Below, piece after piece: positions 1 through 64,000 of a stretch of 64,000 nt of DNA (position 1 is the first letter of the stretch; each line of letters starts with the position of its first letter). Source of the DNA: Niastella populi (GTDB lineage Bacteria > Bacteroidota > Bacteroidia > Chitinophagales > Chitinophagaceae). The DNA is taken from assembly GCF_002078015.1 (NCBI RefSeq), contig NZ_LWBP01000001.1, positions 372,001 to 436,000 of the forward strand. Direction: 5' to 3'. Below the pieces are notes generated by a model. It did no database searches. It was not told the DNA's origin and saw only the letters and a list, made by a program, of their open reading frames with translations. Position numbers and translations under genes: made by a program.

Positions 1-617
1 AGGTAAATGGTATCGCCGATTTTGCCGAATTCATATTTTGTATCAACTAAGATCAAACCCTGTTTGGCGGCGATTTCTTTACCGCGCGCGAATAACTTCA
101 GGGTATAATCTTCCAGAACGGCCCAATCTTCAGCTGTGGCGAGCCCGGTAGCAATTATTTGTTCTTTTGAAATATCTTCATCGTGGCCCGCTTCGGCTTT
201 AGTGCTTGGCGTTATGATGGGGGTTGGAAAAAAATCATTTTCTTTCATGCCTTCAGGTAGGGGTACACCGCATAATTCGCGTTTTCCACTGGCATAGGTT
301 CGCCATGCATGACCTGTTAAATTACCACGCACTACCATTTCGATCTTAAAAGGCACACATTTTTTACCAATAGACACATTGGGTGCAGGTACCGATACTA
401 ACCAGTTGGCACAAATGTCGCGCGTAGCCTGCAGCATGTAAGCAGCAATCTGGTTCAATACTTGTCCTTTATAAGGGATGGGGCGGGGTAAGATCACATC
501 AAATGCAGAGATGCGGTCACTGGCAATCATTACTAGCCACTGATCTTCAATAGTATATACATCTCTTACTTTGCCTCGGTAAAAGTTTGTCTGCTGAGGA
601 AATTGTAATGATTTCAT
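1..617 (-). CDS. purC: SAICAR synthase (phosphoribosylaminoimidazole-succinocarboxamide synthase), 5' part only
   Basis: The product is the de novo purine enzyme that ligates aspartate to CAIR with ATP in the cytoplasm. The frame opens at an ATG at 615-617 and runs off the left edge, so about 205 N-terminal residues are visible. It starts [20 protein letters not shown], and the GKVRDVY segment is the glycine-rich nucleotide-binding start of the family. [10 protein letters not shown] follows, and [11 protein letters not shown] close to the window edge is a second hallmark. It is divergent from the TonB receptor gene, with a 145-bp gap. The identity is clear; only the 3' end is unseen. Confidence 0.95.
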
Positions 618-762
618 GGGCCGAAGATACCAGCGATGTTGAATATGATGAAAAAAAAGAATTCCCGAAATATCAACAAAATCAAGAAGATGTGATTAAA
701 TAAAATTTTCTGTTGAAAATTACAATCCGTATTTTGCTCTATAACCATAAAAACTCCATGCC

Positions 763-3663
763 ATGAGTAAATACTCTCGTTGCCTGGCAGCTTTATCCTT
801 GCTCTTTTTTTTTACGATTGCTGCCAGGGCTCAAACTACAACTATTTCCGGAACCGTAAGAAATAGTACCAACAAAGAACCCGTTCCCTTCGTTACGGTT
901 GTTATTAAAGGAACAGGTTCAGGGACCTATACAGATGAAAAAGGTAATTTTAAACTGACCACTTCCCGCGCCTTCCCCCTAACGCTAGAATTTACGTCCA
1001 TTGGCTTTACTGCCAAAGAAGTAGCTGTATCCGGTGGCGGAACACCTGTTGAAGTAGACCTTGTACCCGGTTCCGATCTGGGTACCGAGGTAGTTATTTC
1101 GGCAAGCCGCGTTCCGGAACGAATACTGGAATCGCCTGTGTCGATCGAACGTATGAATATAGGCGCCATTCGCGCCGCTGCTGCACCTAATTATTATGAT
1201 GGCGTGGCTAACCTGAAAGGGGTTGACCTCACAACATCAAGTTTGACTTTCCGTACTATCAGTACCCGTGGTTTTAATGGCAGTGGTAACCTGCGGTTCA
1301 ATCAGCTCGTTGATGGAATGGATAACCAGGCGCCCGGTCTGAACTTCAGCGTGGGCAATATAATTGGGCTTACCGAACTGGATGTTGACAACGTGGAACT
1401 GTTACAGGGCGCTTCTTCTGCCTTATACGGTTCAGGTGGAATGAACGGTACCCTGCTTATGAACAGTAAGAACCCGTTCAAATACCAGGGGTTGAGCTTC
1501 CAGGTAAAACATGGGTACATGCACTTCGACGATCCGGCGCAGGACAATGCAACGCCTTACTACGACTGGTCGCTTCGTTATGCAAAAAAGATCAGTGAAA
1601 AATTCGCTTTCCGGTTGTCGGGTCAATTCATAAAGGCCGATGACTGGCAGGCTACCGATTACCGCAACCTGCAACGGAACAACGTGTTCAGCTCACTCAA
1701 AGATGGTAATCGTAATACGGATCCCAATTATGATGGCGTGAACGTGTTTGGCGATGAGGCAAGTGCGAGCCTCTCTGCACTGGCACAGGCAGGTATTTTC
1801 GGACCAAACAATCCTACGCTTCCCGGGGTGATCACCAATTTAAGTACTTCCCTGGGCCGGGCGCCGACGCAGCAGGAAATCGTTGGGCATTATGCTACTA
1901 CCACTGCCTATGCCGGCAATCCCCAAACGCTGCCATTATATTTAATGGCCAATGGTTTGGCAAGAGGGTATTATGGTTCACAAAATGTAAGCCGTACGGG
2001 ATATAACGAAAATACGCTGGTTGACTATGATACCTATAATGTGAAAGTATCCGGCGCCCTGCATTATAAAATAACTGAAAATATTGAAGCTATTCTGGCT
2101 GGTAACTGGGGAACCGGTACTACGGTGTATACCGGCGCCGATCGTTACAGCATCAAGAACCTGAAAATGGGCCAGTATAAACTGGAGTTCAGGGGCAGGA
2201 ACTGGTTTTTGCGTGGTTATACCATTCAGGAAAATTCTGGAGACGCGTATACGGCCACTACGGCTGCAGTGGCGATCAACCGTGCCTGGAAAGCCGATCA
2301 AACATGGTTTGGCCAGTACGCTTCATTTTATTCAGGCGCCCGTATGGCCGGACTTCCAGATGCTCAGGCACATGCTTTAGCACGGGACTCTGCTCAGGTG
2401 GGTGCTTATTTGCCCGGTACACCCGCCTTTCAGGCCGCTTTCGATAGTGCAGTAAATAAGTCTATCAGCAAAGGCGGCGCTAAATTCGAAGACAAATCAG
2501 ATATGTATCATTTCGAAGGCCAGTATAACCTGAGCGATCATATCAAATTTGCAGAAGTACTGGTAGGCGCCAACTTCCGTCGCTATGTGCTGAACTCAAG
2601 CGGAACCATCTTTGCCGATAGTACCGGTACCATCGGTATCAACGAAGTGGGCGGTTACGCGCAGGTATCGAAATGGGTGCTGGAAGAGCGGTTGAAATTA
2701 ACCGTTTCAGGCCGGTACGATAAGAACGAAAACTTCGACGGCCGCTTTACACCACGCGCCACCGCACTACTAAAAGTGGCAAAAGACAACAGCATCCGCT
2801 TATCGTATCAGCAGGCGTATCGTTTCCCTTCTACGCAGGACCAATGGATCAACCTGCGTACGCCGGCGAGCATCCTTATCGGCGGGTTACCCGATTTCTA
2901 TTCGTTCTATAATTTTGGCGGAAGCCCTGCTTATACTGCCGAAAGCATAGTCGCTTACCGCAATTCAATCAATAATGGCACGCCTAATCCCACTTTACTA
3001 CAAGAGGCTGATTTCGGAACGCTGAAACCTGAGATCGCCAACTCATACGAAATTGGGTACCGCGGTTTGCTTACGCCGAAACTGCTTGTTGATGCATATG
3101 GTTATTATAGCCAGTACAAAGACTTCCTGGGCCGTAAGGCGGTGGGCAGAGGCGCCAGCGCCGACCCAGCCAAAACATTTACTGAACTGGCAAGCCCGTT
3201 CACGACTACCAATTACTCTTTTGTATCCAATTCAGAAAATACAGTAAATGCATTAGGCTGGGGGGTAAGCGTGAATTACCGGTTTAACAAGGGCTACGAT
3301 TTCGGTGTTAACGTATCGGGCGATCAGTTGAATGATGTCGATTCGGGGTTGGTAACTTTCTTCAACACGCCAAAGGTTCGCTTCAATGTAACTTTCGGTA
3401 ATGATAAAGTGAATAACAGCAATTGGGGTTTCAATGTCCTGTATCGCTGGCAGGATGAAATGTTGTGGCAAGGTACTTTCGGTACCGGCCAGGTAGAATC
3501 ATTCGGTTCACTTGATGCGATGATCAGCTATCGTTTGCCTAAGATCAAAAGCCTGATCAAACTGGGCGCTACCAACCTCACGAACAAGTATTATACTACG
3601 GCGTTTGGTAACCCAAGCGTTGGCGGGTTGTACTACGTGAGCTTTGGGTACAATGTGTTTTAA
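763..3663 (+). CDS. TonB-dependent outer-membrane receptor with carboxypeptidase-regulatory-like N-terminal domain
   Basis: A 966-residue outer-membrane receptor that would take up a ligand using TonB energy. Residues 1-24 form a signal peptide ending ARAQ. About 27-110 is the CarboxypepD_reg-like beta-sandwich typical of Bacteroidota receptors (ISGTVRNSTNKEPVPFVTV). About 115-245 is the plug (PVSIERM, LLQGASSALYGSGGMNGTLL), and the rest is the beta-barrel, ending in the aromatic terminus SFGYNVF expected for barrel assembly. No SusD-type lipoprotein follows, so it is not a classic SusC/SusD glycan pair, and the ligand cannot be read from the sequence. It is a single gene closed by a strong terminator and faces the ABC operon. 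Confidence 0.93.
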   Translation: MSKYSRCLAALSLLFFFTIAARAQTTTISGTVRNSTNKEPVPFVTVVIKGTGSGTYTDEKGNFKLTTSRAFPLTLEFTSIGFTAKEVAVSGGGTPVEVDLVPGSDLGTEVVISASRVPERILESPVSIERMNIGAIRAAAAPNYYDGVANLKGVDLTTSSLTFRTISTRGFNGSGNLRFNQLVDGMDNQAPGLNFSVGNIIGLTELDVDNVELLQGASSALYGSGGMNGTLLMNSKNPFKYQGLSFQVKHGYMHFDDPAQDNATPYYDWSLRYAKKISEKFAFRLSGQFIKADDWQATDYRNLQRNNVFSSLKDGNRNTDPNYDGVNVFGDEASASLSALAQAGIFGPNNPTLPGVITNLSTSLGRAPTQQEIVGHYATTTAYAGNPQTLPLYLMANGLARGYYGSQNVSRTGYNENTLVDYDTYNVKVSGALHYKITENIEAILAGNWGTGTTVYTGADRYSIKNLKMGQYKLEFRGRNWFLRGYTIQENSGDAYTATTAAVAINRAWKADQTWFGQYASFYSGARMAGLPDAQAHALARDSAQVGAYLPGTPAFQAAFDSAVNKSISKGGAKFEDKSDMYHFEGQYNLSDHIKFAEVLVGANFRRYVLNSSGTIFADSTGTIGINEVGGYAQVSKWVLEERLKLTVSGRYDKNENFDGRFTPRATALLKVAKDNSIRLSYQQAYRFPSTQDQWINLRTPASILIGGLPDFYSFYNFGGSPAYTAESIVAYRNSINNGTPNPTLLQEADFGTLKPEIANSYEIGYRGLLTPKLLVDAYGYYSQYKDFLGRKAVGRGASADPAKTFTELASPFTTTNYSFVSNSENTVNALGWGVSVNYRFNKGYDFGVNVSGDQLNDVDSGLVTFFNTPKVRFNVTFGNDKVNNSNWGFNVLYRWQDEMLWQGTFGTGQVESFGSLDAMISYRLPKIKSLIKLGATNLTNKYYTTAFGNPSVGGLYYVSFGYNVF

Positions 3664-3684
3664 AAGTCAGTAAAGCTTTATAAA

Positions 3685-3715
3685 AAATGCGGCATCGTTA
3701 CTGATTGCCGCATTT
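3685..3715. terminator. Bidirectional intrinsic terminator between the TonB receptor and ABC ATPase genes
   Basis: A perfect 10-bp stem, AAATGCGGCA (3685-3694) with TGCCGCATTT (3706-3715), has an 11-nt loop, A-rich sequence on its left and T-rich sequence on its right. It can therefore end both convergent transcripts. Confidence 0.85.
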
Positions 3716-3738
3716 ATTTTTATGTTTCTCTGTGCTGA

Positions 3739-4596
3739 TCAACTCTTCAGCATGATATCTTTCACCATCTTCACACAATCGAGGTGCTGCGCGGTAAAGC
3801 TATCCTGCCAGGCAATGCCCATTTGTTTCAGATCGAAATGTTTTAATACAGTGGCAACGGAACCTAACTGACCGTTCTCTTCCTGTTTGTAGCCAAGTAT
3901 ATAAACCGAATCGGCCAGCTCTATCGCCAGTTCAATATCGTGGGTACTGAACATGATCGTGTTCAGTTCATGGCTTTCATTAATTAGTTGAAACGCTTTT
4001 TTTACGCTGACGATATTACCGATATCCAAACCCGAAAATGGTTCATCGAGCACCATATAATGACCCGAACTGAGCAATTGCTCGAGGATGGCCGTCCGCT
4101 GCCGCTGACCGCCCGACAAGAAGTTTGGATACTGATCTTTGCAGGTTTCCAAACCCCAGTCTTTCAGGTAATGCATGATCTTTTCATCTTTTTCCTGTTT
4201 GGATAAAGTGGTTTTGCGTAAAGCGAACAGCAGCGTTTCATATACTGTTTTATGCCTGAACAGGGTGTATTTCTGATTTACGAACCCAACGTCGCCTTCG
4301 TGTACCTGTTTGGCGGGTTGTTGTCCGTTCTCAACTGGCTTGCTTAGATCAGGAATCAGCACCCGGCCGGTGGTAGGTTTTTCCAATCCGGTGAGCGCCC
4401 TGAAAAGGGTTGATTTTCCGCGGCCCGACCGTCCCAGGAATGCAATGATCTGGCCCTGTTGCCGGCTGGCGCGAACAGTATCTTTTTCGGTAATATTAAT
4501 GTCGCGAATGATGGTCCTGTCACCATAGGAAACGCTCAGGTTCTCTACGTGCAGGATGACGCCTTTTTGCTCATAGGTCTGTGCTGCAGTTGTCAT
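3739..4596 (-). CDS. ABC transporter ATP-binding protein (NitT/TauT-like), last gene of the five-gene operon
   Basis: The cytoplasmic ATPase of an importer-like ABC system, about 285 residues. A Walker A-like loop (GRSGRGKST), the signature (LSGGQRQR), Walker B (YMVLDEPFSGLD) and the switch His (STHD) are all present. The Walker A has Arg where most families have Gly or Cys (GRSGRGKS). I chose the ATG at 4594-4596 over the one at 4638: it lies one base after the permease stop codon, which suggests translational coupling, whereas the longer form would overlap the permease by 41 bp. The likely partner is the permease immediately upstream. The substrate is unknown; nitrate/sulfonate-type and phosphate-type importers are the nearest general look-alikes. 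Confidence 0.9.
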   Translation of the reverse strand: MTTAAQTYEQKGVILHVENLSVSYGDRTIIRDINITEKDTVRASRQQGQIIAFLGRSGRGKSTLFRALTGLEKPTTGRVLIPDLSKPVENGQQPAKQVHEGDVGFVNQKYTLFRHKTVYETLLFALRKTTLSKQEKDEKIMHYLKDWGLETCKDQYPNFLSGGQRQRTAILEQLLSSGHYMVLDEPFSGLDIGNIVSVKKAFQLINESHELNTIMFSTHDIELAIELADSVYILGYKQEENGQLGSVATVLKHFDLKQMGIAWQDSFTAQHLDCVKMVKDIMLKS

Positions 4597-4597
4597 A

Positions 4598-5374
4598 TCA
4601 GAAGGTTGAATACTTGAATAGGGATTTACGGGTTGCACGAAGCACCCAGTCGAGTAGCAGGCCTACCAGTAAGATCACGAGCTGTAGCGCTACGATACGG
4701 CCATGGTTCATGAATTTGTCGCTGTTCTTGATCAGCACACCAAGCCCCCCGGCAGCCACCAGGATCGATTCTACGGTTACCAGCATCATCCAGGTCATGG
4801 CCAGGTTCTGGCGCAATACATCGATCACATAATCGAGCCGGCCTTTGATGATCACTTCCCATAACACTTCCCAACGGGTGCACTTCAGCGAACGCGCATG
4901 ATCGATCTCATCGGCGGGTACATCTTTTAAAACCGCCAGCAGCGACGTAATGAAGTACAAACTCATGAAGATCACCAGCACGCTTACCTGCATATTACGG
5001 GCGCTGCTCACCAGTAATGCCAGGTAAAAAGTGATGCCCGTAAGCGGCAGGTACCTTAATTTACTCAGTGTTATGGCCAGCGGTTGCAAAGCGGGCAGGG
5101 GAGATATGTATACGAGTAATAATGAAACCAGTATGGAGTAAACAGTGGCTTGCAGGCAGAGAGCCAGCGAACTGCCTACATGAACAACAAGGCCTTCCTG
5201 GTACAACGAAAGAAACCCATCCCAAACCTGACCCGGTGTTGGGAACAAATGTTTTTCGCCTGAAGAGGAAATGATCCAGTAAATTACCAGCAGCGCTATC
5301 CACGCGGCAAATATTATATACCGCTCTTTATGAGCTACTTTTTCAAACGGCCTGAACCAGTTTTTAAGTTTCAT
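4598..5374 (-). CDS. ABC transporter permease (NitT/TauT-like)
   Basis: An inner-membrane permease of 258 residues with about six hydrophobic segments: the first near 22-36, then four between about 68 and 148, and two near 195-245. An EAA-like cytoplasmic loop (EIDHARSLKCTRWEVLWEVI), the contact site for the ATPase, lies at about 160-180, although the EAA itself is replaced by DHA. It is one base from the ATPase gene. A strong hairpin separates it from the substrate-binding gene upstream, so it may be made in lower amounts than that protein. The transported compound cannot be inferred. Confidence 0.88.
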   Translation of the reverse strand: MKLKNWFRPFEKVAHKERYIIFAAWIALLVIYWIISSSGEKHLFPTPGQVWDGFLSLYQEGLVVHVGSSLALCLQATVYSILVSLLLVYISPLPALQPLAITLSKLRYLPLTGITFYLALLVSSARNMQVSVLVIFMSLYFITSLLAVLKDVPADEIDHARSLKCTRWEVLWEVIIKGRLDYVIDVLRQNLAMTWMMLVTVESILVAAGGLGVLIKNSDKFMNHGRIVALQLVILLVGLLLDWVLRATRKSLFKYSTF

Positions 5375-5391
5375 AAGATATTTTTAAGCAA

Positions 5392-5428
5392 AAGGGTGAG
5401 GCATCTTCTAAAAAGATGCCTCACCCTT
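5392..5428 (-). terminator. Intra-operon hairpin, likely partial terminator or mRNA stabiliser
   Basis: A perfect 16-bp stem (5392-5407 with 5413-5428) and a 5-nt loop lie in the 66-bp gap between the SBP-OmpA gene and the permease. Read on the minus strand it is followed by a short, interrupted T-rich stretch (CCCTTTTGCTT), weaker than a full terminator. Such hairpins commonly let the binding-protein gene be expressed above the transporter genes; that role here is inference. Confidence 0.65.
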
Positions 5429-5440
5429 ATTACAGTCAGG

Positions 5441-7237
5441 TTATTTAAGAAGAGTGATCACCACCCGGCGGTTCTTTGCTTTACCGGCCGGTGTGCTGTT
5501 ATCGGCAACAGGTTCATCCTGGCCTTTGCCATCCGTTTTCTGAAAGCGGGTGGCGGGTATGCCTTTCTGTATAAGGAAATTCTTTACCGCTTCGGCACGG
5601 GCGGTTGACAACGCATAATTGGCGTCCTGTGTGCCGGTATTATCGGTATGGCCTACCAGTTCCAGTTTTGAATCTTCTGCCTGTATCAGCAGGTTATAGA
5701 TCTGGTCCAGTACATCTTTGGCTTCAGGCCGAACGGTGGCTCTGCCCACATCAAAATTGATGCGCCATTCACCCGATGCCATTACGCTTGTTGCTTTTTT
5801 AGAATAATCAGCAGTGTAAGTGGTTCCTGCATCGATATTGGTGATCCCTTTCAGGTAAGAAATGTTCACAGCTTCTTCGTAAGGCACAATACGTTTAACG
5901 TTCTGGTTAAAACCACCGGGGTTCAGTTCTTTCAGGTAACGTGATACCTGGTCATAAACAGCTTTATAACGATTTATACCATCGGTAGCACCAAAGTATT
6001 GGTTGCAGTCGGCCAGGTTGAAAACGCGCGAACCGCCCATGTTATAGGAAATGCCGCCTTTTTCTCCCTGCTGGCCTTTAAACATCGCGTACCAGTAGTC
6101 GCCGTTTTCCTGTTTGAAGTTTTCGGCAACGGTTTCCGATGCCTTTTTGCGCCAGCTGTCATATTGCTTCATCTGGTTGGTAGCCAGAAAAGTTGCTTTA
6201 AAAATATTGGTCACCAGTTCCTTGTTGGCATCTGCCCATTGTTTCAACCCGATCACGGTAGTAGGCATCTGGTTATTGAATTCTTTGGTAGATACCACAT
6301 CGGTAAAACCGTTCAGGGCATCGAATACCATTTTATCGCCGGGCGTCCATGTTGCGCAACCATCAATTTTTTTATTGATCGTTTTACCGGTGAGCTTTCC
6401 GCCCTTTACTTCTTTCATGGGAACGGTATAACCCTGGGTTTGCGACTTAATAAGCGCTTTTGACGCTTCAATATAATCGTCATTTTCTGCGGCTACGAAG
6501 TTTACGGCTTCTGCATCATACGTGGCGGGGTCGGGATTTACTTTCAGCCCGTTGGCAAATGCATAGTTAACGGCTACCACCCAGTCGCCATCGCCGATTA
6601 CAGTTGAAATTAAGGCGCCTTTCATCGACTGTGGGTTCATCTTCCAGCTTGGGGGCCCAATCACTTTATCTTCACCATAACTTAAACCAATAGCGCCCAA
6701 TACCTGTAACTGGTATTTACCAGCGCCATATTTATCATTGAGGGCCTGTTGTGCAGAGCTGATATAAAAAGGTGCGCCATCACCCATGATCATGATCGCC
6801 GCTACTCCTTCTTTTGGTATATTATTTCCTTTGTCGAACTCTTCAACGAATTTCATTTGCTGGTTACGCAATTCTGAAAGCCAATCCTGGCGGATCAATT
6901 CAAGATTGACGCCATTTTTTTCCATCAGCGAACCTTTGGTGGTTTTGGAACCGCCATTGGCTACTATTATACCCGACTGGGCATTCCAGGCATAACCGGC
7001 TATGCGTACCAGTGGTTTGGAACCTGCTTCCGAAGATGCTTCTGCCTGGGGCAGCGGCAACTCGGCCGAAGTAGTTACATTATTTACATCTTTGTCCGAA
7101 ACATCCAGTTTTTCAAGCGATTTGGATTCATCTACACGCAGGCCGGGACTTAAAAAATAAACAGCGCTACCAATGGCGCCCGCTACCAATAGCGTTATCA
7201 GGGCCTTTGAAAAAAAGGTTAGGTTAGACCATTTCAT
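5441..7237 (-). CDS. Membrane-anchored periplasmic substrate-binding protein fused to an OmpA C-terminal domain
   Basis: A 598-residue fusion. A single N-terminal membrane segment (about 11-29, ALITLLVAGAIGSAVYFL) has no cleavage or lipobox motif, so it looks like an anchor. Residues about 75-420 resemble a type II periplasmic binding protein of the NMT1/phosphate-binding kind (LVRIAGYAWNAQSGIIVANGG). About 485-598 is an OmpA/MotB-type peptidoglycan-binding domain (FDVGRATVRPEAKDVLDQI, LVGHTDNTGTQDANYALSTARAEAV, NRRVVITL). A binding protein tied to both inner membrane and cell wall is unusual for an ABC importer. The gene sits 24 bp after a coiled-coil membrane protein and ahead of the permease and ATPase, so all probably act together. 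It may sense or gate rather than shuttle ligand; that is inference. Confidence 0.85.
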   Translation of the reverse strand: MKWSNLTFFSKALITLLVAGAIGSAVYFLSPGLRVDESKSLEKLDVSDKDVNNVTTSAELPLPQAEASSEAGSKPLVRIAGYAWNAQSGIIVANGGSKTTKGSLMEKNGVNLELIRQDWLSELRNQQMKFVEEFDKGNNIPKEGVAAIMIMGDGAPFYISSAQQALNDKYGAGKYQLQVLGAIGLSYGEDKVIGPPSWKMNPQSMKGALISTVIGDGDWVVAVNYAFANGLKVNPDPATYDAEAVNFVAAENDDYIEASKALIKSQTQGYTVPMKEVKGGKLTGKTINKKIDGCATWTPGDKMVFDALNGFTDVVSTKEFNNQMPTTVIGLKQWADANKELVTNIFKATFLATNQMKQYDSWRKKASETVAENFKQENGDYWYAMFKGQQGEKGGISYNMGGSRVFNLADCNQYFGATDGINRYKAVYDQVSRYLKELNPGGFNQNVKRIVPYEEAVNISYLKGITNIDAGTTYTADYSKKATSVMASGEWRINFDVGRATVRPEAKDVLDQIYNLLIQAEDSKLELVGHTDNTGTQDANYALSTARAEAVKNFLIQKGIPATRFQKTDGKGQDEPVADNSTPAGKAKNRRVVITLLK

Positions 7238-7261
7238 GTGTTGTTCTGTGTGTTGGTTAAA

Positions 7262-8371
7262 TTAATTGAAAATATCCCCGAAACCTTTGCTTTCCAGCTT
7301 ATCTTCCTGTGATAATTTGTAGTTGGGGTTGCTGTATTTTTTCGATTCCGGAATAGTATAATTATCGGTTTTGATCTGGTCGGCCAGTTTATCGAGCTTG
7401 GAATACAGCTCATCGCTATCCATTGAATACTGGCTGGTGAGCGTGTCGAGGTCGAGCAGGTTCTCTTTGGTAGTGGCCAGGTCGAGCTCGATGGTATTGG
7501 TAACCACATCCAATGCATACTCCAGTTCCCATCCTTTGGTAAACAGCATGGCCGATTTGGCCTGCTCGGTGGCGGCACGGGCTGCCTGGGCAAAGGCGTA
7601 TTCTTTTTTCAGCATATCGATGCTCACTTCAAAATCGGCGATCTTTATTTCCATGGCCGTGTCTACCATATTGAGTTTACGGTCTAACTTGCCGATCACA
7701 TGCGCCCTGCTGCCGTATTTTCGTACCAGGCTCGTACTTTGATTCAGCATATGGCTTATACGCTGTGCCTCGCTCAGGGTTTTCATAAGATTTGTTTGAT
7801 ACTCGACATACTCATCAGAATCCTTGGCCGCTTCCCCCATTTTAGCGTCCATCTCCTGCATCCTGCTTTTGGTGGTTTCTGCTTTTGATTGCAACACCAA
7901 CACTTTATCCTGGTAGTCTTTTGCTTCTTTTTCCGCTTTTATCGATTCGCTTTCCATGTTCGATTTAATAGCTTTGATCTTAGCCTTGGCTTCTTTAAAT
8001 CGTGCCCGGTTCTGCGTCATCTTTTCTTTTTGTTCTTCCAGCTCGCCAAACGGATCGTATTTGATCAACATCTTGTGAAATATTCTGGCCAGTTTTTTAA
8101 GTGCTTTAATGATCACCGGCAGCATTATGAAAAAAGCGATCACCAGCACGGCGGCGGCAATGGCGCCCAATACCTGGCCCACCCATGTAAATACAATAGG
8201 CAGAATAAATTTATATAACCCCCATGCAATAGTGCCCAGAATAACCAGGCCAATTACAGTGGCAATTCCTTTTTCTCCTTTACGCCAGTTCTTGGGATTG
8301 AATGTTATCTGGCTTTTTTCGAAATGCTTGAGAATAGGCAGTTCAAGCACCTTACTGGATTCAGTTGACAT
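7262..8371 (-). CDS. Membrane protein with long cytoplasmic coiled coil (unknown family)
   Basis: The 369 residues hold two adjacent hydrophobic segments (about 35-55 and 60-85), then a long charged helix-rich region (about 110-290, many K, E, A and Q in heptad-like order, for example SESIKAEKEAKDYQDKVLVL). The C-terminal tail is more polar. The outline recalls PspA/IM30 or band-7-associated coiled-coil proteins, but I see no diagnostic motif and do not assign a family. It is the second gene of the operon, 25 bp after the first gene and 24 bp before the SBP-OmpA gene. A scaffold linking the periplasmic sensor to the cytoplasm is a guess. Confidence 0.75.
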   Translation of the reverse strand: MSTESSKVLELPILKHFEKSQITFNPKNWRKGEKGIATVIGLVILGTIAWGLYKFILPIVFTWVGQVLGAIAAAVLVIAFFIMLPVIIKALKKLARIFHKMLIKYDPFGELEEQKEKMTQNRARFKEAKAKIKAIKSNMESESIKAEKEAKDYQDKVLVLQSKAETTKSRMQEMDAKMGEAAKDSDEYVEYQTNLMKTLSEAQRISHMLNQSTSLVRKYGSRAHVIGKLDRKLNMVDTAMEIKIADFEVSIDMLKKEYAFAQAARAATEQAKSAMLFTKGWELEYALDVVTNTIELDLATTKENLLDLDTLTSQYSMDSDELYSKLDKLADQIKTDNYTIPESKKYSNPNYKLSQEDKLESKGFGDIFN

Positions 8372-8396
8372 TCTTATAGATTTAAAATAAAAGTTG

Positions 8397-9104
8397 TTAG
8401 GCTTTAATATGTTTCAGGATCCCTTCTTTGATAATATTCAGTTTGTCGATGCTTACTTTCCGGGCCATGTCATTGGCCAGTAATTTTTCGCGGATAGCTT
8501 TTTCCTGGGGATAGAAAGTTTCGTCTGTTTTTGTAAGCGCGGCTCTTTTTTGACTGATATCTGCTTCCAGGTGTTGTAGTTCAGCGCGAAGCTGCGTTAT
8601 ACGGGCCGCTCCGGCATCTATTTCACGTTGCAGTTTGTCTTTGTCGGTACTCTTTTTTTCCTGCAGGGAATTCAGTTTTTGCTGTCCCTGGTTCACATAC
8701 TGCCCATGCACCTCATTTATTTTGCTGATATAAAACTCGGCGTCGGTCATTAACTTTTGCGGAGTAATGGTCTTGTCGAGCGACTTCGCCATCTGGTATG
8801 CTAACTGGTAGGTACTGTCATTAGCATGCCCAATACTGCTGATTGCTTTGTAGAATTCGTAAAAATCGTAACCGGGCATGTTGATGGAATCAAGACCTGA
8901 TTCATACACATTAAGCACTTCCTGTACAGAAGGATCGATAGCCGGTGGTGGAGTGGCCATACCATTGGCCGAACCGGTTTGAACGGATTGACTATCTGTA
9001 ACGGGGAATGAAAAAGATTCCGTTTTATTTTTTTCGGTTGTATCTTTTTTAGCAGTTTCGGATTCGGTCTCTTTTACAAACAGGCTCTTCCAGTTTTTAA
9101 TCAT
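8397..9104 (-). CDS. Coiled-coil protein of unknown function, first gene of the ABC/OmpA operon
   Basis: The 235-residue soluble protein has no signal peptide. The first 60 residues are low-complexity and rich in S, T, K and E, likely disordered. About 60-130 is a compact helical part (VLNVYESGLDSINMPGYDFY), and about 135-200 is a coiled coil (KLNSLQEKKSTDKDKLQREI). I do not recognise the family. It begins the five-gene minus-strand operon; the 343 bp upstream presumably hold the promoter. Its partnership with the neighbouring membrane coiled-coil protein is inferred from spacing only. Confidence 0.7.
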   Translation of the reverse strand: MIKNWKSLFVKETESETAKKDTTEKNKTESFSFPVTDSQSVQTGSANGMATPPPAIDPSVQEVLNVYESGLDSINMPGYDFYEFYKAISSIGHANDSTYQLAYQMAKSLDKTITPQKLMTDAEFYISKINEVHGQYVNQGQQKLNSLQEKKSTDKDKLQREIDAGAARITQLRAELQHLEADISQKRAALTKTDETFYPQEKAIREKLLANDMARKVSIDKLNIIKEGILKHIKA

Positions 9105-9167
9105 GGATGATAAGGGTTTACTTAAGGTAACTAAAGGGATTTAAACGCTACATTAAATCCTGATTTA

Positions 9168-9190
9168 CAAATAGACTAATAGACTATTTG
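9168..9190. promoter_or_regulatory. Small inverted repeat upstream of the ABC/OmpA operon
   Basis: CAAATAG (9168-9174) and CTATTTG (9184-9190) form a 7-bp inverted repeat that encloses a direct repeat of ATAGACTA. It lies about 65-85 bp upstream of the first operon gene. It could be an operator; no regulator is known. Confidence 0.3.
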
Positions 9191-9270
9191 ATAAACACTT
9201 TTGTATTTATCAACAACTTTTTTCTGATTAAATATGCCTTTCTGGTAGTTATAGATGCAATGAAACTTTA

Positions 9271-9278
9271 CAAATATA
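9271..9278 (-). promoter_or_regulatory. Possible -7 promoter element of the ABC/OmpA operon
   Basis: Read on the minus strand this is TATATTTG, a match to the Bacteroidota TAnnTTTG element. I see no -33 TTG at the usual distance, and the leader would be about 160 nt, so the call is tentative. The rest of the 9105-9447 gap is AT-rich without a gene; its right end carries ATTATCACATTA-type word repeats. Confidence 0.3.
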
Positions 9279-9404
9279 AGGCATGCGTACTCAAAACGCA
9301 CTGAATTAAGGATTATTGTAATATCAATGGCGTAATGTTGATTGGTATTAGCAATTATACTAAAGTGATGGAGTGCAAAAAGGTCAGCTTCCCTGCCGCG
9401 CAGC

Positions 9405-9450
9405 TGTGTATTTCATTATCACATTATCGAATTATCCCATTATCAAATTA
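9405..9450. repeat. Word repeat (TTATCACATTA family) overlapping the stop of the Fe-S protein gene
   Basis: Near-tandem copies of CATTATC/ATTATCC words run into the TAA stop (9448-9450) of the minus-strand Fe-S gene. The same word family recurs at 22273-22314 and, in reverse, around 14700-14880 and 31937-31965. Confidence 0.5.
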
Positions 9451-10230
9451 GTTTTCCATACTCGCTGCTATCAGTTCCGCTACATCCAATACCCTTACCG
9501 TCTCTTCTTTTTCCTTTTGTTTTACGCCATCAGTAAGCATGGTGTTGCAAAACGGACAGGCGGCAGCTACGATGTCCGATCCGGTTTCCAGCGCTTCCTG
9601 AATACGTTCCTGGTTGATACGAACATTTCCTTTTTCTTCTTCCTTGAACATTTGCGCACCGCCGGCGCCGCAACACAAACCTTTCGTTCGGCAACGTTTC
9701 ATTTCAACCAGTTCGGCATCCAGCGCTTCCAGCACCTTGCGCGGCGCTTCATAAATATCATTGGCGCGGCCCAGATAACAACTATCGTGATAGGTAATAC
9801 GCTTTCCTTTAAAGGCGCCGCCTTCTTTCAGGGTTATCTTTCCCTCATCGAGCAGCTGTTGTAAAAAAGTGGTATGGTGAATCACTTCATATGTGCCACC
9901 CAGTTCGGGATATTCGTTTTTGAGAATATTAAAGCAGTGCGGACAAGCCGTTACTATTTTCTTAATACCATAGCCATTCAGGATCTGAATATTCTGGTAG
10001 GCCATCATCTGGAACATAAATTCATTACCCGCCCGCCTGGCCGGGTCGCCGGTACAGCACTCTTCCTTACCCAGCACGGCAAAATTGATCCCCACTTTGG
10101 TAAGAATGGTTGCAAACGCTTTAGTGATCTTTTGCGCCCGCTGGTCAAAACTTCCTGAGCAGCCAACCCAGAACAGTACATCCGGCGGAGTGCCGGCCGC
10201 AATCATTTCAGCAACAGTTCGTATTTGCAT
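9448..10230 (-). CDS. CCG-domain (Fe-S)-binding protein, heterodisulfide-reductase/LldE-like
   Basis: A 260-residue cytoplasmic protein with two CCG cysteine motifs. The first consists of Cys in WVGCSGS, CC in EECCTGD and CPHC. The second consists of Cys in DSCYLGR, CC in GLCCGAGG and CPFC. Each normally binds a non-cubane Fe-S cluster, as in HdrB, GlpC and LldE. The start was set at the Met of MQIRTVAEM (10228-10230) rather than at 10287, because the family begins there and the extra 19 residues look like leader. A partner dehydrogenase or flavoprotein is not adjacent, so the electron donor and acceptor are unknown. Confidence 0.88.
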   Translation of the reverse strand: MQIRTVAEMIAAGTPPDVLFWVGCSGSFDQRAQKITKAFATILTKVGINFAVLGKEECCTGDPARRAGNEFMFQMMAYQNIQILNGYGIKKIVTACPHCFNILKNEYPELGGTYEVIHHTTFLQQLLDEGKITLKEGGAFKGKRITYHDSCYLGRANDIYEAPRKVLEALDAELVEMKRCRTKGLCCGAGGAQMFKEEEKGNVRINQERIQEALETGSDIVAAACPFCNTMLTDGVKQKEKEETVRVLDVAELIAASMEN

Positions 10231-10402
10231 GTGGTATACCGGTTTATGTGCCTCAAATATACAGTTTATGACGGCTAAATCATACACTGTGTAATCATAA
10301 TGCCATTCGTAAACGGGGTATTGACCACCCGTGTATATCTATAACCGCTATATATTGGGGAACAGGTATATTTGACGACCTGAAAACAGACAACTACACA
10401 TC

Positions 10403-11938
10403 ATGAGAAAAAAACTATTCATCATTGTTCCTTTTACGTGTTTCGTACTTTCCTTACAGGCTCAGCGGAAACCCGATGCCGAACCGGCTGTGCCGAGGGT
10501 GGCCAAAACGGGCGATCAGTCGCATACCGTTCGCCTTGCGCTCGACAGCAGCGTCACTACTTCCAATACCGTTACCATTAAAGGCCAGCGGGTGCCTTAC
10601 ACAGTGACGGCCGGCTCGCTACCGGTTTGGGATGAGAGCGGCAAACCGCTTGCCGGCGTTTTTTATACGTATTATGAACGGTCCGATGTGAAGGACCTGT
10701 CGACCCGCCCGCTGGTGATCTCTTTCAATGGCGGTCCCGGTACTTCTTCGGTTTGGATGGAGATCGGTTATACCGGCCCGCGCATGCTGAAGATCGACGA
10801 TGAAGGTTACCCCATTCAACCCTATGGGTTAAGGGATAATCAGCATTCGATCCTCGACGTAGCTGATATCGTATTCGTTGACCCGGTAAATACCGGTTTT
10901 TCACGTCCGGCCGATAAAGACGTTCCGCCTGCTACTTTTTTTGGTGTGAATGCCGATATCAAATACCTCGCCGGCTGGATCAATACTTTCGTAAGCCGCA
11001 ACAAACGCTGGGCTTCACCCAAGTTCCTGATAGGAGAGAGTTATGGCACTACGCGCGTTTCGGGCCTTGCCCTGGAATTACAGAATGCTCAATGGATGTA
11101 CCTTAACGGTGTGATACTGGTTTCACCAACCGATTTGGGTATTTACAGGGATGGCCCGGTAGATGCAGCGCTCAGTTTGCCTTATTTCGCCGCTACTGCC
11201 TGGTATCATAAAAAGCTACCGGCCGATCTGCAAGGCAAAGACCTTACTGCCGTATTGCCCGAAGTGGAAACCTTTACGGTGAACGAATTGATACCCGCTC
11301 TTGCCAAAGGCGGCAGTTTGCCCGATGCCGACAAAAACGCCATTGCCGCAAAAATGGCAAGGTACTCCGGCTTGTCGCAGCAATTCATTTTGCAGAATAA
11401 CCTCGAAATAGCCACCAACGCTTTCTGGAAAGAACTGTTGCGCGATAAAGGTTATACCGTTGGCCGGCTCGACAGCCGCTACCTTGGTATCGACCGTAAA
11501 GACGCCGGTGTTGCACCCGATTATAATGCCGAACTAAGCCATTGGCTGCATGCGTTTACGCCTGCCATCAATATATACCTGCGCGATGAACTGCGTTATA
11601 AGACCGATCTCAAATATTATATGTTCGGGCCCGTATCGCCCTGGGACCGTTCGAATGACCGTACCGGTGAAAACCTGCGCCAGGCTATGGCCATGAACCC
11701 TTACCTGCATGTGTTTGTGCAGTCGGGTTATTACGATGGCGCCTGCGATTATTTCAATGCCAAATACAATATGTGGCAGATCGATGCCGCCGGTAAGTTA
11801 AAAGATCGGTTAACGTGGGAAGGATACCGCAGCGGGCATATGATGTATTTAAGAAAAGAAGACCTCGCAACGGCCAATCAGCATTTGCGGGATTTTATTC
11901 TGAAAGCGATTCCGGGTGATAAACCGGCAAAATATTAA
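10403..11938 (+). CDS. Secreted S10-family serine carboxypeptidase-like protein
   Basis: A 511-residue exported peptidase, with a signal peptide at 1-20 (ending SLQA). The S10 features are ISFNGGPGTSS (oxyanion region), the nucleophile Ser213 in GESYG, the likely acid Asp445 in SGYYDGACD and His479 in SGHMMY. This is the serine carboxypeptidase triad in normal order, and the length fits the bacterial branch. It probably trims peptides from the C-terminus in the periplasm or outside the cell. It is a lone gene on the + strand, facing the HxlR regulator across a word-repeat hairpin. Confidence 0.92.
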   Translation: MRKKLFIIVPFTCFVLSLQAQRKPDAEPAVPRVAKTGDQSHTVRLALDSSVTTSNTVTIKGQRVPYTVTAGSLPVWDESGKPLAGVFYTYYERSDVKDLSTRPLVISFNGGPGTSSVWMEIGYTGPRMLKIDDEGYPIQPYGLRDNQHSILDVADIVFVDPVNTGFSRPADKDVPPATFFGVNADIKYLAGWINTFVSRNKRWASPKFLIGESYGTTRVSGLALELQNAQWMYLNGVILVSPTDLGIYRDGPVDAALSLPYFAATAWYHKKLPADLQGKDLTAVLPEVETFTVNELIPALAKGGSLPDADKNAIAAKMARYSGLSQQFILQNNLEIATNAFWKELLRDKGYTVGRLDSRYLGIDRKDAGVAPDYNAELSHWLHAFTPAINIYLRDELRYKTDLKYYMFGPVSPWDRSNDRTGENLRQAMAMNPYLHVFVQSGYYDGACDYFNAKYNMWQIDAAGKLKDRLTWEGYRSGHMMYLRKEDLATANQHLRDFILKAIPGDKPAKY

Positions 11939-11940
11939 TT

Positions 11941-12046
11941 GTTTGTGGTTTATGGTTTGTGGTTGTCGTTGCACTTTGCGATTGCCCGATCATTCGCAGG
12001 GTTCACGCATTAAAGAACCATAAACCATAAACTACAAACCATAAAC
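11941..12046. repeat. Complementary word-repeat pair (GTTTATGGTTTGTGG family)
   Basis: The left arm 11941-11966 carries GTTTGTGGTTTATGG words. The right arm 12014-12046 carries the complement (ACCATAAACCATAAAC). Together they can fold into a long imperfect hairpin filling the gap between the convergent S10 and HxlR genes, perhaps acting as a two-way terminator. Confidence 0.6.
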
Positions 12047-12051
12047 TGTAT

Positions 12052-12462
12052 CTATTTGGAATGTTGTGCAATTAACCTCTTCGTTATCTTTTTTATCCCT
12101 TTAGACAAATTCTTCTTCGCGTCGCTGAGGATAATATCGCGGTTGGGGTTCAGCTCAATGGTGGCGTGTTTTTCAGACCACAGGCCAATGGTGAGGATCA
12201 CGGGCAGCAGGTCGATGCCTTTTTCCGTTAAGCTGTAAACGATCTTTTGTTTATGCTGCGCATCCCTGGCTTTACGAATGATCTTTTCCTTTTCGAGCAT
12301 AGCTAACCTGTCGGCCAGCAGGTTGGTGGCAATATGCTCGTCGGAGCCAAGGAATTCATTATAATACCGCTTCCCAAAGAACATCAGATCGCGGATGATA
12401 AGCAATGACCACTTATCACAGAATATTTCAATACCATAATTCAACGGGCAGTCAGATCGCAT
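12052..12462 (-). CDS. HxlR-family winged-helix transcriptional regulator
   Basis: About 136 residues. The HxlR signature is clear: CPLNYGIEIFCDKWSLLIIR with the N-terminal redox-type Cys, then RYYNEF, NLLADRLAMLEKEKII and the wing VYSLTEKG. I took the ATG at 12460-12462, MRSDCPLNYG, because the 24 residues upstream of it are not family-like and lie across the likely promoter and operator. It is divergent from the FabF-like gene, 89 bp apart, and a 9-bp inverted repeat in that gap could be its operator. The ligand or stress that it senses cannot be told. Confidence 0.9.
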   Translation of the reverse strand: MRSDCPLNYGIEIFCDKWSLLIIRDLMFFGKRYYNEFLGSDEHIATNLLADRLAMLEKEKIIRKARDAQHKQKIVYSLTEKGIDLLPVILTIGLWSEKHATIELNPNRDIILSDAKKNLSKGIKKITKRLIAQHSK

Positions 12463-12480
12463 ACTGTTAAATTTAGAACC

Positions 12481-12536
12481 ACTTGCAAATATAAAGTAGT
12501 TTGCTTTATCTTTGCTACCGCTTGTGTTTTGCAAGT
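12481..12536. promoter_or_regulatory. Inverted repeat in the hxlR-fabF divergent gap, candidate HxlR operator
   Basis: ACTTGCAAA (12481-12489) and TTTGCAAGT (12528-12536) form a perfect 9-bp inverted repeat with centres 47 bp apart, bracketing both likely -7 elements. The left arm overlaps CAAATATA (12486-12493), which reads TATATTTG on the minus strand, a -7 match for hxlR. Confidence 0.45.
12483..12514 (+). promoter_or_regulatory. Bacteroidota-type promoter of the FabF-like gene
   Basis: TTG at 12483-12485, a 21-bp spacer, then TATCTTTG at 12507-12514 match the TTG-N(17-23)-TAnnTTTG pattern. Transcription would start about 30 nt before the ATG at 12552. Confidence 0.55.
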
Positions 12537-12551
12537 AGTTAAAGAAATCAT

Positions 12552-13793
12552 ATGAATAGAGTTGTAGTTACCGGCATGGGCGCTTTGACACCCATTGGCA
12601 ACGATGTACCGGCCTTTATTAAGAATTTATGGGCTGGAACAAGCGGCGCGGCGCCTATCACCCGCTTCAATGCCGAACGTTTCAGAACGCGTTTTGCCGC
12701 AGAGCTGAAACAGTTCAATGCCGCTGCCTTTCTCGATAAGGGCGAATTGCGAAAGACTGATCTTTTCACTCAATATGCCCTGGTGGCGGCCGACCAGGCT
12801 ATAAAAGATTCGGGGCTCGATTTTACTGCCATGGACCCCTTCGATACCGGTGTTATCTGGGGATCGGGGCAGGGTGGTATGCAAACCTTTGAAGAGCAGG
12901 TGGCCGAATATATCGGGGGCGATCGCAACCCGCGGTTCAACCCCTTCTTTGTGCCCAAGCTGATTGCCAATATGGCTTCGGGTATGATCTCCATCAGGTA
13001 CCGCCTGATGGGCATTAATTACACTACGGTTTCGGCCTGCGCAACATCCAATACCGCCATTATGGACGCGCTTAATTACATCAGGCTGGGCAAGGCAAAG
13101 GTCATTATTACAGGTGGGTCGGAAGCCCCGATCACCGAAGCGTCTGTTGGCGGTTTTTGCGCCATGAAAGCCATGTCGGTGCGTAATGACGACCCGCAGG
13201 CGGCATCCCGCCCGTTCGATGTAAACCGCGATGGGTTCGTAATGGGCGAGGGCGCCGGGGCGCTGGTGCTGGAAGAATATGAACATGCCCGTAAGCGGGG
13301 CGCCAAAATATATGCAGAAGTAGCCGGCGCCGCCATGACGGCCGATGCCTGGCATATGACGGCTACCCATCCGGAAGGGTTGGGCGCGTACCAGGCCATG
13401 CGGCTGGCGTTGAAAGATGGCGGAATCGACGCCGGTGAGGTTGATTACGTGAATATGCATGCCACGTCGACACCGGTTGGCGATCTGAGTGAAATTGCAG
13501 CTATTACGAAATTATTTGGCAACGATCTGAAAGGCGTTCATTTAAGCGCTACCAAATCAATGACCGGTCACCTGCTGGGTGCTGCCGGCGCCATCGAGGC
13601 CATTGCATCAATAGCAAGCATAAACGAAAGTATAATTCCCCCCACTATCAATACACAGCACCTCGATCCCGAATTACCGGCAGGTATACAGATCGTATTG
13701 AAGGACGCGGTTGAAAAGAAAGTGAACATTGCCATGAGCAATACGTTCGGTTTCGGCGGACATAACGGAATAGTTGTATTTAGGAAAATGTAA
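12552..13793 (+). CDS. fabF: Beta-ketoacyl-ACP synthase II (FabF-like)
   Basis: A 413-residue condensing enzyme that elongates acyl-ACP with malonyl-ACP in fatty acid synthesis. The catalytic Cys163 lies in VSACATSN, the first His in NMHATSTPVGD, the Lys/His motif in KSMTGHLLGAAGA, and the C-terminal loop is NTFGFGGHNG. Length and residue spacing match FabF closely. No acpP or other fab gene is adjacent, and the gene stands alone opposite an HxlR regulator, so it may be a second copy or a specialised synthase rather than the housekeeping one. That distinction needs the rest of the genome. Confidence 0.92.
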   Translation: MNRVVVTGMGALTPIGNDVPAFIKNLWAGTSGAAPITRFNAERFRTRFAAELKQFNAAAFLDKGELRKTDLFTQYALVAADQAIKDSGLDFTAMDPFDTGVIWGSGQGGMQTFEEQVAEYIGGDRNPRFNPFFVPKLIANMASGMISIRYRLMGINYTTVSACATSNTAIMDALNYIRLGKAKVIITGGSEAPITEASVGGFCAMKAMSVRNDDPQAASRPFDVNRDGFVMGEGAGALVLEEYEHARKRGAKIYAEVAGAAMTADAWHMTATHPEGLGAYQAMRLALKDGGIDAGEVDYVNMHATSTPVGDLSEIAAITKLFGNDLKGVHLSATKSMTGHLLGAAGAIEAIASIASINESIIPPTINTQHLDPELPAGIQIVLKDAVEKKVNIAMSNTFGFGGHNGIVVFRKM

Positions 13794-13843
13794 GTTAAGA
13801 TTGGTGAGTTGTGAGTAATGAGGCTTGTTTATGGGTTTAGGCC

Positions 13844-13958
13844 GTTTATGGTTTATGGTTTGTTGTTTGTGGTTCTTTATTGCAGATGCCAGCAAGGTAT
13901 TGAGATGGCTCAAAATGCGGCAGGCCAACTAGAAACCATAAACAAGAAACCATAAACT
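13844..13958. repeat. Complementary word-repeat pair (GTTTATGG family)
   Basis: The left arm 13844-13875 (GTTTATGGTTTATGG, GTTGTTTGTGG) and right arm 13932-13958 (AACCATAAAC twice) are complementary. The 257-bp gap 13794-14050 holds only this element and the leader of the next gene. Confidence 0.55.
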
Positions 13959-14050
13959 AATAACAATCGTTTGCGCAATTTTAGTTTTCCAAATCAATGC
14001 TATGGAGTAATTTTTCGGCTTCAATTAACAACCTGAAGCGGCCTTATTGT

Positions 14051-14692
14051 ATGAGTTTTTTGCGCGTTCCTTATTTGTATGGCATTGATCAGCATACGCC
14101 TTTACGTGATATATCACCGGTGCTCGATAGTGCACCGAAACAACAACTGGTGTATGTTCCCTGGGCCGATTATCCTTATCACCCCGATGTGCAGTTTGCT
14201 ATGGCCCATGGCAGCGATGCCGTATTCATCAAATACTTCGTTAAGGAAAAAACGGTGCGCGCAGTTAACAATACCTTACATTCTCCCGTATATAAGGATA
14301 GCTGCGTTGAGTTCTTTATCGGGTTCGACGATGAACCGGCCTACTACAATTTCGAATTCAATTGCATTGGCGCCCATTTGATCGGGTATGGAGAAAATAA
14401 TGCCAACCGCACCCTGTTGCCGCCCGGTATTAGCCAGCTGATAAAATACAAGGCTGAACTTACCAACGACGAAAACCAGGAAACCATTGGCTGGGAACTG
14501 ACCCTCATGATCCCGGTTGCCGCCTTCTACTTTCACAATTTTCAAACCTTAAAGGGGAAGAACTGCGTTGCCAATTTTTACAAATGCGGCGATGAACTGC
14601 CCGAACCGCATTTTGTAACCTGGTCGAACATTCAATGGCCCCGGCCAAACTTTCATTTGCGCCAGTTCTTCGGCACGCTGGAATTTGAGTAA
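14051..14692 (+). CDS. Carbohydrate-binding family 9-like (CBM9-like) domain protein
   Basis: About 213 residues with no clear signal peptide, resembling the CBM9-like beta-sandwich found alone in many Bacteroidota. Visible elements are VKEKTVRAVNNTLHSPVYKDSCVEFFI, where the short segment before the acidic CVEFF strand is typical, then EFNCIGAHLIGYG and LTLMIPVAAF. I start at the ATG at 14051 (MSFLRVPYLYG), since the 18 residues before it look like leader. It may recognise a sugar polymer, but a lone domain without an enzyme gives no substrate. It follows a word-repeat region after the FabF-like gene. Confidence 0.7.
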   Translation: MSFLRVPYLYGIDQHTPLRDISPVLDSAPKQQLVYVPWADYPYHPDVQFAMAHGSDAVFIKYFVKEKTVRAVNNTLHSPVYKDSCVEFFIGFDDEPAYYNFEFNCIGAHLIGYGENNANRTLLPPGISQLIKYKAELTNDENQETIGWELTLMIPVAAFYFHNFQTLKGKNCVANFYKCGDELPEPHFVTWSNIQWPRPNFHLRQFFGTLEFE

Positions 14693-14999
14693 ACCAATTA
14701 GCTAATTCGACAATGTGATCATTCGATAGTTAATACAGTCCGCCATCTGCCGGGGTAGCGGAAAACGACGCTTCTAAACGTGGAGCACATTTGCAATTCG
14801 CGAGATATCGGAAAATAAGCGCTGCCGCACCTAAAGCATTACCACATTATGTCATATTAACAAATTGTCACATTGGTATGCATTTTGCTTACCAACCCCC
14901 GTTCAAAATTTACCGTATCTACCCTTTGTCATAATAAATTCAATGTAGTCCGCTATCCCCTGAAAACTTTCTCTGAAATTATTCATTAAAAAAAATTGC
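14693..14999. other. 307-bp gap with ATTACCACATTATG-type word repeats
   Basis: No coding frame is supported. The segment around 14700-14735 (CTAATTCGACAATGTGATCATTCG) and 14838-14876 (CATTACCACATTATG, AACAAATTGTCACATT) are loosely complementary, like other word-repeat gaps. No clear TAnnTTTG element was found before the next gene. Confidence 0.4.
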
Positions 15000-15869
15000 A
15001 TGCGAAAGTTTTTGCTCCTTAGTATTCTATGCCCATTAGTAGCCGTATCCCAGCAACGTTTTCACGTAACCTTGTTTGGAGGCCTTTCAAATTATGCAGG
15101 TGATCTGCAGGATCATCAGTTTACCCTGCAGCAATCGAATTTTGCTTTTGGCGCGGGTATCAAATATGACTTCACGCCTCATCTGGCTTTGCGCCTGGCG
15201 TATAATCACGGGTCAATTGAAGGAGACGACAAGCGGAGCGGCGATCCGTTACTGCGCGAGCGAAACCTGAGCTTTGCCTCAAAGATCAATGAAGGCAGCC
15301 TGCTGCTCGAATATACCTTGTTGAATATGGAGGATAGAAAAATTTCTCCCTATATCTACAGCGGCATTACGGTTTTTCACTACAATCCATACGCATACGA
15401 TACTTTGGGAAATAAGGTTTTCCTGAAACCGCTCAGTACGGAAGGGCAGGGGCTTGAACAATACCCCGATCGCAAACCTTACAAACTGACGCAGTTTGCC
15501 ATTCCGGTGGGTGTAGGGGTGAAATTCAGGATCAGCAGCAATACCATCCTGGCGTATGAAATATCAGTACGGAAAACGTTCACCGATTACCTCGATGATG
15601 TGAGTAAAACATATGTCGATCAATTTGCGCTCGGTCAGCAACGTGGCCTGAAAGCCGTATCGATGGCATTCCGCAGCGATGAATTGAAAGGCAGCACGGC
15701 TACCTATCCCGCCGATGGTTCTGTGCGTGGTGGTTCAAAATACGAGGACTGGTATTATTTTACCGGTTTTACCTTATACATTGGAATAGGTTCCGGCAAT
15801 GGCAGCGGCAGCGGCTTTGGCCGTTCAAAGGGCGGAAGGAACAGGCTGGGCTGCCCGAATGTGCTGTAG
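15000..15869 (+). CDS. DUF6089-like outer-membrane beta-barrel protein
   Basis: A 289-residue exported protein with a short signal peptide (MRKFLLLSILCPLVAVSQ). GGLSNYAGDLQD and LRLAYNHGSIEGDD follow, as in the DUF6089/OmpA-like barrel family common in Bacteroidota, with alternating strands through residue about 265. The C-terminus is a Gly/Ser-rich tail (GSGNGSGSGFGRSKGG) rather than a terminal aromatic strand, which is somewhat odd. No known ligand or partner. It is a single gene followed by an intrinsic terminator. Confidence 0.8.
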   Translation: MRKFLLLSILCPLVAVSQQRFHVTLFGGLSNYAGDLQDHQFTLQQSNFAFGAGIKYDFTPHLALRLAYNHGSIEGDDKRSGDPLLRERNLSFASKINEGSLLLEYTLLNMEDRKISPYIYSGITVFHYNPYAYDTLGNKVFLKPLSTEGQGLEQYPDRKPYKLTQFAIPVGVGVKFRISSNTILAYEISVRKTFTDYLDDVSKTYVDQFALGQQRGLKAVSMAFRSDELKGSTATYPADGSVRGGSKYEDWYYFTGFTLYIGIGSGNGSGSGFGRSKGGRNRLGCPNVL

Positions 15870-15942
15870 GAAAGCTGCAAGCCACAAGCTGTAAGCCAAA
15901 AGCCGAAGTCCAAAAGCCAAAGGCCGAAAGCCAAAACTCAAA
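15870..15942. repeat. Word repeat (AAAAGCCGAAAGCC family)
   Basis: About seven near-tandem copies of an AAGCC(A/G)AAA-type word run in one direction. Related words occur at 22830-22898 and 23320-23350. No complementary arm is present here. Confidence 0.5.
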
Positions 15943-15952
15943 TAATTAGTCA

Positions 15953-15997
15953 GAAGAGCTCGCTAACCTTCAGGTTCAGCTCTTCGGACTTTTTTTG
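15953..15997 (+). terminator. Intrinsic terminator after the DUF6089 gene
   Basis: GAAGAGCT (15953-15960) pairs with AGCTCTTC (15978-15985), and a run of eight T follows at 15990-15997. Confidence 0.8.
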
Positions 15998-16108
15998 ATC
16001 CATCCATACTAAACCGGTTTGTTTTGCGTTAATATAGCCCAACCGATTGATCGTACCCTTTTACTTACTTCCTCCTTCTTCGAATTATAGTTCTATTTTG
16101 TGAACCTG

Positions 16109-16269
16109 CCAGCTAATCAGGCTGTCAACCGCCCCCTCATGAGCCTGCCAACTAGTTACCTTATCAACCAGTCAACCAGTCAACTTTTCAACGCCTTCTC
16201 GTGAACCCGCGAACAAGTGAACTTGTTAACCCCGACTTTATCGGGGCAGGCTCTGTGAACTTGTTAACT
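16109..16269. repeat. Word repeats (GTCAACC / GTGAACTTGTTAAC) with central hairpin
   Basis: Several AACCAGTCAACC words are followed by two direct copies of GTGAACTTGTTAAC (16217-16230 and 16255-16268). Between these sits a CCCCGA-CTTTA-TCGGGG hairpin (16230-16246). The block ends just before the UbiD promoter element. Confidence 0.5.
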
Positions 16270-16277
16270 TTTCAACT

Positions 16278-16285
16278 TACTTTTG
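16278..16285 (+). promoter_or_regulatory. -7 element immediately before ubiD
   Basis: TACTTTTG fits TAnnTTTG and ends only 4 nt before the ATG at 16290, which implies a leaderless or nearly leaderless mRNA. There is no -33 TTG at the ideal distance; the nearest is 14 bp upstream. Confidence 0.4.
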
Positions 16286-16289
16286 CCCC

Positions 16290-18221
16290 ATGTCATTTAG
16301 AAATCAACAACATTTTATCGATACGCTGGAGCAGGCTGGTGAACTGGTGCGTATCAAAGCGTTTGTAGATCCCAAATTAGAAATTGCAGAGATCACAGAT
16401 AGGATTAGTAAAACTACGGGCGGCGGAAAAGCCATCCTGTTTGAGAATACCGGTTACGATTTTCCGGTGCTGATGAACGCATATGGCAGCGAAAAACGCA
16501 TGTGCCTGGCGCTGGGCGTTCAGCATCTCGACGATGTGGCCCGCGAAATAGAAAACCTGTTCAAGCTGCTTGCATCGCCCAAGGAAAGCATAATGGATAA
16601 ATTAAGGGTGCTGCCCAAACTGTCGCAGTTTGCCTCCTGGATGCCAAAAGTAAAAAGCGGCCGCGGCGCCTGCCAGGAAGTAGTGATGGCGCAACCCGAT
16701 ATTTCAAAGCTGCCGGTGATCACCTGCTGGCCAAAAGACGGCGGCCCGTTTGTAACGCTGCCCGTTATTCATACAAAAGATCCCAATACCAATACGCGCA
16801 ACGTAGGCATGTACCGCATGCAGGTGTTCGGCCCAACCCTTACCGGTATGCACTGGCATAAGCATAAAGTAAGTGCGCGCCATTTCAATGAATATAAAAA
16901 GTTAAACAAACGCATGCCGGTGGCGGTAGCGCTTGGGGGCGACCCGGTGTATGCCTATTCGGCTACAGCGCCATTGCCCGATAATGTTGATGAATACATG
17001 CTCGCCGGTTTTCTGCGCAAGAAAAAAGTGGAGCTGGTAAAATGCATTACACAACCCGACATAGAAGTGCCGGCCGATGCCGACTTCGTGATCGAAGGAT
17101 ATGTTGACCCCGGTGACGAAATGATCTGGGAAGGGCCCTTTGGCGATCATACCGGTTATTATTCATTGCCCGACTGGTACCCGCGTTTTCATATTACCGC
17201 CATTACCCATAAAAAAGACCCGGTATATCCTGCAACGATCGTAGGTATTCCACCGCAGGAAGACGCCTGGCTGGGCAAGGCTACCGAACGTATTTTCCTT
17301 GCGCCAATAAAAATGACCATGGTGCCCGAGATCATCGATATGGATATGCCGGTGGAAGGCGTTTTTCATAACCTGGTTATCACCAAGATCAAAAAAGAAT
17401 ATGCCGGCCAGGGACAAAAAGTGATGAACGCCATGTGGGGCGCCGGTCAAATGATGTTCAACAAGATCCTCGTGCTGGCCGATGAAGGCGTTACTATTCA
17501 GAATTACACCAAACTGGCTGAATATGTTTTTGCCAATATGAACCCGGCCACTGATATTTATTTATCTACCGGTCCCATGGATGTGCTTGATCACAGTTGC
17601 AGCAAACTTGGTTTCGGCGGTAAAATGTGCATCGACGGCACAAAGAAGTTCGATGAGGAAACAGAAGATCGTTTTGCATTCCCGATCTTAAGCAACCGCT
17701 TCGATAAACAGGCGTTGATGCAGCAGTTCCCCGAGATCAGGGGCATTAATAATGCTTTGCCTGCCATTCATATTCCCTGTTTAATTATTTCTGTTGAAAA
17801 GAACCGCAAAGGGCATGTGCGCGAACTGCATCAGCAATTATGCGCCACCGGTATGATAGAAGGAATAAAAATGGTATTATATGTAGAACATACCGTTAAT
17901 GCCAATGACCTTCCGGTTGCATTATGGCGTTTCTGCAATAACCTCGATCCCCGCAGGGACAGCATACTGGTGCAGCAGCCCGCCCGCCAGATACCGGGTA
18001 AAACCTGGGCCTGTATGGGTTTTGACGGCACCATAAAAACCGCAGCGCTCGACGATTTTCAGCGCGACTGGCCGAACATCATTGTGGCAGATGATAAAAC
18101 CATAGCATCCGTTGATGCCAAATGGGATCAACTGGGTATTGGTGAATTCATTCCCTCGCCGTCATTGAAGTTCAAGGACCAGATGTATGGGGAGGAAGCG
18201 GTAGTTGTTTCTGGTTTATAG
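16290..18221 (+). CDS. ubiD: UbiD-family prenylated-FMN decarboxylase (menaquinone-type)
   Basis: A 643-residue cytoplasmic decarboxylase that uses prenylated FMN to remove CO2 from an aromatic or similar acid; in menaquinone-making Bacteroidota the homologue is usually assigned to quinone synthesis. The UbiD core is plain: an N-terminal FIDTLEQAGELVRI, then VGMYRMQVFGPTLTGMHWH and WEGPFGDHTGYYSLPDWYP with the catalytic acidic residue near it, and CIDGTKK late in the chain. The length exceeds E. coli UbiD (about 500), as in other members of this branch. No ubiX-type prenyltransferase is adjacent. The 3' end runs into a word repeat that supplies the TAG stop. Confidence 0.92.
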   Translation: MSFRNQQHFIDTLEQAGELVRIKAFVDPKLEIAEITDRISKTTGGGKAILFENTGYDFPVLMNAYGSEKRMCLALGVQHLDDVAREIENLFKLLASPKESIMDKLRVLPKLSQFASWMPKVKSGRGACQEVVMAQPDISKLPVITCWPKDGGPFVTLPVIHTKDPNTNTRNVGMYRMQVFGPTLTGMHWHKHKVSARHFNEYKKLNKRMPVAVALGGDPVYAYSATAPLPDNVDEYMLAGFLRKKKVELVKCITQPDIEVPADADFVIEGYVDPGDEMIWEGPFGDHTGYYSLPDWYPRFHITAITHKKDPVYPATIVGIPPQEDAWLGKATERIFLAPIKMTMVPEIIDMDMPVEGVFHNLVITKIKKEYAGQGQKVMNAMWGAGQMMFNKILVLADEGVTIQNYTKLAEYVFANMNPATDIYLSTGPMDVLDHSCSKLGFGGKMCIDGTKKFDEETEDRFAFPILSNRFDKQALMQQFPEIRGINNALPAIHIPCLIISVEKNRKGHVRELHQQLCATGMIEGIKMVLYVEHTVNANDLPVALWRFCNNLDPRRDSILVQQPARQIPGKTWACMGFDGTIKTAALDDFQRDWPNIIVADDKTIASVDAKWDQLGIGEFIPSPSLKFKDQMYGEEAVVVSGL

Positions 18222-18322
18222 TTTATGGTTTATAGTTGATACCGAATTTCGGAGTGCCCGCTGACTGGCGGGCATTCTGCATGTAGGAATAACAATAAAC
18301 TAAAAACAATAAACTATAAACT
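18212..18322. repeat. Complementary word-repeat pair overlapping the ubiD stop codon
   Basis: The left arm 18212-18237 (GGTTTATAGTTTATGG words) contains the ubiD stop. The right arm 18289-18322 (AACAATAAACTATAAAC words) abuts the stop of the convergent FtsX gene. Between them TGCCCGC/GCGGGCA (18255-18261/18268-18274) forms an inner hairpin. Confidence 0.6.
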
Positions 18323-18323
18323 G

Positions 18324-19553
18324 CTATCTAAATTGTATCGCCTTTATGGGTTGTACTTTCTTCACTATGATAGTTGGTATCAGTAATACCGCAAAACAAA
18401 TAACGAACGTGCCGATGTTCACCAGGGCGATCTGCCACCAGATTACATCCACCGCAGCTTCTGAAATATAATAGGCGTCTTCGGGTAGTTTAATAAAACC
18501 GGTTTCTTTTTGCAGCCAGGCTATCAACAGGGCGCATGCATTACCGAGGAGTAATCCGAAGAAAGTGATAATGGCGCCATGGAAAAGAAAAACGCCGCGT
18601 ATGGTAAAATTGCGGGCGCCGAGGGCTTTCAACATGCCGATCATGCGGGTGCGTTCCAGTACCAAAATCAGCAAACAGGTTATTAAATTCAGGATGGCAA
18701 TGCCTGTCATGATGGCCAGCACAATAAAGATGGTTTTATTTTGAAGGGCCAGCCAGTCGAATATGCTCGGGTAAATGTATTTGATGGTATTGCTTTGTAA
18801 ACCGATGGGTATATCAGGCACAATGGCATCGCTTACCGCATCCATCTTAGTGAAATCCTTCAGAAAGATCTCGTAACCGCCGATCTGGTCGGGCGCCCAG
18901 TCGTTCAGCCGCTGGATCAGTTTCAGATCGCCAATAGCGATCAGTTTGTCATATTCTTCAATCCCTGTTTTAAAAATGCCGGCAATGGTAAGCTTGCGGG
19001 GGCGGGGCGGGGCGCCCGGTTGAATGAAATAGATCAGCAGCTGATCGTTCGTTTTTAGTTTTAACAGGTTGGCTGTATAGGCCGACAACATGAGCTCGTT
19101 ACTGTAACCGCTATCGGTGAATTTGAGCCACCGGCCATCTACCCTGAATTTTTCCAGGTTGGCGAAATCGTAATCCTTTTCAACCCCTTTGAATAATACG
19201 CCTTCGATGGTTTCGGCGGTTTTAAGAATGGCGTTCTTGGTGGCAAAAGCCTGTACCGTTTTAATGGCAGGATATAACTGCTTTAACCCCGTAACCGAGT
19301 CGCTTCGATTAATAGGCGTCTCTTCTGCAATGGCCACCCGGGCTGAATAATAGCTTTGAATGCGGATATGTCCCCAGAAACTAAAAACCTTTTGACTGAT
19401 CGTTTTTTGAAAGCCGCTCGCAAAGGTCAATGTAAGTATCATTACCGTTACGCTGATAACGGTTGCTCCAATTGATAACCGGATAACAAAACGGGAAAAC
19501 GATTTTTGCTGATTAAACGCAATTCTGCGTGCTATAAAAGCGGCAATATTCAA
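18324..19553 (-). CDS. FtsX/LolC-like ABC transporter permease
   Basis: A 409-residue inner-membrane protein with the MacB/LolCE layout: one N-terminal helix (about 22-48), a large periplasmic domain (about 50-265), then three helices (about 270-295, 318-345 and 370-398) in the FtsX domain. The start MNIAAFIARRIAFNQQKSFS is typical of the LolC/LolE group that extracts lipoproteins from the inner membrane. GMLKALGARNFTIRGVFLFHG is the cytoplasmic coupling region. The cognate ATPase is not adjacent, so a lipoprotein-release role is likely but not shown. Confidence 0.85.
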   Translation of the reverse strand: MNIAAFIARRIAFNQQKSFSRFVIRLSIGATVISVTVMILTLTFASGFQKTISQKVFSFWGHIRIQSYYSARVAIAEETPINRSDSVTGLKQLYPAIKTVQAFATKNAILKTAETIEGVLFKGVEKDYDFANLEKFRVDGRWLKFTDSGYSNELMLSAYTANLLKLKTNDQLLIYFIQPGAPPRPRKLTIAGIFKTGIEEYDKLIAIGDLKLIQRLNDWAPDQIGGYEIFLKDFTKMDAVSDAIVPDIPIGLQSNTIKYIYPSIFDWLALQNKTIFIVLAIMTGIAILNLITCLLILVLERTRMIGMLKALGARNFTIRGVFLFHGAIITFFGLLLGNACALLIAWLQKETGFIKLPEDAYYISEAAVDVIWWQIALVNIGTFVICFAVLLIPTIIVKKVQPIKAIQFR

Positions 19554-19586
19554 CCGGCATGATTTTTAGTTCACCAAATAACGCTA

Positions 19587-19740
19587 TTAAATCTCAAACG
19601 GCAAATTTCAGGTTCCAAATAATAAAACCCAAATACCGAAACAAATGCCGGATCACAAATTTCAAAAAGGCGGACCTTACCTGTGTATTTGCGATTTGGT
19701 GCTTTTCTTTGGTTCGTGTAATTTGAGATTTGGAATTTTT
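19587..19740. repeat. Complementary words (AAATCTCAAAC / GTAATTTGAGATTTGG) upstream of the plug gene
   Basis: AAATCTCAAACGGCAAATTTC on the left and TTTGAGATTTGGAATTTTT on the right are loosely complementary across the 199-bp divergent gap. They are related to the words at 35072-35202 and 62225-62317. Confidence 0.4.
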
Positions 19741-19752
19741 ACAAAGCACAAC

Positions 19753-21048
19753 ATGAAAAATATTGTCATATTATTAACTACGCTGATGGCGTTTTCCCGG
19801 GCGGCAACAGCGCAATTGACCGAAGCCGTATTCTATCCGAATATCAAGACCCCCCAGTTATTCCCCTCAGGCAACCAGCTGGGTTATCCGGTGCTGAACC
19901 TGAATGGGAGCGACAGGCTGGAATTACATTTCGACGACCTGGATGCGAATGTCAAAAATTACTCCTATACTTACCAGTTGTGCAATGCCGACTGGACGCC
20001 GGTATTGCTGAGCAGCTTCGATTTTATAAAAGGGTTCTCTTATCAGCGTATCAATACCTATCGAATTTCTTCCATTGCTTTTACCCGCTATACCCATTAC
20101 TCTGCCGTGGTGCCTGAAAATAACTGCGCACCATCGCGCTCGGGTAATTATATTCTCAAAGTTTTTTTGAATGGCGACACCTCAAGAGTGGCATTTACCA
20201 AACGCTTCCTGGTGGTGGATAACCAAACCACCATTAGCGCCCAGATACAACAACCATTCAATGGAGAGATCTTCCGTACCTGGCAAAAGATCCCTTTCCA
20301 GGTTATATTAAGCGATCGCCTGCAGGTGATGAACCATCTGCAGCAGATAAAAGTGGTGATCCTGCAGAATAACCGCTGGAATACTGCACTTGTAAATGTG
20401 CGGCCCACTTTCTTCTCGGGTAAAAAACTTGATTTCAATACCGAAGACCAGATCGTGATGCCGGGTGGAAAGGAGTGGCGCTGGCTCGATCTGCGCAGTT
20501 TTCGCCTGCAAAGCGACCGGGTAGCAAAGGCCAATTACAATGCCCGTTCAACCGAGATCTTCGTAAAACCCGATGTTGACAGAAGCCAGCAGCGTTTTGT
20601 TTATTACCGCGATATAAATGGCATGTATACGATTGAAACAACTGAAAGCATCAACCCTTACTGGCAAACCGATTACGCAACGGTGCACTTTACGTTTATA
20701 CCGCCGGAGAATGTACCTTTTGCCAATAAAGACCTCTTTATAACCGGGCTGTTGACCAATTACAACCTCAACGACAGCGCAAAACTGGTTTTCAATAATG
20801 AAACACGCATGTATGAGAAAACGCTTTTCCTGAAACAGGGTTATTATAATTACAATTATGTGACCATCGATCAGAACGATCCTAAAAGAGTGCCCTCTTA
20901 TGAAAGCACCGAAGGCAATTTCTGGGACACGGAAAACGATTACATGATCCTTGTATATTATAGGGCACTGGCCGGACGCGCCGATGAGTTGGTAGGTCTC
21001 ACGCATGTAAGCTCACTCACCGGAAGAAAAGGAGTGGGGGCGCCATAG
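19753..21048 (+). CDS. Type IX secretion system plug protein (DUF5103)
   Basis: About 431 residues. The signal peptide (MKNIVILLTTLMAFSRAATA) is followed by the DUF5103 N-terminal part (LTEAVFYPNIKTPQLFPSGN, LELHFDDLDA, YQLCNADWTPVLL, FIKGFSYQRINTY), which is the T9SS plug family. In known systems the plug closes the SprA translocon channel when no effector passes. I set the start at the ATG at 19753, since the 36 residues before it lack a signal sequence and lie in repeat-like leader. Other T9SS genes are not in the window. Confidence 0.88.
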   Translation: MKNIVILLTTLMAFSRAATAQLTEAVFYPNIKTPQLFPSGNQLGYPVLNLNGSDRLELHFDDLDANVKNYSYTYQLCNADWTPVLLSSFDFIKGFSYQRINTYRISSIAFTRYTHYSAVVPENNCAPSRSGNYILKVFLNGDTSRVAFTKRFLVVDNQTTISAQIQQPFNGEIFRTWQKIPFQVILSDRLQVMNHLQQIKVVILQNNRWNTALVNVRPTFFSGKKLDFNTEDQIVMPGGKEWRWLDLRSFRLQSDRVAKANYNARSTEIFVKPDVDRSQQRFVYYRDINGMYTIETTESINPYWQTDYATVHFTFIPPENVPFANKDLFITGLLTNYNLNDSAKLVFNNETRMYEKTLFLKQGYYNYNYVTIDQNDPKRVPSYESTEGNFWDTENDYMILVYYRALAGRADELVGLTHVSSLTGRKGVGAP

Positions 21049-21178
21049 CAATATTGAATAATGAATGTTGAATATCGAATGTTGAGGGAAAATGCGGTAA
21101 ATGTTTAAAGATGAATGCGGTAAAATGTTTTTTTTACTTCGAAATTGAAAATTCTTCTGTTCGATATTCAACATTTTC
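21049..21178. repeat. Word repeats (GAATGTTGAATATCG) with complementary arm
   Basis: TTGAATAATGAATGTTGAATATCG words at about 21053-21085 are complementary to GATATTCAACATTTTCC at about 21162-21178. They sit directly before the SRP RNA promoter. Confidence 0.5.
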
Positions 21179-21179
21179 C

Positions 21180-21187
21180 TACATTTG
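21180..21187 (+). promoter_or_regulatory. -7 promoter element of the SRP RNA gene
   Basis: TACATTTG is a perfect TAnnTTTG match ending 5 nt before the SRP RNA 5' end. The -33 region is weak. Confidence 0.6.
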
Positions 21188-21192
21188 CATCC

Positions 21193-21287
21193 GGCAGGTC
21201 TTACACGACCAGCTCCCGCTGAACCCCCCCAGGGCCGGAAGGCAGCAAGGGTAGGTGGTTGTAGCGGTGCGATGTAAATCGCCTGCC
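21193..21287 (+). ncRNA. ffs: Signal recognition particle RNA, small bacterial (4.5S) type
   Basis: This is the RNA scaffold of the signal recognition particle, which binds Ffh for co-translational membrane targeting. The conserved apical domain is clear: CCAGGGCCGGAAGGCAGCA with the GGAA tetraloop at 21236-21239, and the internal loop GCAGCA/AGGGTAGG on the 3' side. The ends GGCAGG (21193-21198) and CCTGCC (21282-21287) pair and close a rod of about 95 nt. A TAnnTTTG element lies just upstream and a T-rich terminator (21288-21301) just downstream. Exact ends are estimated from the pairing. This is among the safest calls in the window. Confidence 0.95.
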
Positions 21288-21430
21288 TTTTTTCTTTTTT
21301 TTGGAGTGTACGAAAGATTACAATTGAATGGCTCCGAATATACTGCATGACTCTTGATGACGGTTCCGTCGAAATACCAGCTCGCTCAATCATTACTTCA
21401 TCAATTACGCCTAATAACAATGCAAATTCG

Positions 21431-21438
21431 TAAATTTG
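21431..21438 (+). promoter_or_regulatory. Possible -7 element of the transaldolase gene
   Basis: TAAATTTG fits TAnnTTTG 65 bp before the ATG at 21504. No -33 TTG is visible. Confidence 0.35.
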
Positions 21439-21503
21439 CCATATTCATTTTACAATAGTTCAATAACTAATATCCAATCTGCAATTTTAAATCAAAAATA
21501 ATC

Positions 21504-22178
21504 ATGAAGTTTTTTATTGATACAGCGAATCTTGCCCAAATCAAAGAGGCCCACGACCTTGGTATCTTAGACGGTGTTACCACCAACCCCTCACTCATGG
21601 CCAAAGAAGGCATTAAAGGTGAAGATGCAGTGATGCAACACTACCTCACTATTTGTGAACTGGTTGATGGCGATGTAAGCGCTGAAGTATTAGGAACCAC
21701 AGTTGATGAGATCATTGAAGAAGGCAAAAAGCTGGCAGCTATTCACCCAAATATCGTGGTAAAAGTTCCGATGATCAAAGACGGGGTGAAAGCGTTGAAA
21801 TGGTTTTCCGACAACGGTATCAAAACTAACTGCACACTGGTTTTCTCTGCCGGTCAGGCAATTCTGGCCGCCAAAGCAGGCGCTAATTATGTTTCTCCTT
21901 TCATTGGCCGTATCGACGACAGCAACTGGGATGGCCTGGAACTGATCAAACAAATTGCCCAGATCTATGCTATTCAGGGGTATAAAACAGAAATTCTTTC
22001 TGCTTCTATCCGCAGCCCGTTGCATATCGTAAAATGTGCTGAAGCCGGTTCTGATGTGATCACTTCACCGCTGGAACCAATTCTGGGTCTGTTGAAACAC
22101 CCGTTGACTGACCTCGGCCTGGCCAAATTTCTCGAAGACGCCAAAAAAATGCGTGCTGAATTAGCTACCGCCAAATAA
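21504..22178 (+). CDS. tal: Transaldolase / fructose-6-phosphate aldolase family (small TalB/FSA type)
   Basis: A 224-residue TIM-barrel aldolase of the pentose phosphate pathway. The N-terminus MKFFIDTANLAQIKEAHDLG and VTTNPSLMAKEG are diagnostic, and Schiff-base Lys87 lies in VVKVPM. The enzyme could be a transaldolase or an FSA. At the position where E. coli FSA has Tyr131 (PYV) this protein has Phe133 (SPFIGR), as in true transaldolases, so transfer activity is more likely. It is a single gene with its own terminator. Confidence 0.9.
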   Translation: MKFFIDTANLAQIKEAHDLGILDGVTTNPSLMAKEGIKGEDAVMQHYLTICELVDGDVSAEVLGTTVDEIIEEGKKLAAIHPNIVVKVPMIKDGVKALKWFSDNGIKTNCTLVFSAGQAILAAKAGANYVSPFIGRIDDSNWDGLELIKQIAQIYAIQGYKTEILSASIRSPLHIVKCAEAGSDVITSPLEPILGLLKHPLTDLGLAKFLEDAKKMRAELATAK

Positions 22179-22215
22179 TCAATTGACAATAGACAACTGG
22201 CAATAAGCAATTTTA

Positions 22216-22254
22216 AAAGCAAAAGGTATTGGAGCTTCCAATACCTTTTGCTTT
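22216..22254. terminator. Strong bidirectional terminator after tal
   Basis: A perfect 17-bp stem, 22216-22232 with 22238-22254, has a 5-nt loop (AGCTT) and lies between the convergent tal gene and the 142-aa secreted protein gene. Confidence 0.85.
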
Positions 22255-22272
22255 ATCGGGTATCCCATATCT

Positions 22273-22314
22273 GTATTTCATTATCACATATCAAATTATC
22301 GTATTATCACATTA
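22273..22314. repeat. Word repeat (ATTATCACATTA family) overlapping a stop codon
   Basis: CATTATCACATATCAAATTATC-type words run into the TAA stop (22312-22314) of the minus-strand gene. They match those at 9405-9450. Confidence 0.5.
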
Positions 22315-22740
22315 ACCTCTTCTGTTACGCCGCCCCGAAGGGGTGTTCATGATCTCCTCAACCGTTTTCAGCCGTTCCACCACTTCCACTTTCTTTATGT
22401 AGATGTCTATTTCTTTCCAGATGGCCGTATTGTTTTTCAGCACCGCTTTAACCGTCACTTTTTCGCCCCTGAATGCCGTATCGATTACCAGGCTGTTGCC
22501 TACGAACTTCCCGTTCGAGGCAGTAAATTCGAGCTCCTTATTGGTTAAAGGAAGCCAGCGCCCGTTCGAAAGTTTGCCATCTACATTTATATAATTATGC
22601 GTGCCTTTTTTAAGGCTGTCGGTATACAGGTGAAAGAAAATACTGTCAACCTGCTGGGCACGCCCTGCAGTGCCTGCTGCCACAATCAGCAGCAGCAACA
22701 GAAATTGTTTAAGGGGTACGTTGGTTTGTCGCTTGCACAT
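22312..22740 (-). CDS. Small secreted protein of unknown function
   Basis: 142 residues. The N-terminus is MCKRQTNVPLKQFLLLLLIVA with cleavage likely near GRAQ, so it is exported. The mature part begins VDSIFFHLYTDSLKKGTHNYI and looks like one beta-sandwich (ELEFTASNGKFVGNSLVIDTAFRGEKVTVKAVL), ending in a basic tail (PSGRRNRRG). This outline fits an Ig-like or bacterial surface module, but I do not recognise the family. It is a single gene facing tal across a strong terminator. Confidence 0.7.
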   Translation of the reverse strand: MCKRQTNVPLKQFLLLLLIVAAGTAGRAQQVDSIFFHLYTDSLKKGTHNYINVDGKLSNGRWLPLTNKELEFTASNGKFVGNSLVIDTAFRGEKVTVKAVLKNNTAIWKEIDIYIKKVEVVERLKTVEEIMNTPSGRRNRRG

Positions 22741-22829
22741 CGTATAAAAGGTATATTGTCTTATTGTTAGACTATAACGTACCTACCTGGGTTGTGTTGT
22801 TGAGTATAAATTCATGTTAAAGAAATTAA

Positions 22830-22898
22830 GCCTAAAGCTGAAAGCCGAAGGCAAATACAGCTAAAAGCCTAAAGCTGAAAGTTGAAAGCAAATACAGC
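22830..22898. repeat. 37-bp tandem duplication of AAAGCTGAAAG words
   Basis: GCCTAAAGCTGAAAG at 22830-22844 recurs at 22867-22881, and GCAAATACAGC at 22851-22861 recurs at 22888-22898. A 37-bp unit is therefore duplicated in the gap 22741-22981. No gene is seen in the gap. Confidence 0.6.
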
Positions 22899-22981
22899 CG
22901 CCACCTGCTGCGGTTTCAGTTGGCAAGCAATTAGTCGGGAACTCAATAACTGAACAACCCGCAAACCCGGAACTAAGAAAC

Positions 22982-23296
22982 TTATACCGGCGCCAGCGTC
23001 AGCACTTCCTCATAATGCCTTACCACCGGGTCGTACCGAACCATCATTTCCTGGGCAATGGCCGGCACCACGGCAATGTCGGCCGATTCACCCGCAAATT
23101 CCCTGATGGCATCCATGTTCTCCCAATAGGTAACTACCAGGAACTCAATTCCATCGGTTACCACCCGCCTCAGGATGGATGCATTTACAAAACCTTTAAT
23201 GGCCGACAATCTTTTAAGCGTATCGTTTTTCAGGTGTGCGAGGTAATCATCAGCACACTCAGGTTTGATAACTCCTGTCCAGTTTCTGGTAATCAT
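22982..23296 (-). CDS. Antibiotic biosynthesis monooxygenase (ABM) domain protein
   Basis: A 104-residue single-domain dimeric alpha/beta-barrel protein. MITRNWTGVIKPECADDYLAH, GFVNASILRR, FLVVTYWENMDAIREFAG and the C-terminal RYDPVVRHYEEV fit the ABM fold found in quinol monooxygenases and IsdG-like haem enzymes. The haem-binding residues of IsdG are not evident, so a small oxygenase or a binding role is possible. No partner is nearby. Confidence 0.8.
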   Translation of the reverse strand: MITRNWTGVIKPECADDYLAHLKNDTLKRLSAIKGFVNASILRRVVTDGIEFLVVTYWENMDAIREFAGESADIAVVPAIAQEMMVRYDPVVRHYEEVLTLAPV

Positions 23297-23839
23297 AGCA
23301 AAATGGGATTGATTATTAAATGCTTAATGCTTAAGGCTGAAGGCTTAAGGCATTGTCCTCTCTGCGAATGTCCTGTAAAAATCGTACCTCTCTTTCGGCT
23401 GCATTTCAGCGGCGCATGAGGAATTTGGGACCACCTGCAACTACGGGGTTTTGCGTTTGGCGTTGTGCGTTCCGCGTTCAGCGTTCGTTAAGTTAATGTA
23501 TAATAGCGAGGTAACAATGGAGAAAATCCTGACTTCCTGCTGCATTTTAGTGATGCTTCGGAAAACAGGACTGCTGAACTTTCGGCATCTGGCGTTCCGC
23601 GTTAAGCGTTTTGCGTTCAGCTTTTAATTCACATTTATCTTTAATATCTCCAATTCATACAGGTACGGTCAAATCAGGCGTTATTCACCTGGTTACGCAC
23701 AAGATATTAACATTTATAAACACCATTTCACAGGCTTTATTCCACAAAAGTGCACAACTTTTGAGGCTATATAGCGTAAGCGGCACTATTTTGTATCGCT
23801 ATTTGTTATTTTTGTCGTTTCCTAAAATAAATCCAACAA
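23297..23839. other. 543-bp gap before smc, with word repeats and promoter
   Basis: The gap holds AAGGCTGAAGGCTTAAGG (about 23331-23348), then GCGTTCCGCGTTCAGCG words at about 23467-23490 and 23590-23620, with no supported gene. TATTTTTG at 23807-23814 is a -7 match 26 bp before the smc start. The -33 element is unclear. Confidence 0.45.
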
Positions 23840-26800
23840 GTGCGCTTAAAAAGCTTAGAAATCAAAGGGTTCAAGAGTTTCGCCGATAAAACCGTACTCC
23901 ACTTCGACGAGGGGATTACGGGCGTTATTGGCCCCAACGGGTGTGGTAAGAGTAATATTATTGATAGTATCCGCTGGGTGATCGGGGAGCAGAAGATCAG
24001 TCACCTCCGCAGTGAAAACCTGGAAAGCCTGGTTTTCAACGGGTCAAAAACCCGTTCGGCGAGTGGACTGGCCGAAGTAAGCCTTACTTTCGAAAACACC
24101 CGCAACCTGTTGCCCACCGAGTTCAGTACCATTACGGTAACCCGTAAATTCTATAAAAGCGGGGAAAGCGAATACCGCCTCAACGACGTTCAATGCCGTT
24201 TGCGCGATATCCAGAACCTGTTTATGGATACCGGGGTAAGCACCGACAGCTACGCCATCATCGAGCTGGGGATGGTTGATGAGATCATCAAGGACAAGGA
24301 GAACAGCCGCCGCCGCATGTTGGAGCAGGCAGCCGGCATCACCATCTATAAAACCCGTAAAAAGGAAGCGAAACAAAAGCTCGATGCTACAGAGCAGGAC
24401 CTTGCCCGTATCGAGGACCTTTTGTTTGAGATAAACAACCAGTTGAAAACACTGGAAAACCAGGCTAAAAAAGCGGAGAAGTATTACGAAATAAAGAAAG
24501 AGTACCGCGAGCTCAGCATAGAGTTGGCCAAAGCGGCCCTCGAAGGTTTCAACATCACTTACCGTGAGCTTACCACGCAATCGGAGATCGAGACCGATAA
24601 AAAGATCCGGCTCGACGCGGAGGTTGCCAACGAAGAAGCCGTGATAGAGCAGGAAAAAGTAGGGTTCATTGAAAAAGAACGCGCCCTGCAAAGCATGCAG
24701 CACGAGTTCAACGATCTGTTGCAGACCCTGCGTACGAAGGAAAATGAAAAGAACCTCGCTTCCCAGCGCCTGAACTTCCTGAAAGAAAAGGAAACCAGCC
24801 TGCAGGAGTTTCTGAACAAAAGCGAAGGAACGCTGAAATCGATTGAAGAAAGTATTGAATATACCCGTGTTCAGGTAGAACAGGAGCAGGGCAAACTCGA
24901 AGGGTTGGAACAAATGGTGGAAGAGCACAAAGAAGCGGTGGATACCAAACGTTCGGCTTTTGATGAAATGAGAGGAAAGGTAGATACCCTGCGAGCCGAG
25001 AACCTGAGCCTGCAACGCAACCAGTTCGATGCGGAAAAGAAAGTAGCCGTTGCCGATACTTCTATCCAGAATGTGCAGAAAGCCATTAACCAGATAGAAG
25101 AAGAGCGCGAAGCCCGCTACAGCCAGATGAAACAGCTGGAAGAAGAAAAGATGCTGAAGGAGCAGGAGCTGGAAAAAAGACAGGTAGACCTGGTTCAATT
25201 ACAGGAACACCAGGAAAGAACGAAAGAACAGATCCTGATCTCCCAACGCGAACTGGAGGCTTTACGCCAGCAGTTGGCTGAAGAGGGCAGGAAACTGGAT
25301 GCCAAAAAGAACGAGCACGACCTGCTGAAAAGTTTGATCGACTCTATGGAAGGCTATCCCGAAAGCGTGAAGTTCCTGCACAACAACCCGGGCTGGAACC
25401 ATACCGCGCCTATTCTGTCGGATATCATTTATGTAAAGGAAGACTTCCGCGCCGCCGTTGAGAACGTGCTGGAGCCTTACCTGAACTATTATGTGGTGAA
25501 CAACCTGCAGGAAGGCTTACAGGCCGTACACCTGCTCGATAATAACAAGAAGGGGAAAGCGAACTTCTTCCTGTTAGATAAACTGAACGAACGCAATTCA
25601 GATGCCGGGAGCGGTCATGCACCCGCTAACACCATTGCCGCAATGGATGTAATAGAGGTGGATGCGCAATACCGTCAGCTTGCCGAATACCTGTTGGGCA
25701 ATGTATTTATCGCAGAAAGCGACGATGCGCTGGCCACCAGCAATGGTTCGGTAGTTCTGGAGAAAACCGGTAAGTATGTAAAAGGTAAATTCTCGCTTTC
25801 AGGCGGCAGCGTTGGTTTGTTTGAAGGTAAAAAGATCGGCCGCGCCAAAAACCTCGAAAAACTGCATGAAGAGATCATTGTGCTGGAAGAAGTGGTTCAG
25901 GGCCTGAAAGATGGCATTCAGCAAAAGCATAACGAGGTGATCGGTTACAACGAGCAGTTGAAAGATACCGCCATAAAACAGGCACAGGCCGATATCAATA
26001 CGCTCACCAACCAGATGTTCTCACTCGAGAACAAAATGGAAAACCTGCATGGTTTACAAAGTTCTTCGCAGAACAGGCTGGAAGAACTGCAAATGAACCT
26101 CGAGGAAACGACTTCATCTATTTCCGGCACCCGTCAGCAATGGGAAGAGCTGGTAAAACAGTTGAATGAGCTGAGAGAACAGTTGGGTATCGTAGAGAAC
26201 GATTACAAATCGGCCGAAAGCGAATACAACAACGCGCAGAATGTTTTCAATGAGTACAACCTGCAGTTAACAAGGCAAACCAGCAAGATCAATTCAATGA
26301 AGCAGGAGCTCGATTATAAGAGCAAACAGCTGGTTGACCTGCGCAACCAGGTAGAGTCGAATGCTTCGCAGTTGAAGCAAACGCTGGAGAATATCACCGA
26401 AAGTGAAGAGCAGCTGAGCAATGCCGAGAACGGACTGGTTGAGATGATGCGCCGCAAGGAAGAAGAAGAGAAAAAACTGAACGAAGCCGACCAGGCCTAT
26501 TATAACCTGCGCAATGCACTGAGCGAAAAGGAAAGCGAACTGCGTCATAAATCGAAAGAAAGAGAGCAGACAGACCATTTGCTGAACGAGATCAAGGACA
26601 AGCTGAACGAGCTGAAACTGCAGCTGGCGGGAATGAAAGAGCGTTTGAATGTTGAGTTCAAGATCAACCTCGACGATATCCTCGATCAGCCACGCACCGG
26701 CGATACACCCGTTGAGGAGTTGCAGGAGAAAGGCGATCGTATGAAGAAACGCCTCGAGAACCTGGGTGAAGTGAACCCAACGGCCATTGAAGCGTTCACG

Positions 26801-27367
26801 GAAATGAAAAAACGTTATGAGTTCATTCTTGAACAAAAGAATGACCTCGTTACCGCTAAAGATAGTTTACTACAAACAATACAGGAAGTAGAGGCCACGG
26901 CCAACCAGCAGTTCCTCGATACCTTCAACAAGGTGCGTGAGAACTTCCAGAAGGTGTTCAAGGCATTGTTTACCGAAGATGATTCGGCCGATATGATCCT
27001 TGAAAACCCTGAGAACCTGGCCGAGACCAGCATCGACATCGTGGCCAAGCCTAAAGGAAAAAGGCCGTCATCGATCACCCAGTTGAGCGGGGGAGAAAAA
27101 ACATTGACAGCAACAGCGTTATTGTTTGCGATCTACCTTATTAAGCCGGCGCCATTCTGTATCCTCGATGAGGTGGATGCACCGCTCGATGACGCCAACG
27201 TGGGCAAGTTCACGCAAATGATCCGCAAGTTCAGCCAGGAGAGCCAGTTCATCATCGTAACACACAACAAGCAAACGATGAGCGCTGTGGATGTGATCTA
27301 CGGGGTTACCATGCAGGAGCCCGGGGTGAGCAAGCTTGTTCCGGTCGACTTCAGGGGACTGAATTAA
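23840..27367 (+). CDS. smc: Chromosome segregation ATPase SMC
   Basis: A 1175-residue condensin subunit that extrudes DNA loops for chromosome organisation. The start is GTG (23840), giving MRLKSLEIKGFKSFAD. Walker A is GPNGCGKSN near residue 33. The first long coiled coil runs from about 170 to 500, the hinge from about 520 to 650 (GYPESVKFLHNN, VENVLEPYLNYYVV, GGSVGLFEGKKIGR), and the second coiled coil to about 1010. The C-terminal signature is LSGGEKTLTATALLFA and Walker B is FCILDEVDAPLDD. It is full length for the family. The scpA and scpB partners are not adjacent. Confidence 0.97.
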   Translation: MRLKSLEIKGFKSFADKTVLHFDEGITGVIGPNGCGKSNIIDSIRWVIGEQKISHLRSENLESLVFNGSKTRSASGLAEVSLTFENTRNLLPTEFSTITVTRKFYKSGESEYRLNDVQCRLRDIQNLFMDTGVSTDSYAIIELGMVDEIIKDKENSRRRMLEQAAGITIYKTRKKEAKQKLDATEQDLARIEDLLFEINNQLKTLENQAKKAEKYYEIKKEYRELSIELAKAALEGFNITYRELTTQSEIETDKKIRLDAEVANEEAVIEQEKVGFIEKERALQSMQHEFNDLLQTLRTKENEKNLASQRLNFLKEKETSLQEFLNKSEGTLKSIEESIEYTRVQVEQEQGKLEGLEQMVEEHKEAVDTKRSAFDEMRGKVDTLRAENLSLQRNQFDAEKKVAVADTSIQNVQKAINQIEEEREARYSQMKQLEEEKMLKEQELEKRQVDLVQLQEHQERTKEQILISQRELEALRQQLAEEGRKLDAKKNEHDLLKSLIDSMEGYPESVKFLHNNPGWNHTAPILSDIIYVKEDFRAAVENVLEPYLNYYVVNNLQEGLQAVHLLDNNKKGKANFFLLDKLNERNSDAGSGHAPANTIAAMDVIEVDAQYRQLAEYLLGNVFIAESDDALATSNGSVVLEKTGKYVKGKFSLSGGSVGLFEGKKIGRAKNLEKLHEEIIVLEEVVQGLKDGIQQKHNEVIGYNEQLKDTAIKQAQADINTLTNQMFSLENKMENLHGLQSSSQNRLEELQMNLEETTSSISGTRQQWEELVKQLNELREQLGIVENDYKSAESEYNNAQNVFNEYNLQLTRQTSKINSMKQELDYKSKQLVDLRNQVESNASQLKQTLENITESEEQLSNAENGLVEMMRRKEEEEKKLNEADQAYYNLRNALSEKESELRHKSKEREQTDHLLNEIKDKLNELKLQLAGMKERLNVEFKINLDDILDQPRTGDTPVEELQEKGDRMKKRLENLGEVNPTAIEAFTEMKKRYEFILEQKNDLVTAKDSLLQTIQEVEATANQQFLDTFNKVRENFQKVFKALFTEDDSADMILENPENLAETSIDIVAKPKGKRPSSITQLSGGEKTLTATALLFAIYLIKPAPFCILDEVDAPLDDANVGKFTQMIRKFSQESQFIIVTHNKQTMSAVDVIYGVTMQEPGVSKLVPVDFRGLN

Positions 27368-27392
27368 AAGCTAAAAAGCGCTTTATATAGTT

Positions 27393-27448
27393 AAGTGTGC
27401 CACACCTTCAAGGTGTGGCACACTTATTCATGGTGTGGCACACTTATT
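27393..27448. terminator. Palindromic hairpin with an extra third arm after smc
   Basis: AAGTGTGCCACACCTT (27393-27408) pairs with AAGGTGTGGCACACTT (27410-27425). A second copy of the right arm (GGTGTGGCACACTTATT) follows at 27432-27448. The left arm can pair with either copy. Confidence 0.6.
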
Positions 27449-27644
27449 TTCAAGTTCAGTTTGCACGCTTTTATGCTAAAAGTGCACACTTTTAGCCCAA
27501 ATCTGCACAGATATGAATTCGTACAATAAAATATGATTACCTGTTTTATTTTTGCCGCACCTTTCAGTAACTCTCCACAAATAGCCATGAATCGTAAATT
27601 ACTGAAGGTCCCATTTGCGATATTTTTTTTGCAATGGTTGAAAA

Positions 27645-27680
27645 ATAAAAATCCCTCCGGCACACCGGAGGGATTTTTAT
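27645..27680. terminator. Strong terminator downstream of ferritin
   Basis: A perfect 16-bp stem, 27645-27660 with 27665-27680, has the loop CACA. On the minus strand it ends in a T-rich run. The rest of the 27368-27698 gap is AT-rich and holds no convincing gene. Confidence 0.85.
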
Positions 27681-27698
27681 GTATGTAAGTCTCTTGTT

Positions 27699-28220
27699 TT
27701 AATGTCCATGTCCACCTTTACCGCCCTGCTGGCCGGTCATTGTAGCCAGGTCGCGATCGAACAGGTACATGCCGCCTTTATCTTCACCAATGAGGTTCAG
27801 CTTGTCGATGATCTCACGGGCAAGGCTTTCCTCCTCGATCTGCTCGGTAACATACCATTGCAGGAAGTTGTGCGTGGTGTAATCCTTTTCCTGGATACAC
27901 AGTTCAACCAGCGCGTTGATCTCGTTTGATACTTTTACCTCATGTGAGTGAACGATATCGAATATCTCGCGAATATCTTTGAAGTCTTTTTGAGGAGCGG
28001 CAAAAGGAGGAACTATAGCACGGCCGCCGCGGTCGTTGATATAACGGAACAATTTCAACATATGCATTCTTTCTTCATCGGAATGATGATACAGGAACTG
28101 CGCCACGCCTTTATATCCTTTTACTTCTGCCCAGGAGCCCATGGAAAGGTAATACATCGAAGAATACCCTTCCAGGTCTATTTGCCGGTTTAATGCCTCT
28201 TCAATTTTGCTCGAGATCAT
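27699..28220 (-). CDS. ftnA: Ferritin (FtnA-type non-haem iron storage)
   Basis: A 173-residue four-helix-bundle iron storage protein. The ferroxidase ligands are visible as Glu in DLEGYSSMYYL, EERMH (Glu and His), EVKVSNEINALVELC and TEQIEEESLA. The order matches bacterial ferritin, without a haem-binding Met as in bacterioferritin. The C-terminal tail is Gly/His rich (GQQGGKGGHGH), beyond the usual end. It is a single gene with its own terminator; regulation is not visible. Confidence 0.93.
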   Translation of the reverse strand: MISSKIEEALNRQIDLEGYSSMYYLSMGSWAEVKGYKGVAQFLYHHSDEERMHMLKLFRYINDRGGRAIVPPFAAPQKDFKDIREIFDIVHSHEVKVSNEINALVELCIQEKDYTTHNFLQWYVTEQIEEESLAREIIDKLNLIGEDKGGMYLFDRDLATMTGQQGGKGGHGH

Positions 28221-28431
28221 ACGTGAAAAATTTTATCCAAATTACTGAAATAATATAGTCAAAACATTACTGAAATCATCTTTATTTTTGAAATATGCGT
28301 ACGGCGGGGCATAAAGGCAACGATACATAAGAAGCGTGGTAACAGGTTACCAGACCGTGCAATTGCTTTCAGCTATAAACTGTATTTGCTTGCGGCGTTA
28401 AAGAACAACAAACCACAAACTGTTCAGGATA
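28221..28431. other. 211-bp gap upstream of ferritin
   Basis: It contains word-like GGCATAAAGGCAACG (about 28310) and AACAACAAACCACAAAC (about 28404), as elsewhere in the window. No clear promoter consensus for ferritin was found. Confidence 0.35.
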
Positions 28432-29448
28432 TCACATAACAAGCTTCGCAATGCGTCCGTTACTTCCAGCTAAAAATACCGTTTTCCCGTGTTTGGCTTT
28501 CCGGCATACATGAAAACCATTTGTGCTGATGAGGCGCCAGGTCATTCCGCTATCGGTCGACAGGTCGACACCCGAAGTGCCGCAGCACAACAGTTTTTTA
28601 TTGCTGATATAGGTAATGCAACTGCGGTAGCCATGGGGCGGGGTAGTGGGGTGAATCCAGGTATGGCCGCCGTCGTTAGTGAGCACACAGTTAAGGGTAG
28701 TGTCTTTATCATTGGTGAAATCGCCGCCGGTAATGATAAAAGTATTGGCTACCCGCGGGCCATCACTGCGAACGGCAATGGAATTGGCGCCCGTACTTTC
28801 TTTACCCTGTATAATGGGGATAAGCCGGCCGCCGGCATCGTCATGTAAGCGGCTGGCTTTGCCGCCACTTACGAAAAGAAAATCCTTGTTGCGGAAATAA
28901 TGGATGTTGGTGCCGCTGCTGGCAAAACAGGCTTCGCCGGCAAGGGCATTCGATTGCATCACTGCAGGTATTTTACGCCAGGTATTGCCGCCATTGGTGG
29001 TTTTTGCTATAAAGAACTTGTTATCTATAGGGTCGCCCACCACAACGCCGTGTTTGTTATCATAGAAATCCATTGCGTCGAGGAACATGCCTTTTGTTGA
29101 GTCGCTGAACACTACCTTCCAGCTGGCGCCGCCATCGGTGGTCTTTAAGATCCTTGCAGGTTCGGCAATGCCCATGATGATGGCTGTATTGGCATTAAAA
29201 GCCTCTATGTCGCGGAAGTCGGTTTTTTCGAATCCTTTTACGATGATCCATTGCCAGGTTTTACCACCGTCTAATGATCTTCCAACGGTGCCATGACTGC
29301 CGCTTACCCAAACAACGTTGTCGTTCACCGGCGAAAGTCCCCGTATCGAAACGGATTGTCCGCTCGTAAGCATTTCAATGGTTTGGGCAGAAGCGGGAAC
29401 TTTGGAACCGATCAGGAAGATAAGTATTAAAGTTAAGCGGGTGATCAT
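28432..29448 (-). CDS. Secreted BNR/YCF48-like beta-propeller protein
   Basis: 338 residues with a signal peptide (MITRLTLILIFLIGSKVPASAQ). Repeats of the kind SLDGGKTWQWI, TTDGGASWKVVF, TTNGGNTWRKI, TNDGGHTWIHP and STDSGMTWRLI are Asp-box/BNR motifs, about five to six blades. This is the YCF48/photosystem-assembly-like propeller seen in many secreted Bacteroidota proteins of unknown role, probably protein or glycan binding. No T9SS C-terminal domain is evident. The gene stands alone. Confidence 0.82.
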   Translation of the reverse strand: MITRLTLILIFLIGSKVPASAQTIEMLTSGQSVSIRGLSPVNDNVVWVSGSHGTVGRSLDGGKTWQWIIVKGFEKTDFRDIEAFNANTAIIMGIAEPARILKTTDGGASWKVVFSDSTKGMFLDAMDFYDNKHGVVVGDPIDNKFFIAKTTNGGNTWRKIPAVMQSNALAGEACFASSGTNIHYFRNKDFLFVSGGKASRLHDDAGGRLIPIIQGKESTGANSIAVRSDGPRVANTFIITGGDFTNDKDTTLNCVLTNDGGHTWIHPTTPPHGYRSCITYISNKKLLCCGTSGVDLSTDSGMTWRLISTNGFHVCRKAKHGKTVFLAGSNGRIAKLVM

Positions 29449-29560
29449 CGGTGATGTAGTTTTGGATTAGCACCGACAATATAGGTCAAAAACAACTACC
29501 AAATCTCAAACAGGATCGACCATTTGAACGGCCTGCCTAAATTACCGGCCACCCTGGTTG

Positions 29561-30256
29561 TTATTGACCGGTGATCTGCTTTTTTAATTCTTCCAGTTCA
29601 ACTACACCGGTTTTGCGCCATACTTCCTTCCCGTTTTTATATAATATGAAAGTGGGCAGCTCACTGGCCTTTATTTCATTCATCAGTTCTGTATCAACAC
29701 TCGCATCTATCTTCACCAATTTGTATTTACCGGCGAGGTCTTTTTCCAGTACCTGCAGCACGTCATTCATTTTACGGCAGGGGGCGCACCATTCGGCGCC
29801 ACAGTCGACCAGTACAATACCGGCGCCTGAGATCGCTGCATTAAATGCTTCGGTTGTCATTGGTTGGGTAACGGGCATGCCTTCAACAGGTTTGCCTTCT
29901 CCTTTCCATTTTATAAAACCACCGGTAAGTTCATATACCTGTGTATAGCCATTGGTTCGAAGCCACCGGGCGGCAGAACGGCTGCGACCGCCGGAAGCGC
30001 AATAAACGTATACCGGTTTTGATTTATCGAGGTGCGCCACGCGGCTTTTGAACTGGTCCTGGTTATTCCAGTCGGCCTGCAGCGAACGTGCAATATGGCC
30101 CGACTTATATTCACCGGCGGTTCGCACGTCGAGTAACTGGCTGGTTTTACCGGCCATGCCCTTTTCGAAGTCGGCCGGGGGCAATTGCTGCGAAATCGCG
30201 TTGAACGAAACAAAGGCAGACAGCACAAGGCACAAAATGATGGTTTGTTTCTTCAT
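29561..30256 (-). CDS. Exported rhodanese-thioredoxin fusion protein
   Basis: 231 residues. A signal peptide (MKKQTIILCLVLSAFVSFNAISQ) precedes a rhodanese domain (about 25-115) with Cys86 in YCASGGRSRSA. A thioredoxin domain (about 130-231) follows, with Cys157 and Cys160 in WCAPC, and ELPTFILYKNGKEV. The protein likely acts in the periplasm in thiol or sulfur handling; the combination suggests persulfide transfer or protein disulfide repair, but the substrate is unknown. It is a single gene. Confidence 0.9.
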   Translation of the reverse strand: MKKQTIILCLVLSAFVSFNAISQQLPPADFEKGMAGKTSQLLDVRTAGEYKSGHIARSLQADWNNQDQFKSRVAHLDKSKPVYVYCASGGRSRSAARWLRTNGYTQVYELTGGFIKWKGEGKPVEGMPVTQPMTTEAFNAAISGAGIVLVDCGAEWCAPCRKMNDVLQVLEKDLAGKYKLVKIDASVDTELMNEIKASELPTFILYKNGKEVWRKTGVVELEELKKQITGQ

Positions 30257-30308
30257 ATTAATAAACTAACAGTTCAATAAAGCCAAAAGTTAAACCGTAA
30301 GTATGAAA

Positions 30309-30337
30309 TAAAAAAAAGTCCCGCTAAAAGCGGGACT
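30309..30337 (-). terminator. Minus-strand intrinsic terminator with no annotated gene upstream
   Basis: On the minus strand GTCCCGCT-TTT-AGCGGGAC is followed directly by a run of eight T (stem at 30318-30325 and 30329-30336). The transcript it ends must come from 30340 or beyond, where no standard gene is visible. Confidence 0.75.
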
Positions 30338-30411
30338 AAATATTTTCAGTCGAACCTTACCAAATTTGAGACCTCTTCAAAAGTATTGGATTTCATTTCA
30401 AAGGTAAATCA

Positions 30412-30604
30412 CTTTAACGGACGGGTTTTCAGGATATCGACTGGGTTTTTCAGGGATTCAATTGGATCGGTTTTTTTTAAGGAATTGGACTTGAACTTTG
30501 GACGGTTTTTCAGGATACGATCTACATACGTAATTTCTACGTTTTTAGAGAACAAGGTTTTGTCATTTGGATGTTGGATGGTCTTTCAGGATACGTTGGA
30601 TTTT
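30412..30604. repeat. Three-copy imperfect direct repeat in the 30.3-31.1 kb gap
   Basis: GGACGGGTTTTCAGGATAT (about 30419), GGACGGTTTTTCAGGATAC (about 30500) and GGATGGTCTTTCAGGATAC (about 30576) are spaced about 80 bp apart. On the minus strand they read RILKNRP-, DILKTRP- and RILKDHP-like peptides in more than one frame, without ATG starts. Whether this is coding, a structured RNA or a word repeat is open. Confidence 0.5.
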
Positions 30605-30733
30605 AAAACCTCTTTAAAAACTTACTACTAGCTGATCGTTTAAATCAGTATATCAAAAATATATGTTAAACTCTTTAATTCATAGAGCAAATATGCTCAT
30701 TTTATAATCTTCAGTTATTACGTTGTATATAGT

Positions 30734-30928
30734 TTAAGTAACATAGGTGGCGGGTAAATAACCAGTTAGTGGTATAGTAAAATTACGAAAACGGGCTATG
30801 GGAAGCCCTATTGTCAGGCCGTAATAAGATCTTTTGAAGGGAGTGATTGACCTTAACCCGTAAAGAACTTTTACTGGTAATTCAACTGTTGAAAAATGGT
30901 CGATAAAACGCGTGGAAAAATGAAGCAT
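30734..30928 (-). pseudogene. Possible remnant of an outer-membrane beta-barrel gene
   Basis: The open frame of 64 residues (MLHFSTRFIDHFSTVEL onward, then LPVKVLYGLRSIT) has the alternating pattern of an outer-membrane strand protein. In-frame residues just before the ATG (NFTGLN) extend it to a TAA stop. Too short to be a complete barrel, it may be debris or chance. The rest of 30257-31057 shows only the repeats and the terminator. Confidence 0.25.
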
Positions 30929-31057
30929 GTTCAGGCCGGTGAAATTTTACGTAAACAGATGTGCCGGGAACTAAGTAGAAATATCGGTTGAGTTGTACAG
31001 ATATAACCTGATTGTTTACACGATATTTACGGCTAAATCGATAATAGAAGTACAATT

Positions 31058-31216
31058 ATGCCAGATTGGTTGACTATTCTCTATTTCCCTTATGCAAACG
31101 TTTGTGTAGAATTGATTTTTTTGATCGTATTTTATGCAGAAAGCGGTAAAGGTACAATTACTGAAAAACACGCCAGACGCAATATTTATTCAATTTTTGA
31201 CGATTTTAGAGCGTAA
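31058..31216 (+). CDS. Possible 52-residue small membrane protein
   Basis: ATG at 31058 to TAA at 31214-31216 gives MPDWLTILYFPYANVCVELI followed by FLIVFYAESGKG and a charged tail ending FDDFRA. One hydrophobic helix (about 5-27) is plausible. It ends 14 bp before the TTG start of the next membrane protein, so the two could be coupled. No homology is claimed; the length makes chance possible. Confidence 0.4.
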   Translation: MPDWLTILYFPYANVCVELIFLIVFYAESGKGTITEKHARRNIYSIFDDFRA

Positions 31217-31230
31217 CTCTATCAACGATT

Positions 31231-31929
31231 TTGAAAAGCAGTATTTACCAGATTGTGGCTATTTTGGCGTTGGGCCTGCATTTAGTTCCCTTGCTCATCG
31301 TACTTGGAAAAAAGCTTTGGTCAGCAGTGCCATTCAGGTTATTGGCATTATACTGGGTGTTGTGCGCATTGATGAATGTTTTGCCATGGATGGCTTTGCC
31401 GGTTCGCACCCTTGAGTTATGCACGGTGATCTATAAACTGCTCGACGTCCCTATAGTACTTTCCGTTCTATATTTTTCTACTTCTTCTGCCGCCGTAAAG
31501 AAATTCACGAAACTGGCGGCGCCCGCTTTACTGGCTGCCTCGCTGGTGAACTGTATAATAAGGGGGTTTACCACCAATGTGCTTGAATATGTACTGGGCG
31601 CAGGATTGCTGCTCATTACGGGCGCTATCATCTGGGAGATCATTCTGAAATTACAGCAGATCAGGCTGACCTCGCAGGCAAAAGGCTTGTTGTTGACACA
31701 TGCGGCCCTGCTGTTTGTATTTGGCGCCAGTGCGGTCATTTACATCTTTGTTTATTTTCTGCCCGGAACTTCTTCTGCAACCGATAACCTGCTAATGTAT
31801 TATTTATCTGCGCTTATTGCACTTCCTGTTACTATCGGCGGGTACCTGATCAGGGGCGTTAAACCGCCGCCGCCACCGGCCAGTGAAACAGTGGATACGC
31901 CGTTTGGAAAGGGGTATCAGATGATATAA
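31231..31929 (+). CDS. Polytopic membrane protein of unknown function
   Basis: 232 residues starting at TTG (MKSSIYQIVAILALGL); no ATG is in frame upstream before a TAG at 31207. About seven hydrophobic helices: near 5-25, 33-52, 55-80, 92-110, 118-136, 155-175 and 185-205. The C-terminal tail is Pro-rich (KPPPPPASE) and soluble. I do not recognise the family; the seven-helix layout resembles small membrane proteins common in Chitinophagaceae. It may form a unit with the small frame just upstream. The start codon choice is a moderate-confidence guess. Confidence 0.7.
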   Translation: MKSSIYQIVAILALGLHLVPLLIVLGKKLWSAVPFRLLALYWVLCALMNVLPWMALPVRTLELCTVIYKLLDVPIVLSVLYFSTSSAAVKKFTKLAAPALLAASLVNCIIRGFTTNVLEYVLGAGLLLITGAIIWEIILKLQQIRLTSQAKGLLLTHAALLFVFGASAVIYIFVYFLPGTSSATDNLLMYYLSALIALPVTIGGYLIRGVKPPPPPASETVDTPFGKGYQMI

Positions 31930-31993
31930 AAACCAATGTGCTGATTTGCTAATGTGATAATTGGATATTGAAATGCATGAACGCGTAGTTCCT

Positions 31994-32045
31994 GCCTTGA
32001 TGCGTTGTTGCCTCGATGGCTCGTTGCCTCGATGCCTTGTTGCCT
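31994..32045. repeat. Word repeat (TGCCTCGATGCCTTGTTGCC)
   Basis: Near-tandem copies of GTTGCCTCGATG words end right before the stop of the minus-strand transglutaminase-like gene. They are the complement of the AAGGCAACGAGGC words at 50380 and 60174. Confidence 0.55.
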
Positions 32046-32049
32046 TATT

Positions 32050-32955
32050 TTACAAATTAATGATCGCGTATGCAGTTTCACTCACATAGGGGCCGCCGGG
32101 ATAACGAGCGGTATAATCGAGATTGATCCAGTACTGGCCATTTTGCTCGTGGTAGTACATATTGTCGATGGCCTCATTACCAAACAGGTGAATAACGGCC
32201 TGTTGCATCATCTCGAACTGTTTTTCATCGCCACACAGCAATTCAGGATAAAGATGCCCGTCTGTAAGGATCATACGGCAGTGTGCGCCTATGGCCTTCA
32301 TACAGGTAACCATCAGGATAGTATGATCGTCACAATCGCCGCCCATCCCGTTCTGGACGGTTTCTTTGGCGGTGGCGAAGTATTCATCCCTTTCCGAATC
32401 TGAAACATATTTGAAGTTGCTGTTGATATGCCTGAACAGCGATAACAACCTTACCTGCGAACCATATTTGGGATAGTATTCGTCAAAAGACTCAAGCGAG
32501 TATTTTACCGACCAGTTGCGTACCACCGAATCGGTTGGCTGCACCTTCGCCTGCAACGCTTTTACCGTTTTGGTAAGCGGGCCGTCGAAAAACGTGGGGC
32601 GCAGCACCAGGTCAGTTTCCTTTTGTTCTTTTTTACCCCAGTTGTTCTGCACCATTGTTTTATAGTCCCTGATCATATTGCCAAAGCCATAACCATTGGT
32701 TAGCTGGTTGTAAATGAGAACGAGTATCAGTAACCCCACTGCAGGTAACAGCAAAAAGCGGAACAGCCTGAGGGTAAGAAAAGTAAGTGTAGCAGCGAGA
32801 ATGATTGAAACCGTGAGGTCGAGGTTCCAGTTGCCAAGTATCAATGGCGGAATGTATCGGTTGATTAATGGAGCCAAGGGAATTACTGCCAGTATGCTTA
32901 ACAAAACCAGCAGCACTTTTCGGGTATGGCCATATTTATCCTGGGCTTGGTTCAT
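32050..32955 (-). CDS. Membrane-anchored transglutaminase-like cysteine protein
   Basis: 301 residues. Three N-terminal hydrophobic helices (about 13-31, 47-62 and 66-83) are followed by a transglutaminase-like domain with a Cys-His-Asp arrangement: Cys208 in GGDCDDHT, His234 in DGHLYPE, Asp280 in WINLDYT. The fold covers peptidases, cross-linkers and scaffolds; the exact reaction is unknown. No partner gene is adjacent. The start at MNQAQDKYGH gives a short cytoplasmic lead before helix 1. Confidence 0.8.
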   Translation of the reverse strand: MNQAQDKYGHTRKVLLVLLSILAVIPLAPLINRYIPPLILGNWNLDLTVSIILAATLTFLTLRLFRFLLLPAVGLLILVLIYNQLTNGYGFGNMIRDYKTMVQNNWGKKEQKETDLVLRPTFFDGPLTKTVKALQAKVQPTDSVVRNWSVKYSLESFDEYYPKYGSQVRLLSLFRHINSNFKYVSDSERDEYFATAKETVQNGMGGDCDDHTILMVTCMKAIGAHCRMILTDGHLYPELLCGDEKQFEMMQQAVIHLFGNEAIDNMYYHEQNGQYWINLDYTARYPGGPYVSETAYAIINL

Positions 32956-33322
32956 AACGCACGTAATTTGAAACGAAAGATCAACCCTTTTTTTTGTATG
33001 GCAAGTGTTAAAGCTTTCAGTATTTGTCCGGTAAAGATTTTACCTGATAACGCGATAAAACAATGCATGGAGTGAAATCAGGCGCTTACCGGCCGTTAAC
33101 CGAATTGAATTCTCTGCAAGCACCTGAATCAATAAGGTAAGCGGCTAAAGCAAACTTACGAAATTAAGGTTAGAATGTAAAGGGGGGAACGCAACTGATT
33201 ATAGTTAAAAAGAACCGGAAAAAAGTTAAAAGAAAAAGGTTTAAAGAGTGAACTTTTTAAATATGATCAATATTCAAAAAAGCGCACTGCTTTAAACCTT
33301 TTAACCTATAATTTGTCACCAA
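32956..33322. other. 367-bp gap without a supported gene
   Basis: AT-rich, no clear repeats or terminator. The right part (33220-33300) is A-rich. It separates the transglutaminase-like gene from the downstream end of the 94-residue acidic protein gene. Confidence 0.4.
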
Positions 33323-33607
33323 CTACTCATCGTCTTCTTCCTCATAATACGCATCCTGGCTGTCGTTGTAAACAGCATCCCATTCCTTCACCTTTTCATC
33401 ACTCAACAGTTCCAGAATGTCGAAGATCGGATCGTTTTTCTTTTTCCACGCCAGTACCGGCATGTCCTCATACTGAGTAACATACATGCACTGGTCGGTT
33501 TCTACCATAATTTTAACGAGCGTTACAGGTTCGTCTTCTTTTTCCTGTATCAAATAGTAACAGCCGGGCTCTAACAATGAATAAGAATACATACTAATAT
33601 CCTCCAC
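33323..33607 (-). CDS. Small acidic protein of unknown function
   Basis: 94 residues (MEDISMYSYSLLEPGCYYLI) with two short strands (EPVTLVKIMVETDQCMYVTQ), then an acidic C-terminus (AYYEEEDDE). Soluble, no signal peptide. I do not know the family. The compact, evenly coding frame and the flanking gaps make a real gene likely. Its position near the Ku and LigD genes may be coincidence. Confidence 0.6.
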   Translation of the reverse strand: MEDISMYSYSLLEPGCYYLIQEKEDEPVTLVKIMVETDQCMYVTQYEDMPVLAWKKKNDPIFDILELLSDEKVKEWDAVYNDSQDAYYEEEDDE

Positions 33608-34272
33608 CTTTTTTAATGTTTCAAAAAAGAAGAATCAACAGGTTTGCAAGCCGAACTAAATGGGTAGTGTACGTGCTTCGTTCAACAGAATTTAATGAGT
33701 TGGTTCCATGTAGTATAATGGGGTAAAGTAAGTAGTGTCACGGAACGCGTACAATTCAAAATTAGCATAAAAAAACACACCGGCCATACTCCCGGCGCCT
33801 GCCAGCCCGAATTTATAATTTGTTTAAAGTTGGCTATTGATAACCAGATTGTTGTGTTTTTTAGCCTTTTTAGCCGGCCGTGAATTATTGATGAAATTTA
33901 AATTTTCGGGGCGGCTGTTCAAAACCGGTTTCTGGCACCGGGAAATGCCCCGCAAAGGTGGCAGAAATTAAGGATCTCTGCCATAATGTAAGAGTGGGAA
34001 GAACGCCTGAACCGAACGGGTTTTTGACCAACTCATTAATATATAATATTCAGTTTGTTCTACAGCTGAACCTGGCTGCCCCCGTCGTTCGGCCGGCTGC
34101 AAAGCCCTGTGTTACATTGATGGCCTGCGCAAAAAATACCCAATTTCAGCGTTTGCCCGGTAAAAATGGCCCTATCCGGTACGGGTTCCAATAGATCAAA
34201 CCAAAAAAACTACTCATGTAAGGGGGATAATAACTGGCATAATAGTTTAAGCACTAACCCAAAAATACTGTT
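33608..34272. other. 665-bp gap upstream of ku
   Basis: I see no supported gene. A weak GTG-started + frame at 33958-34194 has unlikely content and is not accepted. No TAnnTTTG element or terminator could be firmly assigned. Confidence 0.4.
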
Positions 34273-35070
34273 ATGCGAGCCATTTGGACCGGAGCGATCG
34301 GTTTCGGGTTAGTAAATATTCCCGTTAAAATATACAGCGCCGTGCAAGGCAGTGAGCTTGACCTCGATATGCTCGATAAAAAAGACCATTCCAATATCAG
34401 GTTCCAGCGTGTTAATGAAAAAACAGGCAAGGAAGTGGCCTGGGAGAACATTGTGCGCGGGTACAATCTCGATGGCCATTATGTGGTATTGACCGATGAA
34501 GATTTTCAGAAAGTGCGCCCCGAAAAGAATAAACTCATCACAATTAACGAGTTTGTAGATGAGGTGGAAATAGACACCATGTATTATGAAAACCCGTATT
34601 ACCTGGCGCCCGACAAAAGCGGGGTTAAAGCGTATAACCTGTTACGTGATGCGCTGGAAGAAACGGGTAAAGTAGGGCTGGGAACCTATGTGTTGCGCAA
34701 CAAGGAAAGCATCGGCGTAATAAAACCATATGAAAATGTATTGGTGTTGAACAAGATACGGTTTGGGGAAGAGATAAGAGATACGGCTGACCTCGATATA
34801 AAGACTACAAAAAGTAATGCGGCCGAACTGAAAATGGCTATAGCCCTGATCAACCAGTTATCGGGTGAATTCGATATAACACATTTTAAGGATACTTATT
34901 CATCTGACCTGTTAAAATTGATCAAGGACAAAGCAAAAGGCAAAAAAATACAAACACCTGCGTTGCGTATTGTGCATTCACGGTCGAAGGACCTTATGGA
35001 GCAATTGAAAGCAAGCCTTGGCGAAAAGGGAGAAAAAAAGAAAAGCGGTGGCCGCCGCAAGGCCTCATAA
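34273..35070 (+). CDS. ku: Ku homodimer protein of bacterial NHEJ
   Basis: A 265-residue DNA-end-binding protein that forms a ring on broken ends and recruits LigD. MRAIWTGAIGFGLVNIPVKI is the diagnostic start, and HSNIRFQRVNEKTGKEV, VLTDEDFQKVRPEK and YENPYYLAPDKSG follow. The C-terminus is basic (GEKGEKKKSGGRRKAS), which often contacts DNA or LigD. ligD lies 0.8 kb away on the other strand, convergent with it. Both genes are full length, so the pathway appears intact. Confidence 0.97.
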   Translation: MRAIWTGAIGFGLVNIPVKIYSAVQGSELDLDMLDKKDHSNIRFQRVNEKTGKEVAWENIVRGYNLDGHYVVLTDEDFQKVRPEKNKLITINEFVDEVEIDTMYYENPYYLAPDKSGVKAYNLLRDALEETGKVGLGTYVLRNKESIGVIKPYENVLVLNKIRFGEEIRDTADLDIKTTKSNAAELKMAIALINQLSGEFDITHFKDTYSSDLLKLIKDKAKGKKIQTPALRIVHSRSKDLMEQLKASLGEKGEKKKSGGRRKAS

Positions 35071-35071
35071 C

Positions 35072-35202
35072 GATTTCTGATTTCCGGATTTTGAGATTTT
35101 GAGATTTGTAAAACAACGATTTGGGATTGCTGACCTGGGCATCTCGGGATTTTGAAATTTATAAGACAGTTGAATAAGAAGAAATCTCCAAATCAGAAAT
35201 CT
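35072..35202. repeat. Complementary word-repeat pair (GATTTTGAGATTT family) after ku
   Basis: The left arm 35072-35108 (GGATTTTGAGATTTTGAG) and right arm 35179-35202 (GAAATCTCCAAATCAGAAATC) are complementary. They fill most of the 272-bp gap to the next gene. Confidence 0.6.
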
Positions 35203-35342
35203 TTTCAGTATATTAGTATTGATCCTATGCGTGTTTTTGTTACTGATTAACTAAACAACGATCGTTGCCCGCCGGATATCATATAAATGACGTCTGATGA
35301 AATACGGAATTACTATTAATTAACACTTCAAACTTCACGCTT

Positions 35343-35837
35343 GTGGAACATCAACAAATTGCGGAAATTTTAAATGACCTTTCTACAATTAACCGCGAAC
35401 GGGCTAAGGCTTACGAAGAAGCATCTTTTCTGAATTTCATTTTCAACCTCGAGTTAAGGGGATCTTTTGCCTTGCTGGCCAATCAAAGCCGGCAAAACAG
35501 TTTTGCGCTTCGCCATTACCTCGAACAATGGCAGGATAATCATCCCGGTTTTAAAAGAACATTACCGCAACTCACCTTTGGCGATCTGTACAATCAGTGG
35601 AAAGAAATGGGGGTTTCATTTTCAGGGCCGAATGTTTACGATATGCTGAAAAGCTGTGAACAGGGGGAAGAAGCCATACAGGTGATCTATACCAAAGTGA
35701 TCAATATGCTGCCTGCCGGCGATCTGCAGTATTTATTGGAGAATCAGTTGCGCGGATTGCAAACATCGCACAGCATTGTAAAAGGCATTATGAACCAGCC
35801 ACATAAAATGCCGCAGAAAATGAAGCGGTCGATCTAA
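35343..35837 (+). CDS. DUF2383/PA2169-like four-helix protein
   Basis: 164 residues with a GTG start (MEHQQIAEILNDLSTINRERAK), mostly helical: an N-terminal segment to about 45, then LLANQSRQNSFALRHYLEQW, IYTKVINMLPAGDLQYLLEN and a basic C-terminus (PHKMPQKMKRSI). The outline fits the ferritin-like PA2169/DUF2383 type, but conserved Glu/His ligands are not obvious. It sits between ku and ligD, 8 bp from the ligD stop on the opposite strand, so a stress or repair link is possible but unproven. Confidence 0.6.
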   Translation: MEHQQIAEILNDLSTINRERAKAYEEASFLNFIFNLELRGSFALLANQSRQNSFALRHYLEQWQDNHPGFKRTLPQLTFGDLYNQWKEMGVSFSGPNVYDMLKSCEQGEEAIQVIYTKVINMLPAGDLQYLLENQLRGLQTSHSIVKGIMNQPHKMPQKMKRSI

Positions 35838-35845
35838 GCGGCCTG

Positions 35846-38689
35846 TTATCCGTTTTGCAGTGCGCTGATGTTGCCAAGCACTTTTTTCAGATTGATGCCT
35901 TTGCCCAATACGGGTTTGAATATATCGCCAACTTCCCTGGCGCGGCTATACATATTTGCAATAGTAAAATCACTGATCTGCAATCCCTTTCTAACTTCAT
36001 CCCAATGCAGGGGAGCTGATGCCGTTGCGCCGGGTTTGGGCCGTAACGAGTAAGGCGCCGCTATCGTTTGTATCGACCGGTTCTGTAAATAATCGAGGTA
36101 TATTTTATTTTTTCTTTTGGCCGGGCTTCGTTCAAGACTGGTAAAAGAAGGCATTTCATGATGCGCCAGCGTTACCAGCAGCTCTGCCAGTTGTCTCGAT
36201 TGATCGTAATCATAGGCCGCACCCAGCGGAATGTAAATATGCAAACCGGTAGAGCCCGAGGTTTTGCACCAGGTATCTACCCCAAGGTCGGCTGTCAATT
36301 GTTTTATTACCTGTGCGGCTTCAATTACCTGGTCAAAAGTAATTTTGCCATCGGGATCGAGGTCAATCACACACCAGGTAGGATTATCAGGTTTTTTTGT
36401 TGTACTGTGCCAGGGGTTCATTTCAATACAACCGAGGTTGGCCATGTACAGCAGTGATGCTTCATCAACGCAAACCAGGTATTGTTTTTTCTCACCATCC
36501 GATTCGCTTACGTAATCGTGTTTTTCTATCCAGTCGGCTACTTTGCCGGTAACATCTTTCTGATAAAAGCTGGGTTTGTTGATTCCATTGGGAAAACGGT
36601 TCATCGATTGCGGCCTGTCTTTCATATATGGCAGCATAAAGGGCGCTATACGCTCGTAATAGTTCAGCATCTCGCGTTTGGTGATCTTTTCTGCCGGCCA
36701 GTAAATTTTATCGAGATTGGTAAAGGTGAGCTCCTTTTTATTGATGATGACCACCTGTTCTTTTTCGGTATCGTTCAAAAAACCATCCGGTAACGGGGCG
36801 GCTTTTGTCGAAGTCTTTTTGGTAGTTGTTTTTTTGCTTTGAGCCTTCTTCGTTTCGCGTTCCGCTTTTGCAGTTGAGCGTTTTGCGGTTTTAGCTGCGG
36901 TTTTCTTTGTTGCTGTTTTCGTTTTCATCTTTTTACTGGCATGTGTTTGGTGGCCTGATGCGGTTTCTTCTTCAACTTCCTCTACCGCCCTGGAGGTGTG
37001 AACGGCTTTTTCTTTATGAACGTCTTTGGCGTTTTTGTCTTCCCGCAAACCCATAAATATAGGTTGACGAAGAATGTTGTCCTTTGTCCACTCGGAGAAC
37101 TTTACCTCACAAACCAATACCGGTTTTACCCAGGTACAGGGCATATTGGTTTTTGGTTTTTTATCGAACGGGGTGGTTGGCGTAATTAAAGGTTTCAGTT
37201 TTTTATAAACCGCGGCCAGTGATTGTTCTGTAAAACCCGAACCGGTATGGCCTACATAGATCAGTTTGTTTTTTTCATAAACCCCTAACACGAGCGCACC
37301 GAAATGACTACGGCTTCCACGGGTTTCGGTAAAACCGCCGATCACTACTTCCTGGCGTTGGTTGGTTTTTATTTTTAACCACTGTTTGGTACGAATGGTG
37401 GGGGTATACCGACTTACTTTCGCCTTGGCAATAATGCCTTCGAGTCCCTGCTCCGTTGCCGCTGTGAAGAATTGTTCGCCGGCCTTTTCAACATGATCGC
37501 TGTACCTGACCATGGCATGTTCGGGCAAAACCTGTTGTAAAATACTTTTACGTTCATATAATGGAAGCTCCATGAGGTTATAACCGTTGAGCCACAAAAT
37601 GTCGAAAACATAATACACCAGTTCACCCTTGCCGCTCTTTTGCCATTGTTGCAACAATTGAAACTCGCTTTTACCTTCCTCATTGAGGGCGACGATCTCG
37701 CCATCGAACACGGCTTCCATGTTCAGTTCCTGCAAAGCTTCTACAACAGGATGGAATTTACTATTGAATGAAAGGTTCTTTCTCGACATGATGGTTATGT
37801 CGTTGCCATGGAGGTAGGAGACGGCGCGATAGCCATCATATTTTATTTCAAACAGCCAGTCCGTATCATCGAACGGGCCGTCGGTGAGGGTGGCCAGCAT
37901 GGGAATAATATTCTTTGGCATTGGCGTGCGTTCACCCAGTTTCAGCAGGTTTTCTACTGCGGCCGGAACTTTTTTTTTAATTGTTTTCTTTTTTGCAGCG
38001 GTGGTTGATCTTTTAGCGGCGCTCTTTGTTTTGGCGGCTGTTTTCCTGCTGGCGGTTAAACTGCTTTTTTTAGTGCCGGCACTTTTTCTGTTGCTTTGCC
38101 ATTCGTTGGTGCTTTCTTTGGCCACCTGTTCGAGCTTTAGCCCCGATTGTACAGATCTGTCTTTTTTTGTGATATCTGTCGTAGTGGCGTATTTATCGCG
38201 TTTTTTGATCAGCAGCCAGGCGTTGTCTTCACTGCTTTTCATGTGTACCAGTGCGAAATCGCCTTTTAGTTTTTTTCCCGTTAGCCTGATCTTTAGATCG
38301 CCCTTATGTAGTTGCGCCAGCAGGTGTTTTTCCGATTTGCTGGCATCGCCTTCAAACTCCATGGGTTCGTAGGTGCCCTCATCCCAAACGATAACGGTAC
38401 CGGCGCCATAATTGCCGGGCGGAATAATGCCTTCAAAGTCCTTATAATCGTAAGGATGGTCTTCTACCATCATGGCCAGCCGTTTGTCGTCAGGATTCAT
38501 GGAAGGGCCTTTGGGAACGGCCCATGATTTCAACACGCCTTCCATTTCGAGGCGGAAATCATAATGCAGGCGCGAAGCGTCGTGTTTCTGAACAACAAAA
38601 TGCAGGGCGCCGGGGGTGGACTTCTTTTTACCTTCCGGCTCCGGCGTTTGACTGAATGATCTTTTCTTTTTGTATTTGGCAAGACTCAT
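35846..38689 (-). CDS. ligD: DNA ligase D (multifunctional NHEJ enzyme: PE, LIG and POL domains)
   Basis: 947 residues. The 3'-phosphoesterase domain is at about 25-190 (LHFVVQKHDASRLHYDFRLE, VEDHPYDYKDFEGIIPPGNY). The ATP-dependent ligase domain at about 255-560 has the nucleotidylated Lys283 in FEIKYDGYRA. The primase-polymerase domain is at about 650-930 (WPAEKITKREMLNYYE, WCVIDLDPDG with the metal-binding Asp pair). Two Lys/Ala/Thr-rich linkers, about 205-245 and 590-645, look like histone H1 tails. The enzyme trims, fills and joins broken ends with Ku. The order PE-LIG-POL is like the Pseudomonas enzyme. It converges with the 164-residue gene with an 8-bp gap. Confidence 0.97.
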   Translation of the reverse strand: MSLAKYKKKRSFSQTPEPEGKKKSTPGALHFVVQKHDASRLHYDFRLEMEGVLKSWAVPKGPSMNPDDKRLAMMVEDHPYDYKDFEGIIPPGNYGAGTVIVWDEGTYEPMEFEGDASKSEKHLLAQLHKGDLKIRLTGKKLKGDFALVHMKSSEDNAWLLIKKRDKYATTTDITKKDRSVQSGLKLEQVAKESTNEWQSNRKSAGTKKSSLTASRKTAAKTKSAAKRSTTAAKKKTIKKKVPAAVENLLKLGERTPMPKNIIPMLATLTDGPFDDTDWLFEIKYDGYRAVSYLHGNDITIMSRKNLSFNSKFHPVVEALQELNMEAVFDGEIVALNEEGKSEFQLLQQWQKSGKGELVYYVFDILWLNGYNLMELPLYERKSILQQVLPEHAMVRYSDHVEKAGEQFFTAATEQGLEGIIAKAKVSRYTPTIRTKQWLKIKTNQRQEVVIGGFTETRGSRSHFGALVLGVYEKNKLIYVGHTGSGFTEQSLAAVYKKLKPLITPTTPFDKKPKTNMPCTWVKPVLVCEVKFSEWTKDNILRQPIFMGLREDKNAKDVHKEKAVHTSRAVEEVEEETASGHQTHASKKMKTKTATKKTAAKTAKRSTAKAERETKKAQSKKTTTKKTSTKAAPLPDGFLNDTEKEQVVIINKKELTFTNLDKIYWPAEKITKREMLNYYERIAPFMLPYMKDRPQSMNRFPNGINKPSFYQKDVTGKVADWIEKHDYVSESDGEKKQYLVCVDEASLLYMANLGCIEMNPWHSTTKKPDNPTWCVIDLDPDGKITFDQVIEAAQVIKQLTADLGVDTWCKTSGSTGLHIYIPLGAAYDYDQSRQLAELLVTLAHHEMPSFTSLERSPAKRKNKIYLDYLQNRSIQTIAAPYSLRPKPGATASAPLHWDEVRKGLQISDFTIANMYSRAREVGDIFKPVLGKGINLKKVLGNISALQNG

Positions 38690-38695
38690 TTATCT

Positions 38696-38745
38696 GGTTT
38701 GTTGTTTGTTGTTTGTGGTTTGTGGTTTGTGGTTAGCGCCTTATC
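38696..38745. repeat. Word repeat (GTTTGTTGTTTGTGG) before ligD
   Basis: Tandem TTTGTGG/TTTGTTG words lie just upstream of the ligD start. Unlike most other blocks this one is on the 5' side of the gene. Confidence 0.5.
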
Positions 38746-38868
38746 CGGGGCTCGCTATAAGCTTTGCGCCTCAAATATTACCTAAAGCAACTTCAGAACC
38801 CGGTAACCATGTATTTCACTTTTTAATTTTTCATTTCCCCGCATTTCCTTCTTTATTCGGCATTGTAC

Positions 38869-38951
38869 ATGCCGACGCTTTCGGTCGGCATCTCTGACGG
38901 AGTCTGATACTTGTCAGAGTCGTCAGACCCGACAAGCAGAGCTTCGTCGGG
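38869..38951. other. Three consecutive hairpins upstream of ligD
   Basis: ATGCCGAC (38869-38876) pairs with GTCGGCAT (38884-38891). TCTGAC (38893-38898) pairs with GTCAGA at 38913-38918 or 38922-38927. CCCGAC plus AAGC (38928-38937) pairs with GCTT plus GTCGGG (38941-38951). This dense structured segment could be an RNA element, a mobile short repeat or a terminator cluster. Confidence 0.45.
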
Positions 38952-38963
38952 ATTCGATATTCG

Positions 38964-39923
38964 TTATTTGAAAAACGATAATAAGATCTGTTTATACTGC
39001 CCCGGATCCTGTATATGCGGAATATGGCCAATGCCCGGCATTTCCATCAACAACGCATTGGGTAATTGTTCTTTTGTTTGTTTAGCCAGGGCGGGATATT
39101 GTCCGTATTTATTTTTATCGTCATCGCTCAGCAGGGCTTTGCCAACAATGGTCCTGTCTTCGGTACCAATTACCAGCAGGGTAGGCGCGCTGATGCGGTC
39201 CCACTCGTAGCATACAGGTTCCTCGTAGATCATCTGGTAAGTGACGGCGTTTATACGGGCAATACGGGGAAACTCAGGGTTATCGAGCGCATCGGCCTGC
39301 GCCTGCACATACTGCTCGTATTCCTGTTTCCATTGGGGGTAATAACTTTGCTGATATTTTTTATACGATTCGTAGGTGGCGCTTATTTCCTTTTTATATA
39401 ACTGATCGGTGGTTTGGTAGGGAACAAATCGTTTGTAATCTTCCAGCCCGATCGGGTTTTCCAGAACCAGCTTTTCCACCTTTCCGGGGTAGGTCATGGT
39501 AAAACGTGCTGCCAGCATGCCGCCCATGGAATGGCCCACCAAATATACTTTCTCTATTTTTAGTGAATCGAGCAATTTGTTCATAGCATAGGCAAGCAGG
39601 TGAAAGCTGTAATGCAGATCAGGTTTATCAGAACGTCCCCAGCCGGGTTGGTCGGGAACGATCACGCGGTAACCCGCTTTTACCAGAAAAGCCATTACGT
39701 CTTTCCAGTAATACCCGTTGAAATTCTTACCATGAAAAAGCAGTACCGTTTTGTTGACGGGTGTATCGGGTTTTGCATCCATATATGCGATTTGCACCGG
39801 TTTGCTTTCGAGGGTTATATTGAATTTTTGAACGGGGTAGGGATATTCTACCTGTGCCTGTGTAATAAGTATCGTGAACAGGCAAAATACCATCATGAGG
39901 TATTTGGAAAAATTATGCAACAT
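38964..39923 (-). CDS. Exported alpha/beta hydrolase
   Basis: 319 residues with a hydrophobic leader (MLHNFSKYLMMVFCLFTILI, cleavage near TQAQ). HGKNFNGYYW is the oxyanion region, Ser132 in GHSMGG the nucleophile, and the likely His lies in GIGHIPHIQ. An Asp in IGTEDRTIVG completes a plausible triad. The family includes esterases, haloalkane dehalogenase-like and prolyl aminopeptidase-like enzymes; the substrate is unknown. It likely acts in the periplasm. It is a single gene upstream of no obvious partner. Confidence 0.88.
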   Translation of the reverse strand: MLHNFSKYLMMVFCLFTILITQAQVEYPYPVQKFNITLESKPVQIAYMDAKPDTPVNKTVLLFHGKNFNGYYWKDVMAFLVKAGYRVIVPDQPGWGRSDKPDLHYSFHLLAYAMNKLLDSLKIEKVYLVGHSMGGMLAARFTMTYPGKVEKLVLENPIGLEDYKRFVPYQTTDQLYKKEISATYESYKKYQQSYYPQWKQEYEQYVQAQADALDNPEFPRIARINAVTYQMIYEEPVCYEWDRISAPTLLVIGTEDRTIVGKALLSDDDKNKYGQYPALAKQTKEQLPNALLMEMPGIGHIPHIQDPGQYKQILLSFFK

Positions 39924-39937
39924 GAAACTAAAGATTG

Positions 39938-39957
39938 ATGCATGAAGTTACATGCAT
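39938..39957. promoter_or_regulatory. Inverted repeat upstream of the hydrolase gene
   Basis: ATGCATG (39938-39944) and CATGCAT (39951-39957), spacer 6 nt, about 15-34 bp before the hydrolase ATG. It could be an operator or a leader hairpin. Confidence 0.3.
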
Positions 39958-40079
39958 TGGGTGACCGTTGGATTTTTTCGGATATTTTAACAGTATAGTA
40001 AGGGGCAAAACAATCTTGTTTGTAGGCTGATGGCCTGCATGGTTCCTGCGGGTAGCGCTATATTTCTACGGGGTAGGAT

Positions 40080-40346
40080 TTAGGGATTGTTGGGATCGGT
40101 TGCAATTTTTTCTTTCACATGCTCTATCACTTCATTCAGCTCACGGGGATCCATAATTGTTTGCTGATGTGCAACTTCATATTGATTGAACAATACATCG
40201 CCTCCTTGTGTAATGGTGAACAGGTAATTACCCTTTGAGAACACATCGAAAACGATCATGTCGCCAAAATCCCTTTCCTTGATCTCGCAGGTTACCGTGT
40301 TGCCATTGACCTTAAGGTCCAGTGTTTTTGTTTGCAATTCTTCCAT
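40080..40346 (-). CDS. Small protein of unknown function (about 88 residues)
   Basis: MEELQTKTLDLKVNGNTVTC, then a compact alpha/beta-like region and an acidic helical end (EVIEHVKEKIATDPNNP). I used the ATG at 40346, three codons inside the longest frame, as it keeps the family-like start; the longer form is equally possible. No signal peptide. The family is unknown to me. Confidence 0.6.
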   Translation of the reverse strand: MEELQTKTLDLKVNGNTVTCEIKERDFGDMIVFDVFSKGNYLFTITQGGDVLFNQYEVAHQQTIMDPRELNEVIEHVKEKIATDPNNP

Positions 40347-40419
40347 AACCGGCAATGTTTAAGTTAAAAATAAGCGCACGGGTTCAGTTATAATTATCAA
40401 TTGTTTGCGGGAATCAGGT

Positions 40420-40767
40420 TTAATGGAAAATGGCTTGTTCATCACGTTCCTGTACCGGAATCCTTTTTATAAGATCATCGTAGTTGTCAACCTCATTATG
40501 GGTAGTATATGCACCATAAGCATCCATGCTGTAACCCATAGTGCCGTCGTGGGCCTGTATGAGATATACGATGGAGGAGTCGCCAGGATCGGACTGACCT
40601 TCAAAACGATAGGTTTTTATAATGGTCAGGTCTTCCGGTCTGTAGAATTTTCCATTGGTGGTAGTGAATCCATCGTTCTTAGGCGTAAATTCATTATCGT
40701 TATGTTGAAGTCTTAATTTTTCCAATATTGCGGTAAGGGTTGTCATTTCTGAAGGCTTCGTTTCCAT
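40420..40767 (-). CDS. Small conserved protein of unknown role
   Basis: About 115 residues starting at METKPSEMTTLTAILEKLRL. The core FYRPEDLTIIKTYRFEG, DPGDSSIVYLIQAHDGTMGY and SMDAYGAYTTHNEVD recalls a roughly 100-residue family in Bacteroidota that is sometimes labelled phosphoribosylpyrophosphate synthetase, a label I think is wrong because the PRPP-binding motif is absent. The start was set at 40767; the 37 residues before it in the longer frame look like non-coding leader. Soluble, role unknown. Confidence 0.65.
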   Translation of the reverse strand: METKPSEMTTLTAILEKLRLQHNDNEFTPKNDGFTTTNGKFYRPEDLTIIKTYRFEGQSDPGDSSIVYLIQAHDGTMGYSMDAYGAYTTHNEVDNYDDLIKRIPVQERDEQAIFH

Positions 40768-41154
40768 AAACAAGTTTTTAAATGAAGAAATAATCAGCTG
40801 TCGTTGAATACCAATCTGGTACTGCGAGCTATAGTATATTTCAAAAACCTGTGCCAACCTGTGGTAGCTGAACTCCATGTTTTTGACTGAATAAAGCTAC
40901 GTATCGGCCGCCGGTGCCGGTTGTTTTGTTGAAGCGGATAAGGGTTTATGGAAATATTTCCACACGGCAGCCCGTTAAAAGCCTGTGCTTTCACAAACGA
41001 CGGATTATCAGTATAATTTAAAAACGACCGTTGCTGGCACAGTAATTTTAATACTTATTAAGAGCGATAATTTTTTCCTTCTGGCAATTACCCTCTTTAG
41101 GAGAGAAGTAAGATGGCCGGATACGAAAGTACAATGGGAAAAAAATATCACGAG

Positions 41155-41179
41155 CCCCGGGTAAAACCGGGGTTTTTTT
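41155..41179 (+). terminator. Intrinsic terminator or attenuator in the leader of the DUF3175 gene
   Basis: CCCCGG (41155-41160) pairs with CCGGGG (41167-41172) and seven T follow at 41173-41179. There is no + strand gene upstream in this divergent region, so a transcript that starts within 40.8-41.1 kb would meet it before reaching the DUF3175 start at 41216. Confidence 0.6.
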
Positions 41180-41215
41180 ATTGGTATTCCTGTTGCATCA
41201 CGTTTGGGAAAATTT

Positions 41216-41620
41216 ATGGCAACAGTTGTAAAGAAAAAGAAGGGAAGGGCCGCAACCACGAAAAAAAGATCTTCTCCCCGAAAAAAAACATCCACCGCAC
41301 GAAAGACAGCAGGCAAAAGAACTGCCACCAGCAAAAAGACCACGCCAAAAAAGAAATGGTCGCGCCGGGTAATGCAAACCAGCGATGCGCTTGATCTGGA
41401 ATCGGGGGTTTTCAAATCGACCGATCCTAAAAAGATCGCGCGGTCGTTAAAGCGGTCTGCCGAAAAAAGCAAACGAAAAAAGGGAACACCCTTTCAGTCG
41501 GCCATGTCTATGCTGAATTTTTACATCAACCGGGCTGGTAAACAATTAACGGCCAAAGAAAAGCAGCCGCTGGAGAAAGCGAAACCCGAACTGCGCAAAC
41601 TGTTCGGCAGGGAGGAATAG
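41216..41620 (+). CDS. DUF3175 protein with histone H1-like N-terminal tail
   Basis: About 134 residues. The first ~50 are Lys/Arg/Thr/Ala rich (KKKGRAATTKKRSSPRKKTS), like histone H1 tails. The DUF3175 core follows: KWSRRVMQTSDALDLESG, DPKKIARSLKRSAE, AMSMLNFYINRAGK and AKPELRKLFG. I start at the ATG at 41216 rather than the TTG at 41204. It probably binds DNA and may be linked to the nearby Ku/LigD pathway, given the similar tails in LigD; that link is inference. Confidence 0.85.
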   Translation: MATVVKKKKGRAATTKKRSSPRKKTSTARKTAGKRTATSKKTTPKKKWSRRVMQTSDALDLESGVFKSTDPKKIARSLKRSAEKSKRKKGTPFQSAMSMLNFYINRAGKQLTAKEKQPLEKAKPELRKLFGREE

Positions 41621-41674
41621 AACCATTTGGAAGGGTAAACGTTAATTAGTAGCTAACGATTGTTAGTAATGCCA

Positions 41675-41682
41675 TATCTTTG
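41675..41682 (+). promoter_or_regulatory. -7 element of the thiolase gene
   Basis: TATCTTTG is a perfect TAnnTTTG match about 41 bp before the ATG. No convincing -33 TTG. CTAACGATTGTTAG at 41654-41667 is a small palindrome just upstream. Confidence 0.45.
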
Positions 41683-41723
41683 CCTGTAACAGAACCCTGA
41701 TCTTAAAAAACAGCACTTACGAT

Positions 41724-42908
41724 ATGAACAAAAAAGAGGTGTATATTATTTCAGCCGTTCGAACGCCTATGGGCAGCTTTGGCGGCGGTTTAAAAGATTT
41801 TACTGCTACTAAACTGGGCGCCATTGCCATAAAGGCTGCACTGGAAAAGGCCGGGCTGCAGCCGAACCAGGTACAGGATGTATTGATGGGTTGTGTTATA
41901 CAGGCCAACCTGGGCCAGGCGCCTGCCCGCCAGGCGGCAAAATATGCCGGTTTGCCCGATGAGGTCAATTGTACAACTGTAAACAAAGTTTGTGCAAGCG
42001 GTATGAAAGCCATTGCACAGGCAGCGCAAAGCATAGCACTGGGCGATGCCGATATTGTGGTAGCCGGTGGTATGGAAAGTATGAGCAATGTGCCGTTCTA
42101 TGTAGATAGCATGCGGTGGGGAAACAAATACGGCAATAGCAACCTTATTGACGGGTTGGCAAAAGATGGCCTTACCGATGTGTATAACGGACAGGCGATG
42201 GGTAATGCGGCAGAGCTTTGCGCAAAGGAATGTGGTATTTCGCGAAACGATCAGGATGCATTTGCCATTGAAAGTTATAAACGCAGCCAGGCAGCCTGGG
42301 CCGATGGAAAGTTTGCCGATGAGGTGGTGCCGGTTGAAATTCCGCAACGCAAGGGCGATGCCATTAAATTTTTTAAAGACGAAGAGCCTTTTAATGTAAA
42401 GTTTGATAAAATACCGGAGCTGAAACCCGCTTTTCAGAAAGATGGAACGGTAACAGCGGCCAATGCCAGTACCATGAATGATGGGGCGGCAGCGTTGGTT
42501 TTGATGAGTAAGGAAAAAGCTGATGAACTGGGATTGAAGCCAATTGCAAAAATTATCTCCTATGCCGATGCTGAGCAGGCGCCGGACTGGTTTACCACTA
42601 CGCCTGCGATAGCGGTGCCCAAAGCGGTGGCAAAAGCCGGTTTGAAAATGACCGATATTGATTATTGGGAATTGAACGAAGCATTTGCAGTGGTGGGAAT
42701 AGAAAATTCCAAACGAATGAAACTTGACCCCGCAAAAGTAAATGTGCATGGAGGGGCTGTTTCGTTGGGGCATCCGTTAGGAGCCAGTGGGGCGCGCATT
42801 ATCGTTACCCTCATCAATGTGTTGAAGCATAATAAAGGGAAATATGGTGCAGCAGGTATTTGTAATGGCGGTGGCGGCGCCTCGGCCATGGTGATAGAAA
42901 ATATGTAA
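41724..42908 (+). CDS. atoB: Acetyl-CoA C-acetyltransferase (thiolase)
   Basis: A 394-residue thiolase that joins or splits acyl-CoA units. The acylated Cys90 lies in VCASGMKA, His350 in SLGHPLGASG and the second Cys380 in GICNGGGGAS. The start MNKKEVYIISAVRTPMGSFG is typical of biosynthetic-type thiolases. No beta-oxidation genes are adjacent, so acetoacetyl-CoA chemistry or fatty-acid degradation cannot be told apart. It carries its own promoter element and a strong terminator, so it is a single-gene unit. Confidence 0.95.
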   Translation: MNKKEVYIISAVRTPMGSFGGGLKDFTATKLGAIAIKAALEKAGLQPNQVQDVLMGCVIQANLGQAPARQAAKYAGLPDEVNCTTVNKVCASGMKAIAQAAQSIALGDADIVVAGGMESMSNVPFYVDSMRWGNKYGNSNLIDGLAKDGLTDVYNGQAMGNAAELCAKECGISRNDQDAFAIESYKRSQAAWADGKFADEVVPVEIPQRKGDAIKFFKDEEPFNVKFDKIPELKPAFQKDGTVTAANASTMNDGAAALVLMSKEKADELGLKPIAKIISYADAEQAPDWFTTTPAIAVPKAVAKAGLKMTDIDYWELNEAFAVVGIENSKRMKLDPAKVNVHGGAVSLGHPLGASGARIIVTLINVLKHNKGKYGAAGICNGGGGASAMVIENM

Positions 42909-42925
42909 ACGAACTTTTTTGAATA

Positions 42926-42963
42926 ATGAACAAGCCTCCCGGTACGTCGGGAGGCTTGTTCAT
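42926..42963. terminator. Strong bidirectional terminator after the thiolase
   Basis: A perfect 16-bp stem (42926-42941 with 42948-42963) with a 6-nt loop, then T-rich sequence. It lies between convergent genes. Confidence 0.88.
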
Positions 42964-42971
42964 TTTATGTA

Positions 42972-43691
42972 TTATTTTGAACTGAGGTCTGCCCGGTAGG
43001 AGAGCATTTCAGCCCAGCTTTTTTCAACAAACTGTTGAACGGCGGCAAGATATTCGTTGTAACCGTTATCGCTGTATTCGGCTTTATATCTTTCCATAAA
43101 GGGTTTGCGAAATCCGGGGTCTCTTTCTTTCCAGCCGGTTTTATAGCGGAATACCAGTACGATCTGGGTGGGGCCCGAACCTGATACCTGGTATACGGCC
43201 ACCGGTTCATTGCTTTTTTGCCAGATCACTTTTATCTTTTTTATAATGGCAATAATGGTATCGGCATAACCCTGTTTGGGGAAGACATGGGTGATGGCCA
43301 TTTTTTCAGAGAACTCGAGTAAGGGAACGGAGCTAAGATCTTCGCGGTAAACCGAAAAACCCTGCATACCCTGGCCGGTGGTAAAGGGGGCAATGTTGGT
43401 GTTCCAGTCTGTTGTATGTTCTTTACTGATGTCTTTTCGCTCGTCGAGCTGGGCCCAGGAGTTAGGGCCCTCCGTTACATGATAGGCGCCGGCATCGGGA
43501 CCGGAAAGAATTTCATATGTACGCCATTTCCATTCACCGGTGTGGAATTTTTGTGCATGAGCGGCCAGTGCTTTTTCGAACTCGGTTATTTTTTCAGGTT
43601 TGGGAAATACCCTGAAGGTGCTTACAACGGTCTTTGACTGGCTCACCCCGATGCAGGGCATCAACAGCCAACAGAGAAAGAGGGTTCTCAT
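42972..43691 (-). CDS. Secreted protein of unknown function
   Basis: 239 residues with a signal peptide (MRTLFLCWLLMPCIGVSQ). The mature part shows two similar halves (KTVVSTFRVFPKPEKITEFE and MAITHVFPKQGYADTIIAII), suggesting a duplicated dimeric alpha/beta-barrel fold such as that of ABM-like proteins, but no active-site motif is clear. Possibly a secreted binding or stress protein. It is a single gene. Confidence 0.65.
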   Translation of the reverse strand: MRTLFLCWLLMPCIGVSQSKTVVSTFRVFPKPEKITEFEKALAAHAQKFHTGEWKWRTYEILSGPDAGAYHVTEGPNSWAQLDERKDISKEHTTDWNTNIAPFTTGQGMQGFSVYREDLSSVPLLEFSEKMAITHVFPKQGYADTIIAIIKKIKVIWQKSNEPVAVYQVSGSGPTQIVLVFRYKTGWKERDPGFRKPFMERYKAEYSDNGYNEYLAAVQQFVEKSWAEMLSYRADLSSK

Positions 43692-43849
43692 GTTTTAGCA
43701 GTTTAAGTTAATTAATTAGTAGAAGAGAGATCAGGGAAGGAGTAGGGATATAGGTAAAGGATATTGAAAAGGTACAAAGAATATATGGCAGGAAAAAATG
43801 ATATAAATCAATGTGGTGTTGGATTATAGATCAATAATACATTTGCAGT

Positions 43850-44368
43850 ATGAATGAGATTCAGGTAAGGGAAGCGACTACGGCGGATGCTGAACTGATA
43901 GCAACGCTCAGCCGGCAAACGTTTTATGATGCATTTGCCGGTGATAATACAGAAGCAGATATGGACAAGTTTATGAATGAAACTTTTACCCGCGAGAAGT
44001 TGATGAAGGAAGTAGGCGCTACAGGCAATACATTTTTACTGGCATATGATGGTGATGAAGCGGTAGGATATGCACGGGTTCGCGAAACCACGAATCCGTT
44101 ATTGGTAGAAGGCGGGGAAGCATTGGAGATTGCCCGTATTTATGCGGAACAAAAAAGTATCGGAAAGGGCGTGGGCAAAGCCCTGATGGAGCGATGTATT
44201 GAGCTCGCCCGGCAAAAGAATGTACCGGTTATCTGGCTGGGCGTATGGGAAAAGAATGCAAAGGCCATTGCGTTTTATACGAAGTGGGGATTTGAAAAGT
44301 TCAGTGAACATGTTTTTATGCTGGGAAATGATCCGCAAACGGACTGGCTGATGAAGAAAATGTTGTAA
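43850..44368 (+). CDS. GNAT-family N-acetyltransferase
   Basis: A 172-residue acetyl-CoA-dependent acyltransferase. It starts MNEIQVREATTADAELIATL. The acetyl-CoA site is visible as EIARIYAEQKSIGKGVGKAL (motif A) with NAKAIAFYTKWGFEKFSEHVF in the C-terminal half. The acceptor could be an amine, a protein or an antibiotic. No clear neighbour gives a hint. A hairpin follows. Confidence 0.9.
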   Translation: MNEIQVREATTADAELIATLSRQTFYDAFAGDNTEADMDKFMNETFTREKLMKEVGATGNTFLLAYDGDEAVGYARVRETTNPLLVEGGEALEIARIYAEQKSIGKGVGKALMERCIELARQKNVPVIWLGVWEKNAKAIAFYTKWGFEKFSEHVFMLGNDPQTDWLMKKML

Positions 44369-44380
44369 GATAAAAAATAG

Positions 44381-44402
44381 CCCGCCGATAGATATCGGCG
44401 GG
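44381..44402 (+). terminator. Hairpin after the GNAT gene
   Basis: CCCGCCGATA (44381-44390) pairs with TATCGGCGGG (44393-44402). It is A-rich before and lacks a full T tract after, so termination in the + direction is moderate. Confidence 0.6.
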
Positions 44403-45066
44403 GCATATCAACATACTAAACATGGGACCTGAGGTAATACTGTGATAAGCCATGCCTGTTACATCTTTCTATATGACATGATCCTTTACATAAAACCATA
44501 CACTTTTTATTGACATGCTTATTTCAGCAGACCTATAGCCCGTGTTCTTGTACAGATATGGAAACCATGAATGAACAACACATATAAACACACACCAAAA
44601 TAATTTATAACACTTACGGAGGTTGAACCGATGACAGGTTAATGCTGAATGTTTATGCAGGGTACAGATGGGGGTTGTAGTATTGCTCAACATGAGAAGA
44701 TGTACGGCTTTACAGCAGGGCATAACACTTCATTAACACGGATAACCGTACTATTTTGATTATGGATTTTAAGCCCACTATGAGCAATTTTACAACACCG
44801 TTCGGAGGGGAATTGTTTCAGTAGCAAATACGGTTAAATAATGTTTGATAATGGTTAATGGCAATACGCTTGTGAATGTCGTCAGGAAATTGTTACAGTA
44901 TAGATTGCACTGATTTGATTAAATAACATAGTTATACAGTTACGGATGCTTTTAGGCGATCATTGCAGCATACGATACAGTTCTGTACCAGTACAGGTAG
45001 TAAAACAGCTTTGTAGGCTACCGGGTTAAGTTTTTCGATAAAACCGCACCGGCCCTGACTGCTGAC
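44403..45066. other. 664-bp gap without a supported gene
   Basis: AT-rich sequence with no convincing frame, hairpin or repeat. It is one of the longest gene-free stretches and separates the GNAT gene from the 3' end of ssb. Confidence 0.4.
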
Positions 45067-45471
45067 TTATGCTTCAAGTTCTTCGCTTTCAGGCATCCCT
45101 TCATTGTGCCATTCCTGGGTTTCGGCAGGAGGTTTATAACCTCCGCCAAGCATAAGCAATTCAGAGAGCACTATTTCGGTAACATACCGTTTAATGCCGT
45201 TTTTATCGGTGTAACTGCGGTGAACGAGTTTGCCCGATACGGCTACTTCTTTTCCTTTTGTTAAATACTTTTCGGCTATTTCAGCCAGCTTGCCCCAGGC
45301 TATTACTTTATGCCAGGATGTTTCCGTTACTTTTGTTCCACTTGCGTTGCGATAGGTATCATTGGTAGCTATAGAAAAGCGGGCAAGTTTTTTACCGGTT
45401 TCGGTAGTGTGTATTTCAGGATATTGGCCTAAGTTCCCGATCAGCTGCACTTTGTTTCTTATTGCGTACAT
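45067..45471 (-). CDS. ssb: Single-stranded DNA-binding protein
   Basis: A 134-residue OB-fold protein that covers ssDNA in replication and repair. MYAIRNKVQLIGNLGQYPEI, KLARFSIATND, ETSWHKVIAWGKLAEIAEKY and KEVAVSGKLVHRSY are the OB strands. The C-terminus lacks the DDDIPF-type acidic tip seen in E. coli (it ends MPESEELEA), so it may be a paralogue. I start at the ATG at 45471 (MYAIRNK), not the one eight codons upstream. A palindrome array lies upstream. Confidence 0.92.
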   Translation of the reverse strand: MYAIRNKVQLIGNLGQYPEIHTTETGKKLARFSIATNDTYRNASGTKVTETSWHKVIAWGKLAEIAEKYLTKGKEVAVSGKLVHRSYTDKNGIKRYVTEIVLSELLMLGGGYKPPAETQEWHNEGMPESEELEA

Positions 45472-45570
45472 AACTTTTGTTTTTAAGATTATCAATTTAT
45501 TTCAGTCTATCTGGCGCCGTTCGATTGACCACACAAAGATGCCACCCACGGAAAGCCCTAGTCGGTTTTT

Positions 45571-45620
45571 AAACGTTTGTATTCGGATATAAACGTTTGT
45601 TGTCGTTTACAAACGTTTAT
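45571..45620. promoter_or_regulatory. Three AAACGTTT palindromes at exactly 20-bp spacing
   Basis: AAACGTTT starts at 45571, 45591 and 45611. Extended, they read TAAACGTTTGT twice directly and once inverted (ACAAACGTTTA at 45609-45619). A 20-bp period places all on about the same helical face. They lie in the divergent gap between ssb and the zinc-ribbon gene, which suggests cooperative binding by a dimeric regulator. Confidence 0.65.
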
Positions 45621-45664
45621 TTTTAGTACTTTCCATCTTTCAATAGCCATTCAAACCTTTGATA

Positions 45665-46078
45665 ATGACTGTTAAAAACTGTCTGGCCTGCGAACGGCCT
45701 ATTAAAGGCCGCACGGATAAAAAATTCTGCGACGATTCATGCCGGAACAACTACAACAACCGGTTGAACAGCGATGCCACCCCGTTAATGCGGAACATCA
45801 ATAACATTCTGCGTAAGAACCGGAGGATCCTGGAAGAGATACTGGCGCCTTTGGAGAAAAAAACGCTGGTGATAGATCGCCAGAAGTTAGTAGAGAAGGG
45901 GTTTCAGTTCGAGTATTTCACTGAGCAGTACCAGCCAAAAAAGCAGGAGCAATACTATTATTGTTATGATTATGGCTATCGACCCCTCGATAGTGAAAAG
46001 GTGTTGGCAGTAAAGGATACCCGCAAAAAGGTTTTTCCGTGGGAGCGGAAGCAACAGTTGGTAAAGAGTGGGGGATGA
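45665..46078 (+). CDS. Small zinc-ribbon-like protein of unknown function
   Basis: About 137 residues. The N-terminus CLACERPIKGRTDKKFCDDS with Cys following two residues later gives the four-Cys pattern of a zinc ribbon (CxxC-x(13)-CxxxC). The rest is helical and basic, then Tyr-rich (EQYYYCYDYGYRP). I start at the ATG at 45665 rather than the TTG two codons before. It is divergent from ssb and shares the AAACGTTT array. Its stop is 4 bp from the convergent response-regulator stop. It may bind nucleic acid; the family is unknown. Confidence 0.7.
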   Translation: MTVKNCLACERPIKGRTDKKFCDDSCRNNYNNRLNSDATPLMRNINNILRKNRRILEEILAPLEKKTLVIDRQKLVEKGFQFEYFTEQYQPKKQEQYYYCYDYGYRPLDSEKVLAVKDTRKKVFPWERKQQLVKSGG

Positions 46079-46082
46079 GGGC

Positions 46083-46793
46083 CTACCGCCTCAACAACTT
46101 ATCATTCACGATCCTTTCCATCACCTCCTCCTTCTGATATTTCGATATCGGGATCTGGTACCTGCCGGCTACGTGTAAGATGTTGCCTTCAATCGATTGT
46201 ATGCATTGCATATTCACCACGTACGATTTATGCGGTTGAATGAACTGGCTGGCGGGGAGTTTTTCCTGTAAGGCTTTCAGGGTGGAGTGGGTAATGAGCT
46301 TCCTGTCTGCAGTATAAAGCGCCACGTAATTTTCCATGGCTTCAACGAATAGCAGCTCATTCAAATTCACTTTTTCCAGTTTGTTGTCGGTTTTAATGAA
46401 CAGGTAATTGTTTTCTTTGGTAATAGCCCCGGCAAAGTAATCGTAGGCTTTATTGGCCGCTTTTAAAAAGCGTTCAAAGGAGATGGGTTTTAACAGGTAA
46501 TCGAGCACATCGAGTTCATAGCCTTTGATGGCATATTGTTCATATGCGGTAGTGAAGATCACCTTCGGCGCCTGGGGAGTATTCTTCAGGAAATCGATGC
46601 CGGTTACATACGGCATTTCAATATCGAGCAACAACAGGTCAACCGGTTGCTGTTTTAATAGTGAGTTTAACTGAATGGCATCTTCACAAACCCCTGCCAG
46701 TTGCAGAAAATCAATTTTTTCAATATATCCCTGCAGGCCCTTGCGGGCAATTGGTTCATCATCGGTGATTACACACTTTATGATTGGCTTCAT
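46083..46793 (-). CDS. LytTR-family response regulator
   Basis: A 236-residue two-component regulator. The receiver has the acidic pair DDE at 11-13 and phospho-acceptor Asp57 in LLLLDIEMPY, with the Thr and Lys of FTTAYEQYAIKGYELDVLDYLLKPIS. The LytTR DNA-binding domain is at about 135-236 (LFVEAMENYVALYTADRKLI, PHKSYVVNMQCIQSI). It overlaps the kinase gene by 4 bp (ATGA), a standard coupling. Confidence 0.93.
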   Translation of the reverse strand: MKPIIKCVITDDEPIARKGLQGYIEKIDFLQLAGVCEDAIQLNSLLKQQPVDLLLLDIEMPYVTGIDFLKNTPQAPKVIFTTAYEQYAIKGYELDVLDYLLKPISFERFLKAANKAYDYFAGAITKENNYLFIKTDNKLEKVNLNELLFVEAMENYVALYTADRKLITHSTLKALQEKLPASQFIQPHKSYVVNMQCIQSIEGNILHVAGRYQIPISKYQKEEVMERIVNDKLLRR

Positions 46794-47833
46794 GGTAACT
46801 GTAATTGTATTTCTGCAAAAAAGCTTTTTTCTTTTTTGATCACTGTAAATGTATGTTTTGCCGGGTACAATAATTCAAGCCGCCGTTTCAGGTTTTCTAA
46901 ACCGATACCATTCCTGGGCACGGAGCCGGTTTCTTTGATCCATTCCGTTACTGCCGGTGTAGCATTTTCTACGGTAAAACATATATTGTCTTTTTCTTTT
47001 CGGGCTTCAATATTTATTTGGTAATCCCCGCCAACGTATTTAAAAGCATTTTCTACCAATGGCAAAAACAATAATGGATATACCTGCTCGCCATTGAAGG
47101 AACTGTCAAAGTAAACCTTCAATTGTAATTTATCTGAACTTCTTATTTGCTGCAGGTCAATAAAGTTCTGCAGGTAATGCAGCTCGCTGCTGATGGGCAC
47201 CGTCTGTTGCTGGTCGTACAACTGGTATCGCAGTAACTCCGAAAATTTTTCGATGCTTTTCTTGGCCTCCGCTACATTGTCGTCCATCTGAAAATAAACG
47301 GTATTGAGTGCATTGAACAGGAAATGCGGATGATATTGCGCTTTTAAGAATTTCAACTCCGTTTGCAAATGGTCGTTGGTGATCTTTTCAAGTAAAAGCT
47401 TATTGTTTATATAGGCCTGTAACAATTTATGACTTCGCGCTACTGCATAATATACCAGGCAATACAATAACGGGATGATATTTATGGTAGCGAAATCTCC
47501 CCAGCTTAAACCATCATCGGTTAAAGCGGCCATAGGAGTAACGATGGCATTGTTTATCACCTCCGTTATTATTACCACCCAAATCAATTCCTGCAATACG
47601 GTTTTGAAATTGATCTGGTGTTGTAGTTTTTTATCGAAATGCCTGAACAGCCTGTCAAATGCGTACATGGTTATATATCCTGTACCTATGACAAAGACCA
47701 CTTCTATGGCGGTGAACTCCCAGGCCCTTTCCCAAAACCGGAAATGTGATACCGTATCGTTGATCACCCGCACGGTAGTATAGATCACCAGTCCAAATAA
47801 CCCGGGGAACACATATTTCCAGAACCGTTTCAT
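46790..47833 (-). CDS. LytS-type sensor histidine kinase
   Basis: About 347 residues. Four membrane helices lie in the first ~145 residues. The His_kinase box FLKAQYHPHFLFNALNTVYF carries the phosphorylated His, and the ATP-binding region has LPLVENAFKYVGG and GIGLENLKRRLELLYP. I start at the ATG at 47833 (MKRFWKYVFPGLFG) because the longer frame overlaps the acyltransferase gene. It signals to the LytTR regulator overlapping it. The input is unknown. Confidence 0.9.
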   Translation of the reverse strand: MKRFWKYVFPGLFGLVIYTTVRVINDTVSHFRFWERAWEFTAIEVVFVIGTGYITMYAFDRLFRHFDKKLQHQINFKTVLQELIWVVIITEVINNAIVTPMAALTDDGLSWGDFATINIIPLLYCLVYYAVARSHKLLQAYINNKLLLEKITNDHLQTELKFLKAQYHPHFLFNALNTVYFQMDDNVAEAKKSIEKFSELLRYQLYDQQQTVPISSELHYLQNFIDLQQIRSSDKLQLKVYFDSSFNGEQVYPLLFLPLVENAFKYVGGDYQINIEARKEKDNICFTVENATPAVTEWIKETGSVPRNGIGLENLKRRLELLYPAKHTFTVIKKEKSFFAEIQLQLP

Positions 47834-47843
47834 TATTTGTAAT

Positions 47844-49079
47844 TTACGATATTTGGATGGCTGCCTGCGCAATTTCACTTGATTTCTCCTGCGCAGCCTC
47901 TTTCGTTTCTTTCATCTGCTTTACCGCTTTTTTCTTCGGTTTCATCCCAAACAGGAATCGCGTAATGGCATACGGCCTGATAAATAAATGATAAATGCAC
48001 ATCACCAATGCAAAGGATGTTATAAAAGTAAACAGGAACTTGTTCAATACGGGTTCGTTAGTCCTTATTACATAAAATACTACTATCACGATGATCGTCT
48101 GGTGTAAAATATAAAAAGGATAAACGGCTTCATTCACATAATTCAGCACGCTGTGCTTTTTGTTCAGGTAACGCCTGCCATACCCGATAAAGGTGAAGAT
48201 CCAACTCCAGGCCGTAAGAGGAAATAAAGCAATAAACAAATAAGTGCGGTAATCGCTTTGCCAGTTGGGGAGCACTTCATCCGGTTCAAGGTTATTCCAT
48301 CGCAAATAATTGATCAGCAAAATACTTGCAAATGCGAAAAGAAAAGAGGTGCGGCGGTTGCGTTCGAGGCTCTCCATCAGTTTAGGAAAATTGATACAGG
48401 TAAAACCGGTTATCAGAAAAAACAACCAGTATACGTGGCGGCCCCAGTCGTGAATAAGATCATGCGTTTCGGGAAACGGCCGGCTCATGGCGGTATAGGC
48501 GATCACGCCGGGCACCGGAAGCAGATAGATCCATTTACGATTGGCCAGTTTGTTGAAGAATGCCAGCCGTTCCCTGCCTTTTTCACTCATCATCCATTTG
48601 AACAAGGGAGCAAACAGTATATCGTACAAAAACAAATACACAATAAACCACAGGTGATGCCAGCTGAAATTACCGGCAGGGTATGCACCGGTTGAAAAAA
48701 CGGTACCGTAGAAGTCGGCAAAGTTGCCTTTAAAGCCTTGTGTCAGCCGTTCCATGTATACCTGTGGCGGAACAATCACCAGGATCCCAAATACCAGGGG
48801 AATAAACAAACGCCGGAACCGTAAACCGATGAACGAACCACTGCTTCTTCGTTGCAGCATAAAATAAGTTACCGTTCCCGAGATGAAAAACAGCAGCGGC
48901 ATTCTGAACCGGCCGAGCCAGAAGTTAATTTCCATCAGCAGGTTGCTGGTTTCGTTGTTTTTCAGGTGCCATTCCCATTCTTCCACGAAAGCCATTCCGG
49001 AGTGAAGGAAGAAGACAGCGATGATAGAGAAAATGCGGAGCCAGTCTAAATACGACTGGCGGTTGGAAGCAGGTTGCAT
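47844..49079 (-). CDS. Membrane acyltransferase (acyltransferase 3 / OpgC-like)
   Basis: 411 residues with about ten helices. The N-terminal RQSYLDWLRIFSIIAVFFLH carries the conserved His of acyltransferase family 3, and RMPLLFFISGTVTYFML follows. The family acylates surface sugars, as in O-antigen or glucan decoration. It is the first gene of an operon with the LytS and LytTR genes, 10 bp before the kinase, suggesting that envelope modification is part of what the pair controls or senses. Confidence 0.88.
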   Translation of the reverse strand: MQPASNRQSYLDWLRIFSIIAVFFLHSGMAFVEEWEWHLKNNETSNLLMEINFWLGRFRMPLLFFISGTVTYFMLQRRSSGSFIGLRFRRLFIPLVFGILVIVPPQVYMERLTQGFKGNFADFYGTVFSTGAYPAGNFSWHHLWFIVYLFLYDILFAPLFKWMMSEKGRERLAFFNKLANRKWIYLLPVPGVIAYTAMSRPFPETHDLIHDWGRHVYWLFFLITGFTCINFPKLMESLERNRRTSFLFAFASILLINYLRWNNLEPDEVLPNWQSDYRTYLFIALFPLTAWSWIFTFIGYGRRYLNKKHSVLNYVNEAVYPFYILHQTIIVIVVFYVIRTNEPVLNKFLFTFITSFALVMCIYHLFIRPYAITRFLFGMKPKKKAVKQMKETKEAAQEKSSEIAQAAIQIS

Positions 49080-49331
49080 ACGGTTAATTTTCTACAAACC
49101 TAGTTTCGGGCCGCCCGCCTGTAAAATTACTTTGACGTGTGGACGGTTCAGGAGGGTGAAAAGGCGGGAAGGGCAATGTGCCAATGACCGGTACTGAAGG
49201 TGGTTCCCTTCAGATAATTGAGAAAAATGCATTATTCAGCCTCAAACCGGGTGAAAGACGCCAGGTACGGGCCTTTACTGTTCTTCCTGACTTTCTGTCT
49301 TTTAGACATTTAATTTATTATTGCCCGGCGA
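49080..49331. other. Gap between the acyltransferase and pdhB promoter
   Basis: No gene supported. A 67-codon + frame at 49178 lacks coding character. The pdhB promoter follows. Confidence 0.4.
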
Positions 49332-49363
49332 TTTGTTATTATGGCCGCCAACCAATAATTTTG
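49332..49363 (+). promoter_or_regulatory. Bacteroidota promoter of pdhB
   Basis: TTTG at 49332-49335, a 20-bp spacer, then TAATTTTG at 49356-49363 match the consensus closely. The leader to the ATG at 49389 would be about 18-20 nt. This is the best promoter in the window. Confidence 0.75.
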
Positions 49364-49388
49364 CCGGGTTTAAAAAACTGAATACAGA

Positions 49389-50375
49389 ATGGCAAGAACT
49401 ATCGCATTTCGCGAAGCGCTCCGCGAAGCTATGAGTGAAGAAATGAGGAGAGACGACCGGGTTTTCCTGATGGGTGAGGAAGTAGCTGAATACAATGGCG
49501 CCTATAAAGTAAGCCAGGGTATGCTGGCAGAATTCGGCCCCAAAAGAATCATTGACACCCCTATTGCCGAGCTTGGTTTCACCGGTATTGCGGTAGGTGC
49601 TGCTCAAAACGGTTTACGTCCTATCGTTGAGTTCATGACCTGGAACTTTGCCGTACTGGCATTGGATCAGATTTTAAATACAGCTTCCAAAATGCTGGCC
49701 ATGAGCGGTGGTCAAATTGGTTGTCCGATCGTTTTCCGCGGGCCCAACGGTTCTGCCGGTCAGCTTGGTGCCCAGCACTCTACAGCTTTTGAAAGCTACT
49801 ATGCAAACATTCCCGGTATTAAAGTAATTTCTCCTTCCAACCCATACGACGCCAAAGGATTGATGAAAGCCGCCATCCGCGATGAAGATCCCGTGATGTT
49901 CATGGAAAGCGAGGTTATGTATGGCGACAAAGGCGAAGTTCCCGAAGAAGAATACCTGATCGAGATCGGTAAAGCCGATGTTAAGCGGCCCGGTAACGAT
50001 GTTACCATCGTTTCTTACAATAAAATGATGAAGGTGGCGCTGGGCGCGGCTGCTGAACTGGAAAAAGAAGGTGTCAGCGCTGAAGTTATCGACCTGCGTA
50101 CTATTCGTCCGCTCGACTGGTACACCATTCTCGAAAGCGTTAAAAAGACCAACCGCCTGGTGATCGTTGAAGAGCAATGGCCCATGTGTTCGGTATCTTC
50201 TGAGATCGCTTACCGCATTCAGAAAGAAGGTTTCGATTATCTCGATGCGCCTATCCGCCGTATTACAGCCGCCGATGCGCCGCTGCACTACGCACCCAAC
50301 CTGGTTGAACTGGCTTTACCCAATGTTGAACGCACAGTGAAACTGGTGAAGGAAGTAATGTATATGAGAAAGTAA
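49389..50375 (+). CDS. pdhB: Pyruvate dehydrogenase E1 component, beta subunit
   Basis: A 328-residue thiamine-diphosphate enzyme subunit that, with the alpha subunit, decarboxylates pyruvate in the pyruvate dehydrogenase complex. MARTIAFREALREAMSEEMR, FLMGEEVAEYNGAYKVSQG, PIVFRGPNGSAGQLGAQHS and EEQWPMCSVSSEIA are typical. The alpha subunit and E2 are not adjacent, which is common in Bacteroidota. A branched-chain 2-oxoacid E1 is the alternative. Strong promoter. Confidence 0.94.
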   Translation: MARTIAFREALREAMSEEMRRDDRVFLMGEEVAEYNGAYKVSQGMLAEFGPKRIIDTPIAELGFTGIAVGAAQNGLRPIVEFMTWNFAVLALDQILNTASKMLAMSGGQIGCPIVFRGPNGSAGQLGAQHSTAFESYYANIPGIKVISPSNPYDAKGLMKAAIRDEDPVMFMESEVMYGDKGEVPEEEYLIEIGKADVKRPGNDVTIVSYNKMMKVALGAAAELEKEGVSAEVIDLRTIRPLDWYTILESVKKTNRLVIVEEQWPMCSVSSEIAYRIQKEGFDYLDAPIRRITAADAPLHYAPNLVELALPNVERTVKLVKEVMYMRK

Positions 50376-50600
50376 GAAAAAGGCATATAAGGCAACGAGG
50401 CATAAAGCCAACAGCCTTTACAATGTCATTGAATATATTTCTTTAAAATGGTTACAGTTTATACTGTAGCCATTTTTTTTTGCTTAACGCGGGAACGCAA
50501 AACGCCGAACGCTTAACGCAGAACAACCGGCAACTGTATTACCTGTACCTTGAAACCTGTAACCTGTATCTGAAACCTGCTCCCTGCAACCGGCAACCAA
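50376..50600. repeat. Word repeats after pdhB
   Basis: GGCAACGAGGCATAAAGCC words (about 50382-50411), ACGCAAAACGCCGAACGC words (about 50485-50523) and CCTGTAACCTGTATCTGAAA words (about 50540-50600) stand in three blocks. They share words with 60174 and 61300. Confidence 0.5.
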
Positions 50601-50610
50601 TAAAAAAAGC

Positions 50611-50627
50611 CTCCCGAATTTCGGGAG
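50611..50627. terminator. Intrinsic terminator between pdhB and the 44-aa gene
   Basis: CTCCCGA (50611-50617) pairs with TCGGGAG (50621-50627), with A-run before and T-run after (50632-50636). Confidence 0.7.
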
Positions 50628-50671
50628 ACCGTTTTTGCTTGCTTTGGATATTAATAGAAAAAGTTACTCAA

Positions 50672-50806
50672 TTATTTAAGCATAAAAGAGCATAAGGCCA
50701 GCAGGCCATACATGCCTCCAAGGATAAATCCACCCAATAAAATTAAACGGGTAATTACTTTAGTTAATGGAAGGTGAGCGCGAACATCTACAGCAGATGC
50801 CTTCAT
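50672..50806 (-). CDS. Small single-span membrane protein (44 residues)
   Basis: ATG at 50804-50806 to TAA at 50672-50674 gives MKASAVDVRAHLPLTKVITR followed by a hydrophobic segment (about 21-41, LILLGGFILGGMYGLLALCS) and ends FMLK. The basic lead plus one Gly-rich helix and the terminator on its 3' side support a real small protein. No family known; possible roles are a membrane complex subunit or a stress peptide. Confidence 0.6.
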   Translation of the reverse strand: MKASAVDVRAHLPLTKVITRLILLGGFILGGMYGLLALCSFMLK

Positions 50807-50914
50807 AAGTAACGGATTTTGGTTAGAAATGTGTTTTTTAAAGGATATGACACTAAAGTAATATGCGTCAACGGTTCGTGCAAGGTAGATTTACCAGTTT
50901 CTATTTAGTAAATT

Positions 50915-51727
50915 TTACCAACGTTTTAACTGATTGGGTGTGAACGTCCATTCGGGAGTGAAAATGAATGAGTTATTTGTATTCACCTCATACCAGGGCG
51001 AATACCTGCTATTGGAAGGATTTTTCAGAACGTGAATATCCTGGGCCGGCATATAACTCTGGGCCAGCATATATAGCTTTTTACCGGTTTTGCTCACCGC
51101 CACATCTACCACTATTACGGCATGGCCCGGTGAGCCGCCTTTTATCAATACATCGCCGGGCCGAATATTATTGAAGCCGGCTACTTTGTGCAGTTGTCTT
51201 TCAAGCGAAATAGTTCCGCAGTACGCATATACTTTTTCTAGATAACGTTCGAAGCGGGTACTGTCAACCGATGCGGGGCACACATATTTCTTTCCGCTGT
51301 TATCGCTGAACCAGATCTCGGCAAATCTTTTCTGGCTGTACAGGTACTGGGCCCGCAAACGCATTACCGCATCGGCGCATTGCTGCAGGTCTTTATCACT
51401 TACCGGAATGTCAAGCACCACATATTGCGCTTCCTGGTTTCTTTTTGGTGCGCCATTGTATAAGAAAACAGTTTTCCCTTTCTTTATGCGAATGTTTTGT
51501 AACCATTCGGCAAATGAGCCCCTGGCGGCGGGCATACGTTCATAGCCTGCCGGCAGCGGTATGGCTCCAATATGATCAGGCAAATCAGGGGTGGCCATGC
51601 CGATCTTTGATAGAGCAGGAAGGGGAGGTTGCCCAAAAAAACGGGGGTATACGTACAATGCAGCTATTCCTACGATCATAATTAGTAAAAACGGCAGGAA
51701 AATTGACGTAAGGAGGTTCCGTTTCAT
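50915..51727 (-). CDS. DUF4846-domain protein
   Basis: About 270 residues starting MKRNLLTSIFLPFLLIMIVG with an N-terminal anchor. The DUF4846 core has LPAGYERMPAARGSFAEWLQ, YVVLDIPVSDKDLQQCADAV and the Cys/His-containing segments AYCGTISLERQL and GSPGHAVIVVDV, which resemble an NlpC-like scaffold. I use the ATG at 51727; the 18 residues upstream of it lack family features. It is divergent from the AAA+ regulator, with a 72-bp gap. Function unknown. Confidence 0.8.
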   Translation of the reverse strand: MKRNLLTSIFLPFLLIMIVGIAALYVYPRFFGQPPLPALSKIGMATPDLPDHIGAIPLPAGYERMPAARGSFAEWLQNIRIKKGKTVFLYNGAPKRNQEAQYVVLDIPVSDKDLQQCADAVMRLRAQYLYSQKRFAEIWFSDNSGKKYVCPASVDSTRFERYLEKVYAYCGTISLERQLHKVAGFNNIRPGDVLIKGGSPGHAVIVVDVAVSKTGKKLYMLAQSYMPAQDIHVLKNPSNSRYSPWYEVNTNNSFIFTPEWTFTPNQLKRW

Positions 51728-51799
51728 ATTGTTACTTTTGAAGAACCTATAGGATGTAGGAATTATATTTTTCCATAGCAAAAGACTGTTAAACCAACT

Positions 51800-52963
51800 A
51801 TGTCAAACATTTTAATTATCGACGACGAAAAAGCGATCCGTAAAACACTCAGTGAGATCCTTTCCTATGAAGGCTATAAAATTGAAGAGGCCGGCGATGG
51901 AGAAGAAGGTCTCAAAAAATTTAAAGAGAAAGCGTATGATGTAGTGTTGTGTGATATCAAAATGCCCAAACTGGATGGTATTGAATTTTTAGATAAAGCC
52001 CGCGAGGCAAATCCCGATGTACCGGTGATCATGATCAGCGGCCACGGTACAATTGAAACAGCCGTTGAGGCTGTTAAAAAGGGCGCTTACGATTATATTT
52101 CGAAGCCACCCGATCTCAACCGCCTCCTGATAACCATTCGCAATGCGATGGATAAGAACAACCTGGTTACCGAAACCAGGGTACTTAAGCGCAAGGTGAG
52201 CAAGGTGGAAGAAATGATCGGCGAATCGGCGCCCATCGTAAAGATCAAAGAAACCATCGATAAAGTGGCGCCTACCGACGCCCGTATTCTGGTAACCGGT
52301 GAAAACGGGGTGGGTAAGGAACTGGTAGCCCGCTGGGTGCATGAAAAAAGCAACCGTGCTGCCGGTCCGCTCGTTGAAGTTAACTGCGCGGCCATTCCCA
52401 GTGAGCTGATAGAAAGCGAACTGTTCGGTCATGAAAAAGGTTCTTTTACCTCAGCCGTTAAGCAACGGATTGGTAAGTTTGAACAGGCGCACGGCGGTAC
52501 GCTTTTCCTCGATGAAATTGGCGATATGAGCCTGAGCGCTCAGGCCAAGGTATTACGTGCATTGCAGGAAGGAAAGATAACGCGGGTAGGGGGCGATAAA
52601 GATATCAGTGTAGATGTACGGGTGATAGCGGCTACCAATAAAGACCTGTTGAAAGAAGTGGATGACAAAAACTTTCGTCTCGACTTATACCATCGGCTTA
52701 GCGTTATTATCATTCATGTGCCTTCACTGAACGATCGCCGCGAAGACATTCCCTTACTGGTCGATAAATTCCTGGCCGATATCTGTGCCGATTATGGAAT
52801 TCCCAAAAAAGGCATTGAGAAAGAGGCACTGGATGCCTTGAAACAACATAACTGGACGGGCAACATCCGCGAGCTGCGTAACGTGGTAGAGCGGTTGATC
52901 ATCCTCTCGGGCAAAAACATTATTCCCGATGATGTACATGCGTATGTAGTTCCCAAAAGGTAG
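51800..52963 (+). CDS. NtrC-like AAA+ response regulator lacking a DNA-binding domain
   Basis: 387 residues. The receiver (1-120) has phospho-acceptor Asp52 in LCDIKMPK. The AAA+ part (about 140-370) has Walker A GENGVGKE (167-174), Walker B GGTLFLDEI (232-240), and GSFTSA (214-219) where sigma-54 contact loops have GAFTGA. The chain ends at HAYVVPKR with no Fis-type helix-turn-helix. It may act from solution on sigma-54 or have lost sigma contact. No kinase is adjacent. Confidence 0.92.
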   Translation: MSNILIIDDEKAIRKTLSEILSYEGYKIEEAGDGEEGLKKFKEKAYDVVLCDIKMPKLDGIEFLDKAREANPDVPVIMISGHGTIETAVEAVKKGAYDYISKPPDLNRLLITIRNAMDKNNLVTETRVLKRKVSKVEEMIGESAPIVKIKETIDKVAPTDARILVTGENGVGKELVARWVHEKSNRAAGPLVEVNCAAIPSELIESELFGHEKGSFTSAVKQRIGKFEQAHGGTLFLDEIGDMSLSAQAKVLRALQEGKITRVGGDKDISVDVRVIAATNKDLLKEVDDKNFRLDLYHRLSVIIIHVPSLNDRREDIPLLVDKFLADICADYGIPKKGIEKEALDALKQHNWTGNIRELRNVVERLIILSGKNIIPDDVHAYVVPKR

Positions 52964-53008
52964 TTAACTGGTTGACGAGTTAACTAGTTAACCAGTTAAC
53001 TCGTCAAC
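52962..53008. repeat. Word palindrome (AGTTAACTGGTT / GTTGACGAGTTAACT) filling a convergent gap
   Basis: Two alternative stems share sequence: 52962-52973 with 52990-53001 (12 bp) and 52971-52985 with 52994-53008 (15 bp). The block spans the end of the AAA+ regulator gene and the stop (53004-53006) of the MerR gene. Confidence 0.7.
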
Positions 53009-53930
53009 TTGCTGTAATTAATTCAGTCTTTCCTTCTTTAAGAAAGGCTTTCTTTTCTTCTATAGTTTTCAATAACCTCACATTTTTCAGATCGCAACTG
53101 CACTGGCAGGCCTCGGGGCCTGAAAAAACGATCTCTTTGTCGGGGAACATGATACTGAACTGCTTCAGGTATTCATGCATGTCGCATTTGTTCAGGTTGG
53201 GAATGATGAGGAAATACAATTGCGTAACGTGGTGTTGGGAGCAGATCAGCTGCAACATATCGAGCGGAACGTTCTTACCCATATAAATGGCCGGCACCCT
53301 TTCCTTCTTTAACATGTAATGCATAAAGAGCAGCGGTAATTCCTGGCATTCGCCGCCCGGCATATCGTGGTGGTCACCCGCCGGGGTGAACAACAGTACC
53401 CGCCGGCCGCCGGTATATGCAGTTTTTTCCAACCCGTCGATGGCCACCATCATTTTTTTAATGATGAGCGAACGGGCAAAATGGGCATGCGCCTGTATTA
53501 ACTGGCCGGTAAGCCATAAAACCCCGATCTTCTTTAGAAACGGGAATAATACGCAGATCATGCTTTTTTCAAAACCGGCATGCAATACCAGGTTGTGCAA
53601 TATTTTATCGAACCGCGGCTGGTCGAGGTCGAGCGTGGCTTCGGTAAGCTGATTGATGAAGATTTCGTAATTATCCGAATCGGGTTTTGCTTCGAGGGCC
53701 ATCCTGGCCATTTCTTCGGGCGAACAGCAGGCGATTTGTGAAATTTTATGTCCCTGGTTATACAGGTAAGCTATGCGTAAAAGGTGCTTTAAGTCCTCGC
53801 AATCATAGAAACGGTGTTTGCTTTCCCTGCGTTTTGGGCAGAAAAGGTTGTAACGCTGTTCCCAGATGCGCAGGGTATGCGCCTTGATGCCCGTTAAGTT
53901 TTCAATATCCCGGATAGAAAAGAGATTCAT
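53004..53930 (-). CDS. MerR-family regulator with a B12-binding-like domain
   Basis: 308 residues. The MerR helix-turn-helix is at 1-70 (SIRDIENLTGIKAHTLRIWEQRYN, RFYDCEDLKHLLRIAYLY). A CarH-like helical part and a Rossmann-type cobalamin domain follow. The usual E/DxHxxG ligand motif is changed: the segment reads GDHHDMPGGECQELPLLF, with Gln and Pro where the aligned His and Gly are expected. B12 binding is therefore doubtful. It converges with the AAA+ regulator gene. Confidence 0.85.
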   Translation of the reverse strand: MNLFSIRDIENLTGIKAHTLRIWEQRYNLFCPKRRESKHRFYDCEDLKHLLRIAYLYNQGHKISQIACCSPEEMARMALEAKPDSDNYEIFINQLTEATLDLDQPRFDKILHNLVLHAGFEKSMICVLFPFLKKIGVLWLTGQLIQAHAHFARSLIIKKMMVAIDGLEKTAYTGGRRVLLFTPAGDHHDMPGGECQELPLLFMHYMLKKERVPAIYMGKNVPLDMLQLICSQHHVTQLYFLIIPNLNKCDMHEYLKQFSIMFPDKEIVFSGPEACQCSCDLKNVRLLKTIEEKKAFLKEGKTELITAS

Positions 53931-54073
53931 ATGATTGTAACAAAAGGTAAGATATTACAACTAATGGAACTGGAGAAATACTGTTTATAACAAATAAAGC
54001 CCATAAGCTTAGAGATTATACGTTTTTTAGCAAATAGTTCGTTATTGGCCTGTTTCCTTGCAAATTAATATGG

Positions 54074-54081
54074 TATTTTTG
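54074..54081 (+). promoter_or_regulatory. -7 element of lepB
   Basis: TATTTTTG fits TAnnTTTG about 30 bp before the ATG at 54111. The nearest TTG is 13 bp upstream, short of the ideal spacing. Confidence 0.45.
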
Positions 54082-54110
54082 CCCGGATTTTTTTATAAAA
54101 TAGCCCCATA

Positions 54111-55700
54111 ATGAGTTTACACGATCTGTTGATTATCATATTGGTATCCCTACTAATTCTGATATTGCCTGCCTATGGTCTTGCGAAATTATTCGAAAAA
54201 GCCGGTATTCCCTCCTGGAAGGCCTGGGTACCGTTCTATAACACCTGGGAAATTATAAAGGTTGCCAAAATCAAAAAACATTGGTATTTCTGGCAATTTA
54301 TTCCGGTTGCAGGGTGGTTCATCAGCATTTGGTTACTGGTTGAATTTGTTAAATTATTCGGAAGATTCAAATTACTCGATCATGCGGCGGCGGCCCTTTT
54401 ATCGGTGGTGTACTTCCCCATGATCGGCATGGATAAAAAAGTAAAGTACCTTGGCCCCGAGGCGGTAAAGAACCACAAGAAAACCACGGTGCGCGAATGG
54501 ATAGATGCCGGTGTTTTTGCTGTTGTGGCGGCTACCCTTATTCGCGTTTTTGTTTTTGAAGCGTATACCATTCCCACCGGTTCAATGGAGAAAACCCTGC
54601 TGGTGAACGATTTTCTGTTCGTAAGCAAGCTGAGCTACGGTCCGCGCATACCCAATACGCCGCTGGCCATTCCGTTTGTGCATCACACGCTGCCCATTAC
54701 TAATTCGAAATCATATACCGAAGTCATTCACCTGCCTTATACGCGCTGGTTTGCCAGTCCGGTCAAGCGCAATGACGTGGTGGTGTTCAACTTCCCGGCA
54801 GGCGATACGCTTACCAAAGAACGTGATTCGCAGGATCCGTATTACGATATGCTGTTGCAGGCAGAAATGGAGCAGTACAGCATCCTGAGATCACAAATAC
54901 CCAATGAAGCACAACTGCGCGCCGTTGCCAAAGAAAATGCCCGCGAATATGTATGGAGCAATTTTACGGTAATCACCCGGCCGGTCGACAAACGGGAGAA
55001 CTATATCAAACGTTGCGTGGCCATTGCCGGCGATACCATCCAGATCATTGACGGGTATTTATATGTAAACAGCCAGAAAGCTTATATTTCACCAACCGCT
55101 GCCGCCGAGTATGTGGCAACTGTTGCCAATAATAAATTACTGACGGAAGAAGACCTGCGGGAAGCCGGCGTTCGGCTTACTTCGGAGGCGAACAGCGCGC
55201 CCGATTTTGAACCCACTGGCGTTAACACCTATAAGCTCAATCTTACCGAAAATGAACTGGCGATCGTGAAAAAAATGGATGGGGTGGTATCGGTGACCCG
55301 TAAGGTAGAAGAGGTTGGCGATCCGCGCATATTCCCACGCGATACAGCGAATATTTTGTGGAGTGTTGACAATTTCGGTCCCTTGTGGATCCCTAAAAAA
55401 GGAGTTACCATTCAGTTGACACCTAAAAATATCGCCTGTTATAAACGCGCTATCAGGGTGTATGAGAACAATACCTGGGAAGACCGGGATGGTAAGATCT
55501 TCATCAACGGCCAGGAAACTACAACCTATACTTTTAAAATGAACTATTACTGGATGATGGGTGATAACCGCCATCGTTCGCAGGACAGCCGTTTTTGGGG
55601 TTTTGTACCTGAAGACCACATTGTAGGCGAGGCCTGGCTGATTTGGATGAGTTGGGAAAATGGCGTTCGCTGGAACCGGATGTTCAGAACAATACATTAA
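54111..55700 (+). CDS. lepB: Signal peptidase I (long Bacteroidota form)
   Basis: A 529-residue inner-membrane protease that removes signal peptides. The N-terminus is a DUF5684-like membrane part (three helices to about 110). The peptidase domain has nucleophile Ser158 in PTGSMEKTL and general base Lys300 in YIKRCVAIAGD. The C-terminal conserved box MMGDNRHRSQDSRFWG is complete. An insertion of about 90 residues between these boxes (KAYISPTAAAEY onward) is normal for the phylum. A single gene with its own -7 element. Confidence 0.95.
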   Translation: MSLHDLLIIILVSLLILILPAYGLAKLFEKAGIPSWKAWVPFYNTWEIIKVAKIKKHWYFWQFIPVAGWFISIWLLVEFVKLFGRFKLLDHAAAALLSVVYFPMIGMDKKVKYLGPEAVKNHKKTTVREWIDAGVFAVVAATLIRVFVFEAYTIPTGSMEKTLLVNDFLFVSKLSYGPRIPNTPLAIPFVHHTLPITNSKSYTEVIHLPYTRWFASPVKRNDVVVFNFPAGDTLTKERDSQDPYYDMLLQAEMEQYSILRSQIPNEAQLRAVAKENAREYVWSNFTVITRPVDKRENYIKRCVAIAGDTIQIIDGYLYVNSQKAYISPTAAAEYVATVANNKLLTEEDLREAGVRLTSEANSAPDFEPTGVNTYKLNLTENELAIVKKMDGVVSVTRKVEEVGDPRIFPRDTANILWSVDNFGPLWIPKKGVTIQLTPKNIACYKRAIRVYENNTWEDRDGKIFINGQETTTYTFKMNYYWMMGDNRHRSQDSRFWGFVPEDHIVGEAWLIWMSWENGVRWNRMFRTIH

Positions 55701-55736
55701 TGGTTTGTAGTTTGCGGTTTGTGGTTTGTGGTTTGA
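55701..55736. repeat. Word repeat (GGTTTGTGGTTTGTGG) right after lepB
   Basis: Copies of TTTGTGGTTTGTGG begin at the lepB stop. No complementary arm is close by. Confidence 0.5.
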
Positions 55737-55830
55737 GCTGACTTTCGGGCCTCCGCATCAGGTGGCATCTTTCAGTACAGGGCCGTCGGATAAAACAGCA
55801 ATAAAACAATAATCTTTCATTATCTTTAAT

Positions 55831-55874
55831 AATCCTCTTCGTTCCGATAGCGATCGTAACGGGGAGGATTTTTT
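55831..55874 (+). terminator. Intrinsic terminator between lepB and cdd
   Basis: AATCCTC (55831-55837) pairs with GAGGATT (55864-55870), with inner CGTT/AACG pairing and six T (55869-55874) at the end. Confidence 0.75.
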
Positions 55875-55926
55875 GTCTGGTTAAGGTTTTAAAACATCTG
55901 GCAAAAAAACCAATAAATATTTTCAA

Positions 55927-56412
55927 ATGAAACAAAGTGAATATAAGTTTTCATTCGAGGTATATGATTCAATACAGGAGCTTACCGAAGAAGATGCCTG
56001 GTTGCTCACAGAGGCCAGGGAGGTAACGGAGCACGCCTATGCGCCTTATTCACATTTTCACGTAGGAGCGGTTGCCAAACTGGCCAATGGTGAAATTGTT
56101 GCCGGCAGCAACCAGGAGAACGCTTCCTTTCCGGTTGGGTTATGTGCCGAGCGGGTATTGCTGGCTTCGGCTTCTTCATTATATCCCAAAGTGCCTATTG
56201 AATCAATGGCCATCAGCTATCAGGCCGGTAACGGCGACAGCGACCATCCTATTTCTCCCTGTGGCATTTGCCGCCAGTCATTACAGGAATTTGAAATGCG
56301 TGTAGGGCATCCTATCAGGCTGATTCTGGGCGGTATGGAAGGAAAGATATATGTGATACCGAAAGCGAGTGTGTTATTGCCGTTGGCGTTTACCAGTGAA
56401 GAATTGAAGTGA
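55927..56412 (+). CDS. cdd: Cytidine deaminase
   Basis: A 161-residue zinc hydrolase of pyrimidine salvage. The proton-shuttle Glu75 sits in CAERV with Cys73 as zinc ligand, and Cys112 and Cys115 in PCGICRQ complete the site. HAYAPYSHFHVGAVAKLANG is the substrate-binding start. It is the small tetrameric type by length. A terminator lies before it, so it has its own transcript. Confidence 0.94.
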   Translation: MKQSEYKFSFEVYDSIQELTEEDAWLLTEAREVTEHAYAPYSHFHVGAVAKLANGEIVAGSNQENASFPVGLCAERVLLASASSLYPKVPIESMAISYQAGNGDSDHPISPCGICRQSLQEFEMRVGHPIRLILGGMEGKIYVIPKASVLLPLAFTSEELK

Positions 56413-56420
56413 CTGATAAA

Positions 56421-56615
56421 CGTGAAATGTGAAACGGCAAACGTGAAAGTCCTGTTTCCGGGCCTTACAATAATTTTCATACCTGGAATGCCCGGTTGGC
56501 AATATACCTGCAACGGGGCCCCGGCGAATTAACTGACGATCGGCAAAAAAATAAAGTGATGCTGCCTCCTGATACGTCCCGGCATTTTTGAACCCTTTCA
56601 TGTTTCACGGTTCGC
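56421..56615. repeat. Complementary words (GTGAAATGTGAAACGG / CATGTTTCACGG) in the cdd-56671 gap
   Basis: The left arm 56421-56448 and right arm 56595-56615 are partly complementary, and between them there is no supported gene. Confidence 0.45.
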
Positions 56616-56670
56616 CTATAAACGGAAACAGCGCTCTTGTACCAACAAGGTTTATTTTTTATCTTGGAGA

Positions 56671-57453
56671 ATGCGAATAATTATTTCATTGATCATTTTC
56701 TGCAGTGCCGCCAATGCGTATCCGCAATCGCCGCAGAAAATTGAACAGGAATTATTAATCACGTTCAAACGATTACAGCACTGGAGCTTACATCCCGATG
56801 CTTCCTCCATGATCGGCCGTATGGATTCTGTAAGGGAGGCCAATACCGCGTTCCGCAATAGCCTGCTTGCCTGGACGGCCTCCGTAAGAACTACATTTAC
56901 CTGCGAGTTTAAAGACCTTGAAAAAGAAGGGCTTGTTATAAAAACGGCTGAAGACGGCCTGTTCCGTATTTATTCATGGAATACGGGAATGGGGGGCGCC
57001 GAACCTGATTATGATGCCGTTTTTCAATACCGGGTAGATAATGAAGTGTTTTCCCAGTTGGCCGAACATAATCAACAGGACGCCGGTAAATGGTATTCCA
57101 ATGTATATACCCTGAAAACGGATAATAAAACATACTATCTCGGCGTGTATAACCAGTCGCACTCCAGCACCAGTTTTTCGCAGGGAGTAAAGGGTTTTTG
57201 CATCGATGATAAGGACCTCGATGAATGGGTGCGGCTATTTAAAACAGGTGACGGACCTGTGAACGAAATGGGGTTTAATTATAACTTTCTTACTGTGGCC
57301 CACCGGCCCGAACGCCCCGCGAAACTGATCTACTACGATACCGATGATGACCGGTTGCACCTCACTGTTGTACAGGACGATGGTAAGGTTACAAGGGAAA
57401 TCGTTACCTGGCAGTTCACCGGTAAATATTTTGAGCAGGTAAAAAACAGATAA
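56671..57453 (+). CDS. Secreted protein of unknown function
   Basis: 260 residues with a signal peptide (MRIIISLIIFCSAANAYPQ). The mature part is mixed alpha/beta: KIEQELLITFKRLQHWSLHP, DGLFRIYSWNTGMGGAEPD, NKTYYLGVYNQSHSSTS and KLIYYDTDDDRLHLTVVQ. It ends EIVTWQFTGKYFEQV. I do not recognise the family. It precedes the SUFU gene by 33 bp, so the pair is probably co-transcribed. Confidence 0.65.
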   Translation: MRIIISLIIFCSAANAYPQSPQKIEQELLITFKRLQHWSLHPDASSMIGRMDSVREANTAFRNSLLAWTASVRTTFTCEFKDLEKEGLVIKTAEDGLFRIYSWNTGMGGAEPDYDAVFQYRVDNEVFSQLAEHNQQDAGKWYSNVYTLKTDNKTYYLGVYNQSHSSTSFSQGVKGFCIDDKDLDEWVRLFKTGDGPVNEMGFNYNFLTVAHRPERPAKLIYYDTDDDRLHLTVVQDDGKVTREIVTWQFTGKYFEQVKNR

Positions 57454-57486
57454 TTGTACCTTGTTTGCTTATAAACAAAAAGCTGA

Positions 57487-58083
57487 ATGAAAACCGAAGC
57501 CCATACAAATATACTCCGTTCGCTGACCGGCCATTTTGGTGCAACGCCATCCCTGTTATGGGATCCCAGCGACGAAGCGCCGCAGGTAGGCTGTGCTTTT
57601 TTTTCAGCCGAAAAAACAGGCCGGCCCTGGGGCACACTGGTTACTTTCGGAATGAGTCTTACTCCTATGGTTATGGATGAACGGGCCGATGAAACCGATA
57701 TGCCCCGTGCAGAAATGATAGCGTATGTAAATGAAAATGAAACGCAGTTGGATGATATAGCCAACTGGTTATGCTGGACCGGTTGTTTTCCCTTCTTACA
57801 GGAACCGCAAACATTCCTCGGCTGGGGCCACACCATACATATGGGAAATCTTTTTAAGGATTCCGAACTTACCACACTGCTTACTTTAACCTCCATTGTT
57901 AAAGCCGATAACGAACCGGTTTTCAGGGTTGAAAATGAAGATGTTGGTTTTCTCTGGCTCACATTTCTCACCGACGCGGAATACGCCTATAAAAAAGAAC
58001 ACGGGGTGAACGCCATTCTCGATCTTTTTGGCGGGAACAACCATCCGGTTGCACTTGACCGTGGCCGTAAAAGTTACGTGTAG
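57487..58083 (+). CDS. Suppressor-of-fused (SUFU)-domain protein
   Basis: 198 residues. WGTLVTFGMSLTPMVMDERA, DDIANWLCWTGCFPFLQEPQ, LGWGHTIHMGNLF and FLWLTFLTDAEYAYKKEHGV match the bacterial SUFU family, often found as immunity proteins beside toxins. No toxin gene is evident here. It lies 33 bp after a secreted unknown protein and abuts the convergent reductase gene with no gap (58083/58084). Confidence 0.78.
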   Translation: MKTEAHTNILRSLTGHFGATPSLLWDPSDEAPQVGCAFFSAEKTGRPWGTLVTFGMSLTPMVMDERADETDMPRAEMIAYVNENETQLDDIANWLCWTGCFPFLQEPQTFLGWGHTIHMGNLFKDSELTTLLTLTSIVKADNEPVFRVENEDVGFLWLTFLTDAEYAYKKEHGVNAILDLFGGNNHPVALDRGRKSYV

Positions 58084-59118
58084 TTACACTTCCAGTTCAA
58101 GATCTGCGGCTGCATAGCCGGTACAGGTAAGCACCAGTCCAACCTGCACATCGGCATCGGTAAGCACTTCATTATTGCTCATGGTTACCGAACCTTTGCG
58201 GCAATAGGCCGAACAGGTGCCGCAGCGGCCCGTATTGCAGCTATAGGGCAGTGTGATCCCATTTTTTCTGGCTGCCTGTAAAATGGTATCGGGCCAGGCG
58301 ATGGTAAACCGGTGCGTTTGTTGTGCATAATGCAATACCACGTTATAAACAGTAGAGGGCATCGTAAACGCCGGTTTGCGCACCGGCTCAATAACGAAAT
58401 GTTCCTTGCGTAACTGATCTTCCCCGAAACCCATTACCCGTAAAGTGAACTGCACCATGCGCATGAATGGTTCGGGGCCGCAGGTATAAAACAGGTTGGT
58501 GGTTTGTGGTTTATTGTTTGTGGTTACTAATTGCTCAAGTAGCCAGTTATTAAGGCGGGCGGGTTTTGTATCGGGGTCAATGGGGTTGCTTAATACATCA
58601 ATTCGGTTGAACCGGTGCGCATATTGTGCGGCCAGTTCCTGCAATACTTTTTGAAATATGATGTTGCGCTCATCGTGGTTTTGATAGATAAGCGTAATAT
58701 GACTTTCCGGTTCGTTAAAAAGCAGCTTTTTTATCAGGGCAAGAACAGGCGTTATTCCGCTTCCGGCCGCAATGAACCAGATATGGCGTTTTTGCGCGGG
58801 ATCTGTTTCGATGATAAACCTTCCGGCCGGCGGCAGGCTTTCTGCAAAAGTGCCGCGCTGCCAGTTGTTGAGGATGTACCGCGAAATTTCGCCATTGGTT
58901 TTCTTTTTTACGGTAATGGCTATGTGTTTATCGATGCCATGCGCAGTACAAATAGAGTAGGAGCGGCGTATTTCATGGCCATAGCGATAGAACAAAAAGG
59001 TGAGTGACTGGCCGGCCTCCCAGGTAACGGGCCTGCCATTTACTTCTTCCAAAACATAGGTAGCCGTATCAGGTGTTTCCGCTATCACCTGTATCACTTT
59101 CCATTGCAACAGTTCCAT
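58084..59118 (-). CDS. Ferredoxin-fused flavin reductase (PaaE/Hmp-like)
   Basis: 344 residues. The FAD domain (about 5-105) has RRSYSIC, the NAD(P) domain (about 110-225) has GSGITPVLALIKKLL and FYTCGPEPFM, and the C-terminal 2Fe-2S plant-type ferredoxin domain has CNTGRCGTC and a later Cys in VLTCTGYA. It moves electrons from NAD(P)H to a partner. Residues 199-208 (TTNNKPQTTN) come from an in-frame intergenic-type word repeat. The gene is 2 bp after the YhdH gene, an operon. Confidence 0.9.
   Translation of the reverse strand: MELLQWKVIQVIAETPDTATYVLEEVNGRPVTWEAGQSLTFLFYRYGHEIRRSYSICTAHGIDKHIAITVKKKTNGEISRYILNNWQRGTFAESLPPAGRFIIETDPAQKRHIWFIAAGSGITPVLALIKKLLFNEPESHITLIYQNHDERNIIFQKVLQELAAQYAHRFNRIDVLSNPIDPDTKPARLNNWLLEQLVTTNNKPQTTNLFYTCGPEPFMRMVQFTLRVMGFGEDQLRKEHFVIEPVRKPAFTMPSTVYNVVLHYAQQTHRFTIAWPDTILQAARKNGITLPYSCNTGRCGTCSAYCRKGSVTMSNNEVLTDADVQVGLVLTCTGYAAADLELEV
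58496..58526. repeat. Word repeat inserted in frame inside the reductase gene
   Basis: GGTTTGTGGTTTATTGTTTG, the same word set as the gap repeats at 11941, 13844 and 55701, lies in the coding sequence and encodes TTNNKPQTTN just before the FYTCGPE box. Confidence 0.7.
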
Positions 59119-59120
59119 GT

Positions 59121-60122
59121 TTACAGGTTGTTTAAGTTCACCACTATGCGGCCCATAATATTTCCCTGCAGAATATTATCAATGTAAGTTGTATTCAGTT
59201 CATCGAGGGTGACTTCCCTGGCGATCGCGGGTAATTTATCTTTTATATGCCATTGGCTGGCCAGTTTTTCCCAAATGGTAACGCGTACGTTCATGGGTGT
59301 TTCGGCAGAACCTACGCCCAGTAAATTAATGCCATTCAAAATAAAGGGATATACGGTAGTATCGAGTTTGGGTGAGGAAACCAGGCCGGTGCTTACCACA
59401 CAACCTTCGGGCATGCAGCCCTTCAACAGGGTGGCCAACGTATTGCCGCCCACCGTATCGATCGCCCCGGCCCATTTGGGTTTCAAGAGTGCTTTTTGGG
59501 AGGTATCGGTTACAAAATCCCTTGGTTCCAGCCGCACCGCGCCAAGGTGGGTAACATAATCCTGTGCATTCGATTTGCCGCTTACCGCAATCACTTCATA
59601 ACCTGCTTTCGATAAAATAGAAATGGCCAGGCTGCCAACGCCGCCTGTTGCGCCGGTAACCACAATGGGCCCTGCTTCGGGCTGTAGTTTCATCAGTTCC
59701 ATTTTATATACCGCACAGGCAGCGGTAAAACCGGCCGTGCCGATGATCATACAGTCTTTCAGGGAATAGTTCTCAGGTTTTTTAACTACCCAGCTGGCCG
59801 GTACGCGTATATACTGGCCAAACCCGCCACAGGTGTTCATCCCAAGGTCGTAACCGGTTACCAGTACTTCGTCGCCTACGGCAAACCGTTCGTTGCGGCT
59901 TATTTCTATTACACCGGCGGCATCGATGCCGGGTGTATGCGGGAACTTACGGGTAATGCCTTTGTTGCCGGTAGCCGAAAGCGCATCTTTGTAATTCAGG
60001 GAAGAATAATGCACCCTGATCACCATTTCTCCTGCCGGCAGGTCATCGATATATCGCTCAACAATGTTCCGTTCAAATTTTCCAGACCCGGTTTCTGTTA
60101 TCCAAAGCGCTTTAAATGGCAT
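59121..60122 (-). CDS. YhdH/YhfP-family quinone oxidoreductase (acrylyl-CoA reductase-like)
   Basis: A 333-residue medium-chain NAD(P)H reductase without zinc ligands. MPFKALWITETGSGKFERNI, VHYSSLNYKDALSATGN, KFPHTPGIDAAGVIE, VTGATGGVGSLAISILSKAG and DTVGGNTLATLLKG match the YhdH/AcuI group. It reduces enones or acrylyl-CoA in known members. It sits 2 bp upstream of the flavin reductase gene, so electron supply or joint regulation is likely. Confidence 0.92.
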   Translation of the reverse strand: MPFKALWITETGSGKFERNIVERYIDDLPAGEMVIRVHYSSLNYKDALSATGNKGITRKFPHTPGIDAAGVIEISRNERFAVGDEVLVTGYDLGMNTCGGFGQYIRVPASWVVKKPENYSLKDCMIIGTAGFTAACAVYKMELMKLQPEAGPIVVTGATGGVGSLAISILSKAGYEVIAVSGKSNAQDYVTHLGAVRLEPRDFVTDTSQKALLKPKWAGAIDTVGGNTLATLLKGCMPEGCVVSTGLVSSPKLDTTVYPFILNGINLLGVGSAETPMNVRVTIWEKLASQWHIKDKLPAIAREVTLDELNTTYIDNILQGNIMGRIVVNLNNL

Positions 60123-60173
60123 ATTTTCTGATATTTCTTAAATCTTTATTATTTGCAAACTTCATACTTAACC

Positions 60174-60211
60174 AAGGCAACGAGGCAACAAGCCATCAAG
60201 GCAACACGGCA
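60174..60211. repeat. Word repeat (AAGGCAACGAGGCAACAAGCC) overlapping the macro gene stop
   Basis: Four copies of a GGCAAC-type word run across the TGA stop (60196-60198) and encode the last residues of the macro protein. Confidence 0.6.
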
Positions 60212-60723
60212 AGTTTTTCTTTATACAGTTCATAATTCTCATCATCGAAACATACAAAGTACACTTCGGTTATATTATTATCGTTTGCCAGGAACTGTTG
60301 TACCGCTTTAATGGCTATTTCTGCCGCATTCGGTTTCGGAAAACGGTAAACGCCGGTACTGATATTTGGAAAAGCGATGGTCTTCGCTCCATGCTCAACT
60401 GCTAATTGTAATGAGTTGTGATAACATTTTGCCAGCAACTCCGGCTCGCCTTTATTTCCATTGTTCCAAACGGGGCCAACGGTATGAATAACATATTTTG
60501 CCGGTAATTGTCCGCCGGTAGTGATCACTGCCTCTCCGGTATCGCAACCGCCCTGTTTTGCCCTGATCTGGCGGCATTCTTCCAGTATGGCGGGGCCGCC
60601 GGCACGGTGAATGGCGCCATCGACGCCGCCGCCGCCCAGAAGGGAAGAGTTGGCTGCATTGACAACAGCATCCACTTTCATTTTAGTAATATCACCTTTT
60701 ATTAATGTAATCATAGTTTGCAT
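60196..60723 (-). CDS. Macro-domain O-acetyl-ADP-ribose deacetylase-like protein
   Basis: About 175 residues. The macro signature is complete: [61 protein letters not shown], and [12 protein letters not shown]. It removes or hydrolyses ADP-ribose-type groups. I start at [11 protein letters not shown] (60721-60723), since the longer frame overlaps the MGMT gene. It follows MGMT by 19 bp and is likely co-transcribed with it. Confidence 0.9.
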
Positions 60724-60742
60724 ATCAAATCCCCCCCGAAAT

Positions 60743-61246
60743 CTAAAATAGCGTCTGTACGCCATGTGCAATTTTGTTCTCATGTTGCAGCAGCCACTTT
60801 TTGCGCGGCAGTCCGCCGGCATAACCCACGAGCTGGCTGTTTGAACCGATCACCCGGTGGCAGGGTACAATGATGGCTACATTGTTCCTGCCATTAGCCG
60901 CAGCGGCAGCCCTGATCACTTTGGGATCGCCGAGCCGGTGGCTCAGGTCGAGGTAGCTGAGGGTTTTTCCGAAAGGAATATTCATCAGTTCAGCCCAAAC
61001 CTTTTGCTGAAAAGGCGTGCCCTGCTGCGAAATGGGCAATTCAAAAAAACGGCGATGGCCATGAAAATACTCTATCAGTTGTTCTACTGCCTGTATGGCC
61101 ATAGGCGGTAAGGCACTATAGTCGGTTTTAGGGGTAATTTTCTCCGGTTCATCAATGAATATCACTTCACTGATAAACTGGCCTGTACCGGCAATCTGAA
61201 GTAACCCTACAGGCGATTGATAATATGTAATGAACGCGTCCTGCAT
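60743..61246 (-). CDS. ogt: Methylated-DNA--protein-cysteine methyltransferase
   Basis: A 167-residue suicide repair protein that removes alkyl groups from O6-guanine. The active-site Cys129 sits in [40 protein letters not shown] is the DNA-binding helix region. There is no Ada N-terminal sensor domain, so it is the Ogt type. It is the first gene of a repair pair with the macro-domain gene. Confidence 0.95.
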
Positions 61247-61405
61247 AACCGGGTTTCATCATATGTTATTTTTCATATTATACATACAATCGTTGTACCA
61301 CCATACGCTGAATGCTGAACGATTAAGGCTTAACGCTGGTTTCCGCAATTTCAGGTTTCTACACAGGCATACAATTTTCCGCATTTTGCGTTTCGCCTTC
61401 GGCCT
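61247..61405. repeat. Word repeats (GCTGAATGCTGAACG, GGCTTAACGC) in the ogt-csaA gap
   Basis: AACGCTGAATGCTGAACG-type words at about 61305-61338 are like those after pdhB. No gene or clear terminator is present in this 159-bp gap. Confidence 0.45.
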
Positions 61406-61738
61406 TCAGCCTATCTTCCAGCCGTTTTGAACCGGCCGGTCGGGTGCTAGTAAAACTACCTCTTTTTTATCAGTGTAAATGCCCAGCACCAGGCATTCGC
61501 TGAAAAAATTAGCGATCTGTTTGGGGGGAAAATTAACAATGGCGATCACCTGCCTGCCGATCAGCGATCCCTGCTCGTATAATTGCGTTATCTGGGCCGA
61601 TGACTTTTTGATACCCAATTCACCAAAATCGATGGTTATTTGGTACGCCGGGTTTTTGGCTTTGGGAAAATTATTAACTTCCGTAATTGTTCCGACCCTG
61701 ATATCTATTTTTGCGAAATCATCCCATGTGATGTGCAT
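61406..61738 (-). CDS. csaA: tRNA-binding-domain protein CsaA
   Basis: A 110-residue OB-fold protein similar to CsaA, a dimeric chaperone-like tRNA-binding protein. ITWDDFAKIDIRVGTITEVN, KKSSAQITQLYEQGSLIGRQ, VIAIVNFPPKQIANFFSEC and VLLAPDRPVQNGWKIG match the family. It is divergent from osmC with a 34-bp gap, so the two may share a control region. Confidence 0.92.
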   Translation of the reverse strand: MHITWDDFAKIDIRVGTITEVNNFPKAKNPAYQITIDFGELGIKKSSAQITQLYEQGSLIGRQVIAIVNFPPKQIANFFSECLVLGIYTDKKEVVLLAPDRPVQNGWKIG

Positions 61739-61752
61739 GCTCTTAATTTTTT

Positions 61753-61760
61753 CAAAAATA
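61753..61760 (-). promoter_or_regulatory. -7 element of csaA
   Basis: On the minus strand this reads TATTTTTG, a TAnnTTTG match. It would give a leader of only about 8 nt before the csaA start. No -33 element is clear. Confidence 0.4.
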
Positions 61761-61772
61761 AATTACAATTAA

Positions 61773-62183
61773 ATGAAACGTACAGCTACTGCCGTTTGGA
61801 ACGGCTCAGGAAAAGAAGGTAATGGACATTTGACCTCACAAAGCACTACATTGAACAAAACGCAGTATTCGTACAAGTCACGGTTTGAAGAAGGTGTTGG
61901 AACCAACCCCGAAGAGTTGATCGCTGCCGCACATGCCGGTTGTTTTGCCATGAAGCTGAGCTTTGTATTGGGTGGCGCTGGTTTTACACCCGATTCACTG
62001 GATGTAACTTCTACCGTTACCCTCGATAATGGTGCTATCACCAATTCGCACCTGGTGCTGAAGGCAAGCGTTCCCGGCATCAGCGCTGAAAAATTTAAAG
62101 AGTGCGCCGATGATGCCAAGGCTAACTGTCCGGTTAGTAAAGTACTGAACGCAGAGATCACTTTGGAAGCATCTCTGGTATAA
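61773..62183 (+). CDS. osmC: OsmC-family peroxiredoxin
   Basis: A 136-residue organic hydroperoxide reductase. The reactive pair is Cys57 in AAHAGCFAMKLSF and Cys119 in NCPVSKVLNA, and SRFEEGVGTNPEELIAA is typical of OsmC. It defends against peroxides from lipids. The short divergent gap with csaA suggests shared control, but no regulator site is obvious. Confidence 0.93.
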   Translation: MKRTATAVWNGSGKEGNGHLTSQSTTLNKTQYSYKSRFEEGVGTNPEELIAAAHAGCFAMKLSFVLGGAGFTPDSLDVTSTVTLDNGAITNSHLVLKASVPGISAEKFKECADDAKANCPVSKVLNAEITLEASLV

Positions 62184-62224
62184 AGCGTTAACCGTATATA
62201 ACAATGATCTGTGATGTAAGAATA

Positions 62225-62317
62225 TGAGATTTCGGGATTTCGCGATTTAGGGATTTTGAGATTTGTCGTAAGACTTAATTCAAAAGAAATCTCAAAATCG
62301 CGAAATCTCAAAATCAG
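62225..62317. repeat. Complementary word-repeat pair (GGATTTTGAGATTTC family)
   Basis: The left arm 62225-62265 (GAGATTTCGGGATTTCGCG) and right arm 62285-62317 (GAAATCTCAAAATCGCGAAA) can fold into a long imperfect hairpin between osmC and the oxidoreductase. It is the clearest such pair. Confidence 0.7.
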
Positions 62318-62402
62318 CAATTGTCGTCCTGCCTTCCCTTCGCGATCTTAAGAACCGAATGTTTCCTTTTCTCCTTAGCCTTTGCAAAAAATGCGATAAG
62401 AT

Positions 62403-63818
62403 ATGTCCTCAAACAAACGAACCCGGCGCAGCTTTATCAAAAATGCCTCACTGGCCGCCGGCAGTTTCTTCATTGTGCCACGCCATGTATTAGGCCGGGG
62501 CTATATTGCCCCCAGCGATAAACTCAATATCGCCGGCATAGGCGCCGGTGGCAAGGCCGAAGTGAATTTGCCCTACGCTTATAACAATGGCGCAGAGAAC
62601 ATAACCGCACTTTGCGATGTTGACGACCGTATGGCGGTGAATGCCCGCAAAAAATGGCCGCAGGCGCCTTATTACCGCGACTACCGCGAAATGCTCGATA
62701 AAGAACATAAAAATATCGACGCCGTAATTATTACCACTCCCGATCACATGCATGCCGTACAGGCCCTTGCAGCCATGCAGCTGGGCAAACATGTGTATGT
62801 TGAGAAACCACTAACGCACGACATTTACGAGGCCCGCATATTAACGCAGGCCGCACAACAGTATAAAGTGGTTACGCAAATGGGTAACCAGGGCAGCAGC
62901 GGTGATGACACCCGCATCGTGGAGACCTGGATCCAGGCAGGGGTGATCGGCAACGTACATACAGTGCATGTATGGACGAACCGCCCCGTTTGGCCGCAAG
63001 GCGTTCCAACGCCCACCGGTAAATTCGATATTCCGAAAGAAGTTGACTGGGACCTGTGGCTGGGCACTGCACCCTTCCGCGATTTCAATCCTGCTTATTT
63101 GCCCGCCACCTGGCGCGGCTGGGTCGATTTTGGTGCCGGCGCCCTCGGCGATATGGGCTGCCATTTTATTGACGTGCCGTTCAGGGCGCTGAAACTGGGA
63201 TACCCGGTATCGGTAGCCTGCAGTGTGGGTTCGGTATACACGGGTTTTTTCAGAGAAGCAATTTATAACGACAGCTATCCGCCTTCATCGAAGATCAATA
63301 TCCATTTTCCGGCCCGCGGGGAAAAAATGCCGCCGGTAGAGCTGATCTGGTACGATGGCGGTATACAACCCGATCGCCCCGCAGAGTTATTGCCCGACGA
63401 ACCTTTTGCCGGGCCAGACGGCGGTATCCTGTTTGAAGGAACAAAAGGCAAACTGCTGGCCGGGTTGTTTGGCCGCAATCCTACCTTGCTGCCGACACAA
63501 AAAATGAAAGAAGTAAAACTGCCCAAATCAAAATTTCCGTTTGTTGATAATGGAACAGAAGGTCACCAGACGCAATGGGTGCAGGCCTGCAAAAAAGGTT
63601 TCGGAACTTATACCAGTTCTTCCTTCGATGTGGCCGGACCGCTTACTGAAACCGTACTGATGGGCAACCTGGCAGTTAGAAGTTATAATATTAAAGAAGG
63701 AAACAATTTCCCCGGCCGTAAAAAGCTCCTGTGGGATGGTGCCAATATGCGCATCACCAATTTTGAAGCGGCGAATGCGTTTGTGAAGCGGGAGTACCGG
63801 CAGGGGTATAAGTTATAG
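62403..63818 (+). CDS. Tat-exported Gfo/Idh/MocA-family oxidoreductase
   Basis: 471 residues. The N-terminus SNKRTRRSFIKNASLAAGSF is a twin-arginine signal. The Rossmann fold follows with GIGAGGKAEVNL, then TPDHMHAVQALAAMQLGKHV and VEKPLTHD, the family box with the catalytic Lys. The middle and C-terminal parts (about 170-440) form the dimer beta-sheet. It is an NAD(P)-type sugar or inositol oxidoreductase exported folded, as often found in Bacteroidota; the substrate is not known. Confidence 0.92.
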   Translation: MSSNKRTRRSFIKNASLAAGSFFIVPRHVLGRGYIAPSDKLNIAGIGAGGKAEVNLPYAYNNGAENITALCDVDDRMAVNARKKWPQAPYYRDYREMLDKEHKNIDAVIITTPDHMHAVQALAAMQLGKHVYVEKPLTHDIYEARILTQAAQQYKVVTQMGNQGSSGDDTRIVETWIQAGVIGNVHTVHVWTNRPVWPQGVPTPTGKFDIPKEVDWDLWLGTAPFRDFNPAYLPATWRGWVDFGAGALGDMGCHFIDVPFRALKLGYPVSVACSVGSVYTGFFREAIYNDSYPPSSKINIHFPARGEKMPPVELIWYDGGIQPDRPAELLPDEPFAGPDGGILFEGTKGKLLAGLFGRNPTLLPTQKMKEVKLPKSKFPFVDNGTEGHQTQWVQACKKGFGTYTSSSFDVAGPLTETVLMGNLAVRSYNIKEGNNFPGRKKLLWDGANMRITNFEAANAFVKREYRQGYKL

Positions 63819-64000
63819 TTCTCAGTTCTCAGTTCACAGTTCACAGTTCACAGGTCTCGGTTATTCAGTTATTCAGTTATTCAGTTATTCAGTTTGTGAG
63901 TTGCCGGTTACCAGATACCTGTTTCCGGAAATGAGATCAGGCCCTTCGGGCTCCAATAACTTCGTCGCTTGTCGCCCTTCGGGCTCCAATAACTGAATAA
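63819..64000. repeat. Word repeats and a duplicated GC-rich unit at the window end
   Basis: CAGTTCACAGTTCACAG words and four TTATTCAG copies (about 63861-63892) face AATAACTGAATAA at the edge. GCCCTTCGGGCTCC appears at 63941 and 63974, each with its own CCC-TTC-GGG hairpin. The element is cut by the window end. Confidence 0.55.

What the first reader, a model, noticed from the sequence alone, without database searches (positions are those of the whole stretch)
9405..64000. Window-wide word repeats, often with complementary arms
At least a dozen gaps hold near-tandem 8-14 bp words. In several (11941-12046, 13844-13958, 18212-18322, 35072-35202, 52962-53008, 62225-62317) a later arm carries the complementary word, so the gap can fold into a long imperfect hairpin. 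Each locus mostly has its own word, but families recur across loci. This differs from simple REP or IS-derived repeats, in which one fixed unit spreads. A process that copies and inverts short words locally, or selection for long leaky terminators, could explain it.
Basis: partly seen in the sequence, partly recalled or inferred. Interest (0 to 1): 0.75.

Follow-up and report, generated by a model that had tools for sequence, protein, structure and literature searches.

The report
Repeated-word hairpins at bacterial gene ends
Many genes in this bacterium and some of its Bacteroidota relatives end in hairpins built from 7- or 8-letter DNA words, and between species the words often change while the hairpin, its place and its repeat length stay, which suggests a little-known kind of gene-end signal.

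Summary
In 464 kb of this genome near-tandem repeats of 7 or 8 bp fill gaps (54 and 32 segments; about 0 in shuffles and genes), with almost none at 3-6, 10, 12 or 13 bp. Nine species of the genus agree. Arrays cluster at stop codons and avoid divergent gaps; 194 of 406 have a complementary arm, 9 after shuffling. The arm at the stop is G-rich, the far arm C-rich. At orthologous gaps array hairpins recur twice as often as expected (142 vs 68), yet 70 of 142 pairs use different words. Gene ends with an array hairpin hold fewer U-tract terminators (6 of 91 vs 83 of 394; Flavobacterium 0 of 14 vs 80 of 203). Similar arrays occur patchily in other Bacteroidota. Heptamer repeats are known; my searches found no report of this 3'-end, inverted, multi-word, word-swapping form. 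Best reading: U-less 3'-end hairpins standing in for terminators, built by slippage and template switching. Selection on RNA pairing was tested and not seen, so function is inferred.

The parts
11941..12046 (.). Array hairpin between convergent genes: GTTTRTG arm 11941-11964, spacer, complementary arm 12016-12046; fills the gap 11939-12051
   Evidence: fold z -7.9
13844..13957 (.). Array hairpin: GTTTATG arm 13844-13874, complementary arm 13927-13957
   Evidence: fold z -5.5
18207..18321 (.). Array hairpin between convergent genes: GTTTATR arm 18207-18241 (overlaps the stop codon at 18219-18221), GC-rich inner stem, complementary arm 18288-18321
   Evidence: fold z -7.1
35079..35202 (.). Array GATTTNNN 35079-35107 with a later, partly complementary stretch at about 35181-35202 (by eye)
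   Evidence: fold z only -2.35
52961..53009 (.). Self-complementary 8-bp array (GTTAACNN) filling the 40-bp gap 52964-53003 between convergent genes
   Evidence: fold z -6.1
62228..62315 (.). Array hairpin: GATTTNGR arm 62228-62264, AAATCNNN arm 62286-62315
   Evidence: fold z -7.0; arm words differ in the orthologous gaps of G002, G003, G004
9414..9450 (.). 8-bp array CATTATCA
15871..15936 (.). 7-bp array AAGCYNN directly after the stop codon that ends at 15869; no hairpin (fold z 0.84)
16164..16192 (.). 8-bp array TCAACCAG
21050..21085 (.). 7-bp array AATRTTG directly after the stop codon that ends at 21048
22828..22898 (.). 7-bp AAAGCYN words inside a 37-bp duplication
23319..23351 (.). 7-bp array AAGGCTT
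23448..23486 (.). 7-bp array GCGTTNN
31993..32046 (.). 8-bp array TGCCTNGN
38695..38734 (.). 7-bp array GTTTGTG; no second array called, but the stretch folds better than shuffles (z -4.35)
55701..55735 (.). 7-bp array GTTTGTG directly after the stop codon that ends at 55700; no hairpin (fold z 0.39)
63819..63902 (.). 7-bp array TTCACAG followed by 8-bp array TCAGTTAT; the TAACTGAA word returns in opposite orientation from 63988

Best explanation
These are gene-3'-end elements: a G-rich (C-poor) array of 7- or 8-bp words starts at the stop codon and, in about half the cases, pairs with a C-rich complementary array after a spacer (middle half of 58 cases about 20-54 bp). The result is a long hairpin without a U tract. 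The hairpin stands in for an intrinsic terminator; most likely it blocks 3'-to-5' exonucleases and so defines the RNA 3' end after RNA polymerase has stopped by another route, and between convergent genes it serves both. Selection keeps the architecture (place, period, polarity, complementarity), not the sequence. The arrays are born and resized by slippage at a 7-8 bp step, arms are matched and spacers inverted by template switching, and words then spread or converge within each genome, so each species has its own vocabulary. Shown here: period, place, polarity, complementarity, word turnover, shortage of terminators, species vocabularies. Inferred: the 3'-end function, the exonuclease step, the slippage origin, the route of spread.
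For: Strict 7/8 period, intergenic only. Placement: the first array after a stop lies within 0-4 nt in 108 of 275 3' ends; arrays in 20 of 166 divergent gaps against 179 of 457 tandem and 48 of 138 convergent; 143 of 253 array starts fall between -9 and +7 of the stop. Complementary arm for 194 of 406 arrays against 9 in shuffled surroundings; 61 of 159 neighbouring array pairs are inverted matches against 5.5% of 3,497 random pairs. Polarity: genus near-stop G>C 112 to 16, far 45 to 127, p about 1e-27; G018 p 9e-4; five Flavobacterium p 2e-5; RUG312 p 0.013; array GC skew +0.40 next to the stop, -0.24 at 90-130 nt, non-array bases about 0. Array hairpins recur at orthologous gaps, 142 pairs against 68 expected, with different words in 70. 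Gene ends with array plus arm have a classical terminator in 6 of 91 against 83 of 394 without array, p 8e-4; Flavobacterium 0 of 14 against 80 of 203; the detector fires on 20 of 298 reversed sequences. Spacer inverted between G006 and G007 at 18222. Stable 3' hairpins without arrays lean the same way in tandem gaps, 75 to 22.
Against: Mismatches between arms are no more often G.U than A.C on the transcribed strand: 98 vs 117, near-stop only 63 vs 61; selection on RNA pairing is not detected. About half of the arrays have no detectable arm yet also sit at stops (arm in 63 of 134 near-stop arrays, 121 of 243 farther ones), and those without arm have a less clear shortage of terminators (7 of 64, p 0.06). 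In G018 the terminator test shows nothing (2 of 4 vs 2 of 10; 0 of 9 vs 3 of 15). Galbibacter has 7/8-bp arrays without this architecture (arm in 1 of 17, 1 of 17 near a stop, 7 in divergent gaps). Arms are not locally coupled beyond their family. Folding z of 3' regions with arrays (-2.60) is hardly lower than without (-2.26). Some word groups show no strand preference (CAATNGG 18:17, GTTAAC 19:16, TAGC 14:9) and GCGTT runs the other way (0:3). No transcript data exist here. Ortholog pairs are not independent (61 gap groups, one pivot genome).
Confidence: 0.45

Rival explanations
1. Purely mutational: 7-8 bp slippage tracts (long simple sequence repeats) that arise anywhere and survive only in gaps, with quasi-palindrome template switching making some inverted; no function.
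For: Heptamers are reported as the commonest long simple repeats in most genomes studied and have been linked to the length of DNA touching the polymerase (work of Mrazek as told in PMC4679880 and PMC4692102). Unit number changes between close Flavobacterium species at gap 17976. Spacer inversion at 18222. No G.U excess. Arrays without arms are common, and Galbibacter has arrays without the 3'-end architecture.
Against: Does not predict the pile-up at the stop codon, the polarity in four lineages, the recurrence of array hairpins at orthologous gaps with other words or the shortage of terminators. Part of the pile-up could come from arrays that create the stop codon themselves.
Confidence: 0.27
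2. Binding sites: each conserved core of 4-5 nt plus a variable 2-3 nt is one protein footprint on RNA or DNA, and a multimeric or multi-domain binder (for example an RRM protein) sets the 7-8 nt period; the genome's vocabulary follows the binder.
For: Variation is concentrated in columns: mean z 2.34 over 234 arrays, 44% above 2. Species-specific vocabularies. Strict strand orientation of the GTTTNTG (34:0) and AATGTGAT (17:0) families near stops. MacGregor proposed a repeat-binding protein for TAACTGA.
Against: Many unrelated cores coexist in one genome, which one binder hardly explains. The top RbpB motif reported in Bacteroides is 41 nt long, and the passages seen mention no heptad (passages only).
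Confidence: 0.13
3. Mobile REP- or MITE-like hairpins dispersed by a domesticated Y1 (HUH) transposase.
For: Each of 10 genomes of the genus has one strong Y1 match; in the four loci read it is a 143-aa gene at the same place. Families recur genome-wide with fixed arm order (15 of 15 close opposite pairs that I counted by hand among the places listed for G006 and G003 run GATTT then AAATC). In G003 a pair of arrays is repeated head to tail.
Against: Y1 presence does not track arrays: G011 has one strong Y1 but 0 arrays in 47 gaps; array-rich G018 has a copy broken by stops and a 30.7-bit match, array-bearing G059 only a 36-bit match. Spacers differ between family members at the gaps read by eye, so no fixed unit spreads. 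Words differ at occupied orthologous sites.
Confidence: 0.08

Closest known systems
Heptameric simple sequence repeats of bacteria: TAACTGA repeats of Beggiatoaceae, cyanobacteria and five Bacteroidetes (MacGregor 2015, PMC4679880); GGGAATC repeats of Xanthomonas and GGGGA(C/T)T of Nostoc (Rehm 2015, PMC4692102)
   Same: Intergenic, tandem, 7-bp unit, several copies. The TAACTGAA word itself occurs here (63860-63902). Rehm reports conserved positions 1-4 and 6 in the unit, some inverted pairs, and length and sequence variation between close species at the same genes.
   Different: Each paper follows one word or word family, though MacGregor notes other heptamers mixed in; here one genome holds many words. 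8-bp units make up 133 of 406 arrays. Arrays start at stop codons, whereas most TAACTGA sets of the BOGUAY genome lie just upstream of start codons. Paired arms with polarity, word replacement at an occupied gap and the shortage of intrinsic terminators are not in the parts I read.
Cyanobacterial STRR sequences
   Same: Heptamer tandem repeats between genes (mainly recalled; search listing only).
   Different: No 3'-end hairpin architecture known to me.
REP / BIME elements
   Same: Extragenic palindromes with proposed roles in RNA stability and termination (abstract starts in a search listing).
   Different: REPs are a fixed unit linked to a transposase; here the unit word varies and the hairpin is made of tandem words.
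Intrinsic (Rho-independent) terminators
   Same: Hairpin just after the stop codon, shared between convergent genes.
   Different: Hardly ever a U tract (1 of 47); long stem made of repeats.
Template-switch evolution of hairpins (PMC8794818, PMC8604942)
   Same: Reverse-complement arms, arm matching, spacer inversion (abstracts).
   Different: The abstracts concern RNA genes and yeast coding DNA, not tandem 7/8-bp arms in bacterial gaps.

Membership tests
Heptameric simple sequence repeats (LSSR / STRR) | Tandem units of about 7 bp, more than chance, mostly intergenic | tested here: met
   54 segments at lag 7 and 32 at lag 8 against 0.2 and 0.4 shuffled; coding scaled 0 and 0.17
Heptameric simple sequence repeats (LSSR / STRR) | One or a few fixed words per genome (as in the published cases I read) | tested here: not met
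   140 arrays with many different consensus words in 464 kb
REP / BIME | One conserved palindromic unit per family, with a RAYT transposase | tested here: not met
   Words and spacers vary; Y1 genes do not track arrays
REP / BIME | Location at gene 3' ends, depleted in divergent gaps (recalled feature) | tested here: met
   20 of 166 divergent against 179 of 457 tandem and 48 of 138 convergent gaps
Intrinsic terminator | Hairpin after the stop codon | tested here: met
   Five of six cited gaps fold with z of about -5.5 or lower; 91 near-stop array hairpins in the genus
Intrinsic terminator | U tract directly after the hairpin | tested here: not met
   5 or more T of 8 after 1 of 47 stable array hairpins, 25 of 141 without array; 0 of 58 spacers hold a hairpin plus TTTT
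Intrinsic terminator | Causes transcript 3' ends | not testable with these tools
   No RNA data
Conserved structured RNA | Pairing kept at RNA level (G.U tolerated, A.C not) | tested here: not met
   98 G.U vs 117 A.C in tandem gaps; 63 vs 61 near stops in tandem gaps
Known Rfam RNA | Match above gathering score at the arrays | tested here: not met
   Only Bacteroidales small SRP at 21185-21292 in the window

The most novel reading that the evidence does not exclude
A sequence-free class of gene-end signal in Bacteroidota: what is inherited is a rule (7- or 8-bp words, G-rich arm at the stop, C-rich arm after a spacer) rather than a sequence, with each species filling it from its own vocabulary, kept uniform by a genome-wide copying process or a fast-evolving trans-acting factor. 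It replaces U-tract terminators in lineages that have it.
Probability: 0.3. Interest if true: 0.88.

Novelty: new variant of a known kind. Interest (0 to 1): 0.66.

Why it matters
Heptamer repeats in bacteria have been reported for years without an agreed function. Here many words in one genus can be compared at the same gaps: place, period, polarity and pairing persist while the word is often swapped. That turns an unexplained repeat class into a testable hypothesis about how RNA 3' ends are made without a U tract, and gives a natural record of slippage and template switching. Array-rich and array-free genera of the same family (G018 and the window's genus against G011 and G015) offer a direct contrast.

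Tried and rejected
Chance or composition: rejected by dinucleotide shuffles and by coding-sequence controls.

Simple IS-derived or REP-type dispersal: no fixed unit; the Y1 transposase does not track array abundance.

RNA-level selection by G.U against A.C: tested twice, null.

Local arm-to-arm copying as the sole source of complementarity: null in 41 testable hairpins of 66.

A link to Rho was considered (far arms are C-rich and G-poor), but the first arm is the opposite of a rut site, so I did not build on it. Mismatch repair as the reason for the lower limit of 7 bp was an idea from general knowledge and was not tested.

Systematic loop inversion: one clear case; the other inverted hits that beat the direct one look palindromic or array-like.

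Rows dropped or flawed: L084 reads as N only (GC 0.00), and L094, L102 and L133 give equal counts at nearly all lags, which I attribute to runs of N; I ignored those rows. The 20-kb samples of other genera are too small for absence claims. The G060 sample is biased because its contigs were chosen for carrying the word. G062 and G065 were reached through the same word but have few arrays (5 and 1). Flavobacterium gaps were read only where the pivot G173 has both neighbours in common.
Full report
What was checked. The window is G000:C1:372001-436000 of an 8.6-Mb genome of unnamed species. The congener G006 has a contig of exactly the length of Longitalea arenae SYSU D01084 scaffold 1, a Chitinophagaceae. 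I recall, without a call, that the single 9,033,684-bp contig of G005 fits Niastella koreensis. I called genes with a hexamer model in 464 kb of the own genome and in about 100 kb (63 kb for G009) of syntenic DNA from each of eight of the nine congeners found (G008 is fragmentary and was left out). That gives 761 gaps of 30 bp or more.

Period. In 239 own gaps (67 kb) near-tandem segments occur 54 times at lag 7 and 32 times at lag 8, against 0.2 and 0.4 in shuffles and 0 and 0.17 in coding sequence scaled to the same length. Lags 3-6 give 0, 0, 0, 2; lag 9 gives 6, 11 gives 3, 10 and 13 give 0, 12 gives 1. All nine genomes examined repeat this spectrum. Pooled, 433 arrays were called, 406 of period 7, 8 or 9; one round of shuffling of all gaps gave 2 arrays. 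Arrays occupy 74 of 239 own gaps at a lower threshold. Within arrays some columns are fixed and others vary: mean z 2.34, above zero in 90% of the 234 arrays with at least 4 units and 3 mismatches.

Place. In the nine genomes, 179 of 457 tandem, 48 of 138 convergent and 20 of 166 divergent gaps carry arrays; the first array after a stop begins within 0-4 nt in 108 of 275 3' ends. When the search is extended into the gene, 143 of 253 starts fall between -9 and +7 of the stop, and the stop codon is often part of the first unit. Some of this pile-up could come from arrays that create the stop codon, since 7- and 8-bp units run through all frames.

Arms and polarity. 194 of 406 arrays have a complementary stretch within 150 bp against 9 after shuffling the surroundings; 61 of 159 neighbouring arrays are inverted matches, against 5.5% of 3,497 random pairs from the same genome (29 of 159 are direct matches, against 6.0%). 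The arm next to the stop is G-rich and the far arm C-rich: near-stop G>C 112 to 16, far 45 to 127. Array GC skew falls from +0.40 to -0.24 while other gap bases stay near zero. GTTTNTG near stops occurs 34 times in sense and never in antisense, AATGTGAT 17 to 0; but CAATNGG 18:17, GTTAAC 19:16 and TAGC 14:9 are not oriented, and GCGTT is 0:3. In a partial genome-wide listing of the GATTTNNN family, the 15 close opposite pairs that I counted by hand for G006 and G003 all run GATTT first. Stable 3' hairpins without arrays lean the same way in tandem gaps (75 to 22) and weakly in convergent ones (66 to 45).

Turnover. Across 1,387 orthologous gap pairs (61 gap groups; mean protein identity of the relatives to the own genome 80-85%), arrays are shared in 354 against 214 expected, and the word in the same orientation matches in 118 of 354 against 8% by chance. 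Array hairpins are shared in 142 against 68 expected, and in 70 of these the words differ in both orientations. At 62184 the own gap uses GATTTCGG with GAAATCTC, G002 TATGAAG with TCTTACT, G003 AAGTAGC with CTACTCG, G004 TAGGAAG with TACTTCC. At 18222 the 45-nt spacer of G006 matches the reverse complement of that of G007 (17.5 inverted, 5.5 direct). In Flavobacterium species with about 93-96% identical proteins, gap 17976 keeps its word while unit number and spacer change.

Vocabulary. AAACCATAAACCATAAAC: 22 in G000, 14 in G003, 16 in G006, 14 in G007, 0 in the other six genomes of the genus. GCAATAG x3: 24 in G004, 2 in G006, 0 in eight. ATTATCAC: 29, 42, 49, 27 and 9 in G000, G006, G007, G002 and G005, 0 in five. 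GATTTNNN x4: from 0 in the incomplete G008 to 250 in G007; the backward control gave 0 to 2. In 41 testable hairpins of 66, arms pair no better with their partner than with same-family arms elsewhere. Together this points to genome-wide sharing of words rather than only local copying.

Function. Regions after stops fold well with or without arrays (mean z -2.60 and -2.26; regions before starts -0.73 and -0.54), but a U tract follows only 1 of 47 stable array hairpins against 25 of 141 without arrays (counted where an 8-nt tail was available). Classical terminators are scarcer where an array is present: convergent 8 of 54 vs 41 of 130 (p 0.03), tandem 7 of 120 vs 42 of 264 (p 0.005); five Flavobacterium tandem 0 of 14 vs 60 of 160 (p 0.003), convergent 0 of 3 vs 20 of 43 (p 0.25); G018 2 of 4 vs 2 of 10 and 0 of 9 vs 3 of 15, not significant. 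Split by arm in the genus: array with arm 6 of 91, weak arm 2 of 19, no arm 7 of 64 (p 0.06), no array 83 of 394; Flavobacterium 0 of 14 with arm, 0 of 3 without arm, 80 of 203 without array. A simpler detector gave 6 of 48 convergent gaps with arrays and 25 of 88 without. The detector fires on 20 of 298 reversed sequences, so array ends are near background. I read this as array hairpins doing the job of intrinsic terminators. Against this, mismatches between arms are as often A.C as G.U on the transcribed strand, so the RNA pairing is not visibly selected.

Spread. An exact 25-bp string of the AAACCAT word occurs in at least 116 stretches of the species-genome collection (the scan stopped at its limit); of the 80 loci listed, 66 bear Bacteroidota names by my reading of the titles. 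Samples of other genera show 7/8-bp arrays in G018 (27 arrays in 80 kb, 12 with arm), Flavobacterium daemonense (14 in 100 kb, 12 with arm), a rumen Bacteroidales, RUG312 (55 in 149 kb, 10 with arm, biased sample) and Galbibacter orientalis (17 in 100 kb, 1 with arm, 7 in divergent gaps, so not the same architecture), few in G062 and G065 (5 and 1), and none in G011 and G015 (47 and 42 gaps) of the window's family. Outside the genus, 31 of 67 first arrays start between -10 and +9 of the stop. Polarity recurs in G018 (p 9e-4), five Flavobacterium species (p 2e-5) and RUG312 (p 0.013); Galbibacter is too small to tell.

Known work. Heptamer repeats are a known class (PMC4679880: abstract, sections 3, 10 and 24 and passages; PMC4692102: passages). 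Those papers follow one word or word family; TAACTGA sets in the BOGUAY genome lie mostly upstream of starts, and GGGAATC in Xanthomonas has some inverted pairs. Template switching between inverted repeats that matches arms and inverts spacers is known from yeast and RNA genes (PMC8604942, PMC8794818; abstracts). My paper searches listed no report of arrays of this form in Niastella, Flavobacterium or other Bacteroidota; most subscription papers are not held, and supplements were not searched.

Noticed in passing
window 21185-21292 (+): Bacteroidales small SRP RNA (RF04183, 100 bits), in the gap whose start carries the array 21050-21085.
   Followed up: no
window 27395-27509; orthologous gaps of 52964-53003 in G006 and G007: A second palindrome family with GTGTGGCACAC / GTGCCACACC in the window and in short hairpin gaps of relatives; not made of 7/8-bp words.
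   Followed up: no
L214-L217: A Y1 (HUH) transposase gene of 143 aa, the only strong copy per genome, lies at the same place in the four congeners read, between genes that look by eye like DAHP synthase and 3-dehydroquinate synthase (no family search run); looks domesticated.
   Followed up: partly
Flavobacterium gaps in L223-L227 and L258-L277: A palindrome like CCCGATAGCTATCGGG recurs by eye in or near the spacers of array hairpins.
   Followed up: no
G003 gap orthologous to window-frame 73342-73630: A pair of arrays (GAATATT and AATGAAA words) is repeated three to four times head to tail with a period near 95 bp; whether the two arrays pair with each other was not tested.
   Followed up: no
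long G000 array printed (AATACAG ... CTGAAAG ... AACCGAA): The word changes along the array while the 7-bp phase is kept, as if the step length were enforced independently of the letters.
   Followed up: no
window 63930-64000: Direct repeat GCCCTTCGGGCTCCAATAACT downstream of the 63819-63902 arrays (by eye).
   Followed up: no
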